This document shows positions 1-64,000 of a stretch of DNA of 64,000 bases, in pieces. Both the position numbers and the translations under genes were made by a program. Under the pieces are notes generated by a model. The model ran no database searches. It was not told where the DNA came from and saw only the letters and a program-made list of their open reading frames with translations. Numbering within the stretch: position 1 is the stretch's first letter; the number at the start of each line of letters is the position of its first letter. The stretch is from Epilithonimonas zeae (GTDB lineage Bacteria; Bacteroidota; Bacteroidia; Flavobacteriales; Weeksellaceae), in NCBI RefSeq assembly GCF_900141765.1, contig NZ_FSRK01000001.1, forward strand, positions 2,356,001 through 2,420,000, in the 5' to 3' direction.

Positions 1-88
1 AAAATGTAAGCTTCAGAGCTAATAATTGCTCCCAAAATATTAAGGTAAATGATGAAAATTGGATTTTTTAAAAATAAAAAATAAAATA

Positions 89-107
89 AAGTGTATAAAA
101 TACATTT
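89..107 (+). promoter_or_regulatory. Candidate operator upstream of the AraR-like regulator
   Basis: The 19-mer AAGTGTATAAAATACATTT is an imperfect palindrome of the form AAGTGT-N7-ACATTT. The same form occurs at 10759-10777, 15596-15614, 62161-62179 and, more loosely, at 18690-18708 and 40171-40189. It lies 37 bp upstream of a TAACTTTG -7 box that precedes the regulator start at 170, which suggests autoregulation. That a Nudix-like regulator binds here is inference; the repeat itself is seen directly. Confidence 0.6.
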
Positions 108-144
108 ATGTGGTTTCAACTGTAAAATCAACGCCTAAAAGCAT

Positions 145-152
145 TAACTTTG
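145..152 (+). promoter_or_regulatory. -7 promoter element of the AraR-like regulator
   Basis: TAACTTTG matches the Bacteroidota -7 consensus TAnnTTTG. It lies 17 bp before the ATG at 170, so the transcript would be almost leaderless. No clear TTG/TTTG -33 box is seen at the usual distance. Confidence 0.45.
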
Positions 153-169
153 CATAAAAATTATAATCG

Positions 170-856
170 ATGACACAAGACTATTCTCATTTTCCACGAC
201 ATCTGGTAGCTGTTGACTGCATTATTTTCGGGTTCGATGGCGAAAATCTTAAAATCCTTCTGGTACAAAGGAATTTTGAACCGAAAATGGGAGAATGGTC
301 ATTAATGGGCGGTTTTATCGGGGACGAAGAAACCTCTGATGAAGCGGCACAGCGTGTCCTGAACACACTTACCGGACTGGAAAATATCTATCTTGAACAG
401 CTTAATTCCTACACTCAAATCGACCGTGAACCGACGGCGAGAATTATGTCGATTTCATATTATGCACTGATCAATATTGAAAAAAATATTCAGATCAATG
501 AAAAATATAGCGCAAAATGGTTTGACCTGCAGGATTTTCCGACCTTAATTTTCGACCATAATGAAATGGTGAAAGATGCGGTTCTGAGGCTGAGAAGAAG
601 AGCATCTACAAGACCTATCGGTTTTGAGCTTCTGCCGGAAAAATTCACGATGAAAGATCTGCAGACTTTATACGAAGCCATCTTCAACGAACAGTATGAC
701 AAGCGGAATTTCATCAGCAAAATCAATGCGCTGGATATTCTTGTGAAAACGGAAGGAAAAGATATGAGTTCGTCTAAAAAAGGTTCTTTTCTTTACACTT
801 TTGACGAAGAAAAATACAATAAGAAAATTGCGGAAGGATTTATGTTTAAGATTTAA
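170..856 (+). CDS. Nudix-like transcriptional regulator (AraR/NrtR type)
   Basis: This 228-residue protein has an N-terminal Nudix-like fold (about residues 10-145, with FGFDGENLKILLVQR) and a C-terminal winged-helix region (about 155-228). This is the architecture of NrtR-type regulators and of the Bacteroides arabinose regulator AraR. The Nudix box runs G48 to L70: G48-x5-E54-x7-R62 is kept, but the metal-binding REUxEE core reads RVLNTL, so hydrolase activity is very unlikely and the domain probably senses a sugar or phosphosugar effector. It is the only plus-strand gene of the locus and converges with the arabinose operon, its stop lying 2 bp from the end of the DUF294 gene. A candidate operator lies at 89-107. 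Assignment to arabinose control is by position and family; control of the whole locus is inference. Confidence 0.8.
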   Translation: MTQDYSHFPRHLVAVDCIIFGFDGENLKILLVQRNFEPKMGEWSLMGGFIGDEETSDEAAQRVLNTLTGLENIYLEQLNSYTQIDREPTARIMSISYYALINIEKNIQINEKYSAKWFDLQDFPTLIFDHNEMVKDAVLRLRRRASTRPIGFELLPEKFTMKDLQTLYEAIFNEQYDKRNFISKINALDILVKTEGKDMSSSKKGSFLYTFDEEKYNKKIAEGFMFKI

Positions 857-858
857 AC

Positions 859-2769
859 TTAAAAACTTCCTGTAAACTTCACTTTGATTCCCAGCTGGAA
901 ATTAGCAATGGTTTTAAAAATTTCGATTAAAGTGACACGCTCTATTTTGGTAAGTTTACTGATTTCGATATAATTATCAGGATGCTTTTTATCAATATTG
1001 ATCTGGTTTGCCTGATTTTTTAGCCGAAGTGCCATCAGATAATAGTAAGACTGATGCATTTCATTGTATTGCTGTTGCGTGAAAACTCCTATTTCCGTCA
1101 GTTTTTTCATTCGTTCGCCGGTATTCTCTATTTCCAACTGGTTTTTCAACGCATACACACGGAGTAAATCTACAATTGGCGACATCGCAGTTTTGATATC
1201 AAAAACCTCTGATTTCCCGATGGTCTGGGTTTTAATTCTTTTGAGAAAAGTCAAAGGCGGTTCGTACTGTAGAGCATTTTTAGCAATATGAGCAAAAAAC
1301 AGCTGATTGGGCGAAACCAATTTTTCCTTAATAAAGGTTTTCAGTTCTTTCACAATATTTTCTTCACCATAAATAAAACGGAAATCGAAAAAAGTGGAAA
1401 GCTTCATTGCGGTTTCCGGCACCGATTCTTCGATCCATTGGTTGTAATTTCTTTTCCAGTGAGAAAGAGAATGAGTCCATTTGGGATTGCTTGCCATAAA
1501 ATTTCCTTTGCAGTATTCAAACCCAATAGTATTGAGATCATCCGAAACTTTTTTGGCAAAATCCAGAAAATATTCCCTTACCATTTCACGGTGTTCATTG
1601 GCTTTATCCTCGTAGATAATTCCGTTGTCCTGGTCTGTGCTTAGAGTCTGTTCTTTCCGGCCTTCGCTCCCGGTCACGATAAACGCAAATTTTGCAGGAG
1701 GTTTTCCTATCTGCCTGATAACTTTTTCTATTACTTTTCCTGTTATTGTATCAGCAATTGTTGTGATGACCTGACTGGCAATCTCCCCGTGCACTCCCCT
1801 TCCCAATAATTGAGTAATAATATCCGGAACCTGTTTCCATTTTTTCTTAAGTTCTTCTACACTTTCAGCCTGTTTTACAGATTGTATAAAAACAAGCGGA
1901 CTCTGCCCTTGCTCGCTCAACAGGCGATTTCTGCTCAGAAAACCTACATACTCGCCATTATCTTTTACAAGAAGATATCTTGATTTAGTTTTAAACATCA
2001 TCAGAACCGCTTCATAAAGATAAGCGTCGATTGAAATACTTACAATGGGATTATCCATCACCTCATAAATTGCAATTCTGGAATCCAGGCAGCGGGCAAT
2101 AACATTATCTCGCAAGGTAATATCTGTCGCATAGCCGATAATTTCCTCATTTGCTGATTTTTTCACAAAGATGCAGCTTACTTTATGAGTTGCCATCATT
2201 TGAGCCGCCTCAAAAACAGGAGTATTTTCTTCGCAGGAAACGATACTTTTGTAGGTAATTCCTTTTATTTTTCTGGAATAAAGCTGGTCGGCCGCAAAAT
2301 AACTTTCTTCAAACGTTGCAGGGGTTTTCACAAAATGAGAAAATTCTTCATCCAGCATTTTTTTGCCGAAATCTGATGTAAAATAGTGGAAAAAGTCTTC
2401 ATACGCGTTACACAGCTCGTAGAATTCCTTTTTTGGCAATGTATAAACAACAGTTCCCTTTTTGGCAATCGCCGATTTCAATGCACGTATTCTGTTCAGA
2501 ACCACAGATATTCCCCCAAAACAATAAGGCGAATCGTGTATCGAAATACATCTTTTGTTTTCCGCTGCATCGAAAAAAAATGTTTCGTATTCTCCGGATT
2601 CAATAATGTCTACCCCTCTCATTTCCGTCACTTCCTGACGATAGACCAACGTATCTTTAGAAAATTCCGTTTTTGTGAGCGTTTCTGAGATTTCTGCAAG
2701 AACGGTTTCGGGTAAAAGGTGAAAAGGTTCTGTTATTTTTAAAAGTGAAATAATTTTTTCCTGCATCAT
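859..2769 (-). CDS. cNMP-binding/CBS/DUF294 nucleotidyltransferase-like signalling protein
   Basis: This 636-residue cytoplasmic protein has four parts in order: a cyclic-nucleotide-binding-like domain (about 15-125), a CBS pair (about 165-290), a DUF294 putative nucleotidyltransferase domain (about 330-470, with the motif GSEGRKEQTLSTDQDNG, resembling the GSxGR...D-x-D of GlnD-like enzymes), and a C-terminal DUF294_C domain (about 490-630). No signal peptide or membrane segment is seen. It starts 2 bp after the exonuclease stop and is the last gene of the araBDA-galM-symporter operon. In proteobacteria DUF294 proteins commonly neighbour an exonuclease and an acetate-type sodium symporter, and the same trio is kept here with a sugar symporter. 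The substrate is unknown; a role in tuning transport is inference. Confidence 0.85.
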   Translation of the reverse strand: MMQEKIISLLKITEPFHLLPETVLAEISETLTKTEFSKDTLVYRQEVTEMRGVDIIESGEYETFFFDAAENKRCISIHDSPYCFGGISVVLNRIRALKSAIAKKGTVVYTLPKKEFYELCNAYEDFFHYFTSDFGKKMLDEEFSHFVKTPATFEESYFAADQLYSRKIKGITYKSIVSCEENTPVFEAAQMMATHKVSCIFVKKSANEEIIGYATDITLRDNVIARCLDSRIAIYEVMDNPIVSISIDAYLYEAVLMMFKTKSRYLLVKDNGEYVGFLSRNRLLSEQGQSPLVFIQSVKQAESVEELKKKWKQVPDIITQLLGRGVHGEIASQVITTIADTITGKVIEKVIRQIGKPPAKFAFIVTGSEGRKEQTLSTDQDNGIIYEDKANEHREMVREYFLDFAKKVSDDLNTIGFEYCKGNFMASNPKWTHSLSHWKRNYNQWIEESVPETAMKLSTFFDFRFIYGEENIVKELKTFIKEKLVSPNQLFFAHIAKNALQYEPPLTFLKRIKTQTIGKSEVFDIKTAMSPIVDLLRVYALKNQLEIENTGERMKKLTEIGVFTQQQYNEMHQSYYYLMALRLKNQANQINIDKKHPDNYIEISKLTKIERVTLIEIFKTIANFQLGIKVKFTGSF

Positions 2770-2771
2770 AG

Positions 2772-3416
2772 TTATTTCATTTTATGGGTTAAAAACTTTA
2801 AACCGGATTCGATTTTCTGATGAATATTCTGAAAGTCAGCTTCTGAAATCTCTCCCCTTTTCCGGATTTCAAAAAAACATTTTGCAGTTATTTCTGCATC
2901 GATCATCGCATTGTGGAGATGTTCCATTTTTTCATTAAAAAGAAACTCGTAAAGCTGAGGCAGTTTAAAATAATCAGCTTCCGGATTAACAGCATACCCT
3001 TTACTTTTAAGCATTGTGCAGTAGAAATGACTATGCAGAAAAGGATTTTCCAGGTTTGCCCTGTAAAAATCGGCGCTTAGTGTGTGAATATCAAACTCTG
3101 TAAAATGTCCCGTAATCAATGGTTGAAATTCTTTTATATCCGTTGAAAGCTTTTCTAAAACCAACGTTCTTTCCTGTCCGTTTTTACTTAAGAATTCTTT
3201 GGTAATACCGTGGATTTTCAATGACTTCGAACTGATTTTCAAATCCTCATTAAAAATATAAAAATTTTCACGTTTAACTTCCTGGGCATTTTCGTCATAA
3301 ATAACCCAGGCCACCTGAACTGCGGAAGGCCAATTATCTTTCTCAGAATAAGGCAGACTCCATCGTTTCGGGATTCCCGTAGTTTCGGTATCGATGAAAA
3401 GAAAATAGGTTTTCAA
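2772..3416 (-). CDS. 3'-5' exonuclease, DEDDh family (DNA pol III epsilon-like)
   Basis: The frame carries the DEDDh exonuclease motifs: ExoI FIDTETTG near the N terminus, ExoII GHFTEFD mid-protein, and ExoIII HNAMIDAE with the H-x4-D signature. The frame is open up to a TTG at 3458, but I prefer the TTG at 3416, which gives MKTYFLFIDTETTG, the normal N terminus for the family. The extra 14 codons lie partly on a terminator-like hairpin (3442-3472). It sits between the symporter gene and the DUF294 gene, 2 bp from the latter. It is probably a stand-alone exonuclease, not the replicative proofreading subunit. Its RNA or DNA substrate is unknown. Confidence 0.8.
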   Translation of the reverse strand: MKTYFLFIDTETTGIPKRWSLPYSEKDNWPSAVQVAWVIYDENAQEVKRENFYIFNEDLKISSKSLKIHGITKEFLSKNGQERTLVLEKLSTDIKEFQPLITGHFTEFDIHTLSADFYRANLENPFLHSHFYCTMLKSKGYAVNPEADYFKLPQLYEFLFNEKMEHLHNAMIDAEITAKCFFEIRKRGEISEADFQNIHQKIESGLKFLTHKMK

Positions 3417-3441
3417 AATACAATCAAAATTATAAAAAAAT

Positions 3442-3472
3442 AAAAAAGGATGCCTCAAATGACATCTTTTTT
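3442..3472 (-). terminator. Hairpin with U-rich tail after the symporter gene
   Basis: Read on the minus strand, AAAAAGATG and CATCCTTTTT form a stem with one A-C mismatch and a loop of about 10 nt, followed by a T-rich stretch. It lies between the symporter stop and the exonuclease start, so it could partly terminate the arabinose operon and lower expression of the last two genes. The stem core is only four G/C-containing pairs, so the call is tentative. Confidence 0.4.
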
Positions 3473-3487
3473 ATAATACCTTAAAAT

Positions 3488-5215
3488 TTACCAAAATCTC
3501 ACGTAAAGTGCAGTTAATAAAAGTAACGTTACAACAATTAAAACCAATGTTCTGTTATCCACTTTGAACATTGATGCATCGATTGCAAATGCTTTCGGGT
3601 TCACTTTCGGTCCTACAAGACTTATCAGGATCATTGCTACAATCGTGAAAAAGAATGACCAGCCCATATTAATCAGGAACGGAATTTCAGTAATGGTATG
3701 AACTACACCATTTTCCAGTTTTTCATAAGTAAAAGCTGTGTATAGCCAAGTTTCTTTTCCGAAAATTTCCACAGCAAAACTATTGAAGAAAATTGCCAGA
3801 ACAAATCCTAAAATTACGCCTACCAAAGCTGCAGTTCCGGTTGTTCTTTTCCAGAACATTCCTAAAAGGAACATCGCAAAAACGCCCGGACTGATAAATC
3901 CTGTATATTTCTGAATGAAAGTAAATCCACCTTCACCACCGATACCTAAAACATCTGTCCAGGTAAATGCCAAAGCTACAAACATTGCAATAATAATCGC
4001 CCATCTTCCGGTTCTTACCATTTGAATTTCCGTCGCATCAGCCTTCAAATATTTTTTATAAATATCTAATGTGAAAATCGTTGAGATACTGTTTACTTTT
4101 CCTGCCAGTGAAGCAACGATTGCTGCCGTCAAAGCTGCTACAGCAAGACCTTTCAGACCAACCGGTAAAAAACCTAATATTGCAGAATATGCTCCGTCTT
4201 TCACTCCGTTAAAACCAGGTAAGTGACCTTTCGTATACAAAACGTAAGCCGCAATTCCCGGAAGCATTACGATAATCGGCATAAATAATTTAAGGAATCC
4301 TGCGAATAAAATCCCAGTTCTCGCTGTTTTCAAATCAGCTCCCAGAGCTCTTTGTGTGATGTACTGGTTACAACCCCAATAATTTAAATTAACAATCCAC
4401 TGTCCTGCAAAATACATTGCTAAGCCCGGAAGGACAACATATTTCTGAACGTCCAAATTTTCAGGCATTGCTAAAGTTGTCGTTGTTTTAACCGGTTTTT
4501 CAAGCATTAATTTGAAATGTTGTGGTGCTTCGTTCATCAAGGTCTGAAAACCTGTCAAAGCATTTCCTACAGCCGCTCCGTTGATTCTCTGGTCAACAAT
4601 CTGAAGTGCCATATAAACCGTAGCAAAACCTCCGATAATTAAAACCGCCACCTGAATTACGTCGGTGTAACCGATTACTTTCATTCCGCCAAGACCGATT
4701 AATAATGCCATTAAAAGCAATCCAATCATAATGATATGAAGATGACCGCCGCCCAACAGCGTATCAATAGCCAAAGCTCCTAAATAAAGAATGGAAGTAA
4801 GGTTGACAATCACATATAAAAACAGCCAGAACACCGCCATAATCAGGGAAACCGATTTGTTGTAACGGGTTTCCAAAAATTGCGGCATCGTATAAATTTT
4901 GTTTTTAAGATAAATCGGAATGAACCAAATGGCAATAATGATGAGCGCCAATGCTGCAATCCATTCATAAGCTGCCACTGCTACGCCGACGAAAAACCCT
5001 TCACCGGACATCCCGATGAACTGTTCTGCCGAAATGTTGGAAGCAATCAAACTCGCTCCAATCGCCCACCAGGTTAGTGAACCTTCCGCAAGGAAATAAT
5101 CTTTACTGCCTGTTGCTGCTGATTTTTTTTTGTTATAAATCCAGATTCCGTAACCGGCTACCACCACAAAATAAATCAGAAATATAATGATATCAATAGT
5201 TGCTAAATTTCCCAT
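3488..5215 (-). CDS. Sodium/sugar symporter of the SSS (SGLT) family
   Basis: This 575-residue inner-membrane protein is very hydrophobic, with about 14 transmembrane helices. The N terminus has the typical SSS start (SKDYFLAEGSLTWWAIGASLIASNISAEQFIG), broken here as SKDYFLAEG plus SLIASNISAEQFIG, the first sodium-site helix. It resembles SGLT-type sugar carriers more than acetate or proline carriers. It is tightly packed with galM (3 bp gap) behind araBDA, so L-arabinose is the most likely substrate, with xylose or galactose as alternatives. A hairpin follows the gene. Transport specificity is inferred from context only. Confidence 0.88.
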   Translation of the reverse strand: MGNLATIDIIIFLIYFVVVAGYGIWIYNKKKSAATGSKDYFLAEGSLTWWAIGASLIASNISAEQFIGMSGEGFFVGVAVAAYEWIAALALIIIAIWFIPIYLKNKIYTMPQFLETRYNKSVSLIMAVFWLFLYVIVNLTSILYLGALAIDTLLGGGHLHIIMIGLLLMALLIGLGGMKVIGYTDVIQVAVLIIGGFATVYMALQIVDQRINGAAVGNALTGFQTLMNEAPQHFKLMLEKPVKTTTTLAMPENLDVQKYVVLPGLAMYFAGQWIVNLNYWGCNQYITQRALGADLKTARTGILFAGFLKLFMPIIVMLPGIAAYVLYTKGHLPGFNGVKDGAYSAILGFLPVGLKGLAVAALTAAIVASLAGKVNSISTIFTLDIYKKYLKADATEIQMVRTGRWAIIIAMFVALAFTWTDVLGIGGEGGFTFIQKYTGFISPGVFAMFLLGMFWKRTTGTAALVGVILGFVLAIFFNSFAVEIFGKETWLYTAFTYEKLENGVVHTITEIPFLINMGWSFFFTIVAMILISLVGPKVNPKAFAIDASMFKVDNRTLVLIVVTLLLLTALYVRFW

Positions 5216-5218
5216 ACT

Positions 5219-6379
5219 TTATTGTTTAACTGAGAATTTGTAAATTGTTTTCGACTGGTATTTTTGTCCCGGCTTCAGTTCTGTAGAAGGGAAAGAAGTC
5301 TGGTTTGGTGAATCCGGAAAATGTTGTGTTTCCAAGCAAAAACCTGTTCTGAATTCATTTTTTCCGCCTGTCTTTGTATCAAATTTTCCATCCAAAAAGT
5401 TTCCGGAATAGAACTGGACGCCCGGTTCATCCGTCAAAACTTCCATTACTCTCCCCGATTCCGGGTGGTAAACTTTGGCAATGCTTCTCAATCCGCTTCC
5501 GTTCAGAATCCAGTTGTGGTCGTAACCTTTTCCTTTTTTCAGTTGGTCGTCATCAGCATTGATGTCTCTTCCAATAGCTTTTGAAACTGTGAAATCGAAT
5601 GCACTTCCTTTCACGGCTTTTTGTTCACCTGTAGGAATCAAAGTTTCATTTACCGGTAAAAATTTATCTGCATTAATCTGCAATTCGTGGTCAAGAATGG
5701 TTTTTGAAAAATTCCCTGAAAGATTGAAATACGAATGCTGAGTCAAATTCACCACAGTCGGTTTATCGGTTTCCGCTTCGTAAAAAATTTCCAAAGCGTT
5801 GTCGTCCGTCAAAGTATACAAAACCGTTGTCGTTAATTTTCCAGGATAGCCTTCTTCACCGTCTGCGCTGGTGTAAGTCAGTTTCAAGGTTGGGAACTTG
5901 GCATCTTTCACCGATTCGATATTCCAGAATTTGGTATGGAATCCTTCTTTTCCGCCGTGAAGACTGTTCAGACCGTCGTTTTTGTCGATGTCATACGATT
6001 TACCTTCCAAAGTGAATTTGGCATTGGCAATTCTGTTTCCGTAACGACCAATTAATGCTCCAAAATAGTAAGGATTTCCGTTAAAATAATCTTCAGGTTT
6101 GGTAAATCCTAAAACAACATCTTCGTATTTTCCGTTTTTATCGGGAGCAGTAAGTGAAGTGATAATTCCACCGAAGTTAATGACTTCCACCTTCATCCCG
6201 TTTTTGTTGGTTAAAGTGTATTTTTTGATAGAATCCCCCTTTGATGTGACTCCGTAATCTGAAACCTGTATGTTTTCCATTGTTTCCGGTTGAGTTTTTG
6301 ATTGATTTTCTTTTTTATTGCACCCGAAAATACATAAAACGGCAAAAAGAATTATCAAGTTTATACTTGTTTTTCTCAT
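5219..6379 (-). CDS. galM: Aldose 1-epimerase (mutarotase), lipoprotein
   Basis: This 386-residue protein is a GalM-family mutarotase that interconverts alpha and beta anomers of aldoses. It begins with a lipoprotein signal peptide whose lipobox ends ...CIFGC (Cys20), so it should be anchored in the periplasm or outer membrane. Family motifs are NSLHGGKEGFH, the catalytic-His motif LTQHSYFNL, and the catalytic-Glu region CLETQHFPDSPN near the C terminus. It lies between araA and the symporter gene. The likely role is supplying the right anomer of arabinose or another freed sugar to the transporter and isomerase. Confidence 0.9.
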   Translation of the reverse strand: MRKTSINLIILFAVLCIFGCNKKENQSKTQPETMENIQVSDYGVTSKGDSIKKYTLTNKNGMKVEVINFGGIITSLTAPDKNGKYEDVVLGFTKPEDYFNGNPYYFGALIGRYGNRIANAKFTLEGKSYDIDKNDGLNSLHGGKEGFHTKFWNIESVKDAKFPTLKLTYTSADGEEGYPGKLTTTVLYTLTDDNALEIFYEAETDKPTVVNLTQHSYFNLSGNFSKTILDHELQINADKFLPVNETLIPTGEQKAVKGSAFDFTVSKAIGRDINADDDQLKKGKGYDHNWILNGSGLRSIAKVYHPESGRVMEVLTDEPGVQFYSGNFLDGKFDTKTGGKNEFRTGFCLETQHFPDSPNQTSFPSTELKPGQKYQSKTIYKFSVKQ

Positions 6380-6399
6380 TTTTTAGAAGTTTTGCAAGT

Positions 6400-7896
6400 T
6401 TAACGATAATATATTTCATTCCAGCGAAGAGTGTTCTTAAAATCACGGATTTTTGTATCTTCATCAATAACAAGCGATTCGATACCTGCAATCTCCGCAA
6501 AATCTTCCAATTGTTCCACGCTGATATTCTCACTGTAACACGTGTGATGCGCTCCACCTGCCAAAATCCAGACTTCAGCTGCCGTGTACAGGTCAGGAAG
6601 CGGTTTCCAAAGAACTCTCGCAACAGGAAGTTTTGGCAATTCTTCGGTAATTTCCAACGCTTTTGTTTTATTGATTAAAAGTCTGAAATGATTTCCGAAA
6701 TCCATCAAAGCGGCATTTAAAGAATCGATATTTCCTCTTGAATTGAAAACCAAACGAACCGGATCAGCTTTTCCGCCAATTCCCAATGGATGAATTTCAC
6801 AAGATGGTTTGTCAATCGCCAAAACAGGGTCAACTTCCAACATATGCGAACCTAAAATCGAAGGATTTGAAGGATTTAAATGATATGTATAATCTTCCAT
6901 AAAGGCATTTCCGCCTTCAAGGCCTTGTCCCATCGTTTTCATCGCACGAACCAAAGCGGCAGTTTTCCAATCGCCTTCTCCGGCAAATCCGTAACCTTTT
7001 TGCATTAATCTCTGAACGGCAATTCCTGGCAATTGTTCTAAACCGTGAAGGTCTTCGAAAGTATCGGAAAAACCTTTGAAATTTCCGTCTTTCAGGAATT
7101 TTTCTAAACCTAATTCAATTCTTGCAGCAACTTCCAGAGATTTTCTGTTTGAACCTCCGGAAAGAAGGGATTCTGCCATTTTGTATGAAGCCTCATATTC
7201 TTCAATTAAGGTTTTGATTTCGCCATCACCAATTGAATTGACAACGCTTACCAAATCCCCGATTCCCCAAGTGTTTACCGAAAAACCAAACTGGGTTTCC
7301 GCTTCTACTTTATCTCCGTCGGTAACGGCTACAAATCTCATATTATCCCCAAAACGGGCGAACTTTGCACCTTGCCAATCATCCCAGCCTGCGGCAACTC
7401 TACTCCATTCTCCAATTTGTTTCTGAACTCTTTCTTCAGCCCAATGTCCTACGACTACTTTTCTGTTTTTACGCAGACGGCTTACCATAAATCCGAACTC
7501 CCTGTCGCCGTGCGCTGCCTGATTAAGGTTCATAAAGTCCATATCCATCGTAGCCCAAGGAATATCCTGATTGAACTGTGTGTGAAGATGCAACATTGGT
7601 TTTTGTAAAGCGGTCAGTCCGCGAATCCACATTTTTGCGGGTGAGAATGTGTGCATCCAGGTTACAATTCCGATGCAGTCTTTTGAGAAATTGGCGGCAG
7701 TTAATGTTTCGAAAATTTCTTCTGTTGTTTTTACCGTTGGCTTTAAAATAACTTTTACAGGAATTTGTGAAGAAGCATTGAGTGCTTCTACGATTCTTGC
7801 TGAATGTTCCGCAACCTGAGCTAAGGTTTCAGGTCCGTATAAATGCTGGCTTCCGGTAATGAACCAGATTTCTTTTGTATTGAGAGGTGTTAACAT
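6400..7896 (-). CDS. araA: L-arabinose isomerase
   Basis: At 498 residues it has the usual family length. It converts L-arabinose to L-ribulose in the cytoplasm. Visible family landmarks are the N-terminal [14 protein letters not shown] and four metal/catalytic regions: [15 protein letters not shown] (Glu), FMEDYTYHL (Glu), GSHMLEVDP (His) and GGAHHTCYS (His), corresponding to the two Glu and two His of the E. coli enzyme. It is the third gene of the operon, after araB and araD, 20 bp upstream of galM. No irregularity seen. Confidence 0.97.
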
Positions 7897-7974
7897 ATAT
7901 TTAGTTGATGGTTTTTGGTTGATTGTTGATTGATTTTAAAATCTAGATGCTAATTGCCAAAAGCTAATAGCCGT

Positions 7975-8673
7975 TTACTGTCCGTAATAGGCGTTTTTGC
8001 CGTGTTTTCGTTCGTAATGTTTTTTGATGAGCGAATCTTTAAGGCGTGGTGCATCCGGGTTGATTTGTTTTGTGCGATACGCCATTTCTGCAATGGTTTC
8101 GAGAACTTTGCTGTTGTAAACGGCTTTGTCTGCATTTTTACCCCAGGTGAACGGTCCGTGATTTCCTATGAGTACCATTTCCACTTCTTCGTAAGACAAA
8201 TCTTTTTCTTTAAAACAGTCGAGAATCTGGATTCCCGTATTGTATTCATAATTTCCTTCGATTAAATCGTCTCGCATCGGCGGTGCGCAAGGAATATCTG
8301 TTGTCAGATGGTCTGCGTGGGTCGTTCCGAAAATCGGGATGTCCAACTGTGCCTGTGCCCAAGCTACGGAATAGATGGCGTGTGTATGTGAGATTCCGCC
8401 GATTTTGTCCCAGTTTTTATAGAGATAAGCGTGGGTTTTGGTATCGGAAGATGGTCTTAAATTTCCTTCAACGACATTGGCATCGTAATCTAAAATCACG
8501 ATGTCTTCTGGTTTCAGTAATTCGTAAGGAACACCGCTCGGCTTGATGGCAAATATTTCTTTGTCACGGTCGACGGCGCTTACGTTTCCGAATGTGTAAA
8601 CGACCAGCTTCAATGCATCGAGCTGCATATTGGCTTCGTAACATTCTCTCTGGAGTTCTTTATAGATGCTCAT
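7975..8673 (-). CDS. araD: L-ribulose-5-phosphate 4-epimerase
   Basis: This 232-residue class II aldolase-like epimerase converts L-ribulose 5-phosphate to D-xylulose 5-phosphate, the entry point to the pentose phosphate pathway. The zinc-ligand histidines are seen in SHTHAIYSVAWAQ, GTTHADH and GNHGPFTWG. The C terminus ends HGKNAYYGQ as in typical AraD. It lies between araB (216 bp upstream, with a dispersed repeat in the gap) and araA (78 bp downstream). Confidence 0.96.
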   Translation of the reverse strand: MSIYKELQRECYEANMQLDALKLVVYTFGNVSAVDRDKEIFAIKPSGVPYELLKPEDIVILDYDANVVEGNLRPSSDTKTHAYLYKNWDKIGGISHTHAIYSVAWAQAQLDIPIFGTTHADHLTTDIPCAPPMRDDLIEGNYEYNTGIQILDCFKEKDLSYEEVEMVLIGNHGPFTWGKNADKAVYNSKVLETIAEMAYRTKQINPDAPRLKDSLIKKHYERKHGKNAYYGQ

Positions 8674-8740
8674 TTTAGTTTTATTAAATGATTGAAAGAT
8701 TAAATGATAAAAAAATTATTTGACTGTCTTTACTTCTGTT

Positions 8741-8836
8741 ACAGCGAATTGCACGCAGCCCGGCTTGAACGGAGCTCTTTTTGTGAGGAGGCACGACGAG
8801 CAAAAAAGCGGGAGTGGAAGACGGATAAAGCTGCCA
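8741..8836. repeat. Dispersed intergenic element, copy 1
   Basis: A block of about 96 bp between araB and araD has ends matching a second block at 40360-40469. Shared parts are CAGCGAAT, CGCAGCCCG-CTTGA-CGGA, a central CTTTTT/CAAAAAAG inverted repeat, and GCGG-AG-GGAAG-CGGATAAAGCT-CC. The core between the inverted repeats differs in sequence and length. It carries no plausible gene and looks like a miniature repeat of the kind scattered in flavobacterial genomes. Confidence 0.6.
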
Positions 8837-8889
8837 TAAAATCTTTGGTTATTAGTTGTTATTTTAAAATTGAATGTGATTTCTATCAA

Positions 8890-10587
8890 CTACAAACTGT
8901 CAACTATCAACTTTTTCTTTAATTTGACATTATTTTCTGTGAAGTCTGCAAGAATCTGATACTGGCTCATTAATTCTGCATATTTTTCCACGTGTTCTGT
9001 CTGCGGGAAATATTCTGCTTCGAAATCGGAACCCATTTTCTGGCTTGCGTCTTGGACATTCGGATAAATTCCTGCTGCAACGGCTGCGTAAATTGCGGCT
9101 CCCAATGCCGGAGCCTGGTCGGATGCAGCTACGACAATCGGCATATTCAGGACGTTTGCCAAGGTCTGCATAATGAACGGTGACTTTCTGGCAACACCGC
9201 CAATTCCAATTACTTTTTCTATTTTCACACCTTCTTCTTCGAAACGGTCAACAATTTTTTTGGACCCGAAACAAATGGCATTCACCAACGCTTTGAAAAT
9301 ATGTGGCGCTTTTGTTCCGAGTGAAAGATTGCTGATAGCAGCTTTCAGTTCCTGATTGGCATCGGGCGTTCTACGTCCGTTCACCCAATCCAATGCGATA
9401 GGAACGGCTTCGGAAAGAGGAATTTTTTCGGCTTCTAAAGTAAGATTTCGGATGAGATTGTGTTCTATTTCTTCCTTTAATTGTTGTTTTTGATTGTCAT
9501 CGATGATATTAGAATTCATCAGAATATTTTGCGTCGGCCACATCAGAATGTCTTTGTACCAGGCCAGCAAATCTCCGAACGCAGACTGACCAGCCTCAAG
9601 ACCCATCAATCCTGGAATAACCGAACCATCTACTTGTCCGCAGATTCCTTTGACCGTTTTGTCTCCGATAATTTCGTTAGGTGCAACCATAATATCGCAG
9701 GTTGAAGTTCCCATAATTCTAATGAGCGTATTCTCCTCCACTTTTGCGCCGACTGCTCCGGAATGGGCGTCGAAAGTTCCTACGGCAATCACTGTGTTGG
9801 TTGTCAAGCCTAGTTTTGCTGCCCATTCTTGATTTAAATTTCCTGCAACCTCATCGGAAGTGTAAGTTTTATCGTACAATCTGTCCCGAAGTTCAGCTAA
9901 AGACGAGTCTAACTGACCAAGGAAATCTTTTGACGGCAATCCGTTCCACGATTCGTGCCACATCGCTTTGTGACCGGCCGCACAACGGCTTCTTTTGAAA
10001 GTTGTCAAATCCTGATGGTCGGAAAGTAGAAATGTGATATAATCGCAATGTTCCATCCAGCTGTAAGCCCCATTTTTCACATTTTCATCAACTCTGTTGA
10101 TGTGGAGAATTTTTGCCCAAAACCATTCGGAGGAATAGATTCCGCCTTCAAATTTGGTATAATCTTCGCCGCCCCAATTTCTCGCCAAATGGTTGATTTC
10201 CTCGGCTTCTGAAATTGAAGTATGGTCTTTCCACAATACCATCATTGCATTTGGATTTTGTTCGAATCCGGGAGTCAGAGCCAATGCAATTCCTTCTTTG
10301 TTTACCGGAAGCGGTGATGAACCAGTGGTATCAATACAAATGCTGACAATACTTTCGGGTGCTACTCCACTTTCTTTGACAACATCGGAAATGGTTTTTT
10401 CCAAGCCTTCAATATGATCTAAAGGATGTTGACGGAATTGATTTTGTTCCGGCTGGCAAAATTTTCCTTCTTTCCATCTTTGGTAGTAGTTTACGGATGT
10501 TGCGAGCTCAGCTCCGTTTTCTGTATCAATCAAGACAGCACGAACGGAATCTGTTCCATAGTCTAATCCGATAACATATTTCTTCAT
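8890..10587 (-). CDS. araB: L-ribulokinase (FGGY family)
   Basis: This 565-residue FGGY carbohydrate kinase phosphorylates L-ribulose. The N-terminal ATPase motif VIGLDYGTDSVRAVLIDTE, the GTFDAHSGAVGA region, the nucleotide-binding segment IGIGGVARKSPFIMQTLAN and the DQAPALGAAIYAAVAAG segment are all present, and length agrees with AraB rather than XylB (about 495). It is the first gene of the araBDA-galM-symporter operon. The promoter at 10735-10742 with an operator at 10759-10777 lies upstream, giving a leader of about 140 nt that contains a dispersed repeat. The last residues (KKKLIVDSL) run into an AT-rich repeat-like stretch and may be a recent extension. Confidence 0.95.
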   Translation of the reverse strand: MKKYVIGLDYGTDSVRAVLIDTENGAELATSVNYYQRWKEGKFCQPEQNQFRQHPLDHIEGLEKTISDVVKESGVAPESIVSICIDTTGSSPLPVNKEGIALALTPGFEQNPNAMMVLWKDHTSISEAEEINHLARNWGGEDYTKFEGGIYSSEWFWAKILHINRVDENVKNGAYSWMEHCDYITFLLSDHQDLTTFKRSRCAAGHKAMWHESWNGLPSKDFLGQLDSSLAELRDRLYDKTYTSDEVAGNLNQEWAAKLGLTTNTVIAVGTFDAHSGAVGAKVEENTLIRIMGTSTCDIMVAPNEIIGDKTVKGICGQVDGSVIPGLMGLEAGQSAFGDLLAWYKDILMWPTQNILMNSNIIDDNQKQQLKEEIEHNLIRNLTLEAEKIPLSEAVPIALDWVNGRRTPDANQELKAAISNLSLGTKAPHIFKALVNAICFGSKKIVDRFEEEGVKIEKVIGIGGVARKSPFIMQTLANVLNMPIVVAASDQAPALGAAIYAAVAAGIYPNVQDASQKMGSDFEAEYFPQTEHVEKYAELMSQYQILADFTENNVKLKKKLIVDSL

Positions 10588-10629
10588 TGTTGCGATGAAT
10601 TAATTTTTATTAATTTTTATTTTGGTAAA

Positions 10630-10694
10630 CCCTTTACTTCGGCAGTCTCAGCACAAGCTTGGCTCAGGGTGGCATCTCTAATACTAAATGTCTA
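10630..10694. repeat. Dispersed element with GCTCAG..CTAATACTAAATGT, copy 1
   Basis: Contains GGCTCAGGGTGGCATCTCTAA and ACTAAATGTCTAG-type sequence also found at 12812-12880 and 42144-42187, the common core being GCTCAGnGTGrCAT-n2-CTAATACTAA. It lies inside the predicted 5' leader of the araB mRNA. No coding potential. Confidence 0.55.
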
Positions 10695-10734
10695 GGTTGA
10701 ACGAAATCGTTGCATTTCTATTAAGAGATTTAAA

Positions 10735-10742
10735 CAAATATA
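10735..10742 (-). promoter_or_regulatory. -7 element of the araB operon promoter
   Basis: Read on the minus strand this is TATATTTG, a full match to TAnnTTTG. There is no TTG-type -33 box; instead the 19-bp candidate operator at 10759-10777 covers that position, 16 bp upstream of the -7 box. The GH3 promoter has exactly the same arrangement. Confidence 0.65.
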
Positions 10743-10758
10743 AATTTTTATTTTAAAT

Positions 10759-10777
10759 AAATGTAAATATTACACTT
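10759..10777 (-). promoter_or_regulatory. Candidate operator of the arabinose operon
   Basis: On the minus strand it reads AAGTGTAATATTTACATTT, an imperfect palindrome with half-sites AAGTGTAA and TTACATTT. It sits where a -33 box should be, which fits either an activator-dependent promoter or a repressor that blocks polymerase. The nearest regulator candidate is the Nudix-like protein at 170-856. Confidence 0.65.
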
Positions 10778-10813
10778 ATTTTTTATTTTTCTTTTATTGA
10801 TGGTATTTAACAG

Positions 10814-12787
10814 CTATTTTATCTTTAAAACAACGAAAGAATTGGGTGGGATTTGAACAGAAAATTTCCCTTTTTTGATCACAGAATTCTCTTCCAGAGG
10901 TTTTATGTTTTCTGTTTCAAAATTATTTTCACTCGAAAGTTGTGAAGCTGTTAATGTTATTTTGGTCAGTTTACTTCCTATTTTGATGTTTTTTGGATTG
11001 ATTTCAATTGATTTTTCGTGAGAATCTGTATTGACAATTTTAATGATTACTTCATTATTTTCACTGTCATTCACCGCCGATGCAAAGAGTTGATTTTGAC
11101 CTTTTACAGCATTCCCGTTTTCAGAAATTTTAATTAAATCGGTTCCTTTATTATTGGAAAATAATTTCTGAACATAATAATTTGGTGTCGCATACGACTG
11201 GAGATTATTGAACCAAATTAAATCCGGTGTCCATTGCCACCCGTCTGCGTGGGCAAAAAGCGGTGCATAAGAAGTCATTGTGACAACATCTGCATTTCTT
11301 TCCAATCCTGTCATAAAAGCGGCTTCTGAAAGTGCGGTCTGCCAATTGTTTTTATTATCTGGTTTCACTACACCCACTGATTGTGCGGCATATTCTCCGG
11401 CAAAAACTTTCGGACCGGACCGGTCGTAATCGTCATATCTTCCGGCATTTTTTGTAAACCATTCGGGCGAATTGTAATAATGCTCATCGACAATCTGTGC
11501 ATTGAGTTTTTTGAGTTCTTTCCAGCCGTATTCAAAGAATTCTCCGTCGGGCGACGGTCCACTTCCTGAAATGATTTTAATATCAGGATATTTGGAATGA
11601 ATGGCTTTTTCAAAAATCTTGTAACGCTCGATGTAATCTTCTCCCCACTGTTCATTCCCAACACCGATATATTTCATATTGAATGGTTTCGGATGTCCCA
11701 TTTTAGCACGAATTTTACCCCATTTTGTATTTTCACTTCCGTTAGCAAACTCAATTAAATCCAAAGCATCCTGAACGAAAGGATTTAATTCTTCCAAATG
11801 AACCAATTCAGCTGTGTTGAACTGGCACGCCATTCCGCAACTTAGAATCGGTAATGGTTCTGCTCCCAAATCTTCGGAAAGCTGGAAATATTCATAAAAA
11901 CCTAATCCGAAAGACTGATAATAATCGGGAGTGAGACGATGGTCAAATCCGGAACTCCATTTGTTGATGAGATATTCTCTGTCGGCAACATTTCCCAATG
12001 TTTTTTTCCATTGATATCTTTCTGCAAGTGTTCTTCCCTCGACAATACAGCCACCGGGAAAACGTAAAAATCCAGGTTGCAAATCATATAATTTCTGAAC
12101 CAAATCTTTTCGCAAACCACCTTTTCGTCCCTTCCAAGTGTCTTGCGGGAAGAGCGAAATCATATCCATATTTACCACGCCGTTTCCGGTAAAAGTGATT
12201 TGAAGTTTTGCTTTTTCAACTGTTCTTGATGGAGAAAAAACAGCCGTATATTTTTGCCATCCTTTTCCTTTAATGAGAATGGGAACTGTCGAGATTATCT
12301 TTCCGTTTTCATCAATCAGACTTGCGTTGACGGCAGAAATGTTTCCGGATACATTTTCCAAGTCGAAACTAAAATCATACTTCGAGTTCTGATGAAGTCC
12401 GATTCCCCTGAAACCTTCATTTCCCAAAATATAATTTTTATCATTGTAAACGGTGATTCTTGCGTAGTTTTTATTGGTTTTAGAATCGTCAGAATAAATC
12501 GTCAGAAACCCGGAATCTAAATTCGGAGAAAGGGTTTTCGTATTTTGTTGTTTCCAGCCCGTTAATGGTTCGTCAAATTCAAAACTCCGGTTTTTGATGA
12601 GTTCGGCATAAATACCGCCATCGGCTGCAAAATTGATATCTTCAAAGAAGATTCCGTACATCGTTGGTTGGATTTTGATGTTGGTAGATGTTCCGTCCAA
12701 ATCTAAAGTAAACTTTGAGGTTTGTGCCGATGAAAATGCAACGCAACCTGAAAGAAGAAGGGTGAAGATTTTATTTTTAGTTTTCAT
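10814..12787 (-). CDS. Alpha-L-arabinofuranosidase, GH51
   Basis: A secreted GH51 enzyme that removes terminal arabinofuranose from arabinoxylan or arabinan oligosaccharides. I place the start at the ATG at 12787 (MKTKNKIFTLLLSGCVAFSSAQ, a good signal peptide); the frame extends 8 codons to a TTG at 12811 that I consider unlikely. A CBM4-like beta region (about 45-220) is followed by the (beta/alpha)8 catalytic domain with GVGNEQWGED (acid/base Glu) and FAGEYAAQS (nucleophile Glu), then the C-terminal alpha-L-AF-C beta domain. It follows GH3 by about 95 bp and is probably cotranscribed with it from the promoter at 15572. The araB promoter lies just downstream. Confidence 0.93.
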   Translation of the reverse strand: MKTKNKIFTLLLSGCVAFSSAQTSKFTLDLDGTSTNIKIQPTMYGIFFEDINFAADGGIYAELIKNRSFEFDEPLTGWKQQNTKTLSPNLDSGFLTIYSDDSKTNKNYARITVYNDKNYILGNEGFRGIGLHQNSKYDFSFDLENVSGNISAVNASLIDENGKIISTVPILIKGKGWQKYTAVFSPSRTVEKAKLQITFTGNGVVNMDMISLFPQDTWKGRKGGLRKDLVQKLYDLQPGFLRFPGGCIVEGRTLAERYQWKKTLGNVADREYLINKWSSGFDHRLTPDYYQSFGLGFYEYFQLSEDLGAEPLPILSCGMACQFNTAELVHLEELNPFVQDALDLIEFANGSENTKWGKIRAKMGHPKPFNMKYIGVGNEQWGEDYIERYKIFEKAIHSKYPDIKIISGSGPSPDGEFFEYGWKELKKLNAQIVDEHYYNSPEWFTKNAGRYDDYDRSGPKVFAGEYAAQSVGVVKPDNKNNWQTALSEAAFMTGLERNADVVTMTSYAPLFAHADGWQWTPDLIWFNNLQSYATPNYYVQKLFSNNKGTDLIKISENGNAVKGQNQLFASAVNDSENNEVIIKIVNTDSHEKSIEINPKNIKIGSKLTKITLTASQLSSENNFETENIKPLEENSVIKKGKFSVQIPPNSFVVLKIK

Positions 12788-12811
12788 TGATACTATTTTT
12801 TGATTGTTCAA

Positions 12812-12880
12812 ACAGACACCTCGACTATGCTCAGTGTGACATATCTAATACTAAATGTTTAATGGAGTGTGGCAGTCTGT
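12812..12880. repeat. Dispersed element with GCTCAG..CTAATACTAAATGT, copy 2
   Basis: Fills the GH3-GH51 gap. It is bounded by the 6-bp inverted repeat ACAGAC/GTCTGT and contains GCTCAGTGTGACAT followed by CTAATACTAAATGT, shared with 10630-10694 and 42144-42187. It lies within a transcription unit, so it would be part of the mRNA. Confidence 0.6.
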
Positions 12881-12882
12881 CA

Positions 12883-15510
12883 TTATTTAACTTTTAATAT
12901 CATACTTTTCAATCCTGAATTTTCAGAAGTTCCGCCGTAGAAAATGGTGTAATCTCCAGGCTTTGAAACCAAATCATCGGCTTTTTCATCGTAAAATTTG
13001 AATGATTCCTGAGAAATTGTCAGTTGAATATTCTTTATTTCTTTAGATTTAATCAAAACCCTTTCAAAAGCTCTTAAAGTCTTTACAGGCGCCAAAGCAT
13101 CGTTATTTCTTTTCACATAAACCTGAACAACTTCTTCACCATCTCTTTCTGAAATGTTGGTAACCGGAATTGTAATAGTCAAATTTTCTTTAGAATTAAT
13201 AGAGTTTTTACTCAATTTAGCATCTCCATAAGTAAATTTTGAATAGCTCAAACCGTGACCGAATGCATACAAAGGTTTTTCTGTCATATAACGGTAGGTT
13301 CTTCCCTGCATATCGTAGTTTTCAAAACCCTGATGCTTGCTGGTTTTAGAAAGTGCATTATCCAATTGCTCGAGATTTTTGTAAAACGTAATCGGCAACT
13401 TTCCAGACGGATTGTAATCGCCTGCCAAAACATCTGCAACTGCATTTCCACTCGACTGACCGCCGTACCAGGCATTCAGCAAAGCATCATAATTTTTATC
13501 GTCCTGCTCCAAACCGAGTGAACTTCCTGTACACAGCACAAAAACAACAGGTTTTCTGGTTTTTCTTAATTCTGCAAGCAATTCACGTTGAACTTTCGGA
13601 AGTTCTATTGAGGTTTTATCACCTCCTTTGAAACCTTCGGCGCTTACCAACATTTCTTCGCCTTCAAGATTTGGGGAAAGTCCGCCTGCGAAGACAATGA
13701 CATCTGCATCTTTTACTTTTTCTTTTACTGAAGCAAAATTTACCGGGTCTTTTCTGTACACTTCAAAGACAATGCTTACATATTTTCCTTTCTGGCTGTG
13801 ACGTAGCTCTATTTGATACTCTTCCCCTTTCTCCATTTTCACAGGAAACTCCGAAGGATGTCTTGCGTCAGGACCTTTTCTGGTAGCGATTTCTTTACCA
13901 TCAACAAAAAGTGTGTAGATATCTGATGTTGCAGCTGAAAATATCACTTCACCCGAATAACTGCTCTTAAAAATACCTGATATTCTTGCTGAAGTATTTT
14001 CTCTGGCAACACCTGCAGCGAGTTGTGTTCCTCCAAAACTATTATACGTGATTGAAGTATTATTGACTGATGTATTGACTGGTTGACCTTTGAATTCATT
14101 ATTGTTAAAAAATTCTACCTTCATTCCTTTTTGTCCGTTTTTCTGACTGATGAAATTTTGGTAGAGTGATGTTCTTGCCGTAGGATCTGCGACTTCACTT
14201 CCTTTTTCATAAATGATTTCAGCGTTTGGAAATTTTGCCTTGATTCCATCTAAAATTGTAACCGTTGAAGAAGGTGTTCCGTTGTAATTTCCCAATTGCA
14301 TCATTCCGTCATCGGCGTTTGGACCAACTACAGCTATTTTTTTAATGCTTTTATTTAAAGGAAGAATATTTTTCTCATTTTTCATCAGCACGATTGACTT
14401 TTGAGCCATTTTCAAAGCCTGTTTCTTGTGTTCCTCCGAATCTACAACCGAATATGGAATTTGGTTCCAATGCACGGACGATTTTGGGTCCAGCATTCCG
14501 AGTTCAAACCAGCCTTTCAGGATTCTGCGCATTGATATATCGAGGTCTTTTTCGGTGATTAATCCGCTGGCAAGAGATTTATTAAGATTGTTATACGTAT
14601 CTCCGCATTCCAAATCAGTTGAATGCTTTAATGCGTCTGATGCTGCTGTCTTTTCATCGGGATGTGTTCCGTGGTATTTTTCCTGATAGAAATCTGCCAA
14701 AGCCCAACAGTCTGATACTACCATTCCGTCGTACTTCCATTTTCCGCGAAGAATTTCGGTAAGCAAAGTATTGTTTGCGCAGCACGGCTGTCCGTCGAAA
14801 GCGTTGTAAGCACACATCACTTCCCTTACATTTCCTTCTAAAACCAAAGATTTGAAAGCAGGAAGATAGGTTTCATACAGATCCCTTTTGGAAACTTCCG
14901 CATTGTAAGAATGGCGATTCCATTCCGGACCGCTGTGAACCGCAAAATGTTTGGCGCAAGCGTGTGTTTTGAAATATTTTGGATCGTTTCCCTGCAAGCC
15001 TTTTACGGCAGCAACACCCAAAACAGAAGTTAAATAGGGATCTTCTCCATAGGTTTCCTGACCTCTTCCCCATCTAGGATCACGGAAAATATTGATATTC
15101 GGCGTCCAGAATGTCAGACCTTCGTAACGTCCGGTTTTACTGGCTTCATCAAATGATTTGTTGTATTTTGCTCTGGCTTCATCAGAAATCATTTCAAAAG
15201 TTTTGAGATGTTCCGGAACATCCCAGGTTGCCGCCAAACCAATGGCTTGAGGAAAAACAGTCGCTGTTCCGGCTCTTGCGACACCGTGAAGTGCCTCATT
15301 CCACCATCCGTAAGCGGGAATTTCCAATCTCGGAACTGCTTTGGAATTGTCCATCATCATTCCTATTTTTTCATCAACAGTTAGTAATCCAAGAAGGTTT
15401 TCTATTCTTTGTTCGACGGGAAGTTTGGGGTTTTGGAAAGGAAATTTATAGTTCTGTGCTGAATAGATTGCGCAGATGAAGATTGATAAGTAAAACAGGA
15501 TTCTTTTCAT
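12883..15510 (-). CDS. GH3 beta-glycosidase (probable xylan 1,4-beta-xylosidase) with PA14 insert
   Basis: This 875-residue secreted enzyme has signal peptide MKRILFYLSIFICAIYSAQ. The GH3 N-terminal domain includes AYGWWNEALHGVARAG, typical of the beta-xylosidase branch, and the nucleophile motif MVVSDCWALADFY. The C-terminal GH3 domain is interrupted by a PA14-type beta domain (about residues 440-585, MKVEFFNNNEFKGQPV onward) that usually shapes the substrate pocket. A fibronectin-III-like domain closes the protein. It should release xylose from xylo-oligosaccharides in the periplasm. It has its own promoter and operator (15572-15614) and probably drives GH51 as well. Activity on beta-glucosides or arabinopyranosides cannot be excluded. 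Confidence 0.9.
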   Translation of the reverse strand: MKRILFYLSIFICAIYSAQNYKFPFQNPKLPVEQRIENLLGLLTVDEKIGMMMDNSKAVPRLEIPAYGWWNEALHGVARAGTATVFPQAIGLAATWDVPEHLKTFEMISDEARAKYNKSFDEASKTGRYEGLTFWTPNINIFRDPRWGRGQETYGEDPYLTSVLGVAAVKGLQGNDPKYFKTHACAKHFAVHSGPEWNRHSYNAEVSKRDLYETYLPAFKSLVLEGNVREVMCAYNAFDGQPCCANNTLLTEILRGKWKYDGMVVSDCWALADFYQEKYHGTHPDEKTAASDALKHSTDLECGDTYNNLNKSLASGLITEKDLDISMRRILKGWFELGMLDPKSSVHWNQIPYSVVDSEEHKKQALKMAQKSIVLMKNEKNILPLNKSIKKIAVVGPNADDGMMQLGNYNGTPSSTVTILDGIKAKFPNAEIIYEKGSEVADPTARTSLYQNFISQKNGQKGMKVEFFNNNEFKGQPVNTSVNNTSITYNSFGGTQLAAGVARENTSARISGIFKSSYSGEVIFSAATSDIYTLFVDGKEIATRKGPDARHPSEFPVKMEKGEEYQIELRHSQKGKYVSIVFEVYRKDPVNFASVKEKVKDADVIVFAGGLSPNLEGEEMLVSAEGFKGGDKTSIELPKVQRELLAELRKTRKPVVFVLCTGSSLGLEQDDKNYDALLNAWYGGQSSGNAVADVLAGDYNPSGKLPITFYKNLEQLDNALSKTSKHQGFENYDMQGRTYRYMTEKPLYAFGHGLSYSKFTYGDAKLSKNSINSKENLTITIPVTNISERDGEEVVQVYVKRNNDALAPVKTLRAFERVLIKSKEIKNIQLTISQESFKFYDEKADDLVSKPGDYTIFYGGTSENSGLKSMILKVK

Positions 15511-15571
15511 TATAATTGATTTAAAATATCAGATTGATTTCAAAAACTGACATTTGATATTTGATTATTAA

Positions 15572-15579
15572 CAAATATA
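15572..15579 (-). promoter_or_regulatory. -7 element of the GH3-GH51 promoter
   Basis: Minus-strand TATATTTG, 16 bp downstream of the operator at 15596-15614, as at araB. The transcript start would fall near 15565, giving a leader of about 55 nt before the GH3 ATG. Confidence 0.65.
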
Positions 15580-15595
15580 AGATTCTATTTTATAT

Positions 15596-15614
15596 AAATG
15601 TAAAATTAACACTT
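15596..15614 (-). promoter_or_regulatory. Candidate operator of the GH3-GH51 operon
   Basis: Minus-strand AAGTGTTAATTTTACATTT, the same form as the araB operator. It covers the -33 position. The 43-bp stretch from operator to the end of the -7 box is strikingly similar to that upstream of araB. Confidence 0.65.
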
Positions 15615-15694
15615 AATTTAAAATAATAATATTTGCAGCTTGCCGACTGACCTATATTTTTTATTCGAATAATAGGTTTGGCTCATATTAATTA

Positions 15695-15724
15695 AAAAAG
15701 TCACCAGAATAAACGGTGACTTTT
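15695..15724 (-). terminator. Rho-independent terminator of the GH30 gene
   Basis: Minus-strand AAAAGTCACC and GGTGACTTTT form a perfect 10-bp stem with a 9-nt loop, followed by a T-run. It lies about 30 bp past the GH30 stop and separates GH30 from the GH3 promoter. Confidence 0.75.
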
Positions 15725-15752
15725 AATAAAATTTGATTTGAAAATATGATAA

Positions 15753-18476
15753 TTATTGTTTTATAAATTTGGTTCTGGTGTTTTTCCCTGCTTCGTATAT
15801 TTCAATAAAGTATAGTCCGGGAGCAAGTTTTGAAACATCAATTCTATTTTTACCACTGACAAGTTTCGACTGATGTGAGATCAGGCTTCCTTTAGCGTCA
15901 ATAATCGAATAAACTGTATCGGACGATTTCCAATTAACAAAGATTTCGTTCTTAGCAGGATTTGGATACAATTGCATTTTCGAATCAGATATACTTTGAG
16001 CTGCAAGTGTTTCAAATTCCAATGGCAAAAGTGAAGCTGAATAAGCATTTTCTTCAGAAATATAAGCGCTAAACGCCGGAACAGTCTCGCTTCCACTGCT
16101 TATTTTATAGAATCCTGTAACTCCTCCAACTGTTTTGAGAACATATCCTCCTGTGTAAGCTTTTACCGTGCTGTAATCTGCATTAAGCTGATTAGAAACA
16201 ATCGCTTTTGGTGTAGAAACAGATCCGGATCCTGTGAAAGTAAATGTTCCGTTTCCATTAATCAGCACCGGTATATTAGCTGGAATTTTTCCATTTGGAA
16301 CACTTGTACATAAAACTTTTGATGATGACGGCAGCATATTGTAAGCTTGCAATCCACTTGGAACATTCGCTTCAAAAGGTAATACAATCACGGCATATCC
16401 ATTCAATGTTTTTGTATATGATGCGGCTGTTGCGGTGAAAGCGAAAGGTACATTAAAATCGCCGCCCTGATCGGATAATTCCAACGATGCAGCAACAGTT
16501 CCTGAAACAACATTTGTATTGCTTGCTTTAGAATCTTTGCGGAATCCTGCTCCACTGCTAACGTAAAATATACTGTTGGAATTGGCCATTTTGCTCTTCC
16601 AATTAGCAGAAGTATTAATACCTGTTGTGTTGGTAAAATCCAATGAAGTATAATACGTATTTTCATAAACATCCATCAGATTGCTATCGCCATCTGAATA
16701 AACACCGGCAAACTTCATCGATTTTTCATTTGAAATTGCAAAATAGACATCTCCGAAATTGAATGTCAGAATAGAGCTGAAATTACCATTTCTAAGTCCA
16801 ATAATTCCCTTGCAACCGGTTGTAAGAACTGCTCTGGAGATATCAAATGTCAAATCGAAATTGGAAGACCCAGATGATGGCAAATTTACAGTTCCATAAT
16901 TGTAAGATTTCACGACACCTGCATTATCAACATAATATAAAGTTGTATTAGATGAAGTTGGCAAATTGCTCGTTGTATAACTATTCACGTGGAAAACCAA
17001 TTTATTATAACGGTCGTCTAAGCTGACATAGCCGTTTGCATCATTCATATTAGAACTGATTAAAGGGGTAGAATTATATAAAGTTGCTGTTTTGCCGCTC
17101 AATTGATAAGTTATTCCAAACGCAGGATTGGTAACAGATTGACTTTCAATTTTAGTGTAATTAACATCCTGACCCGTCATATTGGAAACTTCTCTGATAT
17201 TACTTTTATCAAAAACTAAAGTGATAACACTTGAAGGATTGACCTGAATAGTCGGGCGGAAAGTTTCTGTAAAAGTCTGATTAGAGGAAACCATATTAGA
17301 AGTTTCATTGGTCATAATCTTTTGTGCTGAAGTCGTGTAGAAAGGCAAATCCACCTTCAAAGTGTAAGCATTAGCCGATGAGTTTAAAATCATCAATGTC
17401 ACTTTATCTCCAGAATCATTGATAAACGCAGAACCCTGCATAGCGCCTTGGTCGCTCCAAATAGCATCCAATCTTTTGTAACCCGTTGTATATTTTGCAT
17501 AATGAGAGAGAATATGACCACGCTTGGTGATTTCGCCAGCTACCGTTCCGTAAAGCCCATCTCCCATCATTCCGTAATATCTTTTTGTAGCATAATGGAT
17601 CCAGGCATTACCACCGCCTACAATAACATCATTGATGCTTTTTGCAAAGTCAAATGCATCTGTATTCCAAGAAAAATTTCTTGTGCCACCATTGGAATTC
17701 CAATTGATTAGAAACTCTGTCATCCAGATTTCTTTGTTTGTATTAAGGAAACCTTTGTACGCAGAACCTATTCCTCCATATTGATGTCCAGCGTAGATTT
17801 CAAACTTCGGCAATACATCTGTGGCAAGAAGTGCATTAGCAAAATTGTTTGACAATCCCACAGTTTCCGGCGCAATAATCTTACAACTAATAACATCTGA
17901 ATAATTCTTCAGAAAATTGGTCATTTGAGTAGTTGTCCAAGTGCATCCTGTATATTCTACTACATAATCTGGCTCATTTTGCAGAGAGATACCTTCGAGC
18001 TCAACACCATTATTCCTAAGATAAAGAACAAAATCATTCAGGTAATTTGCAAAATCTCCGTAATGCTCAGGTTTTAGAAAACCCTCGACGCCATTGTATG
18101 TTCCAGCATCATTTCCGTTGGTTTTCCATTCTGCAGGTGGTGACCACGGACTCGCAAAAATAATCAGACCCAGAGATTTCGCTTTTTGTGCAGTAGCGAG
18201 AGCCAAGTTCCAATTCTCTCTGGTTGTAGGAATATAAAGTCGCATAATGTTGTAACCTGCTTCGCTGTTTGTTCCCCACATTTTTTCGATTTCTGCAGGT
18301 GTCATATGATCGTAAGCAAACTGCGGGCTACACACGAAGCCACCATAACCAGTAATTTTTTGCCGTGGCGTATTGTCTATTCGGACTTTCGGTGTTTGGG
18401 CATTTGCCAGAAAACTTAGAAATACCATCGCGATAAAGGCAAATTGGCCAAGTGATTTTAAAATAGTTTTTTTCAT
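15753..18476 (-). CDS. Secreted GH30 (glucurono)xylanase with type IX secretion domain
   Basis: At 907 residues it is much longer than a bare GH30 catalytic unit (about 400). Signal peptide MKKTILKSLGQFAFIAMVFLSFLANAQ is followed by the GH30 domain (about 30-430) with ITGYGGF, the acid/base motif SLQNEPDY and the nucleophile motif IWMTEFLINW. Two regions of about 150-200 residues follow that I do not recognise; they are beta-rich, Ser/Thr/Asn-rich and may bind carbohydrate. The last 75 residues form a type A Por sorting domain (LYPNPAKNEIFVNW ... GLYFIEIYEAGK ... KFIKQ). It is thus the only enzyme here with a clear type IX secretion tag, suited to first-cut extracellular depolymerisation. Subfamily 7 or 8 (glucuronoxylanase) is likely given the GH115 neighbours. 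It is transcribed alone, with a terminator downstream and a long regulatory region upstream. Confidence 0.88.
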   Translation of the reverse strand: MKKTILKSLGQFAFIAMVFLSFLANAQTPKVRIDNTPRQKITGYGGFVCSPQFAYDHMTPAEIEKMWGTNSEAGYNIMRLYIPTTRENWNLALATAQKAKSLGLIIFASPWSPPAEWKTNGNDAGTYNGVEGFLKPEHYGDFANYLNDFVLYLRNNGVELEGISLQNEPDYVVEYTGCTWTTTQMTNFLKNYSDVISCKIIAPETVGLSNNFANALLATDVLPKFEIYAGHQYGGIGSAYKGFLNTNKEIWMTEFLINWNSNGGTRNFSWNTDAFDFAKSINDVIVGGGNAWIHYATKRYYGMMGDGLYGTVAGEITKRGHILSHYAKYTTGYKRLDAIWSDQGAMQGSAFINDSGDKVTLMILNSSANAYTLKVDLPFYTTSAQKIMTNETSNMVSSNQTFTETFRPTIQVNPSSVITLVFDKSNIREVSNMTGQDVNYTKIESQSVTNPAFGITYQLSGKTATLYNSTPLISSNMNDANGYVSLDDRYNKLVFHVNSYTTSNLPTSSNTTLYYVDNAGVVKSYNYGTVNLPSSGSSNFDLTFDISRAVLTTGCKGIIGLRNGNFSSILTFNFGDVYFAISNEKSMKFAGVYSDGDSNLMDVYENTYYTSLDFTNTTGINTSANWKSKMANSNSIFYVSSGAGFRKDSKASNTNVVSGTVAASLELSDQGGDFNVPFAFTATAASYTKTLNGYAVIVLPFEANVPSGLQAYNMLPSSSKVLCTSVPNGKIPANIPVLINGNGTFTFTGSGSVSTPKAIVSNQLNADYSTVKAYTGGYVLKTVGGVTGFYKISSGSETVPAFSAYISEENAYSASLLPLEFETLAAQSISDSKMQLYPNPAKNEIFVNWKSSDTVYSIIDAKGSLISHQSKLVSGKNRIDVSKLAPGLYFIEIYEAGKNTRTKFIKQ

Positions 18477-18689
18477 AGCTTAAGATTTTACAATAGTTTT
18501 TGAATTTTGTTTTTTTCAGATAGGGCATAAGAATGTCCGGATGCTTTTTGAGTAGCATCTTTGTAGAGAATGAAAAATTTTTGTAAAACAGTTAAAAAGA
18601 AATTTCGAACTGATTTTTAGTTTTGTTTAATCCTATCCCGGATTATCGGAAAAGTAAATTTTTTGCTTCCATATATTAACTAAATAATT

Positions 18690-18708
18690 AAGTGTTATTT
18701 CAACACTA
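18690..18708 (-). promoter_or_regulatory. Candidate operator upstream of GH30
   Basis: Plus-strand AAGTGTTATTTCAACACTA has a 6-bp perfect inverted repeat (AGTGTT/AACACT) around a 5-bp spacer and keeps the TGT-N7-ACA skeleton of the other sites. It lies about 215 bp upstream of the GH30 start. Confidence 0.5.
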
Positions 18709-19091
18709 ATATAATAAATAACATAATAAAACAATACTAGAGTCCCTAAAATTCACAATATTTTTAGAAATTATTATTTAATATAATAATTTAAAATTAG
18801 ATTAAATATGATTATGTTATCATTGCGTTGATGATTACGTAACATTGAAATGTAGATTTAAAAGCATATTCTAAAAATGAAAATTTTAAAGTGTATTCGC
18901 TATGTAATATTACATTATGATAAGTATTTACATTAACAAATTAAAAAAACAATATTAATCCTTAAATATCACAAAAAAAATATCATATTTACATTGATTT
19001 AAGTCTAAATCTAATATGAAAATCAATTTCAAATTCACCGAAATAGTCTTCAAAAATTAAAAATGAAATTATAACGAATACAAATCAAAAA

Positions 19092-19121
19092 AACCACTCA
19101 AAGAATTGTCTTTGAGTGGTT
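19092..19121 (-). terminator. Rho-independent terminator after GH115
   Basis: AACCACTCAAAG and CTTTGAGTGGTT form a perfect 12-bp stem with a 6-nt loop; on the minus strand a T7 run follows directly. It ends the long enzyme run that terminates with the GH115 gene at 19162. Confidence 0.85.
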
Positions 19122-19161
19122 ACTTATTTTAACTTTTAGTATAATTAAAAATAAAGGATAG

Positions 19162-21699
19162 TTATTTTTCTGTGGAAACTTCACTTTCCGGTGCACCCAG
19201 ATAAGTAGGCTGTAAACCTCCTGTGTTAATCAGAATTTTTTCCAGCACGATTCCCGGTTCGAGTACTCTGAATCGCAACGTATGTTTCCCGGGTTGAGCA
19301 ATCTGGTGTTTTGTTGTAGACTTGATGATATGTTCAGACTGCCATCTTCCCAATTCACCTTTGTAGTGACCATTGAAATTGACAATCTGCGGGGTTCCGC
19401 CATCAAAGGAAATCTCATAACGCAAACCTTTATTATGATTGAAATTCAAAGTTGGGGCTAATAATAACTGGACTTCAAACTCACCTTTTGATTCAAAATT
19501 TACGTCGTACTCCAGATAAAGATTTTCATCAGCTTTCGGATAAGCATTTTGCGGAAAAGTCGTCACAGCGGATTTAGTTTTCCCGAAATCCGGAATCACT
19601 TCCCAATGGATTCGGTCTGAATTGCCAATTCTTGCAAAATTTTCAGCTTCTATGGAAACATAACCGTTTTTCTCTTGAAATACTTTTTCTTTCGGAACTT
19701 CAGACTCAGAAACACGGGTAACTTCAGGCATTATATTTTCTTTTCCGTCAAACCAGGCTTTGTAACCTATCTTCATCTGGTCCATCATATGCTGCCATTT
19801 TCCACCGGCAATGACATTATTATACTGATTATCGAGATAAGCATTTCTCTGAAAACATTCTTTGACTTTATCCGCATAGACATTAGCTTCAACATCTTTT
19901 TTAGCTGCCAATTCTTTGTTTTTTGCCACTGCGTAGTACATTTCATACAAATTGCTGCACGCATCAATCGGATATAATATCAGCTGAAAGTATGCGTCCT
20001 GATATTCTGCCGGAATCTTCTCTTTCAAACGTAAAGCTTCTAATGCCAAAGTTCTGTAATCATTTAAAACCGTTTCAAATTCATTATAATTTTGAAGGCT
20101 GTAAGTTTTCCAGTCTAATGTTTCTGGCGTTACACGGCGGTTATATTTTGAATAAAGATTAATCATTCCTGCAATTTTTTTGGCATATTTTTCACCAAAT
20201 TGCTGCGCCGCCCATTTTTCGGTATATTCTAAAAGATTTTTTGAATTGAATTGTTTCGGATTCCAGGCCATTTCCAGGAAAAAGCTGATTGGAAATTCCA
20301 TCGGCTTCAAATCTCCGACATTGACGACCCAAACCTTATCCACTTTATGTTCGTAAGAAAGATTCATCTGTTCCCAAACTCTCTGAATCGGACTGATATT
20401 AATCCATTTTGAATTTCTTGGTCCGCCCACGTAATCGAAGTGATAATACATCCCGTAACCGCCTTTGTGTAAAGGTTTTGAAAGGTCCGGAAGTTTTCTC
20501 ACATTTCCCCAGTTGTCATCACAAAACAATAAAATAACGTCGTCCGGAACGCGCATTCCTTTGTCGTAATAATCCTGAACTTCTTTGTACAAAGCCCAAA
20601 CCTGAGGCGTTTTCTCCGCTTTTTTTCCTGTTACGTCAGCAATAATTTTTCGCTGGTCTTTCACGATTTTTTCAAGTAAGGAAATATTAGTTCCCTCTCC
20701 CATCGCTTCATCGCCGTCGCCGCGCATTCCTACTGTGACTAATTTCTCCCAGTTTTTGCTTCTTTCGAGCCCTAATTTCCAGAATTCCTGCAAAACTTTC
20801 TCATTTTTCGAATAATCCCAGACATTCGGAAGATTATTCTTCTTGATGTATCTGTGCCAATCGGTTTGAGCCTGAGCCATCGGTTCGTGGTGCGAAGTTC
20901 CCATCACAATTCCCATTTCGCTGGCTAAAGGTCCGTTCAAAACGTCATCATCATAAAACGCTTTTCCCCACATTGCAGGCCAGATGTAATTGCCTTTCAT
21001 TCGCAAAATCAACTCAAAAACTTTTTCGTAAAATTTAGAATTGATTCCTCCAAAAGTTGCTCTTGCCCAGCCTCCGAGCGAAGGTTCTTCATCATTCAGG
21101 AAAATGCCGCGATATTCTACCGCCGGTTCTCCGTCTGTGTAAATTCCTTTTTTAAAGTATAGATTTTCTTTTTTCTCAACCGGAACATCCGCCCAGTAAT
21201 ACCAAGGTGAAACCCCGATTTGCTGCGACATTTCGTAAATTCCGTAAATTGTTCCGCGTTTGTCGCTTCCTGCAATTACAATCGCTTCGGAAACGCCGGG
21301 AAACGGATTGCTGATATTTTGAATGATAAATTTTTCATTCTTTCCTTTGATTGAAGTTCCATCAATTTTTTTAGCTTTAATTAAAGCATCAATGGTCTTG
21401 CTTTTCCCGGCCTCACCAATAATGATGAGCATTCCATTCGCCCCGGAATTTTGGGAAATAAGAGTAGGCTGAACCCCTGTTACTTTTTGAAAATCCGATT
21501 GAAGATTCGCAACCGCACGAAGAATTCCTTTATCCGAATCGCTATCCGAAAACAGCATCAAACCTAAATTGTGCTCTTTCAACACAACCGAGTTTTCCGT
21601 TTTAGTAAAAGAAATAAAAGGGTCGGCGGCTTTTACAATCGTTGTAAAAACCAACGTTATCAAAAGAGAAAAATAGTTAAAAATCGTCTTCATAATCAA
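19162..21699 (-). CDS. GH115 alpha-glucuronidase, copy A
   Basis: This 845-residue secreted enzyme matches the GH115 family, which removes (4-O-methyl)-glucuronic acid from internal positions of xylan. The N terminus MIMKTIFNYFSLLITLVFTTIVKAA is a signal peptide. Diagnostic stretches shared with copy B at 33166 are DKRGTIYGIYEMSQQIGVSPWYYWADVP, in parts such as GTIYGIYEMS and SPWYYWADVP; RGIFLNDEEPSLGGWA; MGTSHHEPMAQAQ; DDNWGNVRKLP; and WNPKQF. A C-terminal beta domain (about 660-840) follows the catalytic core. It is the last gene of its run, with a strong terminator downstream. Two diverged copies suggest different substrate contexts. Confidence 0.92.
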   Translation of the reverse strand: MIMKTIFNYFSLLITLVFTTIVKAADPFISFTKTENSVVLKEHNLGLMLFSDSDSDKGILRAVANLQSDFQKVTGVQPTLISQNSGANGMLIIIGEAGKSKTIDALIKAKKIDGTSIKGKNEKFIIQNISNPFPGVSEAIVIAGSDKRGTIYGIYEMSQQIGVSPWYYWADVPVEKKENLYFKKGIYTDGEPAVEYRGIFLNDEEPSLGGWARATFGGINSKFYEKVFELILRMKGNYIWPAMWGKAFYDDDVLNGPLASEMGIVMGTSHHEPMAQAQTDWHRYIKKNNLPNVWDYSKNEKVLQEFWKLGLERSKNWEKLVTVGMRGDGDEAMGEGTNISLLEKIVKDQRKIIADVTGKKAEKTPQVWALYKEVQDYYDKGMRVPDDVILLFCDDNWGNVRKLPDLSKPLHKGGYGMYYHFDYVGGPRNSKWINISPIQRVWEQMNLSYEHKVDKVWVVNVGDLKPMEFPISFFLEMAWNPKQFNSKNLLEYTEKWAAQQFGEKYAKKIAGMINLYSKYNRRVTPETLDWKTYSLQNYNEFETVLNDYRTLALEALRLKEKIPAEYQDAYFQLILYPIDACSNLYEMYYAVAKNKELAAKKDVEANVYADKVKECFQRNAYLDNQYNNVIAGGKWQHMMDQMKIGYKAWFDGKENIMPEVTRVSESEVPKEKVFQEKNGYVSIEAENFARIGNSDRIHWEVIPDFGKTKSAVTTFPQNAYPKADENLYLEYDVNFESKGEFEVQLLLAPTLNFNHNKGLRYEISFDGGTPQIVNFNGHYKGELGRWQSEHIIKSTTKHQIAQPGKHTLRFRVLEPGIVLEKILINTGGLQPTYLGAPESEVSTEK

Positions 21700-21734
21700 T
21701 ATTTTATGAGTATTTTATTTTAATATATATTGCG

Positions 21735-23624
21735 CTACCAGTCATCCGTTCTGAATGGCGACGCCAGCAAACCTTCTTTATTTTGCAGGTTGGCATCTTC
21801 GGGATTATTGCTCCACGCATATCGCACGGCAACCGGATTTTTGATTTCCTTGCTGGTTACAATGACTGTATTCCCTTTAATTTTCGCATCAGCCCAGACA
21901 AATTTTTTGTCGCTTCCGGCAATTGCAAAATGTTTCAGATTTCCTGTTTTACTTTGAAGGCCACTTCCAACATTGTCAAACGAAAGGATGATATCTGAAT
22001 TTTCCACCTTCATCGATTTGAAAACAGGACCACCGCTTACCAATTTTTCACCATACAACAATTTTCGTGCAGCCAGGAATAGACGTTTTGCCATATTTTT
22101 TTTATTGAGGGGGTGAATGTCATTCCATTCTCCAATATCATAATTGACGCTCATTGCCGTGTACGGAACAGTCTGTGACGTTTTAAACTGAGCCTCACGA
22201 ATTCCAGCCCATCCGCTTGGCGCATTCGGGTCGTTTGTTTTCTCCATAAAATTGGGCAGCTGAACCAATAAAAACGGCATCTGATTCCATTGAAATACTT
22301 CCCGCCAATTTTCGATAAGATTTTTCAGCAAACCTGCATAATCTTCGGATTGACCGGCATTGCTTTCGCCCTGATACCAGATAGCTCCCCGGACTTTGTA
22401 ATCCCGAATCGGATAAATCATCCCGTTATACAATCCGGAAGGCGTGCTTCTCAGGTTTTTCAGTTTCGATTTATATTCTTCATCTTTGCTCGTATCTCTT
22501 CCGATGTTATATTTCCATTCGCCCGTCAAATCAACGGTAAAGCCATCTCCAACAATTTTGTAAGGTTTATCAGCAACAAATTCTCCGTTTCCGAAATTGG
22601 AAGTCAGCTGAATGGCAATCGTATTTTTTCCCTGTTTTAAAATTCCGCCCGGAATATCATATTTTCTTGGTGGATAAGTGTATGAAGTAGAACCAACGAA
22701 TTTTCCATTCACAAAAACCGAATCACTGTCCACCATTACTCCCAGATATAATCGGGTAAATTTCCCATCCATTGACGCAGGAAGTTCAAAGTTTTTCCGG
22801 AACCAGACCGTTCCTTTTGTGCGGATTCCATTATCTTTCCATTTTCCGGGAACTTTTGCCTTTTCCCAATTCCCGTCATTAAAATCCTTTTGATTCCAAA
22901 GGTTTCTTCCCTGATCCAGTTTTGAAGAATTGAGTACTGACAATGCCTGTTTATCAATGATTTCATCAGGGAAATTCTTAAGATATTCCTGACTGACCCA
23001 ACTCTGAATTAACGAACCACCTAAACTGGAAACCAGCATTCCCTGCGGAATTTTGCTGTGTTCATACGCTTCTACCGCATAGAAATACGCAAAGGCCGTC
23101 CAATTCATTACTTCCGAAGCGGTTCCGGTAAACCATTTTCCGCCGGATGCTATATTTTCCCGCACAGATTCAACAGTATTCTGAGTAGGAACTTTGAAGT
23201 AGCGGATTTTATTAAAATCAGAAACATTAATCTCCGGAAAACGGTCTGTTAAACGGGCAATAGGCGTTTCCATATTAGACTGTCCGGAAGCGAGCCAGAC
23301 ATCCCCCACCAGAATATCCCGAATCGTAATTTCGTTAATTTCCATCACAAATGGCCCTCCTGCTTTCTGTGGTTTCAATTGGACAGACCATTTTCCGTTT
23401 TTGTCCGGTGATGTATTGTAGGTTTCATTTCGGAATTTGATGGTAATATTTTCACCATTATCTGCCCAACCCCAAATTTTAAGCTCGACATCACGTTGTA
23501 AAACCATCTTATCACTTACCAAATCGGGAAGTTTTATTTTCCCGAAAGACAATTGATGGCTAAGAACAATCATCAAAAAGACAATTTTAAAAATCGTTGA
23601 GAATTTGAAATTTCTGGGTTCCAT
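21735..23624 (-). CDS. Sialate O-acetylesterase-type (SASA) acetyl esterase
   Basis: This 629-residue secreted SGNH esterase carries the block I motif LASGQSNMETP (catalytic Ser) and a late NDIHPLNKKNMAKRL with the Asp/His pair. Between them is a galactose-binding jelly-roll insertion (about 260-370, KVPGKWKDNG ... FVNGKFVGS), as in CE20-like and other SASA enzymes. In this setting it probably removes O-acetyl groups from xylan. True sialate esterase activity is unlikely, as no sialic acid genes are present. It is packed between GH97 and GH115. Confidence 0.85.
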   Translation of the reverse strand: MEPRNFKFSTIFKIVFLMIVLSHQLSFGKIKLPDLVSDKMVLQRDVELKIWGWADNGENITIKFRNETYNTSPDKNGKWSVQLKPQKAGGPFVMEINEITIRDILVGDVWLASGQSNMETPIARLTDRFPEINVSDFNKIRYFKVPTQNTVESVRENIASGGKWFTGTASEVMNWTAFAYFYAVEAYEHSKIPQGMLVSSLGGSLIQSWVSQEYLKNFPDEIIDKQALSVLNSSKLDQGRNLWNQKDFNDGNWEKAKVPGKWKDNGIRTKGTVWFRKNFELPASMDGKFTRLYLGVMVDSDSVFVNGKFVGSTSYTYPPRKYDIPGGILKQGKNTIAIQLTSNFGNGEFVADKPYKIVGDGFTVDLTGEWKYNIGRDTSKDEEYKSKLKNLRSTPSGLYNGMIYPIRDYKVRGAIWYQGESNAGQSEDYAGLLKNLIENWREVFQWNQMPFLLVQLPNFMEKTNDPNAPSGWAGIREAQFKTSQTVPYTAMSVNYDIGEWNDIHPLNKKNMAKRLFLAARKLLYGEKLVSGGPVFKSMKVENSDIILSFDNVGSGLQSKTGNLKHFAIAGSDKKFVWADAKIKGNTVIVTSKEIKNPVAVRYAWSNNPEDANLQNKEGLLASPFRTDDW

Positions 23625-23654
23625 TAAGATTTATTTTTTCGGGTTAAAATGAAA

Positions 23655-25595
23655 TTAATGAATTACAAATCCGCCTTTGGATTGAATTTCTATTTTGAGT
23701 TCTCCGTTTTTGCCAACAGTAATTGTTTTTTCAGAAGTCTCCCCTTTCGAATCATCATTGATGAATCTAACCGACTTTCCGGCAAGCATCGGAAGTTTTA
23801 AAGTAAGCTTCTGAACAGCATTTTCAGCGTTCACACCGGCAACAAACCATTGATTCTGATGTCTTCTGGCAATCACGGAATATTTCCCGGGATATCCGTC
23901 GATGAACACTGTTTCGTCCCAAAGCGTCGGAACTTCTTTCATAAAATCGAGCTGGAACTTCGGTGCGTCGCTCAGGTTATTCGGCATTATACCAAACATC
24001 TGAACCGGATTTTGAAACAGAACCGCCGTTGCCAACTGGAAACCATCTGTTGTGTATCTTTTATTTTTATCCTTGTTGGATTTTGTCAAATATTTGTTGA
24101 GGAAAGTTCCGCCAAACTCCATACTTCCGACCGTATTTCTGATGAATGGGTGCAAAGTCGCAAAAAAGGCTTCCTGTCTGCGAACGTCCTCAGAAAAATA
24201 CAGCATTTCTGAAGCTAAAACCGCTTCACTTCCGGCATAATTCGGATACATTACTTCCCAGCCTCTCGGCAAAGTAGCTCCGTGGAAAATAATTTTTAAT
24301 CCAAAATCATTGGCATCGGAAAGAATATCTTCGTAAAGGCGCATCGTTTCCTGCTTGTCACCACCAAAGAAATCGACTTTCAGACCTTTTATACCGATAT
24401 CTTTCAGCCATTTCATTTCTTTTTTTCGTTCGATGGAAGAGCTCATTTTATTTCTCGGTCCCATCGGCGCGTCATTCGCAGCACCATTGGAATTATACCA
24501 AAGCAATACCCCAACATTTTTGGATTTCGCATACTGAATGAGGTCTTTCATTCGTTCTTTTCCGATATTTTTGTCCCAAAGCGCATCAATCAAAATGTAT
24601 TCATAACCGAGTTTTGATGCTAAATCGATAAAGAGACTCTGGTCTTCATAATTCATACTGTTGTCCTGCCACAAAATCCAGCTCCAGGTCGATTTTCCGA
24701 AAGTGTATTTTTGTGAGGGTTCATACATCGGTTCTAATACATCAAAAGGAATTGTCGTTTCAACAATCGGTTTCAAAGAATCGCCAATCGTAATGGTTCT
24801 CCAAGGTGTTTTTCCGGGAAGTGAAATGGCAGCTCCGGAACTTCCGAAACCATTGTTTTCTGCCATATTCGGATAAGCAACCCGGTAAAGTTTTTTTTCT
24901 GAAGTTGTATCCAAATGAGAAGCGCAGTACAAACTGTTCACTCCTGTTTCGGACAATAAAATCCAGCCGTCGTTTCCAATATGAAACAGTCCAGGGAAAA
25001 CGTAACCATAATCGGCTTTTGTTCCTAATTCCGCATCAGCTTTGTAACCGCTTTCATAGCTTGGGGCGGTTCTGGCAAAACCTGTCATCGGCTTCATCAT
25101 CGGAGAAAGGAAAGTTGTGGTTTGAGACGGAAATCTGTAACCTGTAATTTCCGATTGTACAATTGCGCTCAAATGGTCTTTCATCGGCTGAATCTCATAT
25201 CTGAAAGCGACATTATTATCGCTCACCTGAAATTCAATTCCGATATTGAAGTTATCTGCATTGGTAAAATTGACTATCAGAGTATTAGCTGTATAACTGA
25301 CTTGTGATTTTTTGATTTTTTCGTTCGTATAATTTTTAGAAACCTTATCTTTTTTGCTGTCAATGAATTTTAAATTTTTAGAAAAATCAGATTCATTGGT
25401 GATTAAGCCCAACGGAGATTTATCAAGCATTGTTTTCCCTTGAAAAGTAACATTATAAAGCGCTTTTCCGTTTTCTGAAAAGACATTCAGTTTTAATTTT
25501 TCGTCAGGACTGGAGATTTCTGCAACCTGTGCAAAAACAGTATTCATAATCAGAATACTAAAGGCGAGTGATAGTTTTAAAAAAAGTTTAATCAT
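23655..25595 (-). CDS. GH97 glycosidase (probable retaining alpha-galactosidase type)
   Basis: A 646-residue secreted enzyme with signal peptide MIKLFLKLSLAFSILIMNTVFAQ, an N-terminal beta-sandwich (about 25-290), a (beta/alpha)8 barrel (about 300-560) and a C-terminal beta domain. The barrel has GLKVDFFGGDKQ, with an Asp where retaining GH97 alpha-galactosidases have their nucleophile; the inverting alpha-glucosidase branch lacks it. It could remove alpha-D-galactose or beta-L-arabinopyranose caps from xylan side chains. Choice between these activities is inference. Confidence 0.85.
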   Translation of the reverse strand: MIKLFLKLSLAFSILIMNTVFAQVAEISSPDEKLKLNVFSENGKALYNVTFQGKTMLDKSPLGLITNESDFSKNLKFIDSKKDKVSKNYTNEKIKKSQVSYTANTLIVNFTNADNFNIGIEFQVSDNNVAFRYEIQPMKDHLSAIVQSEITGYRFPSQTTTFLSPMMKPMTGFARTAPSYESGYKADAELGTKADYGYVFPGLFHIGNDGWILLSETGVNSLYCASHLDTTSEKKLYRVAYPNMAENNGFGSSGAAISLPGKTPWRTITIGDSLKPIVETTIPFDVLEPMYEPSQKYTFGKSTWSWILWQDNSMNYEDQSLFIDLASKLGYEYILIDALWDKNIGKERMKDLIQYAKSKNVGVLLWYNSNGAANDAPMGPRNKMSSSIERKKEMKWLKDIGIKGLKVDFFGGDKQETMRLYEDILSDANDFGLKIIFHGATLPRGWEVMYPNYAGSEAVLASEMLYFSEDVRRQEAFFATLHPFIRNTVGSMEFGGTFLNKYLTKSNKDKNKRYTTDGFQLATAVLFQNPVQMFGIMPNNLSDAPKFQLDFMKEVPTLWDETVFIDGYPGKYSVIARRHQNQWFVAGVNAENAVQKLTLKLPMLAGKSVRFINDDSKGETSEKTITVGKNGELKIEIQSKGGFVIH

Positions 25596-25597
25596 AA

Positions 25598-26965
25598 TTA
25601 ATTATTTTCAAGAAAAGTCCAATAATCGAAAAACATTATATCTTTTGCCGCTTTTCCATTACATACAAAATATACATCGTGAACACCGGTAATTTTTTCC
25701 TTAACCTCGGCTTTCACCGTTTCCCAACGATCGTCTCCACCAGTCAACGGAACTTTTACCGTGGCGATAATCGGTCCGCTTACACTGTCCAGATGAACGT
25801 CCATCGTAACATCGCTATTATGTGTAGTCCCAACTTTGGCCGAAAATGTTGATGCTCCTTTTTTGCCGAAATCCACATTTTTGACACTGGTGTAAGCGCC
25901 ACTTTTTTTAGCTTTGATGAAGACGCCTGCTTCTTTGTTCTGATAAGATTTTACATTTTCAGACCACGCAATCATTTCTGCCTGATTAAAAGCATAAGGA
26001 TTAACGGTTGCAATGGCTTTGGTAATGCCATTGGTCATTTTGATGGGTGAAATAGAACCGTCTTTATTAAAATTAAGTTCCTCAACACTTACCGACCTTG
26101 TAAAACCACTTCCTCCCGGCAAAGCGCCGTTGTGATAAAAGAAATAGGATTTTCCTCTGAAATCAACAATTCCGGGATGATTGGTAAAAGATTTCCCTTC
26201 GGTTGGCATTACAATTCCGCCGTATTTCCACGGTCCCTGTGCACTTTTGCTGGTTGAATATCCGATGAATTCAGGGAGCGGACCGCCCGGCCAGAACAGA
26301 TAATACAGATTTTTTCTTTTGTACAGCCAAGGCCCTTCCTCGTATTTTGTGGGTCTTTCCGGGTTTTCTTTTCCATCCCTTTTTCCGAAAGATTCTGCGG
26401 TCATTGGCACTTCCACAATATCGCCGGAATAGGAAATCATATCCTGATTGAGCTTAACCATTTTAAGTTTCGGATTTCCCCAGTACATATAGGCTTGACC
26501 GTCATCATCAATGAAAACCGTCGGGTCAATATCGCCCCATTCGCTCTGTACCAAAGGTTTTCCAAGCGGGTCGTGAAATGGTCCAAACGGACTGTCACCT
26601 ACCGCAACACCAATTGCTCCTTTGTTGTTGGTTTTGGACCACATCGGAACATACATAAAGAATTTGCCGTTTCTTTCCACGCATTGCGCTGCCCAGGCAT
26701 CTCGTTTTGCCCAGTCGAAATCTTTATAGCTCAGAATGCTTCCGTGGTCGGTCCAGTTCACCATATCGTTGGTGGAATAGACCTTCCAGTCGTTCATTAC
26801 AAACCAGGTGGAATCGTCCTCATCGTGAGTGGTGTAGACATAAAGCCTGTCGTTATACACCATCGGCGCCGGGTCTGCCGTATAATTGGTCTGAATAATG
26901 GGATTCTGAGAAAATAATATTCCCGAATATGCTATTAAACAGAGATTGAGTATTGTTTTTTTCAT
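25598..26965 (-). CDS. GH43 arabinoxylan arabinofuranosidase-like with CBM6, copy 1
   Basis: This secreted enzyme starts at the ATG at 26965 ([20 protein letters not shown]); eight upstream codons back to a GTG at 26989 are unlikely. The five-bladed propeller has the three GH43 acidic residues in [10 protein letters not shown] (Asp), [13 protein letters not shown] (Asp) and [10 protein letters not shown] (Glu). The C-terminal 130 residues resemble CBM6 (AIAWSEN ... [11 protein letters not shown]). It is a paralogue of the enzymes at 27085 and 30633 and lies 2 bp from GH97. Expected role: removing arabinose from xylan backbone. Confidence 0.88.
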
Positions 26966-27084
26966 ATTTAACTTTTTGATTTTGAACACTAAGTGCGCAA
27001 AGTTTTTTTATAAATATTTCTTTAGTTTCACAAAGCCGCTAACGTTTGTATAAGCTGTGTGGCTGTATTGTTTGGTTTGGTAAA

Positions 27085-28584
27085 TCAGGTTTCCGATATT
27101 GTTATACAGACCATTTTAACCACCCCGTCAAAAATTCTTTGAATTTTCGCCCCCCCTCCAAAGGAGGGGAATTTTATTCTATTTCTTTTTAAACTCCAGT
27201 GGTCGAAATTGAAAAGCACTCTTCCGGCTGTAATGTTTTTACCTTTAAAGACAAAATAAACATCGTGAACACCAGAAACTGATTCTGAAATTTTGGATGT
27301 CAAGGTTTTAAATTCTTCCCAACCTCCGGTTCTCGGAACTTCAATCTCGGTAATTTTATTTCCGTCCACTCTATCCAATCTCACTTCTAAAATTCCTCCG
27401 TCAACACCTGCAGCAATTGACGCTGAAAATTCAGAGGGACCTTTTTCAAAATCTACCGAACGGACTTTGATATAACCTCCCACTCTGGTATCAGAAACAT
27501 AAACACCTGTCTTTTTGTTTTCGGAAGTGCTGCATTTCTCTGACCAGGCTATTGTTTCCGCTTCGTTTCTTTTGTAGGGATTGAGTGTTGCAACGGGATT
27601 TACGCCTTCTTTGGTCATAGAAATTTTTGGAATGCTTCCATCCGGATTGTATTTGAATTCTTCAATAGACGTTGACCTTCCGTAACTTCCTGCGCCTGGC
27701 AATAATCCTGTGTGATAGAACAGGTAGGATTTGCCTTTAAAATCGATAATTCCGCCGTGGTTGGTAAAACTGTTGGTAGGTTGGCCGGTCATTATTTTTC
27801 CCTGATATTTCCACGGTCCGGTCGGTGAATCGCTTATCGAATAAGACAGACATTCGGTTCGGTCGGTCATTCCGGCATACATCATATAATATTGCTTGTT
27901 GCGTTTGTAGAACCAAGGTCCCTCAACAAAAACATCTTTAAACTGTTCCTGTTTCTGCAAAACCTCATCGCTTCTTCCGGGACGTCTCAATCCGCCAAAA
28001 GCTTCTACCGATTGTGGAATTTCGGTGATTTTTCCATCATAGGAAACCATATCTTTGTTAAGCTTCACGTAAAATAATTTGCTGTTCCCCCAATATAAAT
28101 AGGCTTGTCCGTCATCATCAATAAAAACCGTCGGATCGATATTATCCCAGGTTCCCGTTGTCACCAATGGTTTTCCGAGTGCATCTTTGAAAGGACCTGT
28201 AGGACTGTCGGATACCGCAACGCCAATCGCCATATTGTTATCAACGGTCTGAACACAGATGTACCAATAGAATTTGCCGTTACGTTCAATGCATTGTGCC
28301 GCCCAGGCTCTGTCACGGGCCCAGCTGAAAGATTCCAGTGAAAGCGGAGAACCGTGGTCGGTCCAGTTGACCATATCATCAGAAGAATACACTCTCCATT
28401 TAGTCATATAATAAAAATCATAGCCGGGAACATCATCTCCGGTGTAGACATACATCTTGTTTTTGTACACCATCGGCGCAGGGTCCGGTGTAAAATGGGT
28501 TTGGATTACGGGATTTTGGGCAGAAATATAAATTCCTGCCAGCAAAAATGATAAGGCGATATATTTTGATTTAAATTGAATCAT
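27085..28584 (-). CDS. GH43 arabinoxylan arabinofuranosidase-like with CBM6, copy 2, extended C terminus
   Basis: A 499-residue secreted GH43 with signal peptide MIQFKSKYIALSFLLAGIYISAQ. Acidic residues occur in [23 protein letters not shown] and FVEGPWFYKR. A CBM6-like domain follows (about 345-465). The natural end should be near FNFDHWSLKR, as in copies 1 and 3 (FDYWTF, FDWWKFN), but the frame continues for about 32 residues (IKFPSFGGGAKIQR ... CITISET) encoded by a G/C-rich repeat and the spacer. The tail is therefore probably non-functional. It follows GH27 by 6 bp. A 95-bp gap separates it from copy 1. Confidence 0.87.
   Translation of the reverse strand: MIQFKSKYIALSFLLAGIYISAQNPVIQTHFTPDPAPMVYKNKMYVYTGDDVPGYDFYYMTKWRVYSSDDMVNWTDHGSPLSLESFSWARDRAWAAQCIERNGKFYWYICVQTVDNNMAIGVAVSDSPTGPFKDALGKPLVTTGTWDNIDPTVFIDDDGQAYLYWGNSKLFYVKLNKDMVSYDGKITEIPQSVEAFGGLRRPGRSDEVLQKQEQFKDVFVEGPWFYKRNKQYYMMYAGMTDRTECLSYSISDSPTGPWKYQGKIMTGQPTNSFTNHGGIIDFKGKSYLFYHTGLLPGAGSYGRSTSIEEFKYNPDGSIPKISMTKEGVNPVATLNPYKRNEAETIAWSEKCSTSENKKTGVYVSDTRVGGYIKVRSVDFEKGPSEFSASIAAGVDGGILEVRLDRVDGNKITEIEVPRTGGWEEFKTLTSKISESVSGVHDVYFVFKGKNITAGRVLFNFDHWSLKRNRIKFPSFGGGAKIQRIFDGVVKMVCITISET
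27112..27173. repeat. Dispersed repeat with CCCCTCC-TTT-GGAGGGG hairpin, overlapping a GH43 3' end
   Basis: The stretch ACCACCCCGTCAAAAATTC ... CCCCTCCAAAGGAGGGG has a perfect 7-bp hairpin around AAA and resembles a repeat I associate with Chryseobacterium intergenic regions. It lies inside the 3' end of the GH43 frame at 27085-28584 and encodes the odd tail of that protein. Repeat identity is from memory and not checked by search. Confidence 0.5.
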
Positions 28585-28590
28585 ATTTTA

Positions 28591-30615
28591 TTATTTTGAT
28601 GAAATAAATTTATAATAAGCCACACCGTGCGCCGGAATATCCAGTGATAATACCTGATTCGTTGTATTGATTTTTGCAATATCCTTCTGTCTCCAGATAT
28701 CTCTTACGGTTTGGCGACCAGAAATCCCGAGCTGCCTAAAATCTTTGTAAGACATATCCACTTTTTCCCTTCCGAAATTGGCAAAAGCCACCGCTTTTCC
28801 GCCATCTTCAAGGTCTTTTACATAAATTTTCAATTCGCCAATGGTTTGAAGACAAACGCCCTGTTTTCCAAAAGCATCCTGATTTACGGCGATAACTTCA
28901 TCATTCGTTAAAAGATTTAAAGTAAAATCATCCAGTTTCTCAAGGTCGCAACCAATCAGTAATGGTGCTGAAAATATGCTCCAAAGGCTGATGTGTAGAT
29001 ACTGTTCGTCCGGTTTCAATCGGCTCTGATGTGGATTTCCCCAGCCTACGACACCTACCACCAACATATCCGGGTCGTTCCAGTTGCCGGGTTTTGCGTA
29101 AGAAGCGGCTTTATCCTGAGCCAAAGCAATATTTTTAACACTCGCCCAGGTATCGGTGATGTCATTGGTTGTTCGCCAGGATTGCGCGTCGGCATCATTC
29201 CCCCATTTCCATACATCGCCCATCCCGTATTGGCAAAGATTGTACACAATATCACGAGGCTGATTTTTTAATAAATCTCCCATTAATTTAAATGGCTTTA
29301 CGCCTTTATCCAAATCTCCTCCACCCTGAAAATTGAGGGAAGAAACTTTATTCGGGTCGTTATCGGGCAAACCGTCAATCACACCACCGTAACTGCACCA
29401 ATCGTATTTCAGATAATCGATTCCCCATTTGGCGTAGCTTTCTGCATCTTGCTTTTCGTAGCCGTAGCTTCCTGCGCAACCACCGCAAGTCCAAGGTCCG
29501 GGAGAGGAATAGATTCCTGCTTTCAGACCTTTTGAATGAAAGTAATCGGTTAATTCCTTCATATCCGGAAATTTTGAATTGGTCAGAATATAACCGTTTT
29601 CATCACGCATTTTCCCTTTGAAAGACGGGTCTTTTCCGTCTCTATTAAATTGCCACGAATCATCGATATTGATATAATTCCAGCCGTGGTTTACTAATCC
29701 TGATTTAACCAAAGCATCGGCAGCGCGTTTTACTTTATCGGTAGAAACTTCGTGTCCGAAACAGTTCCAGCTGTTCCATCCCATTGTTGGTGTCAAAGCT
29801 ATTTTGTCACCGCTTTCGATTCTTAATTTTTTAGAAACCGAGCCTTTAGCATTTTTAGCTGATAAAAGGACTTCATAGGTTCCTTTCGTATCTATTTTTC
29901 CGGTAATAATTCCGGTTTTGGAATCTATTGTCAAACCTTTCGGAAGATTTTTTGCTGTAAAAGTCATCGGTCTGTCACCCGTTGCTGCAACCCTGAACAA
30001 AAAAGGTGAGCTGGGACGAACGCCGTAAACGCCTGCTGAATTAATTTTTGGAGTTGCCACAGGTTTTGGTGTCAAAATATAAGGTACTGATGAAATCGGG
30101 TTAAATGTTATCAGTTTTGCACCTTCCGCTGTTTCAAATTTGGCATCTGCCCAATCGGCGTGGTCATAATAAGGTCCGTTTCCGCCGTCTGTTACGACTA
30201 ATTCTAATTGTTTTACACCTTCCAGCGAAACGGAAACAAGCTTTGCTTTATCCCCTAATTTCATTACCCCGCTTGACCAAAGTTTTTTGTTGTCGCCGTA
30301 AATTTCAAATTCGGCAGCGGGATTTTGACCTTTGATTTCATCATCCATCCCCACCATTGCGGAAAAGTTTTTTGCTTTGCCATTTAATTTAATCAATAAA
30401 GAACTTTCTGCGTGTGTTCCGAAGCCTCTTTTGAAAACATCGCCGGCAATGGTTATAGATTTTCCGTCTACCGAAGTATTAATGCCCGGTTTTCCGTATC
30501 CCTGTGTTGCCACGCTTAAATCCAACTGGTCTAACCAAACGGTTGACTGCGCCTTAGAAATATTTCCCGACAACAAAAATGTTATAGCAATTAAAAGTAT
30601 TTTCGTCTTCAACAT
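28591..30615 (-). CDS. GH27 alpha-galactosidase / beta-L-arabinopyranosidase with NPCBM domain
   Basis: A 674-residue secreted enzyme (signal MLKTKILLIAITFLLSGNISKAQ). An NPCBM-type galactose-binding domain (about 25-165, GFGTHAESSLLI) precedes an Ig-like putative linker domain (about 185-265), then the GH27 barrel starting TPTMGWNSWNCFG. The nucleophile Asp is in YLKYDWCSYGG and the acid/base Asp in WRTTNDITDTW. A C-terminal beta domain ends the protein. In this locus it would remove terminal alpha-galactose or beta-L-arabinopyranose from side chains. It starts 17 bp downstream of copy 3 of the GH43 group. Confidence 0.92.
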   Translation of the reverse strand: MLKTKILLIAITFLLSGNISKAQSTVWLDQLDLSVATQGYGKPGINTSVDGKSITIAGDVFKRGFGTHAESSLLIKLNGKAKNFSAMVGMDDEIKGQNPAAEFEIYGDNKKLWSSGVMKLGDKAKLVSVSLEGVKQLELVVTDGGNGPYYDHADWADAKFETAEGAKLITFNPISSVPYILTPKPVATPKINSAGVYGVRPSSPFLFRVAATGDRPMTFTAKNLPKGLTIDSKTGIITGKIDTKGTYEVLLSAKNAKGSVSKKLRIESGDKIALTPTMGWNSWNCFGHEVSTDKVKRAADALVKSGLVNHGWNYINIDDSWQFNRDGKDPSFKGKMRDENGYILTNSKFPDMKELTDYFHSKGLKAGIYSSPGPWTCGGCAGSYGYEKQDAESYAKWGIDYLKYDWCSYGGVIDGLPDNDPNKVSSLNFQGGGDLDKGVKPFKLMGDLLKNQPRDIVYNLCQYGMGDVWKWGNDADAQSWRTTNDITDTWASVKNIALAQDKAASYAKPGNWNDPDMLVVGVVGWGNPHQSRLKPDEQYLHISLWSIFSAPLLIGCDLEKLDDFTLNLLTNDEVIAVNQDAFGKQGVCLQTIGELKIYVKDLEDGGKAVAFANFGREKVDMSYKDFRQLGISGRQTVRDIWRQKDIAKINTTNQVLSLDIPAHGVAYYKFISSK

Positions 30616-30632
30616 AATTTAAAAATTTGGAT

Positions 30633-32018
30633 TTAATTAAATTTCCACCAATCAAAATAGAAAAGGTCTTTTTCTCCCTTAAAAACAAAATATAAATCGT
30701 GAACGCCTTTGATAGTTTTCACAGGAGTGTTGATGGTTTTAAAAATATCACCTTCCGCTTTTCCTGTCACTTTTACAGTTCCTAAAACTGGTCCGTCTAG
30801 TGCATCTGTGCGGATTTCAATCGTTCCGCCGTACATTGAAGCAACAGAAACGTCTATGGATTTCGTTCCTTTGGAAAAATCCACACCCTGAACTTTTAGA
30901 TAATCTCCGTTGTTGATAGATGAAACCACCAATCGGTCGGTAATTTTTTTGCCGGTATCGTAAGGATTATTTCTTTCCCACTCGGTCTTTTTTTCTGTTT
31001 TTAAGCCTTCACTATAAGCAATCGTCTCCGCTTCTACCTTCTCATAAGGGTTTAATGTTGCAATTCTTTTTACGCCTTCAGGATTCCAAAAAGGCAATTT
31101 TTGAATGGTACCATCGGTATTGTACATCAATTCGCTCACACAAATGGAACGGCGCTCGTAATGTTTGCTTATGGTTTGTTTTCCAAGATTGTAATTGAAA
31201 CCAAAAACGTAAGATTTTCCTTTGTAGTCAATAATTCCCGGATGATTTCCGTTGGAACGTTTGTCGCTGTCCATAATCATTCCTTTGTATTCCCACGGAC
31301 CGGTTGCCGATTTGCCCATTGCATAGCCAATTCCTTCCGGACAGCACGTTGAGGCATACGCCATATAATAATTCCCGTTGCGTTTCCACGCCCAAGGACC
31401 TTCCTGATAATGAAATGGGTCTGGCGAACCTTTGACTTTGGCAATCGAAGGATCTTTCACGATTGGTCCGTCAACAGAAATCATATCTTTATTAAGCTTT
31501 ACGTACCATAAATTGGGATTTCCCCAGTACAGATAAGCTTGTCCGTCATCATCAATGAGAACAGTCGGATCAATATCGTCACTCGAATTTTTCACAAGCG
31601 GTTTTCCGATTGGGTCTTTGAACGGACCATACGGACTGTCTGCTACCAAGACACCGATTCCTCTCTGTCCGGGCATCGGGCAATACATATAAAACTTGCC
31701 GTTTCTTTCTATGACTTGTGGAGCCCACGCTCCGTTTTCCGGGTCTGTCCATTTGAAATCTTTTAAGGAAGCCACAACGCCGTGGTCTGTCCAGTTGACC
31801 ATATCGGTCGAAGTGTACAACAGCCAGTCTTTCATTTTAAATCCGAACGCATCATCTTCGTCGTGACTGGTGTACAGAAAAACGGTGTCTTTGTAAACCA
31901 TTGGCGCAGGATCAGCCGTAAATTTGGTCTGAATGATGGGATTCTGGGCAGACAGCGAAAATCCTGTCAGCATCAACCCAATATTTAAAGTATATTTTAA
32001 AACTGTTTTCTTAATCAT
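30633..32018 (-). CDS. GH43 arabinoxylan arabinofuranosidase-like with CBM6, copy 3
   Basis: A 461-residue secreted GH43 with signal MIKKTVLKYTLNIGLMLTGFSLSAQ. The acidic triad appears in [23 protein letters not shown] and YQEGPWAWKR, and a CBM6-like domain occupies about 325-460. It shares the N-terminal signature NPIIQT ... YTSHDEDDA with copy 1. It lies between a fourth GH43 (32037) and GH27 in the same run of genes. The exact bond cut (O-2, O-3 or doubly substituted xylose) cannot be told from sequence by eye. Confidence 0.88.
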   Translation of the reverse strand: MIKKTVLKYTLNIGLMLTGFSLSAQNPIIQTKFTADPAPMVYKDTVFLYTSHDEDDAFGFKMKDWLLYTSTDMVNWTDHGVVASLKDFKWTDPENGAWAPQVIERNGKFYMYCPMPGQRGIGVLVADSPYGPFKDPIGKPLVKNSSDDIDPTVLIDDDGQAYLYWGNPNLWYVKLNKDMISVDGPIVKDPSIAKVKGSPDPFHYQEGPWAWKRNGNYYMAYASTCCPEGIGYAMGKSATGPWEYKGMIMDSDKRSNGNHPGIIDYKGKSYVFGFNYNLGKQTISKHYERRSICVSELMYNTDGTIQKLPFWNPEGVKRIATLNPYEKVEAETIAYSEGLKTEKKTEWERNNPYDTGKKITDRLVVSSINNGDYLKVQGVDFSKGTKSIDVSVASMYGGTIEIRTDALDGPVLGTVKVTGKAEGDIFKTINTPVKTIKGVHDLYFVFKGEKDLFYFDWWKFN

Positions 32019-32036
32019 AATCAGTTTTTTTTGAAT

Positions 32037-33188
32037 TTAATATTTAATGATTTGTTCTGTCCAGGTTGGTCCATCGATGTAAAACATTCCGTCTCTGTAA
32101 TGTACCGGCTCGATTCCCATTTGTGGTCCTGATTCCCAAGGCTGGAAAGTCTGACTGTACGGATAAGGTCTTTTTTCGTACATAAAATAGTGGCAGGAAT
32201 TCCAGAGATTTCCGTCGGGACCGATGAACAAAGCGTTGTGTCCTGTTTCCTGATAAGGATCTTCGGTATCGGTAAAGAAAAGATTCTCGTAGCCGTTTTC
32301 TTTTGCCATTTCGGTTCGATAACCTTTTTTTCGAGTTCCGAAAATTGGTTCAGGCGATGCCAGTTCCCAAGGTCCTAAAGGCGATTTTGATTTTAATAAA
32401 CCCACTTCGTAACCTCTTGTCCAAGTCGAGAAAAACATAAAGTAAGTTCCTTCTTTTTTGATGACAAAAGGTCCTTCGATTCCGCCAACCATCCATTCCG
32501 GCCAGCCTGGTTGTTTTTTGTCGAGAAATTTTTGAATAGGTGTGGTCAATTTTCCTGTTTTCAAATCAATTTTAGCCTGAAAAAGTCCGTTGCCACTGCA
32601 ATATAAATAAACCTGTCCGTCTTCGTCTTCAAACAATGTTGAATCATTATTATACTGAGGTGTCAGAGGACCGTTGACTAATTTGTAAGGACCGGTCACT
32701 TTATCCGCTGAAAACAACCAAACGCTGTGCGTTGCCATTCCTTTCGGTTCTTCTTTGGTAACTTTTCCGCTGTTTACGGTCAACCAATATTTTCCTTGAA
32801 TAAAGTGGATTTCGGGAGCCCAGAATCTTCCGTTGTAAGGAGTGTCTTTCGGAAGTTTTTTAGCATCAATGATAAAAGAATGCTGTTTCCAGTTGATTAA
32901 ATCTTTCGAAACCAACATTCGGACGCCTGGATTTGGACCTGTCCAAACCGGGTTGGAGGTTCCCACACAATACCACAAATCATCAACTTTAATAATGAAA
33001 TGATCGCGCATCGAAATGGCGGAATCTCTTGTTATAGGATTGGTGTAGCGAAATTCTTTCTGTAATGAATTTTTGCTTTTTTCAGTCTGAGCAAACGCAT
33101 TATTCAAAGTAAAAATGAATAATGAAAATGCCACAATATTTTTTAAAATCTTAATCAATTTAATTTTATTTTTTATACGGACTTTCAT
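32037..33188 (-). CDS. GH43-like glycosidase, shorter single-domain type
   Basis: A 383-residue secreted protein (MKVRIKNKIKLIKILKNIVA ... NAFAQ signal). It has the five-bladed propeller pattern of clan GH-F: GVRMLVSKDLINWKQH, RFWAPEIHFIQGKYWL, STLFEDEDGQVYLY and GGIEGPFVIKKEGTYFMF, with the acidic residues expected for GH43. No CBM6 is seen. It is distinct from the three paralogues nearby. The start overlaps the upstream GH115 stop by 23 bp, so translation may be coupled. Arabinofuranosidase, exo-arabinanase or beta-galactosidase activity are all possible. Confidence 0.78.
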   Translation of the reverse strand: MKVRIKNKIKLIKILKNIVAFSLFIFTLNNAFAQTEKSKNSLQKEFRYTNPITRDSAISMRDHFIIKVDDLWYCVGTSNPVWTGPNPGVRMLVSKDLINWKQHSFIIDAKKLPKDTPYNGRFWAPEIHFIQGKYWLTVNSGKVTKEEPKGMATHSVWLFSADKVTGPYKLVNGPLTPQYNNDSTLFEDEDGQVYLYCSGNGLFQAKIDLKTGKLTTPIQKFLDKKQPGWPEWMVGGIEGPFVIKKEGTYFMFFSTWTRGYEVGLLKSKSPLGPWELASPEPIFGTRKKGYRTEMAKENGYENLFFTDTEDPYQETGHNALFIGPDGNLWNSCHYFMYEKRPYPYSQTFQPWESGPQMGIEPVHYRDGMFYIDGPTWTEQIIKY

Positions 33189-35727
33189 CCATTTTCAAAT
33201 ACGTTTCTTCATAACCTCCGTTATCTACAACTACTTTGTACAAGACAATTCCGGGATCCAAAGGTTCAATCGTCAATGTATAGTTACCATTTTGATTTGT
33301 CGGAAGTTTGAATGTTTCTACTTTTTCCACCAATCTCGCCGCAGCTGCAGGATACATTTTAGTATAATTATTTGCCCAAGTTAAATCCCGATTGATGCCG
33401 ATGGTTTTTGAATCATTTTTATCAATATACGTTTTGATGTTGTGACCGCCTTTTTTGAACGGAAGCGTAGAATCAAAGAAGAAATGAACTTTTATAGAGG
33501 TAGGATTATTCTTTAATTTAAACTGATAATTGATGAAAGCTCCTTCTGTTTTCTGTGTGTAAGGCATCAAAGCAATTCCGGAAAGCGTTCTTCCCAAGTC
33601 GGGAATGACTGTCCATTTTGTATCCTTTGAATTTTTATTTTCAAAGAAATGTTCGGCTTCCATCGCAACCACGCCATTCTTTTCTTCGAAAATATAACCT
33701 CCGGTTTTTGCTTCTTCAGGTGTGATTCTGTAAACCGTTGGCTTTATGTTTCCTTCTTTCGGCTCGTCCCAGGATTTATAACCTATATGTGTTTGGTCCA
33801 TCATATGATTCCACTTTCCACCGGAGATATTCAGGTTGTAATCTTCGGTATATTCTGCATCTCTTGCGAAACATTCATCGGCGTAATCTGCCCAATAATT
33901 GGCTTTTAGGTTTTTTTCGTCTGCCAATTTATGATTCATAGCGACTGCATAATACATATCGTACAGATTTGCCATTGCACGAACGGGATGCAAAACGATA
34001 TGTTTGTAAGTGTCTTTATAAGCTTCATCTAAAGTCAAAAACTGTCTCAAAGCTCTTGTTTCCAAAGCCAAATACGAATCTCTCACCTGCAAAAATTCGC
34101 CGCTTTGAAGATTGTAAGTTTTATGGTTCATCATTTCTGCGGAAACCCTTGAATTATATTTACAATACAGATTGATGATTTCTGCAATTTCTTTTGCATT
34201 GGTCTTTCCAAAATGTTCTTCTGCAAACTTTACAGTATAATTTTCAAGATTATCCTGGGTAAAAGAAGTCGGATTCCAAGCCATATTCAGGAAGAAATCC
34301 TTTGGATATTCGTTGGGTTTTAAATCTCCTACATTCAGAATCCAGATTTTATCGACGCCATAATTATAAGTCAGCTGCAGCTGTTCCCACATATGCGGAA
34401 TCTGCGTCATATTCAGCCATTGATACGCTCTTGGCGCACCGTGCAAGTCGACGTGGTAATACATTCCGTAACCGCCGAGATGTTTTTTGGCATCTAGATA
34501 TGGAAGCCTGCGGACATTTCCCCAATTGTCGTCACACAACAAAATCGTCATATCATCCGGAACTTTCATTCCTTGGTCGTAATAATCAAGAACTTCGCTG
34601 TACAAAGCCCAAAGCTGAGGTGTTTCTTTTGCAGGTTTTTGGGTTACTTTTTCAATGATTTTTCGCTGGTCCTGCATAATTTTCTCAAGCAATTTAAAAT
34701 TGGCTTCTGCACTTCCCAAATCGCTCATCGGTTCGTCGCCGTCGCCACGCATTCCCATCGTTACGAGATTGTCGTAATTTTTATTTCGGTTAAAACCATC
34801 CTCCCAGAATTTCAGAAGCGCATCTTTGTTGGTGTGGTAATTCCATTCGCCGTTTCCGTATTCTTTGCGGTGATTTCCCCATTCTTTCTGGGCACGCATC
34901 ATCGGTTCGTGGTGCGAAGTTCCCATCACGATTCCGTATTCATCAGCAACTTTCGGGTTGAGCGGGTCGTCTTCGTTGAAGGCTTTTCCCCACATTGCAG
35001 GCCAGAGATAATTGGCTCTGAGACGAAGCAAAAGCTCAAACATATTCTCATACATCTTGCTGTTGATGTCTCCGAATTTGGTTCTTGCCCACGTTCCGAA
35101 AGCAGGTTCTTCATCATTAATAAAAATCCCACGGTATTTTACTTTGGGCTCACCTGAAGCAAAATATCCCGGAATTACGTATGCCGAAGAACGTTTTTTT
35201 ACCGGAACATCATTCCAGTAATACCACGGAGAAACCCCTAATTGTTTTGATAATTCATAGATTCCGTAAATCGTTCCTCTCCTGTCGCTTCCGGCGATGA
35301 TGAGCTGTTTTTTGGATTTGGATTTTGAATTTTCTACGGTTGTAATGACAAAAATTTCCCACTTTCCTTTCAAATCTTTGGCATTGATTTTTTTTGAGGA
35401 AATCAATTTATCAATCTGCTTGCTGGTTCCAACTGTTCCGATGTTGATTTCAAATTCGCCGGAAGTTTCTGTGGCGAATAGATTCGGTAGTTTTCCCGTT
35501 ACTTTATGAATATCGTTCTGTAAATCTTTTGCAGCACGAATGACGGCAACATTTTCTGATGGGTCATAAAATAAATCGGCAACCTTTCCTTCTTTTGAAA
35601 CAATAGGGAATCCTTTATCATCTGAAATGATATTTTCCGTGATTCCTGAGGTTTGCTGGGCAAAAGTTCTTGCTGCAAAAAACAGAAACAGGATGAATAG
35701 TTGGTTATTTATCTGACGGTTTTTCAT
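33166..35727 (-). CDS. GH115 alpha-glucuronidase, copy B
   Basis: An 853-residue secreted GH115 (signal MKNRQINNQLFILFLFFAARTFAQ). It shares with copy A the segments GTIYGIYELSKQLGVSPWYY, RGIFINDEEPAFGTWA, MGTSHHEPMMRAQ, DDNWGNVRRLP and WNPTSF. A C-terminal beta domain ends with GIVLYKVVVDNGG ... TYLK, like the copy A end. Released methylglucuronate fits the uronate import and catabolic genes at 46.7-53.2 kb. It lies 9 bp after GH31 and overlaps the following GH43 by 23 bp. Confidence 0.92.
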   Translation of the reverse strand: MKNRQINNQLFILFLFFAARTFAQQTSGITENIISDDKGFPIVSKEGKVADLFYDPSENVAVIRAAKDLQNDIHKVTGKLPNLFATETSGEFEINIGTVGTSKQIDKLISSKKINAKDLKGKWEIFVITTVENSKSKSKKQLIIAGSDRRGTIYGIYELSKQLGVSPWYYWNDVPVKKRSSAYVIPGYFASGEPKVKYRGIFINDEEPAFGTWARTKFGDINSKMYENMFELLLRLRANYLWPAMWGKAFNEDDPLNPKVADEYGIVMGTSHHEPMMRAQKEWGNHRKEYGNGEWNYHTNKDALLKFWEDGFNRNKNYDNLVTMGMRGDGDEPMSDLGSAEANFKLLEKIMQDQRKIIEKVTQKPAKETPQLWALYSEVLDYYDQGMKVPDDMTILLCDDNWGNVRRLPYLDAKKHLGGYGMYYHVDLHGAPRAYQWLNMTQIPHMWEQLQLTYNYGVDKIWILNVGDLKPNEYPKDFFLNMAWNPTSFTQDNLENYTVKFAEEHFGKTNAKEIAEIINLYCKYNSRVSAEMMNHKTYNLQSGEFLQVRDSYLALETRALRQFLTLDEAYKDTYKHIVLHPVRAMANLYDMYYAVAMNHKLADEKNLKANYWADYADECFARDAEYTEDYNLNISGGKWNHMMDQTHIGYKSWDEPKEGNIKPTVYRITPEEAKTGGYIFEEKNGVVAMEAEHFFENKNSKDTKWTVIPDLGRTLSGIALMPYTQKTEGAFINYQFKLKNNPTSIKVHFFFDSTLPFKKGGHNIKTYIDKNDSKTIGINRDLTWANNYTKMYPAAAARLVEKVETFKLPTNQNGNYTLTIEPLDPGIVLYKVVVDNGGYEETYLKMDESPYKK

Positions 35728-35736
35728 TAGTAAGTT

Positions 35737-38184
35737 TTATAATTTGAAATCTACAGTCACTTTCTTTCCTGAATAACTCACCGATTTCTGCTGTCCATCA
35801 GGAAGAACTACAATAAAATTCCGTTTATCAATCATTCCTTTAAAATTTCCTTTTCGGGAATCTATCGTTAAGGTTTTTGATTTTTCGTTCCAGTGGAAAG
35901 GGATTTCGGTATAGTCTCCTTTTTCGTAATTGTAATTATCGAATTCGTCTTCGTATAAGATAAAATCTGCGTCAGTTCCCGGATAGATTTTTACGGTAAG
36001 ATTATCCCATTTTTTCTCGGTAGCATATTGTACATCTGGGCCGAACGGAATAATACTTCCCGCTTTAACATATAATGGAATGCTTTGAAGATTAACGGAT
36101 TTTTCAATTTCCTGACCGCCTTTGTATTTTTCATTCGTCCAGAAATCAAACCAGTCTGAACCTGCGGGAAGGTAAACTTTAACGGTTTTATTTTGTGTAA
36201 AATCTATATTGGAAAGCGAATTTTCTTTTTTGGTAGCATCGGTTTTACTCCAGCCTTCATTTTCATCGGTTTTTACTATTTTTTCGGGGGTATATTGAGC
36301 ATTTAGAACAGGCGCAACTAAGAATGATTTACCGAAAAGATATTCATTGTTAATATCCCAGGTTTTTTGGTCTGATGAAAAATCCATCGAAAGTGCCCTC
36401 AAAAAACTCGAATTATTTTTAGAAACATCCCAAGAAATGGAATAAATGTAGGGCAACATACTGTAACGAAGGTTGATGAATTTCTCTATTACATCATAGA
36501 CTACATCTCCTTTTTTCCCAAACTGATAAATTTCCCTCGGAACATCGGTTCCGTGCGAACGCATCATTGGTGTGAAAGTGCCGTATTGCAACCAGCGAAC
36601 GTACAATTCCTGAAACATCGGATCTTTGGCACCTCCGTTTCTTTTATAAATACCGGCAAAGAAACCGCCGATATCAGAGTTGAAATTCGGATTTCCTGTG
36701 AGGCTGAAATTTAAACCTGCCGGAACCTGATTGCGCAACATTTCCCACGAAGAGTTGACATCGCCCGACCACGTATTAGCTGCGTATCTTTGCTGTCCTG
36801 CAAAAGCCGACCGTGTTAAAATAAAAACTCTTTTATCACTCGTAGTTTCACGCTGATGGTCGTAAACGCCACCAACCGTCATCAGTGGGTATGCATTTCT
36901 AACTTTTCGAAATGAGCCGAGGTACGTTTTGGTATCCAAATCTTCCGGTTTTTGGCTGAGATGGTCGGGTTCCGTAGAATCCATCCACCAAGTATCGGCA
37001 CCTAGACTGAAAACGCCTTTGTTGAGATATTTCCAGTAAATATTTCTGGCTTCGGGATTGTAAGCATCGTAAACGCGGACTCCGGAAGGATAATTCATAT
37101 CGGGTGGCCAGACTTCTCTGCCAGATTCCGGCCAGGTTTTGAAATTGAACAGCATTCCTTTTTTGTCCATTTCACGGTACGGGTTCGTCATCGGACCAAA
37201 TGACGACCAAATGGAAACGGAAAGATGCGCATTCATATCGTGGATATCCTGTATCATTTTTTTGGCATCAGGAAAATCGGGGCTGATAAAATCCATCGCA
37301 TTCCACTGGTAATTGTTGCCCCAATACTGCCAATCCTGGATAATTCCGTCCAAAGGAACTTTCAAATCACGGTATTTTTTAACGACATCCACCAATTCTT
37401 CCTGACTTTTATAGCGTTCCTTGCTCTGCCAGAAACCATAAGTCCATAAAGGAATCATCGGCACTTTTCCCGTCAGGTTTCGTATTCCAGCAACTACACC
37501 ATCCGCATTTTTTCCGTAGATAAAATAATAATCCACACCTTCCCCAACTTCCGATGAGAATGATGTTTTGTCTGGTTTATCGGTAAATTGTGTCGGAGAA
37601 TAGTTATCCCAGAAAACGCCATAACCTTTTACAGTCTGAAAAAACGGCACAAAATCCCAAGTGTTATTCTGAATCATTTTTACATCCGTATTTCGCTGGG
37701 ACATTTTACCATTCTGTAAAATTCCTAAGCCGTAGATGGGTTCGTCTTTTTCCAGCTGAAAAGACTGTGTCACCGAATAAGTAGGGTTTCCAGCATCATT
37801 AAAGGGTTTGAAATCACTTCCTATTTCCTTTAAAAGTTCTTTTCCTGAGGATGAATTGTAAGTGATTTTACCATTTTTAGCATCAATGAAAATATTTAAA
37901 TCATTTGTTTTTAATGAAATAATATGATTGTTTTCTGAAACTGAAAATTTAGTTTTCTGTTCTTTTTTGATTACTGACAGACTGTTTTTGACAAATGATT
38001 TTCCGGCGGGATATTTAATAATTCTAATCGTATTTTCTCCATACAATTTCACTTCAACATTCATATTATCATTAGAAAACTTCAATCCTGAATCTGTCTT
38101 CTGATAAGATTGCGCAACAATATTTCCCGATACAATAACGACCGTGATAATAAGTGCTTTTATTTTTATTCTGTTGAAATTCAT
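35737..38184 (-). CDS. GH31 alpha-xylosidase/alpha-glucosidase
   Basis: An 815-residue secreted GH31 (signal up to SGNIVAQ). The catalytic barrel has GIIQDWQYWG, the nucleophile motif DTWWMDSTEPD and the acid/base stretch RSAFAGQQRYAANTWSGD. Plain GH31 N- and C-terminal beta domains flank it; no PA14 insert is seen. The WWMDSTEPD form is common in alpha-xylosidases. In this locus it may remove alpha-D-xylose from complex xylan side chains, or act on xyloglucan oligosaccharides. Confidence 0.9.
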   Translation of the reverse strand: MNFNRIKIKALIITVVIVSGNIVAQSYQKTDSGLKFSNDNMNVEVKLYGENTIRIIKYPAGKSFVKNSLSVIKKEQKTKFSVSENNHIISLKTNDLNIFIDAKNGKITYNSSSGKELLKEIGSDFKPFNDAGNPTYSVTQSFQLEKDEPIYGLGILQNGKMSQRNTDVKMIQNNTWDFVPFFQTVKGYGVFWDNYSPTQFTDKPDKTSFSSEVGEGVDYYFIYGKNADGVVAGIRNLTGKVPMIPLWTYGFWQSKERYKSQEELVDVVKKYRDLKVPLDGIIQDWQYWGNNYQWNAMDFISPDFPDAKKMIQDIHDMNAHLSVSIWSSFGPMTNPYREMDKKGMLFNFKTWPESGREVWPPDMNYPSGVRVYDAYNPEARNIYWKYLNKGVFSLGADTWWMDSTEPDHLSQKPEDLDTKTYLGSFRKVRNAYPLMTVGGVYDHQRETTSDKRVFILTRSAFAGQQRYAANTWSGDVNSSWEMLRNQVPAGLNFSLTGNPNFNSDIGGFFAGIYKRNGGAKDPMFQELYVRWLQYGTFTPMMRSHGTDVPREIYQFGKKGDVVYDVIEKFINLRYSMLPYIYSISWDVSKNNSSFLRALSMDFSSDQKTWDINNEYLFGKSFLVAPVLNAQYTPEKIVKTDENEGWSKTDATKKENSLSNIDFTQNKTVKVYLPAGSDWFDFWTNEKYKGGQEIEKSVNLQSIPLYVKAGSIIPFGPDVQYATEKKWDNLTVKIYPGTDADFILYEDEFDNYNYEKGDYTEIPFHWNEKSKTLTIDSRKGNFKGMIDKRNFIVVLPDGQQKSVSYSGKKVTVDFKL

Positions 38185-38233
38185 TGTACAGGGATTTTAG
38201 AGTTGAACATTAACAGTCTGTTAGGATTACATT

Positions 38234-40168
<1,935 letters not shown>

Positions 40169-40170
40169 TT

Positions 40171-40189
40171 ATTTGTGATTTTTACACTT
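40171..40189 (-). promoter_or_regulatory. Candidate operator just before the CE1 start
   Basis: Minus-strand AAGTGTAAAAATCACAAAT keeps AAGTGT-N7-ACA but has ACAAAT in place of ACATTT. It lies 9 bp from the ATG, so here binding would act downstream of the promoter. It is the weakest site of the set. Confidence 0.4.
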
Positions 40190-40359
40190 ATTAATTTAGA
40201 CAAAAAAATAAGACCGACAAGGGTTTTATCTTTTTTACATTTTTAATGTTAATTATCATTGCCGTAATTAACAGGTCGCCTCTACGAGGCTTTGGGGTTT
40301 TAACAATTATTTGCTATTAACAGGATTCTCCTATGGAGCAATAATCCTAATTTATTTTA

Positions 40360-40469
40360 ACAGCGAATCTCTCGCAGCCCGACTTGAGCGGAAATCCTTT
40401 TTTGCTTGTACTCTAGTTCTATTTAATCTCTGCAAAAAAGATTGAGAGCGGAAGGCGGATAAAGCTTCC
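40360..40469. repeat. Dispersed intergenic element, copy 2
   Basis: Same ends as 8741-8836 (CAGCGAAT, CGCAGCCCGACTTGAGCGGA, GCGGAAGGCGGATAAAGCT). The central inverted repeat CTTTTTTGC/GCAAAAAAG encloses about 25 nt with no similarity to the core of copy 1. No coding potential. Confidence 0.6.
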
Positions 40470-40487
40470 CAAATTATTCAACTCTAA

Positions 40488-42101
40488 TTATTCCGAACTT
40501 TTATTCACTCTGAAAAAATCAACATCTACAAAACCTCCCAGATTTTTGGTAGCATAATTGAAAATCGCAAACTTTGAACCCATAAAAAATCTCCGGTAAT
40601 CGAAAATCATTTTGTAATCTTTTGCCATTTCGGTCCAGTTTTTTTGGTCAGTGCTGTAATAAAAATCGGCCAAATCTTTTCCGAGATTAAAATCGGCATC
40701 AATTTTAAAATAAACTTTGTCCGAGTTTAATGGGATTCTCTTTTTTTCATCTTTTTTAACACCTGTAACCGCCTTCGTCTTATTATCTAAACTGACTTCA
40801 TTGGTTGAAAAAACAATAAACTTCTTACCATTTTCCATTACCACAGACAAAATCCCGGAATCACCGTTGAACGCACTGAAACCTGCAACATCACCGTCTT
40901 TCATCCCCTTCACATCCAGAGCAACAATGCCACTGGATTTCGGACCTTCCATTCTTTGCGTTAGTGTATTGGGAGCAAGGTAGAGATTATCAACGACTCT
41001 ATTCGTTTTTAACCTTAAAAAGCCTTTCCTGTCGGATAAAGACCAAGCTGAATTGACAGGATTATGATTCCACTGCCACTGGATTTTCATTTTTTTGTCG
41101 GAGAATTCATCACTTTCTACCAAATGATTTTTTGGTTTAAATGGCGAAAGTGGAATTTCACCTGTCAACGGCACTTTTCCGTTGTCACCCAAAATGGGCA
41201 AGTCATTTTCCCATTTCACAGGGAGCAAAATAGGAACCCTTCCTACTCCATTTCTGTCTTGAAAAATCAGGGAATACCAATTTCCGTTTTTATCGTCAAT
41301 CAAAGCACCTTGTCCGGCGTAGGAAAATCCAAGAAAATTGTCTTCAAGAATGACTTTTTTCTCATAAGGTCCCGTTACTCTATCAGCTCTGTAAACTTCC
41401 TGACGACGTTTTCCGCCTCTCGGCCAGGAAATCATCATCATATAATATTTTCCGTCTTTTTTAATGATTTGGTTACCTTCCAAAAGTCCGGTTTCCGATT
41501 CATCTTTCTGAAAAACTTCCGTTCCATCCTGATTTCCGATAATGGTTTTAAAATCCGGACTCAGCTCAAAAACTTTGTTGGAAGTAAAAACGTAAACTCT
41601 ATCATCATCATCAAAAAGCAAAGATGCATCGTGAAAATGTCTGGTTCTCGTGATGAGCTTCCAATTGCCTTTTTCAGGATTGTCGGTAACATAAAAATAG
41701 GATTTGAAAGGCTCATCATTCGGGGAAAACAGAACGTAATATTTTCCTTTGTGATAACGAATGGACGACGCCCATTGCCCACGTCCGTAAACGCTTCCGT
41801 CTATCAAATCGTATTTTGAATTATCATTTAGTGTATCAAAAACATAGCTCGACATTTCCCAATGGACCAAATCTTTGGAATGCATTACCGGAGCGCCCGG
41901 CATCAGGTGCATAGTGGTGCTTATCAGGTAAAAATCGTCGCCATTTCTGGTGATTGACAAATCCGGTGCATCCGCCCAGATAATCGGGTTTCTGAATGCC
42001 GTTGTCTCCTGTTTTTTCACAGGATTTACCTGGGCTGAAAGAAGATTCAGCCCGATACATCCCAAAAAAGAAACTATATAAAATGGTTGATTAATTTTCA
42101 C
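40488..42101 (-). CDS. GH43 alpha-L-arabinofuranosidase (subfamily 12-like) with C-terminal beta-sandwich
   Basis: A 537-residue secreted enzyme (signal MKINQPFYIVSFLGCIGLNLLSAQ). The GH43 propeller (about 35-325) has WADAPDLSITRNGDDFYLIS, HDASLLFDDDDRVYVF and GLLEGNQIIKKDGKYYM with the Asp/Asp/Glu set. A beta-xylosidase C2-type sandwich follows (about 330-530). The pattern fits GH43_12 arabinofuranosidases that act on doubly substituted xylose in arabinoxylan; the subfamily is my estimate. It is separated from CE1 by the repeat-rich region. Confidence 0.88.
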   Translation of the reverse strand: MKINQPFYIVSFLGCIGLNLLSAQVNPVKKQETTAFRNPIIWADAPDLSITRNGDDFYLISTTMHLMPGAPVMHSKDLVHWEMSSYVFDTLNDNSKYDLIDGSVYGRGQWASSIRYHKGKYYVLFSPNDEPFKSYFYVTDNPEKGNWKLITRTRHFHDASLLFDDDDRVYVFTSNKVFELSPDFKTIIGNQDGTEVFQKDESETGLLEGNQIIKKDGKYYMMMISWPRGGKRRQEVYRADRVTGPYEKKVILEDNFLGFSYAGQGALIDDKNGNWYSLIFQDRNGVGRVPILLPVKWENDLPILGDNGKVPLTGEIPLSPFKPKNHLVESDEFSDKKMKIQWQWNHNPVNSAWSLSDRKGFLRLKTNRVVDNLYLAPNTLTQRMEGPKSSGIVALDVKGMKDGDVAGFSAFNGDSGILSVVMENGKKFIVFSTNEVSLDNKTKAVTGVKKDEKKRIPLNSDKVYFKIDADFNLGKDLADFYYSTDQKNWTEMAKDYKMIFDYRRFFMGSKFAIFNYATKNLGGFVDVDFFRVNKSSE

Positions 42102-42143
42102 GGTTTTGATATTTTGGTTTGGTTGATTTAATCAATCTTAAAA

Positions 42144-42187
42144 ACACTTCAACAAGCTCAGTGTGACATTGCTAATACTAACTGTTT
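42144..42187. repeat. Dispersed element with GCTCAG..CTAATACTAA, copy 3
   Basis: Contains AAGCTCAGTGTGACAT followed by GCTAATACTAACTGTTTA, matching copies at 10630-10694 and 12812-12880. Confidence 0.55.
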
Positions 42188-42229
42188 ATTTCAAATTGGC
42201 TTATCACATCAAAGCCTATATTATCTTAA

Positions 42230-42300
42230 GTTTTGGCTAAAGCCGATTGATTGTTTTTCTTTGAAAACGGGCTAAAGCCCGTTCCTATTGATATTATGTA
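42230..42300. repeat. Dispersed GGGCTAAAGCCC repeat, copy 1
   Basis: Holds GGCTAAAGCCGATTG and, about 40 nt on, the palindrome CGGGCTAAAGCCCGTTCCTAT. The same pair occurs at 44150-44212. The palindrome could form a strong RNA hairpin at the end of the GH43 gene at 42315. Confidence 0.65.
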
Positions 42301-42314
42301 CGATTATTTCAATG

Positions 42315-44033
42315 CTAATTTGGCACAATATCGTTTGACGAAGTACTGTACAATCCGATTAAGCTTCCTGTGAAACCGCCTGCAACATCTGTGGAAAGAA
42401 TATCGCCGGAAACCGGACCTCCCAAATTTTTAAAATTCTTGCCATCTGTTGCGTAATTAAAGCTGATGTTGTCTTTCTCTCCTGTAACCTGAAATTTAAT
42501 GGTTTTACCTAAAGAAATTTTCTCGCTGGCTACTAATGTTGACGCCCCTTTTTCGGTTCTTTCCAAAACAATGTAGAAATCTTTGTCTTTCTTCGTAATT
42601 CCGAAAACGTAATTGAATGTTTCGCTTTGGTAGAGCGTAATTCCAGCCAATTCTTTTTCAGATTTTGGTTTATAATCTAAGGTTACGGAAGTTTCGAAAT
42701 CTTCGTGCTGTAATCTGTGGAACAAAGATGAGATCGGAGCCAATGCTTTGATATTCGTTTCCATAGGATTCACTTTTACACCCGTTTTCGTAGTCGTAAT
42801 GAAGTTTTCACGCGGTCCGCGCATCGCAATCCAACGGAAATCGAGGTTTTTATCGGTCAGTTTATCATTATACGTGAAATTCCCGTTCGGAAAGAATCCG
42901 TTTTGTCCAGTTTGATTCTGAACACCTTGTGGCATTTTCAATTTCGGCTTCATTGGAACCAAGCCATTTTGAAACACAGGATAAGTTCCGCTCCAGTCAA
43001 CCGGAAGAATAAAGGTTTCTCTACCGTGATTTACACGTCCTTTTTCGTTGGGACGAATGGCTAAAAACACACCGTACCACTGTCCGTTACGGCCTTCTAC
43101 CAAATCGGCGTGACCCGCCCAATCCACTTTTTCCTTTCTGTCTCTAGGAAAATATCTCTGCGTCAAAATCGGGTTATTTTTAGCGGGAACGAATGGTCCT
43201 TTCGGAGAATCTGCCATAAAAATAACCTCGCTGTGGTTGCCTCCGGTTCCGCCTTCTGCGCACATCAGGTAATATTTTCCTTTGTATTTGTATAAATGCG
43301 GACCTTCAATCCAAATCGGTTTTTGAGAAAGGTCGACTCCACCGTTTACAATAATTCTGTCTGAACCTGCGATAACCTGATCTTTTTCCAAATCGTAATC
43401 CCACATTTTGATGACGCGGTGACCTTGATACTGTTCTGTTCCTTTTGGCGGTGCATCGTTATGAACGATGTATGCTTTGCCATCATCATCAAAGAAAATG
43501 GCAGGATCGATCCCGTCGAAATTCAGTTTTTGCACTTCACTCCAGCCTTTTGCCGGGTCTTTGGTTTTTACGACCATATTACCGACTCCGCCCGCGATTT
43601 GGGTGGTAATCATATAAAAAGTGTCGTTGTACTTGTTGTATTTGATGTCCGGTGCATAAATTCCCTGAGAAACGACACCTTTTTCTACTTTAAGTTGTGA
43701 AGGCCTGTCGAGAACGTGCCCAATCTGCTTCCAATTGACCAAATCTTTAGAGGTGAAAATCGGAACGCCCGGAAACATTGAGAAAGAAGAATTAACCAAG
43801 TAATAATCTTCTCCTTTTTTGGTGATACTTGGGTCAGGATAGCAGCCCTGGAGAATCGGAGAATAGAATTCGTCCGGTTTCAGAGGGTTGTCATTATATA
43901 TTTTATCGTTTCCTCTGTATTGAAAATCGGTAAAAATCTGTGCTTGCAAACTGGTTACAGAAAGTAGAGCCAGAGTAGCAAAAATGCTGGTTTTGTTTCT
44001 TAGGAAATTTGGATTCATTGTTATCTTTTTCAT
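42315..44033 (-). CDS. GH43 xylan beta-xylosidase (subfamily 1-like)
   Basis: A 572-residue secreted enzyme; an internal Met6 (44018) gives MNPNFLRNKTSIFATLALLS, an equally good start. The propeller has LQGCYPDPSITKKGEDYYLV (Asp), FDGIDPAIFFDDDGKAYI (Asp) and WIEGPHLYKYKGKYYLMCAEGG (Glu, the EGPH variant typical of GH43_1 beta-xylosidases). A C-terminal concanavalin-like domain (about 375-565) follows. It should release xylose from xylo-oligosaccharides together with GH3. Confidence 0.9.
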   Translation of the reverse strand: MKKITMNPNFLRNKTSIFATLALLSVTSLQAQIFTDFQYRGNDKIYNDNPLKPDEFYSPILQGCYPDPSITKKGEDYYLVNSSFSMFPGVPIFTSKDLVNWKQIGHVLDRPSQLKVEKGVVSQGIYAPDIKYNKYNDTFYMITTQIAGGVGNMVVKTKDPAKGWSEVQKLNFDGIDPAIFFDDDGKAYIVHNDAPPKGTEQYQGHRVIKMWDYDLEKDQVIAGSDRIIVNGGVDLSQKPIWIEGPHLYKYKGKYYLMCAEGGTGGNHSEVIFMADSPKGPFVPAKNNPILTQRYFPRDRKEKVDWAGHADLVEGRNGQWYGVFLAIRPNEKGRVNHGRETFILPVDWSGTYPVFQNGLVPMKPKLKMPQGVQNQTGQNGFFPNGNFTYNDKLTDKNLDFRWIAMRGPRENFITTTKTGVKVNPMETNIKALAPISSLFHRLQHEDFETSVTLDYKPKSEKELAGITLYQSETFNYVFGITKKDKDFYIVLERTEKGASTLVASEKISLGKTIKFQVTGEKDNISFNYATDGKNFKNLGGPVSGDILSTDVAGGFTGSLIGLYSTSSNDIVPN

Positions 44034-44089
44034 ATATAATTTTTAATTTTTTTTAATCGTTGAACATTTCGGGTTCGTTTTATTTATAT

Positions 44090-44212
44090 TGATAGGATTT
44101 TATCCTATTCTCGTTTAAATCGTCCCTTCGGGACTTTGATTATCATTTAAATTTTTGCTAAAGCCAATTGTTTGATCCATTTATTAAACGGGCTAAAGCC
44201 CGTTCCTATTAA
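44090..44212. repeat. Cluster of palindromic repeats between GH95 and GH43
   Basis: Three units lie in a row: ATAGGAT-TTT-ATCCTAT (near 44092-44110), GTCCCTTCGGGAC (near 44131-44143), and the GCTAAAGCC ... CGGGCTAAAGCCCGTTCCTAT block (44150-44212) matching 42230-42300. Each can form a short hairpin. They fill most of the 179-bp gap; no promoter was identified. Confidence 0.65.
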
Positions 44213-46678
44213 TCAATTTTTTATTTTCAGTTTGTATGTTTTTCCTGATTCTGTTGGGAAATCATACATCACAGATTCTTTTATTTCGACAAGGTTTAAT
44301 TTTGCTTCACTGGAAATTATTGGCTTTTTAATCTCAGGTGTTTCGAAAAAGTGATTCGGGTTTTTGCCTTCCGCTTTTTTGAGTTTTGTTTTTCCTGATA
44401 ATTCCATTTTGTTGGGAATTCTGACTCTGCAGTTTCCGCCTAAATTGGATTTTATGGTGATTTCCTTCGCTTTATTATTTTCCCAGACAATGCTGATTTC
44501 AAAATCGCCGTAGGTTTTCAGCCCGGAAATCTTTCCATTTTTCCATTCATCCGGAAGTGCGGGAAGAATGTCGATAAACCCGTTCTGAGTTTGCAAAAGC
44601 ATCTCGATAATTCCCGAGGTACAGCCAAAATTTCCGTCAATCTGGAACGGCGGATGCGCATCAAAAAGATTGGGATACGTTCCGCCTTTTTTGCCCCAAC
44701 CGTCTTTTTCTACCAAAGTTAATTGGTCTTTGATTAATTTGTTGGCGTGATTTCCGTCTAATAATTTCGCCCAAAGATTCACTTTCCAGCCCATACTCCA
44801 GCCTGTGGAAACGTCGCCACGATGCAGTAAAACCGTTTTGGAAGCGTCCAGCAATTCGGGCGTGGTGAAAGGATTGATTTGGTTGGACGGAAATAATCCG
44901 TAAAGATGCGAGACGTGTCTGTGATTATCTTTCGGATTGTCCCAGTCTTCTGCCCATTCCTGCAATTGACCATACCTTCCGATTTTCATCGGTGGTAATT
45001 TTGAAATAATATTGTTCCAAACCGGGATTTTATCTGAGTCTATATTAAGAATTTCGGCTGCATTCTTTGTCTTGGTAAAAAGGTCAAAGATCAGCTGATT
45101 ATCCATCGTATTTCCGCTTGCCAAAGCACTTCCCTGATGTCCGTTTGGAATATTCTCGGGAGACATTGACGGACTTACGACCAGCCAATGGTGCGTCGGT
45201 TCTTCTATCAGAAAATCTTCATAGAATTGAGCGGCAGATTTTAGAATCGGATAAATGGATTGAAGATAATTTTTATCTCCACTGTATAAATATTTTTCCC
45301 AAAGATGCTGGGAAAGCCAGGCACTGCCCAATGGCCACATTCCTGCGTTGGCAAAGTCTATGACTCCTGTGATTCTCCAGATATCCGTATTGTGATGTGC
45401 GACCCAACCACGGCTTTTGTACATCGTTTTTGCCGTTTCTTTTCCGGATTCGCTCAAGTCTTTGACCATCTGAATCAGCGGTTCGTGCATCTCGGAAAGG
45501 TTGGTTTTTTCCGCCGGCCAATAGTTCATTTCCGTGTTGATGTTGATGGTGTATTTGCTGTCCCAAGCGGGTTTGTTGGAATTATTCCAGATTCCCTGAA
45601 GGTTCGCCGGCTGACCACCAGGTTGTGAAGAGGAAATCAAAAGATAACGACCAAACTGGTAATATAAAGCCACAAGTTCAGGGTCGTAATTGGTTGCGAA
45701 ATTTTTAATCCGAACATCGATTGGATTTTTTGAAGCTTCGGAAGTTCCTAAATCCAAATCAACTCTTTTGAAATATTTTTGATAAAAAGCCAGATGGTTT
45801 TTCAGTAAAGTATTGAAACTTTTTTGTTCTGAGGCTTCGATGTATTTTTTACTTTTTAAAACTTCATCTGTGTTCAAAGTTTTGTAATCTGTAAAGTTGG
45901 TCGCAATGGAAATCAGAATCGTGACTTCATTGGCATTGCTTACTGAAATTTTGTTTTCTGAAACATCTGTTTTGCCACCTTTGTTGAGAATTTTTGCGAT
46001 GGCATTGAATTTAACCTGACCCTGAACGCCGTCTAAAGTTGAAGACAATCCGTCAATCTGCAATATGTTGGAATCAATGGCTCTGACGCTTTTATTAAGT
46101 TCGTTGTTGAAATTGGCGGAGAAACTCAGCGCATTTTTTTTGTCTGAACTTAGTTTAATCACAATTACATTATCCGGAATTGAAGCGAAAACTTCTCTTT
46201 TGAAATTGATTCCGTTGGCGGTAAAAGTCGTTGTTGTGATTGCTTTTTCTATGTCTAATTCTCTGTAATAATTTTTAACATCATTATTATTTTTAAAGTC
46301 AAGAATTAACTCACCAATATTCTGAAACGCTGAACCGTGAAGAGTCTTTGCTGTTAAACCTTTATCGGTTAGGATTTGCGCTCTTTTGTAATTGCCGTTG
46401 AATAAATAATATCTTATTGAATCTAAAACTTTCGGGCCATCCGGATTATCGTTTCGGGAAGGTCCGCCTGACCAAAAAGTAGCTTCGTTCAGCTGAAGTT
46501 TTTCCTGAGAAGGATCGCCAAAAACCATCGCTGCTAATCTTCCGTTTCCAACCGGTAACGCTTCCACCCACTGTTTGGCAGGTTTGTCATACCAAAGCTT
46601 ATATTTTCCTCCTTTTTGAGCAAAGGAAAATCCGCTAAGGAAAAGACAGAAGGTTAATATGGAAAATTTGAAGTTCAT
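44213..46678 (-). CDS. GH95 alpha-L-fucosidase / alpha-L-galactosidase
   Basis: An 821-residue secreted GH95 (signal MNFKFSILTFCLFLSGFSFAQ). The N-terminal beta domain opens with YDKPAKQWVEALPVGNGRL and NEATFWSGGPSRND. The barrel has GIWNNSNKPAWDSKYTININ followed by TEMNYWPAE (the Asn pair that activates water in GH95), VVSPSMSPEN and QIDGNFGCTSGI (the general-acid/Asp region). It lies 4 bp behind the uronate transporter. No fucose catabolic genes are nearby, so cleavage of alpha-L-galactose from cereal xylan side chains is as likely as defucosylation. Confidence 0.9.
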   Translation of the reverse strand: MNFKFSILTFCLFLSGFSFAQKGGKYKLWYDKPAKQWVEALPVGNGRLAAMVFGDPSQEKLQLNEATFWSGGPSRNDNPDGPKVLDSIRYYLFNGNYKRAQILTDKGLTAKTLHGSAFQNIGELILDFKNNNDVKNYYRELDIEKAITTTTFTANGINFKREVFASIPDNVIVIKLSSDKKNALSFSANFNNELNKSVRAIDSNILQIDGLSSTLDGVQGQVKFNAIAKILNKGGKTDVSENKISVSNANEVTILISIATNFTDYKTLNTDEVLKSKKYIEASEQKSFNTLLKNHLAFYQKYFKRVDLDLGTSEASKNPIDVRIKNFATNYDPELVALYYQFGRYLLISSSQPGGQPANLQGIWNNSNKPAWDSKYTININTEMNYWPAEKTNLSEMHEPLIQMVKDLSESGKETAKTMYKSRGWVAHHNTDIWRITGVIDFANAGMWPLGSAWLSQHLWEKYLYSGDKNYLQSIYPILKSAAQFYEDFLIEEPTHHWLVVSPSMSPENIPNGHQGSALASGNTMDNQLIFDLFTKTKNAAEILNIDSDKIPVWNNIISKLPPMKIGRYGQLQEWAEDWDNPKDNHRHVSHLYGLFPSNQINPFTTPELLDASKTVLLHRGDVSTGWSMGWKVNLWAKLLDGNHANKLIKDQLTLVEKDGWGKKGGTYPNLFDAHPPFQIDGNFGCTSGIIEMLLQTQNGFIDILPALPDEWKNGKISGLKTYGDFEISIVWENNKAKEITIKSNLGGNCRVRIPNKMELSGKTKLKKAEGKNPNHFFETPEIKKPIISSEAKLNLVEIKESVMYDFPTESGKTYKLKIKN

Positions 46679-46682
46679 TTTT

Positions 46683-47981
46683 TTAAATTTTCTTTTCTGA
46701 GACAGAATTTACGGTCGTATTTCTATTAATCAACCAAATAATTCCCCAAGCTGCAATGTAAGAAACACCAGCTATGAAAAATATGATATTGTAACCACCA
46801 TTGATATTTCCCGCTTTTTTGAATGTATCCAAAACAATCCCGATGAAAAGTGGGAAAAGAATTCCGGCTGCAGAACCGAGCATTCCGCCAAAACCGATGA
46901 CCGAACTCACATAATTATTGGGTAATTTGTCTCCGACTGTTGTCATCAGATTTGCTCCCCAACCTTGATGCGCAGCTGTTGCCAAAGCAATGATAATCGT
47001 AATCATCCACATATTGTCGACATATTTTGAAAACATTACCGGAACTACCATCAAGGCGAACAGTAACATTGTAAAACTTCTCGCTCTTCCGATCGCCCAG
47101 CCTTTTTTAATTAATAATGAAGACAGATAACCGCCACCAATACTTCCAATCGTGGTTCCGCTGTAAATAATGATTAGTGGAATGGAAGGTTTGGTCAAAT
47201 CCATTTTAAAAACGTCTGAAAAATACGCAGGCAGCCAGAACATAAAGAAATACCAAATCGGATCGGTAAGGATTTTTCCGATGGCAAAAGCCCAAGTTAC
47301 TTTATATTTTAATAATTCTGAAAGTGGAACTTTAGACGGTACTTCCGTTTGTCCAGCCTGATCGCTTTTGATGTATTGAAGTTCTTCTTGGCTAAGATTT
47401 TTAGTTTTTTCCGGAATATTGTAAAATCTCCACCACAAAACAATCCATAACAGACCCAATGCACCAATCCAGACAAAAGTTTGTCTCCAGCCGTAATGAC
47501 CTAAAATAAAAGGAACTAAGAGTGGCGCTAAAATAGCTCCAACCGTTGCACCTGAGTTAAAAATTCCCGTCGCCAAAGCTCGTTCTTTTTTCGGAAACCA
47601 TTCGGCGACAGATTTTATTGCTGCTGGGAAATTTCCTGCTTCACTAATTCCCAAAGTACTTCTTGCGATTAAAAAACCGACCGTACTTTTCACAAAACCG
47701 TGTCCGATAGATGCTAAACTCCAGACTATCAAAGAAACGGCATATCCGATTTTAGTTCCGACCCTGTCGATAAAACGTCCCATTGCGAGATATCCGATGG
47801 CATAAGTAGTCGTAAAAGCCATCACGATGTAGCTGTAATCCTTCTCGTCCCAGCTGAATTCTTTTTCAAGAACAGGTTTCAGCAAACCCATTACCTGACG
47901 GTCGAGATAATTGATCGTAGTAGCTAGAAAGACCATAGACAGCATAAACCATCTGATATTTCGGTTTTTAGGAGCCTGCAT
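46683..47981 (-). CDS. Hexuronate transporter, MFS anion:cation symporter (ExuT-like)
   Basis: A 432-residue inner-membrane protein with about 12 transmembrane helices. It resembles the ACS family: RWFMLSMVFLATTINYLDRQV at the start, here cut as FLATTINYLDRQ, then GRFIDRVGTKIGYA and RSTLGISEAGNFPAAIK. The gene shares its first base with the aldolase stop (TAATG). Position at the end of the glucuronate pathway genes supports D-glucuronate or methylglucuronate uptake. Confidence 0.88.
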   Translation of the reverse strand: MQAPKNRNIRWFMLSMVFLATTINYLDRQVMGLLKPVLEKEFSWDEKDYSYIVMAFTTTYAIGYLAMGRFIDRVGTKIGYAVSLIVWSLASIGHGFVKSTVGFLIARSTLGISEAGNFPAAIKSVAEWFPKKERALATGIFNSGATVGAILAPLLVPFILGHYGWRQTFVWIGALGLLWIVLWWRFYNIPEKTKNLSQEELQYIKSDQAGQTEVPSKVPLSELLKYKVTWAFAIGKILTDPIWYFFMFWLPAYFSDVFKMDLTKPSIPLIIIYSGTTIGSIGGGYLSSLLIKKGWAIGRARSFTMLLFALMVVPVMFSKYVDNMWMITIIIALATAAHQGWGANLMTTVGDKLPNNYVSSVIGFGGMLGSAAGILFPLFIGIVLDTFKKAGNINGGYNIIFFIAGVSYIAAWGIIWLINRNTTVNSVSEKKI

Positions 47982-48616
47982 TAGTTTTCATTAAGTTGTT
48001 GTAATAAATTTTTTACTTTTTCGGTAAGTTTCTCTTCGTTTAAATCCGATTTCACCAAAGAACTTCCCAATCCAACGGCTATTGCACCGCCTTTGAACCA
48101 TTCGTTGATATCCTCAACATCGGCATTCACGCCACCTGTTGGCATAAAATTCATTCCCGGAAAAACGGGCTGGATGGATTTGATATAATTTTTACCCAAA
48201 GCATCTGCGGGGAAAATCTTTACCAATCGAAGTCCGTTTTGAAAAGCCAGATTAACATCAGAAGGCGTAAAACATCCTGGAATTAAATTGATATTTTTTG
48301 AGACTGAATGTTTTACAAGTTCTTCACTGATGACAGGTGTAATGATGAAATCTGCTTTTGCATTGGCATAATCATCCATTTCCTTTATATTTTTCACAGT
48401 TCCGATTCCTAATAAAAGTTCCGGAAATTCGGTAGTGGAAATATCTTTCAGTTTTGTAAAGTTTTCCAAAGCTTGAATACCTCGATTCGTGTATTCTATC
48501 ACACGGATTCCTGCTTCGTACAAGGCTTTTACGGTATTTTTTGAAAACTCAAACGATTCGTTGTAGAACAACGGAACGATTTTCTGGTCTTTTATTTTTT
48601 GTATGATTGGATTCAT
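47981..48616 (-). CDS. 2-keto-3-deoxy-6-phosphogluconate aldolase (KDPG/KHG aldolase)
   Basis: A 211-residue class I aldolase that splits KDPG to pyruvate and glyceraldehyde 3-phosphate. Family marks are the catalytic Glu region GIRVIEYTNRG, LLGIGTVKN, IPGCFTPSD and the Schiff-base Lys in RLVKIFPADALG, and FMPTGGVN. It overlaps the KDG kinase stop by 4 bp (ATGA) and the transporter by 1 bp, so translation is likely coupled across all three. Confidence 0.93.
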   Translation of the reverse strand: MNPIIQKIKDQKIVPLFYNESFEFSKNTVKALYEAGIRVIEYTNRGIQALENFTKLKDISTTEFPELLLGIGTVKNIKEMDDYANAKADFIITPVISEELVKHSVSKNINLIPGCFTPSDVNLAFQNGLRLVKIFPADALGKNYIKSIQPVFPGMNFMPTGGVNADVEDINEWFKGGAIAVGLGSSLVKSDLNEEKLTEKVKNLLQQLNEN

Positions 48617-49614
48617 AGTTTTTCGATATTTATAGATTTATCGATGGTGTCACCTTTTACAAATAGTTTACTGAAGGCCACTTTTGTTGCATCTTCCAAA
48701 ATCTGCTGTGAAGAATTTCCTTTGATTTTTCCGTGAATTAATGCTGCCATAAATGAATCGCCACTTCCTACTCTTTCCAAAATCTTATCAGAATAATATT
48801 GCTCAGAAACTAAAAGTTGGTTAGTGAACAAAGTCGCATAATAATTCACTTTTTTGCCTTTTGTAAATCTAAAAGTGTTGGCAATCAATTCTACATTCGG
48901 ATATTGTTTCTGAATTTCTAACGCTGATTTTTCGGCTTGCTTTAAAAGATTTTCATCATCAAAATTTTCGTTCAGTTCATATTCAATCGGGATTTCAAGA
49001 AACTGCTGAATCGACCAGATATTTCCCATCAACACATTCACGAAAGGCATCATTTTTCTGACTAATTCTGATGGATTTCTTCCTTGCCATAGCGCTGCGC
49101 GGTAATTTAAATCCAAAGAAACCGTGATATTTCTCTTTGCAGCTTCACTCATTAAATCGATACATTTCTGGTAAGCATTTTCGCTTAAAGCTGGTGTGAT
49201 TGTACTGATGTGAAGCCATTTAACCTCAGAAAAAATTTCATCAAAACTAAATTCAGAAAAATCTGACTGTGTAAAAACCGATGGAGAACGGTCATAAACA
49301 ACCGAAGCATTCTGCATATCGCCATCCGATGAAAGATAAAAAGTTCCGATTCTGCCATTGCTTTTCTCTGCTAAAACTTCAATTCCTTTATTTTGAAGCT
49401 GAATTTCCAATTGATTTCCGACAAAATTTTCCGGTAAAGCTGAAAGTAATTTAACAGGGTTCTGCCATTGAGCAAGTGCGGAAGCCACGTTATATTCTGC
49501 GCCGCCAAGGAAGATTTTCATAGCCTGTTCATTCAGCCAGTTTCCTTCGGAATCCGGTGCAAAATGAAGAAGCAATTCTCCGAAACACAATATTTTATTA
49601 GAGCTGGAATTCAT
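48613..49614 (-). CDS. kdgK: 2-keto-3-deoxygluconate kinase (PfkB family)
   Basis: A 333-residue PfkB/ribokinase-family protein. The N terminus has the sugar-binding start CFGELLLHFAP and GGAEYNVASALAQW; the C-terminal signature ERVGSGDSFMAALIHGK contains the catalytic Asp of the GxGD motif. It phosphorylates KDG to KDPG ahead of the adjoining aldolase. Spacing is 3 bp from uxaC and a 4-bp overlap with the aldolase. Another keto-sugar substrate is possible but context strongly favours KDG. Confidence 0.9.
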   Translation of the reverse strand: MNSSSNKILCFGELLLHFAPDSEGNWLNEQAMKIFLGGAEYNVASALAQWQNPVKLLSALPENFVGNQLEIQLQNKGIEVLAEKSNGRIGTFYLSSDGDMQNASVVYDRSPSVFTQSDFSEFSFDEIFSEVKWLHISTITPALSENAYQKCIDLMSEAAKRNITVSLDLNYRAALWQGRNPSELVRKMMPFVNVLMGNIWSIQQFLEIPIEYELNENFDDENLLKQAEKSALEIQKQYPNVELIANTFRFTKGKKVNYYATLFTNQLLVSEQYYSDKILERVGSGDSFMAALIHGKIKGNSSQQILEDATKVAFSKLFVKGDTIDKSINIEKL

Positions 49615-49617
49615 TTT

Positions 49618-51036
49618 TTAAAATTCAAAATAGTTTTTGGTGTTGTGATAACAGATATCCTGAATGATTTTTCCTATCCATTCTTCGTCATTGGGAAGCA
49701 ATCCTCTTTCCATCTCGCTGCCAAACATATTGCACAACAATCTCCTGAAATAATCGTGTCTTGAGAATGACAACAAGCTTCTTGAATCGGTCAACATTCC
49801 GACAAAAGTGCTAATGAGACCGATGTTGGAAAGCGTGTTCATCTGTTTTTTCATTCCGTCTAATTGGTCGAGAAACCACCAGGCTGCACCAAACTGTACT
49901 TTGGATTTAATTCCGCTTTCATTAAAATTACCGGCAAGGGTCGCCAAAACTTCATTAAAAGTGGGATTAAGGTTGTAAATAATTGTTTTAGTAAGCTGTC
50001 CGGTAGAATTTAATTCATCCAAAAGAACACTTAATCTTTGTGCAAAATATTGTTCGCCAATGGCATCATAACCAGCATTAATTCCAATTTTGCTCAGCAT
50101 TTGAGAATTGTTATTTCTGGTTGCGCCCACGTGAAACTGTTGAGCCCAACCTTGTTCATTGTACATCTTGCAAAGTTCTTTCAGCAAGTAACCACACAAC
50201 GCTTCAGGATTTGAAAAACTGGGTCTGTTTCCCTTTAAAAACTCTGAAAATTCGGTTTCAAGATTTTGATTCCAAATGGTTGTATCTGGAAAATATTCGA
50301 AGCCGTGATCTGCCACTTTCGCTCCGTTTTCTGCAAAATAATTAATTCTTGATTGTAGCGCATTCAGCAAATCTGAAGCAGAATTAATTTCAATTCCGGA
50401 AACTTTTTCAAGTTTTTTAATTGCAGATAAATATTGTTCAGTATTGATGATGTTAATGTAAGCATCCGGACGAAAAGCAGGTAAAACAGCGGTCTCGAAA
50501 CTACTGTCTTTCAAAGCTTTATGATATACCAAATCGTCTGATGGGTCGTCTGTTGTGCAAAGTGCTTCCACCTTAAAATTTTTGATGATAGATTGCGGCA
50601 GAAATTCTGATGTCTGAAGACTTGCATTCATCTGACTGTAAACAGATTCTGCATTTTTCATCGAAAGATATTCTTTGATTCCGAAAGGATTTTTGAGCTC
50701 GAGGTGAGTCCAGTGAAATAATGGATTCCGAAGCGTGTTGGGTACCACTTCTGACCATTTTTTAAATTTTTCTAAGTCTGAGGCATTGCCGGAAATGAAT
50801 TTTTCATCAATCCCAAAATTCCGCATTGCACGCCATTTGTAATGGTCGCCATCCAGCCAGATGGCTGTTGGAGAACGGAAATTCTGATTATTTGAAATCA
50901 CGTCAGGCTCAAGATGATTATGGTAATCAATAATCGGTATCTCTTTCGCATATCCAAAATAGAGATTTTCCGCCTTTGCCGATTCCAGCAAAAATGATTC
51001 TCCGAAAACTCCTTTATTTTTAATGGAATGAGTCAT
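49618..51036 (-). CDS. uxaC: Uronate isomerase
   Basis: A 472-residue amidohydrolase-fold enzyme that converts D-glucuronate to D-fructuronate (or galacturonate to tagaturonate). Metal-site His residues are in PIIDYHNHLEPDVI; other family stretches are LDGDHYKWRAMRNFG, CTTDDPSDDL, PAFRPDA, FHVGATRNNNSQ and TDSRSLLSFSRHDYFRR. Length is normal. A 114-bp gap separates it from the upstream SDR gene. Fed by the two GH115 enzymes, it is the first cytoplasmic step of glucuronate use here. Confidence 0.95.
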   Translation of the reverse strand: MTHSIKNKGVFGESFLLESAKAENLYFGYAKEIPIIDYHNHLEPDVISNNQNFRSPTAIWLDGDHYKWRAMRNFGIDEKFISGNASDLEKFKKWSEVVPNTLRNPLFHWTHLELKNPFGIKEYLSMKNAESVYSQMNASLQTSEFLPQSIIKNFKVEALCTTDDPSDDLVYHKALKDSSFETAVLPAFRPDAYINIINTEQYLSAIKKLEKVSGIEINSASDLLNALQSRINYFAENGAKVADHGFEYFPDTTIWNQNLETEFSEFLKGNRPSFSNPEALCGYLLKELCKMYNEQGWAQQFHVGATRNNNSQMLSKIGINAGYDAIGEQYFAQRLSVLLDELNSTGQLTKTIIYNLNPTFNEVLATLAGNFNESGIKSKVQFGAAWWFLDQLDGMKKQMNTLSNIGLISTFVGMLTDSRSLLSFSRHDYFRRLLCNMFGSEMERGLLPNDEEWIGKIIQDICYHNTKNYFEF

Positions 51037-51150
51037 TATTTAATCTAAAAAACTGATTTTTATTTTGTGAAAATCTTTAAAAACAAGACCTTAACTATGA
51101 GAAAAATTTATTAAGGCCCTGCTTACTGTATAAAGAAAATAATACTTAAT

Positions 51151-51966
51151 TTAAACACCACTGAATGCGCTAAAACCGCCATCCACAGGTAATAATGCGC
51201 CTGTTATAAAACTTGCGGCATCGGAACAAAGAAACTGGACAGCTCCATTCAGTTCTTCCACTTCACCAAATCTTTGCATTGGTGTTTTGGCAATCACTTT
51301 TTTGCTTCTGTCCGTTAAAGAACCATCTGGATTCAACAAAATAGCACGGTTCTGGTCACCGATGAAAAATCCCGGGGCAACAGCATTCACACGGATTTTG
51401 TCTCCGAATTTCAGTGCCAAATCTGAAGCTAACCATTGTGTAAAGTTTGTAATTGCTGATTTTGCCGCTGAATATCCCGCCACTCTTGTAATAGCCGAAT
51501 AAGCGGCCATTGAAGAAATATTAACAATGCTGCCGCTTCCCTGTTCAGCCATCACTTTTCCGAACACGTAACTTGGATAAACCGTTCCGTTGATATTGAG
51601 ATCAGTGACCTCATCCCATCCCTTCATATTAATATCGAAAAAAGATTGTTCAGGAGATAAAGTTGCTGTGGGAATATTTCCGCCCGCAATATTCAGCAGA
51701 ATGTCTATTCTACCATACTTTTCGATGATTTTTTTCGAAGCAGCTTCAAGGCTTTCGATGTTCATTACATTGGCTTCCACGGCAAATGCGTCACCTCCTG
51801 AATCTGCGAGCTCCTTTACACGGGAATCCAGAGTTTCCTGATTTCTGCCTACCGCAACAATTTTAGCTCCGGCTTCGATGAAACTTTTCGCCAAACTTCC
51901 TCCCAAAACGCCGGAAGCGCCTGTGATGACCGCTACTTTATCTTTTATGCTGAATATTTCGTTCAT
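51151..51966 (-). CDS. SDR-type fructuronate reductase (D-mannonate oxidoreductase)
   Basis: A 271-residue short-chain dehydrogenase with the cofactor motif TGASGVLGGSLAKSF, NIAGGN, NISSMAAYS (Ser) and the YSAAKSAI active-site Tyr-x3-Lys. It replaces the long-chain UxuB of enterobacteria. Lying between uxuA and uxaC, it should reduce D-fructuronate to D-mannonate. The gap to uxaC (51037-51150) has a weak CCTTAA/TTAAGG inverted repeat and no gene. Confidence 0.87.
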   Translation of the reverse strand: MNEIFSIKDKVAVITGASGVLGGSLAKSFIEAGAKIVAVGRNQETLDSRVKELADSGGDAFAVEANVMNIESLEAASKKIIEKYGRIDILLNIAGGNIPTATLSPEQSFFDINMKGWDEVTDLNINGTVYPSYVFGKVMAEQGSGSIVNISSMAAYSAITRVAGYSAAKSAITNFTQWLASDLALKFGDKIRVNAVAPGFFIGDQNRAILLNPDGSLTDRSKKVIAKTPMQRFGEVEELNGAVQFLCSDAASFITGALLPVDGGFSAFSGV

Positions 51967-52000
51967 TTTTTACTTTTTAAAATGATTGCAAATTTTAAAT

Positions 52001-53176
52001 TTATTTTTTTTGCAATTCTGATTGTACTGTTGCCATCACGCCTTCAATTTGACCTAAAGCCAACATTCTTCCTAAGAACGAGTAACCTGGATTGTACCCT
52101 TTGTCAACGTCTTCTGTCAACAATCTTCCGTGGTCTATCCTCATTGGTAAATCCGGATTTTCTTTTTCGAAAACTCTGATAACGTCAATCAGTTTTCCTC
52201 TTCCGCCTAAATGATGAGCCTCGATAAAATCTCCGTTTTCAAAAACATTGGTACTTCTGAGGTGAACAAATTTAGTTCTGTGGGCATATTTTTGAGCTAA
52301 TTTCGGAACATCGTTCTGAAGATTGGCACTTAGAGAACCTGCGCAGAATGTCAGTCCGTTGTGTGGATTATCGACAGCATTCAAAAACCAATCGATATCG
52401 TCTTCGTTGGTCACGATTCTTGGCAAACCAAGCAAAGCAAATGGTGGGTCGTCCGGATGCACACACATTTGGATGTTCCACTCTTCGCAAACCGGCATTA
52501 TTTTTTCGAGGAAATATTTTAAATTTTCACGAAGTTGATTTTTATCAATTCCGTCATACAATGCCAATAAACTATTGAACTTTTCTACCGGATTTAAGTC
52601 GCCTTCTTTGATATTTCCATTGACAAATCCCTGCGTTTTCACAATGACCGAATCTATCAAATCATTGTTATCGGCTTCTGTAAGCGTATTTTTTAATTCC
52701 TCAACTTTTTTGAGAATTTCAGGTGTATAATCTTTTTCTGCTCCGTCTCTTTTCAGAATATGAATTTCAAAATAGGCGAATTTGGCCTTATCAAAATATA
52801 AAGATGATGAACCGTCTTCCCACTCGTGAAAAAGGTCTGTTCTGGCCCAATCGAGAACCGGCATAAAGTTGTAACAAACTGTTGTCACGCCTGCTTTACC
52901 GAGATTTTCAAGACTTTTGATATAATTTTCTATCAGTTGGTCTCTGTCGTTTCCTCCGTATTTGATAGACTCGCTCACAGCAAGGCTTTCAACTACAGAC
53001 CAGCGAAGTCCATGACTTTCTATATAGTTTTTATAATAGTTAACAGCCTCGAGACTCCAGATTTCTCCGTTCGGAATATCGTGCAGTGCAGAAACAATTC
53101 CTTCCACACCAATTTGCCGAAGTGTCTGTAATTTAATTTTATCTTTTTTCCCAAACCAACGCCAGGTTTTTTCCAT
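52001..53176 (-). CDS. uxuA: Mannonate dehydratase
   Basis: A 391-residue metal-dependent dehydratase converting D-mannonate to 2-keto-3-deoxygluconate. Family marks are TWRWFGKKDKIKLQTLRQIG, VSALHDIPNGEIW, CVHPDDPPFALLGLPRIV, TFCAGSLSA, FVHLRSTN and RIDHGRLL, containing the metal-binding His/Cys residues. It is the first gene after the susD hairpin and starts the glucuronate gene set (uxuA-SDR-uxaC-kdgK-aldolase-transporter). Confidence 0.95.
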   Translation of the reverse strand: MEKTWRWFGKKDKIKLQTLRQIGVEGIVSALHDIPNGEIWSLEAVNYYKNYIESHGLRWSVVESLAVSESIKYGGNDRDQLIENYIKSLENLGKAGVTTVCYNFMPVLDWARTDLFHEWEDGSSSLYFDKAKFAYFEIHILKRDGAEKDYTPEILKKVEELKNTLTEADNNDLIDSVIVKTQGFVNGNIKEGDLNPVEKFNSLLALYDGIDKNQLRENLKYFLEKIMPVCEEWNIQMCVHPDDPPFALLGLPRIVTNEDDIDWFLNAVDNPHNGLTFCAGSLSANLQNDVPKLAQKYAHRTKFVHLRSTNVFENGDFIEAHHLGGRGKLIDVIRVFEKENPDLPMRIDHGRLLTEDVDKGYNPGYSFLGRMLALGQIEGVMATVQSELQKK

Positions 53177-53201
53177 ACTTTTTCTTTAATTTTATTTATT
53201 A

Positions 53202-53236
53202 AACAAAGCAGGTGTAAAGGCTACACCTACTTTGTT
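53202..53236 (-). terminator. Strong hairpin between susD and uxuA
   Basis: AACAAAG-n-AGGTGTA and TACACCT-n-CTTTGTT pair as a 15-bp stem with one T-G wobble (on the minus strand) and a 5-nt loop. A moderately T-rich stretch follows. It probably ends or attenuates the xylR-xylBA-susCD transcript, so uxuA and later genes would be expressed at a lower level. Confidence 0.65.
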
Positions 53237-53261
53237 TTGATTGATATGAATGTGAAAATTA

Positions 53262-55214
53262 TTAATTGTAACCAGGGTTCTGGTATTTTGCTTTTTCTTC
53301 TGCACTTAAGCTCATATTATCCAACTGACCTTGAGGAATTGGTCTTAGATAATGAAACTTTTGAATATTACGAGTAAAGGTTTGAGGCGTATGATCACCA
53401 TAATTAACTCCACCAATTTGATAAGTAGCAGCATACTCTTCCCATTTTTGAGTACGTACAAGATCATACCATCTGTAAAATTCTCCATAATATTCTCTAG
53501 AACGTTCCGCCAAAATATAATCAATTGTAATAACAGATGGTGTTGCTGCAACCATTGCAGCACTATTATCGGCAACCATAGGAGCATTTTTAGCATTGTT
53601 AAATTTCCATTTACCCGCTCTAGCTCGGATCACATTGATCAACTCTCTTGCTGACATTGTACCAGTCGCACCTTTTACAGCAGCTTCAGCAGCGATGAAA
53701 TAAAATTCTGAGAATTTAGCAACATTAAAAGGTCTTGTTAAACCTGCGTTAGGATATCCTAAACCATTAGGGTCAAGCGTAGTGTAAGTTCCAATTTTCC
53801 AAAGACCTGGATACACCATTCTACTAATACCATTAGGTGCAACAACATAATCAGCTCTGCCTGGCAAGGTTCCTGCTCCAACGCCGTTTTGCCCTGCTCC
53901 TGTTGGATAAGTTGGTGTCACAGAATCATCATCTAAGAAAGATAGGATAACTCCACCTGGTTGTACAGGTAATGCATTAGCATTGTAAAGTGTAATATTA
54001 CCCAATCCAGCTTTATCCCAATTTCCTCTGTATGCACTTACAAATGTTCCATCGTAACGAGAATCCACAGATTTATCGGCAAAAGTATTTTTAATAACTC
54101 CAATAGGAGGAGCCATACGTACCCAAGGTCTACCAAGAGATTGTGTAGCAGCTCTTTGTACAGAACTTACAATGTCATTAGTTCCCCAAGCTGGCGTTTT
54201 ACTGCTTTTTAGATTGGTATAATTCCAAGTCTGCATCCAAGCTGCAAAGTTATCTGGCGACCATGCCGCACCAAAACCTGTTGGATCACCTTCGTTATAA
54301 TAAGTACTTGAAGCTGTATGATCTGCATAAAGCATACACTCGCTATTACGGTCATTAGATCCAACGTTAACATCATAGAACGTAGGTTGTAATGAGTAAG
54401 GACCAGGATTAGTGATTCCTGTCATCGCTATATCGTAAGCTTGTTGAAAGTACCATTGTGCAGTTTGACCGTTTGGATCAACTCTTGGCGTTTCTGGATA
54501 AGTTGGAATACTATTTGGGTTTTGTAACCACCAACCATATGTCAGGTAAGCTTTAGCCAAGAAAAGTCTTGCTACATTTTTTGTAACCCCACCAGTTACT
54601 CTTGGTGCAACTGGTAGATTATCAATTGCTTTTAAGAGATCTGGAAAAATAGCTTTAGTGTAGACTTCTGTGACTGTATTTCTTGTAGAAGTTGTTACCG
54701 CAGACGTGTTAAATTTCAGCTCTCCCGAACCTAAATCCAAAGGCACTCCGCCATAAGTCTGAACTAGTAGGAAATAATCAAAAGCTCTGAAAAATCTTGC
54801 TTCAGAAACCAAAGATTCTGCGATACCAAAATTGGGTCCTTTTTCAATAATTCCATTTGCGCTATTGATATACGGAAAAACTGAACCCCATATCATACTC
54901 GTAGGAAATGTGTTTGGGTTTATACTTCCAACATTACCTGTCATATCAAGGTCTTTGAAGTTTCCATCAGCACTTTGTCCCCAAGTAGATTCGTCTGTTC
55001 CGTTTTGGCAGTTACTCATATAATAGCCATTTCCATAAAGCGATCTCATATGTCTGTAGAGAGATGTAACACCTTGTCTAATACCATCTTCGGTATTGAA
55101 AAACTCTACAGTATAACTTGATCTTGGTTGCTCTTCTAAAATATCATTACATCCTGTGAATGCTAGTGATAAAAATACTGAGCCGATTATTATTTTTTTG
55201 TTTAAATTTATCAT
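53262..55214 (-). CDS. SusD-like glycan-binding outer-membrane lipoprotein
   Basis: A 650-residue SusD/RagB-family lipoprotein that caps the SusC transporter and captures oligosaccharides. The lipobox is LAFTGC (Cys22), followed by NDILEEQPRSS. Family features are RFFRAFDYFLLVQTYGGVPL, the TPR-like helices, and the C-terminal ERSREYYGEFYRWYDLVRT. It lies 10 bp behind susC. It is the only SusD in the window, and no additional surface glycan-binding protein is encoded beside it. Confidence 0.95.
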   Translation of the reverse strand: MINLNKKIIIGSVFLSLAFTGCNDILEEQPRSSYTVEFFNTEDGIRQGVTSLYRHMRSLYGNGYYMSNCQNGTDESTWGQSADGNFKDLDMTGNVGSINPNTFPTSMIWGSVFPYINSANGIIEKGPNFGIAESLVSEARFFRAFDYFLLVQTYGGVPLDLGSGELKFNTSAVTTSTRNTVTEVYTKAIFPDLLKAIDNLPVAPRVTGGVTKNVARLFLAKAYLTYGWWLQNPNSIPTYPETPRVDPNGQTAQWYFQQAYDIAMTGITNPGPYSLQPTFYDVNVGSNDRNSECMLYADHTASSTYYNEGDPTGFGAAWSPDNFAAWMQTWNYTNLKSSKTPAWGTNDIVSSVQRAATQSLGRPWVRMAPPIGVIKNTFADKSVDSRYDGTFVSAYRGNWDKAGLGNITLYNANALPVQPGGVILSFLDDDSVTPTYPTGAGQNGVGAGTLPGRADYVVAPNGISRMVYPGLWKIGTYTTLDPNGLGYPNAGLTRPFNVAKFSEFYFIAAEAAVKGATGTMSARELINVIRARAGKWKFNNAKNAPMVADNSAAMVAATPSVITIDYILAERSREYYGEFYRWYDLVRTQKWEEYAATYQIGGVNYGDHTPQTFTRNIQKFHYLRPIPQGQLDNMSLSAEEKAKYQNPGYN

Positions 55215-55224
55215 GACCTTCTTT

Positions 55225-58101
55225 TTAAAACGTTAAATTAAGTCCCATCAAATAGTTTCTGGTTGCCGGATTATTAGTTCCTATAATCAATTGTCTCGAT
55301 TTATAATTTGAGTTAACAGCTTGATTTTGATCTCCCACGGAGTTCGGTTCTGGATCCATTCCAGACTCTTTGTGGTATGGTGAGAATAAAACTAATGGGT
55401 TTGTAACTGTAAAATAAATTCTCAAACTATTTAAATTCAAATCTTTCAAAAATTCTTTATTTACATTATATCCTAAAGTTATAGTTCTTAACTTAAGATA
55501 TGAAGCATCAAAAAGTGCTAATGTGGAAGCGTATTTTGGATTATCACCATCTCTTAGCCCACCAGGTTTTGGATATCTAACATTCGGATTTTCTTCAGTC
55601 CAATAGTCCACATCTACGTTGCCTCCTCTACCTGTCAATCGATTAAGATAACTTGAAGAACCATATAAAGTACTGATCAAAACACCGCCGTGTTGGAAAG
55701 CACCTACAGTACTTAATTCAAAGTTTTTATAAGCAAATCTCATATTAAATCCACCTTGCCAATCTGGCGCCGTATCAATAATTTGTCTATCCGCTGCTCC
55801 TATTGCTCGCATAGGTGTTCCATCCGCATTATAACCACCAGTATATAATACTTTAATCATTCCTACTGCAGCACCTGCTTGGGGTTCCAGAATATTCAAA
55901 TAAGGATCACCTTGCTGCCAAAGTCCTATATTTTGATAGTCCAACAAAGCATTAATATTGTGTCCTACAAACCACAGATTTCCCTCGTCTCTATCTCTAC
56001 CAGATGCCAGACTTAAGATTTGATTTTTATTGGTATACCAGTTAATTCCAGCATCCCAATTGAAACCTTCCGCACTTTGTATAATACTTCCATTCAATGA
56101 AAATTCCCAACCTTTATTTTCTGTTACACCTACATTGGCAGTTTGTGATCCTAGACCACTGGATTGTGGAAGTGCCACCGCTTGAAGAAGTCCTTCTGTT
56201 TTGGTTCTATAATATTCTACAGTCCCAGTTAATCTGTTATTAAGAAATGCAAAATCAACCCCATAGTTTTGTGTTTTTGAATATTCCCATCCTAAATTTG
56301 GATTAGGCGCAGAACTAACGTAAAGTCCTGTTCCATTTGTGGTACCAAAGTTATATGGTACTACTGTTAGCACACCCAAAGTTGAATATGGATTGACAGC
56401 CTGGTTAGAGGTTTGTCCCCATCCTGCTCTTAACTTGAAAAGATTAATAAAGCTGAAATTCTGCATAAAAGATTCGTTTGTCACATTCCATCCTAATGAA
56501 AGTGCCGGATAAGTATGCCATTTGTTTCCTGGGGCTAATCTAGATGAGCCGTCTCCACGTAATGTTGCGGTTAACATATATTTATTATCAAATGTATACA
56601 TCACTCTCCCCATATAAGACATTAACCCCCATTGTTGATAGACTTGATTATTTGGATCAATAGTGATATCTGCCTGAGGTGACTGTCCAATGTTATAGTA
56701 CTGGAAGAAATCACCAGGTACATTTCTAGCGCTTATGTAACTACTTACATATCTGTTTTGCTCAGCCGAGTATAGACCCACTGCATTCACTTTATGCTTA
56801 CCAAAAGTTCTATCATAAGTTAATAAATTTTCCAATACCCAGTGGTATGTCTGATTATTACCTTGTCCAGCTGACGAAGGTGCTGCCGCATTTACATTGA
56901 AAGCTCCCACACCAGTATAGTTTCCGCTATTGGAGGTACGGTAATCTAAGCCTACATTTAATCTGTACTTCAATCCATTAAGTGGTAAGGTTACTTCTCC
57001 ATATATATTATTGTAAGAAGCGAAAGCTTTGCTTTCATCTATATATTTATCTCCCAGATTTTGAACAGTTTTTCTGGTATATACCCAACCTTGGTCAACA
57101 TTTGAAGCCGTGCTGATCGTTCTTTTGAAGGTTCCGTCTGGGTTATATGGATTTGCTAAAGGAGAGTTACCCAGAGTTGGTGCAGCCGCAATACCATTAC
57201 CTTCTGAAATAGTAAAATTGGTATTGGTTGTAAAACCAAATTTAAAATTTTTACCAACCTGCTGATCTAAGCCAATTCTCAATGCAAACCTTTCATAATT
57301 CTGAATCGGCACCAAAGCATCTTGTTTAAAGTATGACAAACCAACATTGTAATTACCTCCATCGGTTCCGCCAGAAACACCAACATCTTGGCTGGTGATC
57401 ATTGCTGGTTTATAATACAAACTTTGCCAATCTGTATTGGTGGTCAATGTCTCGTCAGTTCCAAGTCCATAAATATTACCAGCATCGGTTCTTAATTTGG
57501 CATATTTAGGACCATTCATCATTGGATACTTTGAAAACAAGGTTTGAACACCTGTAAAAGAATTATAGCTAAATCTTGGTTTTTGGCCTTTCGCACCTCT
57601 GTTTGTAGTTACTAAGATTACACCATTTGCTCCTCTAGAACCATAGATAGCTGTAGCAGAGGCATCTTTAAGGATATCAATACTTTTAATATCGCTGGAA
57701 CTGATGTCGCCAAGTGATCCTACAAATGGAATTCCATCCAAAACAATTAACGGATTATTATCGCCAGTTAAAGAACGTACACCTCTAATACGAATTTGCA
57801 TAGAAGCACCCGGTTTTGATGAAGTTTGTGATATATCCACACCCGCAGTTCTACCTTGTAAAGCTTGAGTGATATTAGCTGATGGTACTTCTCTTAACGC
57901 ATCTCCCTTCACCGTAGCAACAGACCCTGTTACTGATTCCTTTCTTTGAGTTCCATATCCAATAACAACAACCTCCTCAATCTGCTTCTCCTTTTGAACA
58001 GTATCTTTTTTACTCTGCGAGTAAACAAGACCTGTTGGTAATAGAGTCATAGCAAAAAATAATGCCGCTCTATTGGTTTTACTTAAATGAAATAGATTCA
58101 T
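55225..58101 (-). CDS. SusC-like TonB-dependent outer-membrane transporter
   Basis: A 958-residue TonB-dependent receptor for xylan/arabinoxylan oligosaccharides. After the signal peptide (to about residue 29, ..GLVYSQ) the mature protein goes directly to a TonB box-like IEEVVVIGYGTQ and the plug domain (SVATVKGDAL, IRIRGVRSLTG, PLIVLDGIPF, SIDILKDASATAIYGSRGANG, ILVTT). The barrel ends with NYLMGLNLTF and a terminal Phe. Unlike most SusC proteins (about 1000 or more residues) it has no N-terminal carboxypeptidase-regulatory-like beta domain. It is preceded by a long hairpin (58127-58174) after xylA. Confidence 0.95.
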   Translation of the reverse strand: MNLFHLSKTNRAALFFAMTLLPTGLVYSQSKKDTVQKEKQIEEVVVIGYGTQRKESVTGSVATVKGDALREVPSANITQALQGRTAGVDISQTSSKPGASMQIRIRGVRSLTGDNNPLIVLDGIPFVGSLGDISSSDIKSIDILKDASATAIYGSRGANGVILVTTNRGAKGQKPRFSYNSFTGVQTLFSKYPMMNGPKYAKLRTDAGNIYGLGTDETLTTNTDWQSLYYKPAMITSQDVGVSGGTDGGNYNVGLSYFKQDALVPIQNYERFALRIGLDQQVGKNFKFGFTTNTNFTISEGNGIAAAPTLGNSPLANPYNPDGTFKRTISTASNVDQGWVYTRKTVQNLGDKYIDESKAFASYNNIYGEVTLPLNGLKYRLNVGLDYRTSNSGNYTGVGAFNVNAAAPSSAGQGNNQTYHWVLENLLTYDRTFGKHKVNAVGLYSAEQNRYVSSYISARNVPGDFFQYYNIGQSPQADITIDPNNQVYQQWGLMSYMGRVMYTFDNKYMLTATLRGDGSSRLAPGNKWHTYPALSLGWNVTNESFMQNFSFINLFKLRAGWGQTSNQAVNPYSTLGVLTVVPYNFGTTNGTGLYVSSAPNPNLGWEYSKTQNYGVDFAFLNNRLTGTVEYYRTKTEGLLQAVALPQSSGLGSQTANVGVTENKGWEFSLNGSIIQSAEGFNWDAGINWYTNKNQILSLASGRDRDEGNLWFVGHNINALLDYQNIGLWQQGDPYLNILEPQAGAAVGMIKVLYTGGYNADGTPMRAIGAADRQIIDTAPDWQGGFNMRFAYKNFELSTVGAFQHGGVLISTLYGSSSYLNRLTGRGGNVDVDYWTEENPNVRYPKPGGLRDGDNPKYASTLALFDASYLKLRTITLGYNVNKEFLKDLNLNSLRIYFTVTNPLVLFSPYHKESGMDPEPNSVGDQNQAVNSNYKSRQLIIGTNNPATRNYLMGLNLTF

Positions 58102-58126
58102 AATTATTATTTTTAAAGTTAGTTTG

Positions 58127-58174
58127 ATAAGAAAGTTTTGAGTCTCGTCGTTGAGATTGGATTAACTTTCTTAT
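58127..58174. promoter_or_regulatory. Long intercistronic hairpin between xylA and susC
   Basis: ATAAGAAAGTT pairs perfectly with AACTTTCTTAT over 11 bp, and inside it AGTCTC pairs with GAGATT around a GTCGTT loop, giving a 48-nt structured element. It has no T-run on the minus strand, so it is more likely an mRNA processing or stability element setting xylA versus susC levels than a terminator. No TAnnTTTG promoter was found between it and susC. Confidence 0.6.
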
Positions 58175-58180
58175 ATAATT

Positions 58181-59509
58181 TTAGATATACATATTCACGA
58201 TCGCTTCGAAAAGTTCCTGTTTACCACTTTTTGGCATAGGTTCCCCCGATTGGTGAGCAATTTTCTGAAGATCCTGCAAAGTCAATCTGCCTTCTTCAAA
58301 TGCTTTCCCATTTCCGCTATCAAATGATGAATATCTTTCTGTTCTCAATTTGCTGTAATCCGAATTTTCTAGGATATCTGCTGCTACCAAAAGTCCTTTT
58401 GCGAAAGCATCCATACCTGCAACGTGAGCAATGAAAAGATCATCTGCATCTACCGAATTACGACGGATTTTTGCATCAAAGTTGACACCTCCTGAACCTA
58501 AACCGCCACTCGGAAGAATCACCAACCAAGCCTGAGCTAATTCAAAATAATCGATTGGAAACTGATCTGTATCCCATCCGTTTTGATAATCTCCTCTGTT
58601 GGCATCGATGCTTCCTAACATTCCTGCATCAACCGCTGCCTGAAGTTCGTGTTCGAAAGTGTGCCCTGCTAATGTTGCGTGGTTTACCTCAAGGTTTAAT
58701 TTGAAATCTTTTTCTAAACCGTGGCTTTTCAAGAATCCAATGACCGTTTCTGCATCGTAGTCGTATTGGTGTTTTGTAGGCTCCATTGGTTTTGGTTCGA
58801 TAAGGAAAGTTCCTTGGAAACCTTGGCTTCTTGCATAGTCACGAGACATAGTAAGGAAACGAGCAAGGTGCTCTTTTTCACGTTTCATATCGGTATTCAA
58901 AAGGCTCATATAACCTTCTCTTCCGCCCCAAAACACGTAATTTTCGCCTCCTAGAGCAATAGTTGCATCGATAGAATTCTTCACCTGAGTTCCTGCGCAA
59001 GCCACAACATCGAAGTTTGGATTGGTAGAAGCACCATTCATATATCTTTCGTGTGTGAAAACGTTAGCCGTTCCCCAAAGCAATTTGATGCCCGTTTCTG
59101 ATTGTTTTTCTTTAGCGTAATCAACAACTGCTTGTAGATTTTTTTCATAATCTCTCCAGTTGTCAGCAGGATCTACCAAATCGATGTCGTGGAAACAGTA
59201 ATAACCAAATCCCATCTTTTGCATAAATTCAAATCCGGCGTCCATTTTATATTTGGCTCTGGAAACTGCCTCAGTTCCCTGGCTCCAAGGATGGTGAATA
59301 GTTGGTCCTCCAAATGGATCGCTTCCGTCTGCACATAGTGTATGCCACCAAGCCATTGCAAAACGCATCCATTCTTTCATCGGTTTTCCCATCACAACCT
59401 GGTCTGCATCATAATAGCGAAACGCCAAAGGATTTCTACTCTCTCTACCTTCAAATCTAATTTGATCTACCCCTGGAAAAAATGCTTTTGTTTCTTTTGA
59501 AATGTTCAT
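58181..59509 (-). CDS. xylA: Xylose isomerase
   Basis: A 442-residue class II xylose isomerase converting D-xylose to D-xylulose. Signature pieces are [12 protein letters not shown] (catalytic His and Asp), [29 protein letters not shown] (metal Glu and Lys), [11 protein letters not shown] and [20 protein letters not shown]. Length is typical. It sits between xylB (110-bp gap) and susC. Confidence 0.98.
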
Positions 59510-59619
59510 ATTTATTTAATTTATTTTTAATTATTGATTTTAATTTTGATTGTAGAATCCCTTCCCTGCTGATGTTTTGAGCCAGCAAGTGAATGTAAAT
59601 TCGGTATGTTTTTTTTGGA

Positions 59620-61104
59620 TTAAATTATTTCTTGAAGATGATCTTTCCACCTCTCATAGGCTTCCAGGTATTGTTCTCTTTTTTCGTGTTCAGGTTCTAT
59701 AACAGTGATTTTTTCTAACGAAGAAAATGCTTCTTTGGAATCTGCATAAAAACCGATTCCCATTCCTGCGGCTCTTGCGGCACCAACTGCTCCGTCTGTA
59801 TCAAACAGTTCAATTGTTGCATTGCTTACACTCGCCAATGACTGGCGGAAAATGGAACTTAAAAACATATTGGCATTCCCGGCGCGGATGACATTGATGT
59901 CCATTCCCATATCTCTCATAATGTTCATCCCGTATTCATAAGAAAAAACGATGGCTTCCTGTGCAGCGCGAAGAACATCACCTTTTGAATGAATATTAAA
60001 ATTAATTCCGTGGATAGAACATCTTGTATCTTTATTTTCTAAAACCCTTTCTGCACCGTTTCCAAATGGAATAATGCTTAAACCCCTGGAACCAATCGGA
60101 GAAAGAGAAGCCAGTTCATTCATATCGCCGTAAGATGATAATGAAGTTGCGAAATTGTGCTTCAACCAAGAATTAAGAATTCCTGTTCCGTTGATGCAAA
60201 GTAAAACGCCTAATCTCATCTGCTCCTCAGTATGATTGACGTGTGCGAACGTATTAACTCTTGATAATTTATCATAATCCAACTGATCCAAAACGCCGTA
60301 AACAACACCTGAAGTTCCTGCTGTGGAAGCAATTTCTCCCGGATTGAAAACATTAAGCGATAATGCATTATTCGGCTGGTCTCCGGCTCTGTACGAAATT
60401 GGAGTTCCTTCTTTTAATCCTAATTCTTCTGCTGCAGATGAAGAAACAGTAGACTGAATTCCAAATGTTGGAACAATCTCTGGAAAGAAGCTCTTCGGAA
60501 TTCCGTAATAATTAATAACATCTTCCGAGATGCAATTGTTTTTAAAATCCCAGAAAATCCCTTCGGAAAGTCCTTCTACAGTAATTCCAATTTCGCCGGA
60601 AAGTTTCATTGCGATGTAATCTCCTGGCAACATTATTTTATCAATCTTATCAAAAAGCTCCTGCTCATTTTCCTTAACCCAAGCCAGTTTTGAAGCTGTA
60701 AAATTCCCTGGTGAATTCAAAAGGTGAGACAAACATTTTTCTTCGCCAATTTCTTTAAACGCTTTTTCGCCATAAGGAACTGCGCGGCTGTCACACCAGA
60801 TGATGGACGGACGAAGAACATTCTGATATTTATCTACCAAAATCAATCCGTGCATCTGCCAAGTAATCCCGATTCCCTTGATATCTTCTGGCTCAATATT
60901 TGCGTGAGACATTACAGACTGATGCGCCAGTTTAAGATTAGTCCACCAATCGGAAGGATTTTGTTCTGCCCATCCAGGCTGTTCTGCAATGATCTTCATC
61001 TCTTTTTTCGGAGAAAAATCAGATGCAATGACTTTGCCGCTGGATGCCTCAATAAGACAAACTTTTACAGATGAACTGCCGATATCGAATCCTAATAAAT
61101 ACAT
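59620..61104 (-). CDS. xylB: Xylulokinase (FGGY family)
   Basis: A 494-residue FGGY kinase; this length fits XylB. Motifs are YLLGFDIGSSSVKVCLIEAS, GIGITWQMHGLILVD, RAGDQPNNALSLNVFNPGEI and STAGTSGVVYG, followed by the C-terminal IRAGNANMFLSSIFRQSLA and DTDGAVGAARAAGMG. It phosphorylates D-xylulose made by XylA. It lies 18 bp behind the second regulator gene, so the regulator, xylB, xylA and susCD probably form one transcript. Confidence 0.95.
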   Translation of the reverse strand: MYLLGFDIGSSSVKVCLIEASSGKVIASDFSPKKEMKIIAEQPGWAEQNPSDWWTNLKLAHQSVMSHANIEPEDIKGIGITWQMHGLILVDKYQNVLRPSIIWCDSRAVPYGEKAFKEIGEEKCLSHLLNSPGNFTASKLAWVKENEQELFDKIDKIMLPGDYIAMKLSGEIGITVEGLSEGIFWDFKNNCISEDVINYYGIPKSFFPEIVPTFGIQSTVSSSAAEELGLKEGTPISYRAGDQPNNALSLNVFNPGEIASTAGTSGVVYGVLDQLDYDKLSRVNTFAHVNHTEEQMRLGVLLCINGTGILNSWLKHNFATSLSSYGDMNELASLSPIGSRGLSIIPFGNGAERVLENKDTRCSIHGINFNIHSKGDVLRAAQEAIVFSYEYGMNIMRDMGMDINVIRAGNANMFLSSIFRQSLASVSNATIELFDTDGAVGAARAAGMGIGFYADSKEAFSSLEKITVIEPEHEKREQYLEAYERWKDHLQEII

Positions 61105-61122
61105 TTTATTTTGAGGCTTATT

Positions 61123-61848
61123 TTATTTGATTAATTTATTTTGAGTTTTCTTGTAGATTTTCGGATCGAACTTGTAATATCTTGCTGCACGGTGTGATAC
61201 ATTGGTTTCTATCTCATCTAACGGAATGATATAACTGAATGAGGAGATTTTTTTATGAAAATTCTTAATATCTATTTTCTTCTCACTCAAAGCGTTATAT
61301 AGCTGATACAATTGTCTGATTGTAAATTTCTTTGGCAGGAGCACAAAGATGATAGAAAAATCAGAATCGATCCACTTTCTTATTTCTATTAGAGATTCGT
61401 CTATAATTTTATTGTGATCAAATGGCAGTTGCGGAACTTTGTCTATGGGATGCCAATCTACAGTATCATATTTTGTACTGTTTATTTTATGGTCAATACG
61501 GCATAGTGAAAGATAAGCTACAGTAATGATTCTGTCTATATTATGCTTATACTCTTCTCCCATCCATCTGATATCATTTTGATTGCTCGCACGATTAGGG
61601 TCTGCAAAACACTTAAATTGCTTCAGAACCATCTTTTTGATCCCCGTCAATTCCAATAGAACTCGGTTTGCTGCATCATCTACATCCTCATTACTATAAA
61701 TAAGGCTGCCTGGCAATTTTTTCTGTTGTTCTACAGGAATATCTTCCACGTGACGTTGCACCAAGAGAATATTAAGTTTATTCTCAAAATCAAAACCAAA
61801 GACCACACAGTCTACAGATAAATAAGTATGAATGAAATTTGGATTCAT
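61123..61848 (-). CDS. Nudix-like transcriptional regulator (XylR-like, NrtR type)
   Basis: A 241-residue protein with a Nudix-like domain (about 5-150, VDCVVFGFDFENKLNILLVQR) and a C-terminal winged helix (about 165-241). It is a diverged paralogue of the regulator at 170-856. The Nudix box region G47 to I70 is degenerate: the spacing from Gly to Glu54 is six not five residues, and REUxEE reads RVLLEL, so catalysis is unlikely. It heads the xylB-xylA-susCD genes. A TATATTTG box lies 28 bp upstream of the ATG. Control of xylose and xylan genes is by position and family. Confidence 0.82.
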   Translation of the reverse strand: MNPNFIHTYLSVDCVVFGFDFENKLNILLVQRHVEDIPVEQQKKLPGSLIYSNEDVDDAANRVLLELTGIKKMVLKQFKCFADPNRASNQNDIRWMGEEYKHNIDRIITVAYLSLCRIDHKINSTKYDTVDWHPIDKVPQLPFDHNKIIDESLIEIRKWIDSDFSIIFVLLPKKFTIRQLYQLYNALSEKKIDIKNFHKKISSFSYIIPLDEIETNVSHRAARYYKFDPKIYKKTQNKLIK

Positions 61849-61875
61849 TTGCCTGTTAACATTTACGTAACATCA

Positions 61876-61883
61876 CAAATATA
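61876..61883 (-). promoter_or_regulatory. -7 element upstream of the XylR-like gene
   Basis: Minus-strand TATATTTG. The start would lie near 61869, giving a leader of about 20 nt. The sequence ATGTTACGTAAATGTTAAC covers the expected start and could bind an autoregulator. No good -33 box is seen. Confidence 0.5.
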
Positions 61884-62160
61884 AAAATACAATTGATAAA
61901 AAAAAATAAATTTTCAATTACTTACTATATATCAACACTTTACATATCTATTTTTTATGATAAGATTTATATCAATTATATGATAAGGTTATCATTATTT
62001 TAATGATATAATTTTTAAAACTATTAATAAACAAAGAATTAGGATGTTAAAAAATATTAAATTTATAATATATAACTTAAGGTAAATGATGATAAGAATT
62101 ATTTAAAATTAATCTTATTTTTTTTTAATAAATCAAAAATTAAGGGCAAAAAGCATTAAA

Positions 62161-62179
62161 AAATGTAATTTTAACACTT
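62161..62179 (-). promoter_or_regulatory. Candidate operator upstream of the xylR-xylBA-susCD unit
   Basis: Minus-strand AAGTGTTAAAATTACATTT matches the araB and GH3 operators. A near-match to the -7 box (TAATTTTTG, one base too long) lies 18 bp further on the minus strand at 62134-62142, so a second, distal promoter is possible. Confidence 0.5.
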
Positions 62180-62260
62180 AATATTTTACCAAAATTTGTT
62201 GCGAATATTCAATTTTACATTTTAGAGAAAAAAAATATTAATTTTTAGATATTTTGATTT

Positions 62261-62291
62261 TTCCTTAACTTAATACAATTGAGTTAAGGAA
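62261..62291. other. Strong inverted repeat of unknown role
   Basis: TTCCTTAACTTAAT pairs with ATTGAGTTAAGGAA across a 3-nt loop (14 bp with one T-G wobble on the plus strand). There is no T-run on either side, so it is not a normal terminator. It could be a protein-binding palindrome or an RNA hairpin at the 5' end of the xyl transcript. Confidence 0.55.
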
Positions 62292-62470
62292 TATCACAAA
62301 ATTTATTACAAAATAATATCTTGTAAAGAGATTATCAAAACTTAATAAAAAAAATTAAAACACTTTGATTTGGTTATTTATGATTTTCCTATCAAAAACA
62401 GAGAGTCCTTTCATATTTCTCATATCCACAACCGAAGCTATATTTTATCTTTTTTTTGCACTACATTTTT

Positions 62471-63200
62471 TTAGTATCCAAACTTTTTATAGGTTGTAAG
62501 ATTCCAATAAGCCAAAGTGTCTCCGTTATAAAATGTTCGAGATTCGAAATCAAATTTTGAAACTTTTATATAGTTCAATGTTAAATCTTGTTTCTTAAAA
62601 AGTTTTTTCTTTAACTTATCAATATTGATTCATACTTATTATACTATCATTTTTATATAAATCTATTTTGTTTGTATAGAAACCTCTAACATCTTCAAAA
62701 CAATTTTCTTCCCAGACTCCTTCCTTTTTATTATTTATATAATTGCCTTTACGAGTACAATGTCCAAAACCTTCTATTCAAACCCCTTCTTTTTGATGTT
62801 GGTTATAACCTTTACCATCATTAAAATCTATTTTAGGTTTCAATGGAAGTATTCTAAAATGTCTATATTTATTTCGGTGATAGAAATTTTTAACATACCT
62901 ACCAACTGGTAGATTATCAACATAGTTACAATAAAATATTGTACCATTCTTATCAATATCAATTATTTTGAAAACGCCATTAAATGTACCTCTTTTCAAA
63001 GAAAATTGGGTCCTAAATTAGGATATATGAATATGCCTGTTCTTTTTTTTCATAAATTTTTTCTCAATTCCCATGCAATGTCTCAAGTTCCATCATTATT
63101 TGGATTTGGTTTTTCATTTATATATATTTTTGGTTTACATGCAAAAAAAAAGCAAAAAAAATTGCAGGAAAAACAAGCTACATATGTTTAAATTCTTCAT
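62471..63200 (-). pseudogene. Decayed lipoprotein gene with MORN-like repeats
   Basis: Stitching frames gives one protein: signal peptide MKNLNICSLFFLQFFLLF, lipobox FFAC then KPKIYINEKPNPNNDGT, then IAWELRKN and TGIFIYPNLGPNF, a long part KRGTFNGVFKIIDIDKNG to YNQHQKEGV, then IEGFGHCTRKGNY, NNKKEGVWEEN and a C terminus TFYNGDTLAYWNLTTYKKF. It is broken by a frameshift in a poly-T tract near 63140, a shift near 63000, another near 62625, and in-frame TGA codons after GT, RKNL and KEGV. The repeat pair KEGV(TGA)IE / KEGVWEE suggests that TGA replaced a Trp codon. The family resembles MORN-variant proteins; function unknown. Confidence 0.65.
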
Positions 63201-63212
63201 TGAGCTTTGTTA

Positions 63213-63463
63213 TTATGTCAAATTGATAATCAAAAAACCATATTTAAAAGAATTATAATCCATAATGGTATCAGTCGTAGATTTATTAAAGTATATTTTA
63301 TGGTATTCCTCAATTCTTGTGTAAAATTTAATTATGGTTTCTGTAGAGATTATTTTATTTTCCAAGTCGATACTTTGTTTTTTAGACTCTGATTCTATTT
63401 CATCTATCTCTTTTTCCAATTGACCTTATCAGAAATAGTTTCTTCATCAAATATTAGTCGCAT
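63213..63463 (-). pseudogene. Decayed small gene, glutamate/lysine-rich
   Basis: Reading from an ATG at 63463 gives MRLIFDEETISDKVNWKK, then a frameshift near 63420 leads into KEIDEIESESKKQSIDLENK ... STTDTIMDYNSFKYGFLI and a stop at 63213. The joined product would be about 80 residues, charged and probably helical. No family recognised. It lies 12 bp before the decayed lipoprotein gene. Confidence 0.45.
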
Positions 63464-63488
63464 ACTTTTAATAACCCCATTTTACAAA

Positions 63489-63870
63489 CTAATTTCCCTG
63501 ACTTAATTGAAAATTTTTTTTTAATTGCTCTATCGAATTACATCCTGATGATTTTATATTACAAAATTCATATTCTTCTAAATTATCACACGTATTAAAA
63601 TTATATTCTTTCCTGTAAATAAGCTTGCCATTATCTCATTTTTCTTTTTTAATAAGCCTGTCTTTTTTTATCATAATACTTCCAAATTCCTTGATATTTG
63701 CCTTCTAAAAATTCTCCTTGTGCAAAGTTATAAGGTATAAGTCTAGGATTATCATCGTCTGATGTTTGGTAATATGAATTAATTGTTGGTTTTCCATCAA
63801 TTAAATGACATTCTTTATCTATTTTCCCAACAATATAAGCTGTCAATTTTAAAATTTTCAACAAAACCAT
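63489..63870 (-). pseudogene. Decayed MORN-like repeat gene fragment
   Basis: From 63870 the frame reads ...HLIDGKPTINSYYQT ... PYNFAQGEFLEGKYQGIW KYYDKKR, where GEF-EGKYQGIWKYYD looks like a MORN-type repeat. It then shifts frame near 63655 to IKKEK(TGA)DNGKLIYRKEYNF ... QLKKNFQLSQGN and a stop at 63489. The TGA again lies where Trp would fit. The true 5' end is not evident and may be missing. Confidence 0.5.
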
Positions 63871-64000
63871 TGTTAATTTGGCTTAACAAACTAAATCTTT
63901 TATAAAAAATACTTGAAGCAATTCCCAAAAAACTAAACCATGACATCCGTCATAAAAATTTATTAATCCCTTAATAATTTAACATTTTTTATAAAAATTA

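Follow-up and report, generated by a model that had tools for sequence, protein, structure and literature searches.

The enzymes of Bacteroides ovatus PUL-XylL act on corn xylan (PMC4491172), and synergy of an α-L-galactosidase, an α-xylosidase, and arabinofuranosidases is described on corn-fiber glucuronoarabinoxylan (GAX) in a study that also lists two GH95 enzymes of strain LL1355 as L-galactosidases (PMC7176698). GH95 enzymes assayed so far are described as mostly fucosidases, with BT1010, from RG-II, as a second L-galactosidase (PMC10154630); XacAfc95, a strict fucosidase, also has a Thr at the O6 position (PMC8245568). Chryseobacterium is named among the bearers of CE1-CE1 fusions (PMC8040265), and BtAraR and BtXylR are described as a pair of regulators (PMC4666351).

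Here, we compare with these systems a gene cluster from the Epilithonimonas-like genome (Weeksellaceae) of a plant-associated type of soil bacterium, most of which lies in the 64,000-nucleotide stretch of DNA analyzed (the window). We consider it likely that the cluster is a PUL for heavily decorated, acetylated, feruloylated GAX, and its GH95 probably removes terminal α-linked L-galactose, a rare sugar.

Gene content and similarity to PUL-XylL

All enzyme genes in 19162-46678 lie on the minus strand (Table 1). Pfam recovered in this segment the two GH115, the GH97, GH27, GH31, and GH95, the CE1 (as one CE1-CE1 fusion), and the six GH43 genes that a previous sequence-only reading had listed. 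The GH51 of that list is real and sits outside the segment, and of its SASA esterases one is encoded in the segment and the second left of the window. The window has 38 ORFs that are at least 150 aa long; 36 were scanned, the other two being antisense inside GH115 and GH43 genes. Chance is no concern for 19162-46678, since every family call exceeds its curated cut-off, the weakest (SASA) with 58.6 bits against 24.8.

The cluster spans ~78 kb and extends left beyond the window, where it holds GH10, GH67, GH127, the second SASA gene, and galK/galT. The adjoining genes at 46683-61848 and 3488-18476 belong to the same function as the segment. Catabolic genes for glucuronate, xylose, arabinose, and D-galactose are present in the cluster, and a SusC/SusD pair is linked with the xylan enzymes. 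Judged by family alone, backbone endo-xylanases are the xylanase-like GH30 and the GH10; no GH98 was seen in the cluster. The MFS transporter probably carries hexuronate. Two GH5 genes lie elsewhere in the genome, one of them 37 kb left of the window; the GH5 in L116 has a best PDB match named putative β-xylosidase.

TABLE 1 Features of the cluster within the window, with the matches behind each assignment
Feature	Position	Strand	Basis or remark
Nudix AraR-like regulator	170..856	+	Pfam
SSF symporter, galM, araA, araD, araB; arabinose use	3488..10587	-	Pfam
GH51 α-L-arabinofuranosidase	10814..12811	-	Pfam
GH3	12883..15510	-	Pfam; 49% to PUL-XylL GH3
GH30 xylanase-like, T9SS sorting tail (Por_Secre_tail)	15753..18476	-	Pfam
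Second operator-like site, 1 mismatch	18808..18823	.	Upstream of GH30
GH115 α-glucuronidase (a)	19162..21699	-	PF15979 488 bits, GH115_C
SASA/CE20-like acetyl esterase	21735..23624	-	PF03629, two stretches + GH2_N insert
GH97, predicted α-D-galactosidase and/or β-L-arabinopyranosidase	23655..25595	-	Pfam
GH43 + CBM6	25598..26989	-	Pfam
GH43 + CBM6 (GH43_2)	27085..28584	-	Pfam; 56% to BACOVA_03436-position protein
GH27, N-terminal NPCBM, α-galactosidase-like	28591..30615	-	Pfam
GH43 + CBM6 (GH43_3)	30633..32018	-	Pfam; 62% to BACOVA_03424-position protein
GH43, optional cassette gene	32037..33188	-	Pfam
GH115 (b), optional cassette gene	33166..35727	-	Pfam
GH31, predicted xylan-type α-xylosidase	35737..38184	-	Pfam
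CE1-CE1, predicted feruloyl/acetyl xylan esterase	38234..40162	-	Pfam, two esterase stretches
GH43 + C2 (GH43_5)	40488..42101	-	Pfam; 54% to BACOVA_03417-position protein
GH43 + C2 (GH43_6)	42315..44033	-	Pfam; 67% to BACOVA_03421-position protein
GH95	44213..46678	-	Pfam PF22124 596 bits
MFS transporter	46683..47981	-	Pfam; TIGR00893 253 bits, below cut-off 395
KDPG aldolase (kdgA), KDG kinase (PfkB, kdgK), UxaC, D-mannonate oxidoreductase, UxuA	47981..53176	-	Glucuronate catabolism
SusD-like	53262..55214	-	Outer-membrane import pair with SusC-like
SusC-like	55225..58101	-	Outer-membrane import pair with SusD-like
Xylose isomerase (xylA) + xylulokinase-like FGGY kinase (xylB)	58181..61104	-	XylB model 316 bits, below cut-off 380
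Nudix/NrtR-type regulator, XylR-like	61123..61848	-	Pfam; best PDB 5bs6 BtAraR 113 bits
Candidate operator, palindrome	61980..61995	.	132 bp upstream of XylR-like gene

In searches of PDB entries, the SASA product matched 9h4u best (553 bits), followed by 9ega (521) and 7kmm (374), which we take to be XacXaeA/CE20, and GH97 was nearest to 5xfm (800 bits), presumably BT3661, with 3a24 at 133 bits. The best match of the C-terminal half of the CE1-CE1 product was 7b5v (348 bits), presumably DmCE1B, and that of its N-terminal half 1jjf (240 bits). GH30 matched 9rdg (193 bits) best, then 4ckq (183) and the glucuronoxylanase XynC 3gtn (151).

GH3, GH30, GH31, GH43 (four positions), GH95, GH97, GH115, SASA, and the CE1 domain are homologous to PUL-XylL (BACOVA_03417-03450) at 30 to 67% identity; BACOVA numbers were assigned by family and published order, not by sequence, except for GH95: the genome used for comparison was recognized as B. 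ovatus by a GH95 that matches 4UFC at 100% identity across 797 aa. Besides the values in Table 1, the GH31 product is 64% identical over 815 aa to the 814-aa protein at the BACOVA_03422 position, GH115 (b) 55% to the GH115 next after the GH98 position, and GH97 51% to the BACOVA_03423-position protein; identities are 47% for GH95, 40% for SASA2, 38% over 362 aa for CE1, and 30% over 382 aa for GH30. By predicted activity, the homologous set would serve α-D-xylose, D-galactose, L-galactose, glucuronate, arabinose, and esters.

Three Pfam models, PF07881 (FucI N-terminal domain), PF01120 (GH29), and PF04909, which we take to be the L-fucono-/L-galactonolactonase family, have no match in the whole genome, so that for these models the lack of fucose genes, first remarked only for the neighborhood, holds genome-wide. 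FucI and the L-fucono-/L-galactonolactonases mark the known L-fucose and L-galactose routes. Since no known route was found by these three models, the host probably does not use L-galactose; as neither route was found, the missing fucose route argues no more against fucose than against L-galactose.

The GH31 and the GH95 are the only members of their families in the genome. Their place here and the three missing Pfam families disfavor xyloglucan; together with the enzyme-for-enzyme similarity to PUL-XylL and the catabolic genes for the expected sugars, they strongly support, at the level of sequence, heavily decorated GAX as the predicted target, as originally proposed. The original qualifier "cereal-type" goes beyond the sequence, in which nothing distinguishes GAX of cereals from further xylans that are branched or come from grasses, and the parallel with gut Bacteroides stands as an analogy, the host being a member of the Weeksellaceae.

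Conservation and regulation

Similar loci occur in 13 further Weeksellaceae genomes and in L033 and L034. GH95 accompanies the xylan set and a PUL-XylL-type GH31 in 15 of the 16 loci, the exception being G139. GH115 (a) is 82 to 96% identical in the five relatives whose stretches extend to it (G096, G088, G080, G139, and G065) and 74% in G129, whose stretch may be truncated. Among the 16 loci compared, only the window and G005 have the GH43 gene at 32037-33188; that at 30633-32018 is a divergent allele with respect to four close relatives.

The XylR-like gene adjoins xylAB and encodes a Nudix-like domain with a C-terminal winged helix. The palindrome near it, ATGATAA-NN-TTATCAT, is the sole exact site in the 4.08-Mb genome and is exact in 14 of 15 loci, the window included; this uniqueness and conservation suggest control by a repressor through the candidate operator. 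The second operator-like site was found in three of five genomes scored (window, G096, and G080) and alone is not above chance in the window. Ahead of CE1, a repeat resembling GCTCCGTAGGAGC likewise did not exceed chance expectation in the window and was rejected. No hybrid two-component system (HTCS) was found in 36 of the 38 window ORFs or in 14 of 15 L112 ORFs, Nudix regulators being present instead. This bars strict identity with PUL-XylL and carries no claim that GAX PULs generally need an HTCS.

The GH95 enzyme and its loop

Both by sequence and by fold, the best PDB match of the window GH95 is 4ufc (BACOVA_03438), with which it shares 47% identity, the Thr/Asn/Asn/Glu positions, and the DFAxAG loop (D441-F442-A443-N444-A445-G446 in the window). 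The predicted structure (AF2; mean pLDDT 86.6, pTM 0.90) fits 4ufc at 1.8 Å (46% identity) and the fucosidase 7kmq at 2.7 to 3.2 Å (40%), its active-site blocks being weak (mean pLDDT 62 and 51 for residues 361-380 and 69 for 431-440). Thr377, Asn379/Asn381, and Glu508 are kept; N379, N381, and E508, the catalytic Asn pair and Glu, are invariant in 30 rows. The Thr at the L-Gal O6 position was rejected as a specificity mark, since its motif is found in 94 of 96 rows and in fucosidase XacAfc95 and thus decides nothing.

The tree rules out the clade of the characterized α-L-galactosidase BACOVA_03438 for the window GH95 and puts it in a separate, well-supported one. Another B. ovatus GH95 (L147) scores higher against it (50 to 51% versus 47 to 48% for BACOVA_03438), and no recognized xylan enzymes were found in the 20 kb of L147. 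The earlier proposal that the window GH95 may be an α-L-galactosidase stays plausible from the sequence.

Xylan-marker labels taken clade by clade from 10-kb flanks were weak and under-called (the window's clade had 4 of 6, the BACOVA_03438 clade 4 of 12, and the remainder 10 of 63, with BACOVA_03438's own 20-kb stretch scoring 0) and were discarded. After the marker list and thresholds had been loosened, the DFAxAG loop tracked xylan loci in a post hoc count (7 of 7 versus 18 of 71 others), on a column chosen by eye and with only three phylogenetically independent pairs. In later stretches, 5 of 6 F-type GH95s versus 10 of 33 lay in xylan loci (p 0.024); the loop was BACOVA_03438-like in five of the six F-type rows, the sixth row not being blind. 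Four of these 40 stretches (L239, L244, L245, and L246) lie around GH95s that had entered the 164-row set earlier through short loci, some L239 neighbors having been known beforehand; without them, the counts are 4 of 5 F-type versus 8 of 30 others (p 0.038) or, with two classes, 3 of 5 versus 4 of 30 (p 0.044). An association of the loop with a GH31 neighbor alone (3 of 7 F-type loops versus 3 of 74 others, p 0.007) was set aside.

Discussion

From the families, gene order, similarities, absent Pfam models, and operator conservation observed, we infer the following activities, locations, order of action, and regulation. Secreted GH30, together with GH10 encoded just left of the window, would cleave the xylan backbone, and SusC/SusD would take up the oligosaccharides. 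CE1-CE1 and the two CE20-like esterases may strip ferulate and acetate; GH95 would then remove terminal α-L-galactose, uncapping the chain rather than feeding the cell, and GH31 the α-xylose underneath. D-Galactose or L-arabinopyranose would be released by GH97/GH27, arabinose by GH43/GH51/GH127, and (methyl)glucuronate by GH115/GH67, for xylAB, araABD, uxaC-uxuAB-kdgKA, and galKT to feed xylose, arabinose, glucuronate, and D-galactose into catabolism. The Nudix XylR-like repressor probably holds transcription through a single operator that precedes the gene encoding it.

Were xyloglucan the target, its side chains would be attacked by a GH31 α-xylosidase, a GH95 fucosidase, a GH97/GH27 galactosidase, a GH43 arabinofuranosidase, and a CE20-like acetylesterase, and GH31, GH95, and the CE20 founder are also present, beside xylose isomerase and xylulokinase, in the Xanthomonas xyloglucan locus (PMC8245568). 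However, no endo-xyloglucanase (GH5_4, GH74, GH9, or GH12) was seen among the cluster ORFs scanned, whereas GH115, GH67, GH10, GH30, and uronate genes are present, and the GH31 reaches 1102 bits with its PUL-XylL counterpart (blastp) and 506 to 542 bits with 5jou and 7kmp, which are xyloglucan enzymes (phmmer, a different scoring). The GH31 similarity and the lack of a cluster endo-xyloglucanase, together with the published lack of GH5_4 in Chryseobacterium (PMC11892949), led us to reject this target as extremely improbable. Two GH115s, the GH67, and a GH97 nearest to 5xfm would also suit a glucuronoxylan of dicots or hardwoods whose glucuronic acid side chains bear galactosyl or arabinopyranosyl caps, removed by GH97/GH27 before GH115 acts, the GH95 serving a minor or other decoration. 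Given the distribution of xylan side chains among plants, six GH43s, GH51, GH127, CE1-CE1, and a PUL-XylL-type GH31 point instead to arabinose- and ferulate-rich grass xylan, and we regard the dicot or hardwood substrate as very unlikely.

Even with the GAX target kept, the GH95 could be an α-L-fucosidase or act on both sugars, trimming fucose from mixed cell-wall material (for example, xyloglucan or arabinogalactan side chains), which departs from our reading in the GH95 only. The prevalence of fucosidases among characterized GH95s (PMC10154630), the −1 site Thr in common with XacAfc95, and a position outside the BACOVA_03438 clade speak for such an enzyme, but neither GH29 nor FucI was found in the genome, all loci except G139 place GH95 with the xylan set and the PUL-XylL-type GH31, and L-galactosidase 4ufc is nearest by sequence and fold, so we hold it to be unlikely. 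With an L-galactosidase preferred, it may tentatively be proposed that this activity evolved more than once in GH95, always in arabinoxylan loci, through an identical change in the loop after HHNTDxW (DGAxWG to DFAxAG). The window GH95 would represent such an origin outside BACOVA_03438's clade, and the freed L-galactose, which the host could not use, would be left to neighbors; the chances are somewhat against so general a scheme. The window GH95 is a candidate for a further L-galactosidase lineage, and its loop is a candidate determinant of whether a GH95 prefers L-Gal or L-Fuc.

Chryseobacterium reportedly lacks GH5_4 homologs and xyloglucan loci and responds to simple carbon additions only (PMC11892949). 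From the presence of the locus in both Epilithonimonas- and Chryseobacterium-type genomes, we expect some Weeksellaceae to attack a highly resistant hemicellulose instead, apparently with a GAX locus under a monosaccharide-sensing repressor. Its enzymes might find use on corn fiber.

Set beside PUL-XylL, the cluster belongs to a host from another bacterial family and differs in gene order; its SusC is only 25 to 29% identical to B. ovatus proteins, its SusD has no match there at E 1e-8, and no GH5_21 was seen in it. Unlike PUL-XylL, it holds catabolic genes and Nudix regulators inside, and its esterase is CE1-CE1 rather than the CE6-CE1 described for B. ovatus (PMC8040265). Dysgonomonas mossii PUL 17, source of the CE1-CE1 enzyme DmCE1B and compared by sequence through the PDB match 7b5v only, likewise combines GH10, GH43, GH51, GH67, GH115, and a CE1-CE1 fusion, but its architecture differs and GH95 is never mentioned in the main text of its description (PMC8040265). 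The Xanthomonas xyloglucan locus (PMC8245568) resembles the cluster in GH31, GH95, a CE20-type esterase, and nearby xylA/xylB; the cluster differs in that no GH74 or GH35 was seen and in having GH115, GH43, GH10, GH30, and uronate genes. The two regulators at 61123-61848 and 170-856 belong to the same NrtR family as BtAraR (BT0354) and BtXylR (BT0791) and lie beside xylAB and near ara genes, but in the window a predicted regulator gene heads the GAX cluster.

Extent and content of the locus

Pfam scans of the window (36 of its 38 ORFs of at least 150 aa) recovered every CAZyme family that the sequence-only reading had named, with GH51 present but placed outside the 19162-46678 interval that it had assigned. 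All CAZyme genes from GH51 to GH95 form one compact array on the minus strand (table). The window occupies C1:2356001-2420000 of the 4.08-Mb source genome, and the locus extends beyond its left edge: the adjoining stretch, L112 (C1:2336001-2356000; 14 of 15 ORFs of at least 120 aa scanned), continues it on the same strand with GH127, a second SASA esterase (SASA2), a GPH symporter, GH10, GH43, GH67, transaldolase, transketolase halves, galK and galT. The whole locus, measured between galT (about 2339660) and the regulator (2417848), spans ~78 kb. No xylan-related gene was found in the 9 of 20 ORFs scanned in the 20 kb right of the window; dnaA lies on that side, which may put the locus close to the replication origin.

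Coordinates of features in and around the window
Feature	Position	Strand	Remarks
GH51	10814-12811	minus	Pfam
SASA1	21735-23624	minus	closest PDB entries 9h4u, 9ega, 7kmm
GH43_2	27085-28584	minus	
GH43_3	30633-32018	minus	
GH43_4	32037-33188	minus	
GH115b	33166-35727	minus	
GH31	35737-38184	minus	
GH43_5	40488-42101	minus	
GH43_6	42315-44033	minus	
GH95	44213-46678	minus	
kdgA, kdgK, uxaC, SusD, SusC	47981-58101		proteins 68-89% to relatives vs up to 98% for many neighbors
Nudix/NrtR-type regulator	61123-61848		best PDB match 5bs6, BtAraR
ATGATAANNTTATCAT	61980-61995		132 bp from regulator start
Right of regulator	62001-64000		G+C drops to 23%; no ORF >73 aa
dnaA	L113:10053-11507		~10 kb right of window
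GH5 + CBM6/35	L116:1521-3251		~37 kb left of window; best PDB match 9ku5, putative beta-xylosidase GE32

PDB searches placed GH97 far nearer 5xfm (800 bits) than 3a24 (133 bits). The CE1 protein resembles 1jjf in its N-terminal half and 7b5v in its C-terminal half; a CE1-CE1 layout is described in D. mossii in PMC8040265, which notes Chryseobacterium as a bearer. GH30 carries a T9SS tail; its closest PDB entries are 9rdg and 4ckq, and it matches the glucuronoxylanase 3gtn with 151 bits.

Regulation

No HTCS was detected among the ORFs scanned. The element ATGATAANNTTATCAT, upstream of the Nudix/NrtR-type regulator, occurs exactly only once in the genome. It is exact in 14 of 15 loci, the window counted, at the same offset in 13 and 30 bp nearer in G232, by start call; it is absent from L034, and the related locus L033 ends short of the site. 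A one-mismatch site precedes GH30 in the window, G096 and G080, but not in G139 or G088. In the window alone, sites at two mismatches are near chance (3 observed vs 0.96 expected), and L112 holds no such operator-like sites. We infer that a xylose-sensing XylR represses the locus.

Variation among related loci

Fifteen loci (13 genomes, L033 and L034) were compared with the window, presence being judged within the limits of each stretch. All 15 share the set GH95, GH43_6, GH43_5 and CE1; only G139 lacks GH31, and uxaC-kdgK-kdgA is absent from G232, G065, G005, G129 and L034. At 31-32 kb, nucleotide identity to G096, G080, G110 and G212 drops to 76-78%, having been about 92-94% before; no more than one-quarter of each kilobase is alignable at 32-36 kb, and identity is back at 86-92% from 36 kb; G005 aligns throughout this region at about 81-85%. 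Judged from these alignments, 30633-35727 (the GH43_3 allele, GH43_4 and GH115b) looks like a block inserted or replaced relative to those four genomes, with the GH115b-GH43_4 cassette recurring only in G005 among the 15 other loci; the second GH115 is thus an add-on. SusC/SusD (53-58 kb) are also divergent, at 72-81% to the same four. Stretches L186, L188 and L190 (from G110, G159 and G019) have additional genes between GH27 and GH43_2, including one for a 652-aa protein, accompanied in G110 and G159 by a GH31-like protein (38% identity).

Specificity of the GH95

The window GH95 is 91% identical to a protein of Epilithonimonas arachidiradicis and 88% to one of a Chryseobacterium. GH95 matches at E <= 1e-60 occur in 33 of 246 genomes of the order, 14 of them (its own counted) at 82% identity or more. 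The genome encodes one GH95, one GH31, two GH10 and two GH5. Fucose genes, reported lacking nearby by the sequence-only reading, were not found elsewhere in the genome either in searches for the FucI N-terminal domain, GH29 and PF04909; a freed L-sugar therefore has no recognized route in this genome, in which the D-galactose genes galK and galT are present. FucI exceeded the cutoff in 12 of 63 GH95-bearing genomes searched and in none of the 16 genomes bearing G handles, its own counted.

Given its locus, we predict with fair confidence that this GH95 is an alpha-L-galactosidase. The xylan enzyme set around it, including a PUL-XylL-type GH31, speaks for this activity. Its top sequence match in the PDB is 4ufc, the B. 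ovatus alpha-L-galactosidase BACOVA_03438 (847 bits vs 684 for the Xanthomonas fucosidase), as is the top fold match of its model (1.8 A and 46% identity vs 2.7-3.2 A and 40%), a model with a mean pLDDT of 86.6 that is poor at the active site (block means of 62 and 51 over residues 361-380). Against it counts the phylogeny: in both FastTree (96 rows; 164 before 80% dereplication) and IQ-TREE quick (36 selected rows) trees, the protein sits in a 7-row clade (100) separate from that of BACOVA_03438. The -1 site Thr motif, found in 94 of the 96 aligned rows, does not tell the two activities apart; the fucosidase XacAfc95 has this Thr too, according to PMC8245568. In the 4UFC paper (PMC4491172), suspicion fell on the +1 subsite.

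The loop following HHNTDxW offers a lead toward the L-galactosidase question. Its residues are mostly DG, DK or DS, with DF in 30 of 164 rows (motif absent from three); GV-DFA-AG is common to the window GH95 and BACOVA_03438 despite their different clades, and the F state requires at least four changes on the tree. Among 78 dereplicated loci of at least 12 kb (window and 7kmq excluded), scored with looser marker thresholds than the earlier clade-wise scoring and on a column picked post hoc by eye from nine stretches, at least one xylan marker class accompanied 7/7 F-type vs 18/71 other GH95s (p = 1.8e-4), the corresponding figures being 6/7 vs 10/71 for two classes and 3/7 vs 7/71 for three (p = 0.041), an association with only three phylogenetically independent pairs behind it. 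A test of this association, predicted before 40 further stretches were retrieved (39 long enough to score), gave 5/6 vs 10/33 for at least one marker (p = 0.024) and 4/6 vs 6/33 for two classes (p = 0.028), or 4/5 vs 8/30 (p = 0.038) without four stretches enclosing GH95s already in the tree set. Five of these six F-type rows, not placed on a tree, have a BACOVA_03438-like loop, so that the later test probably samples mostly one lineage; the sixth, L239, belongs to another lineage, represented in the tree by L122, and some of its neighbors had been viewed beforehand. Non-F GH95s also occur in xylan loci, and the F loop is thus not a necessary mark.

Comparison with B. ovatus PUL-XylL

Genome G313, one of 99 genomes in the genus to which stretch L104 belongs, was taken as B. 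ovatus because the GH95 of its locus L150 is 100% identical to 4UFC (797 aa). In that species, as reported in PMC4491172, the PUL-XylL GH31 is a xylan-specific alpha-xylosidase, GH97 cleaves pNP-alpha-Gal, and GH95 is an alpha-L-galactosidase. When 50 proteins from the window and L112 were compared with 100 kb around the L150 GH95, best matches reached 67% for GH43_6, 64% over 815 aa for GH31, 62% for GH43_3, 56% for GH43_2, 55% for GH115b, 54% for GH43_5, 51% for GH97, 49% for GH3, 47% for GH95 and 40% for SASA2. Weaker matches were those of CE1 (38% over 362), GH30 (30% over 382) and SusC (25-29%), and SusD had none in these 100 kb at E 1e-8. G313 also holds two further GH95 loci with GH43 relatives, L149 and L151, one with GH31 (40%) and the other with GH67 and GH97, which are possibly additional xylan loci. 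No description of a glucuronoarabinoxylan (GAX) locus for this lineage was found in the literature searched; the Epilithonimonas zeae locus is probably a GAX locus of a kind already known.
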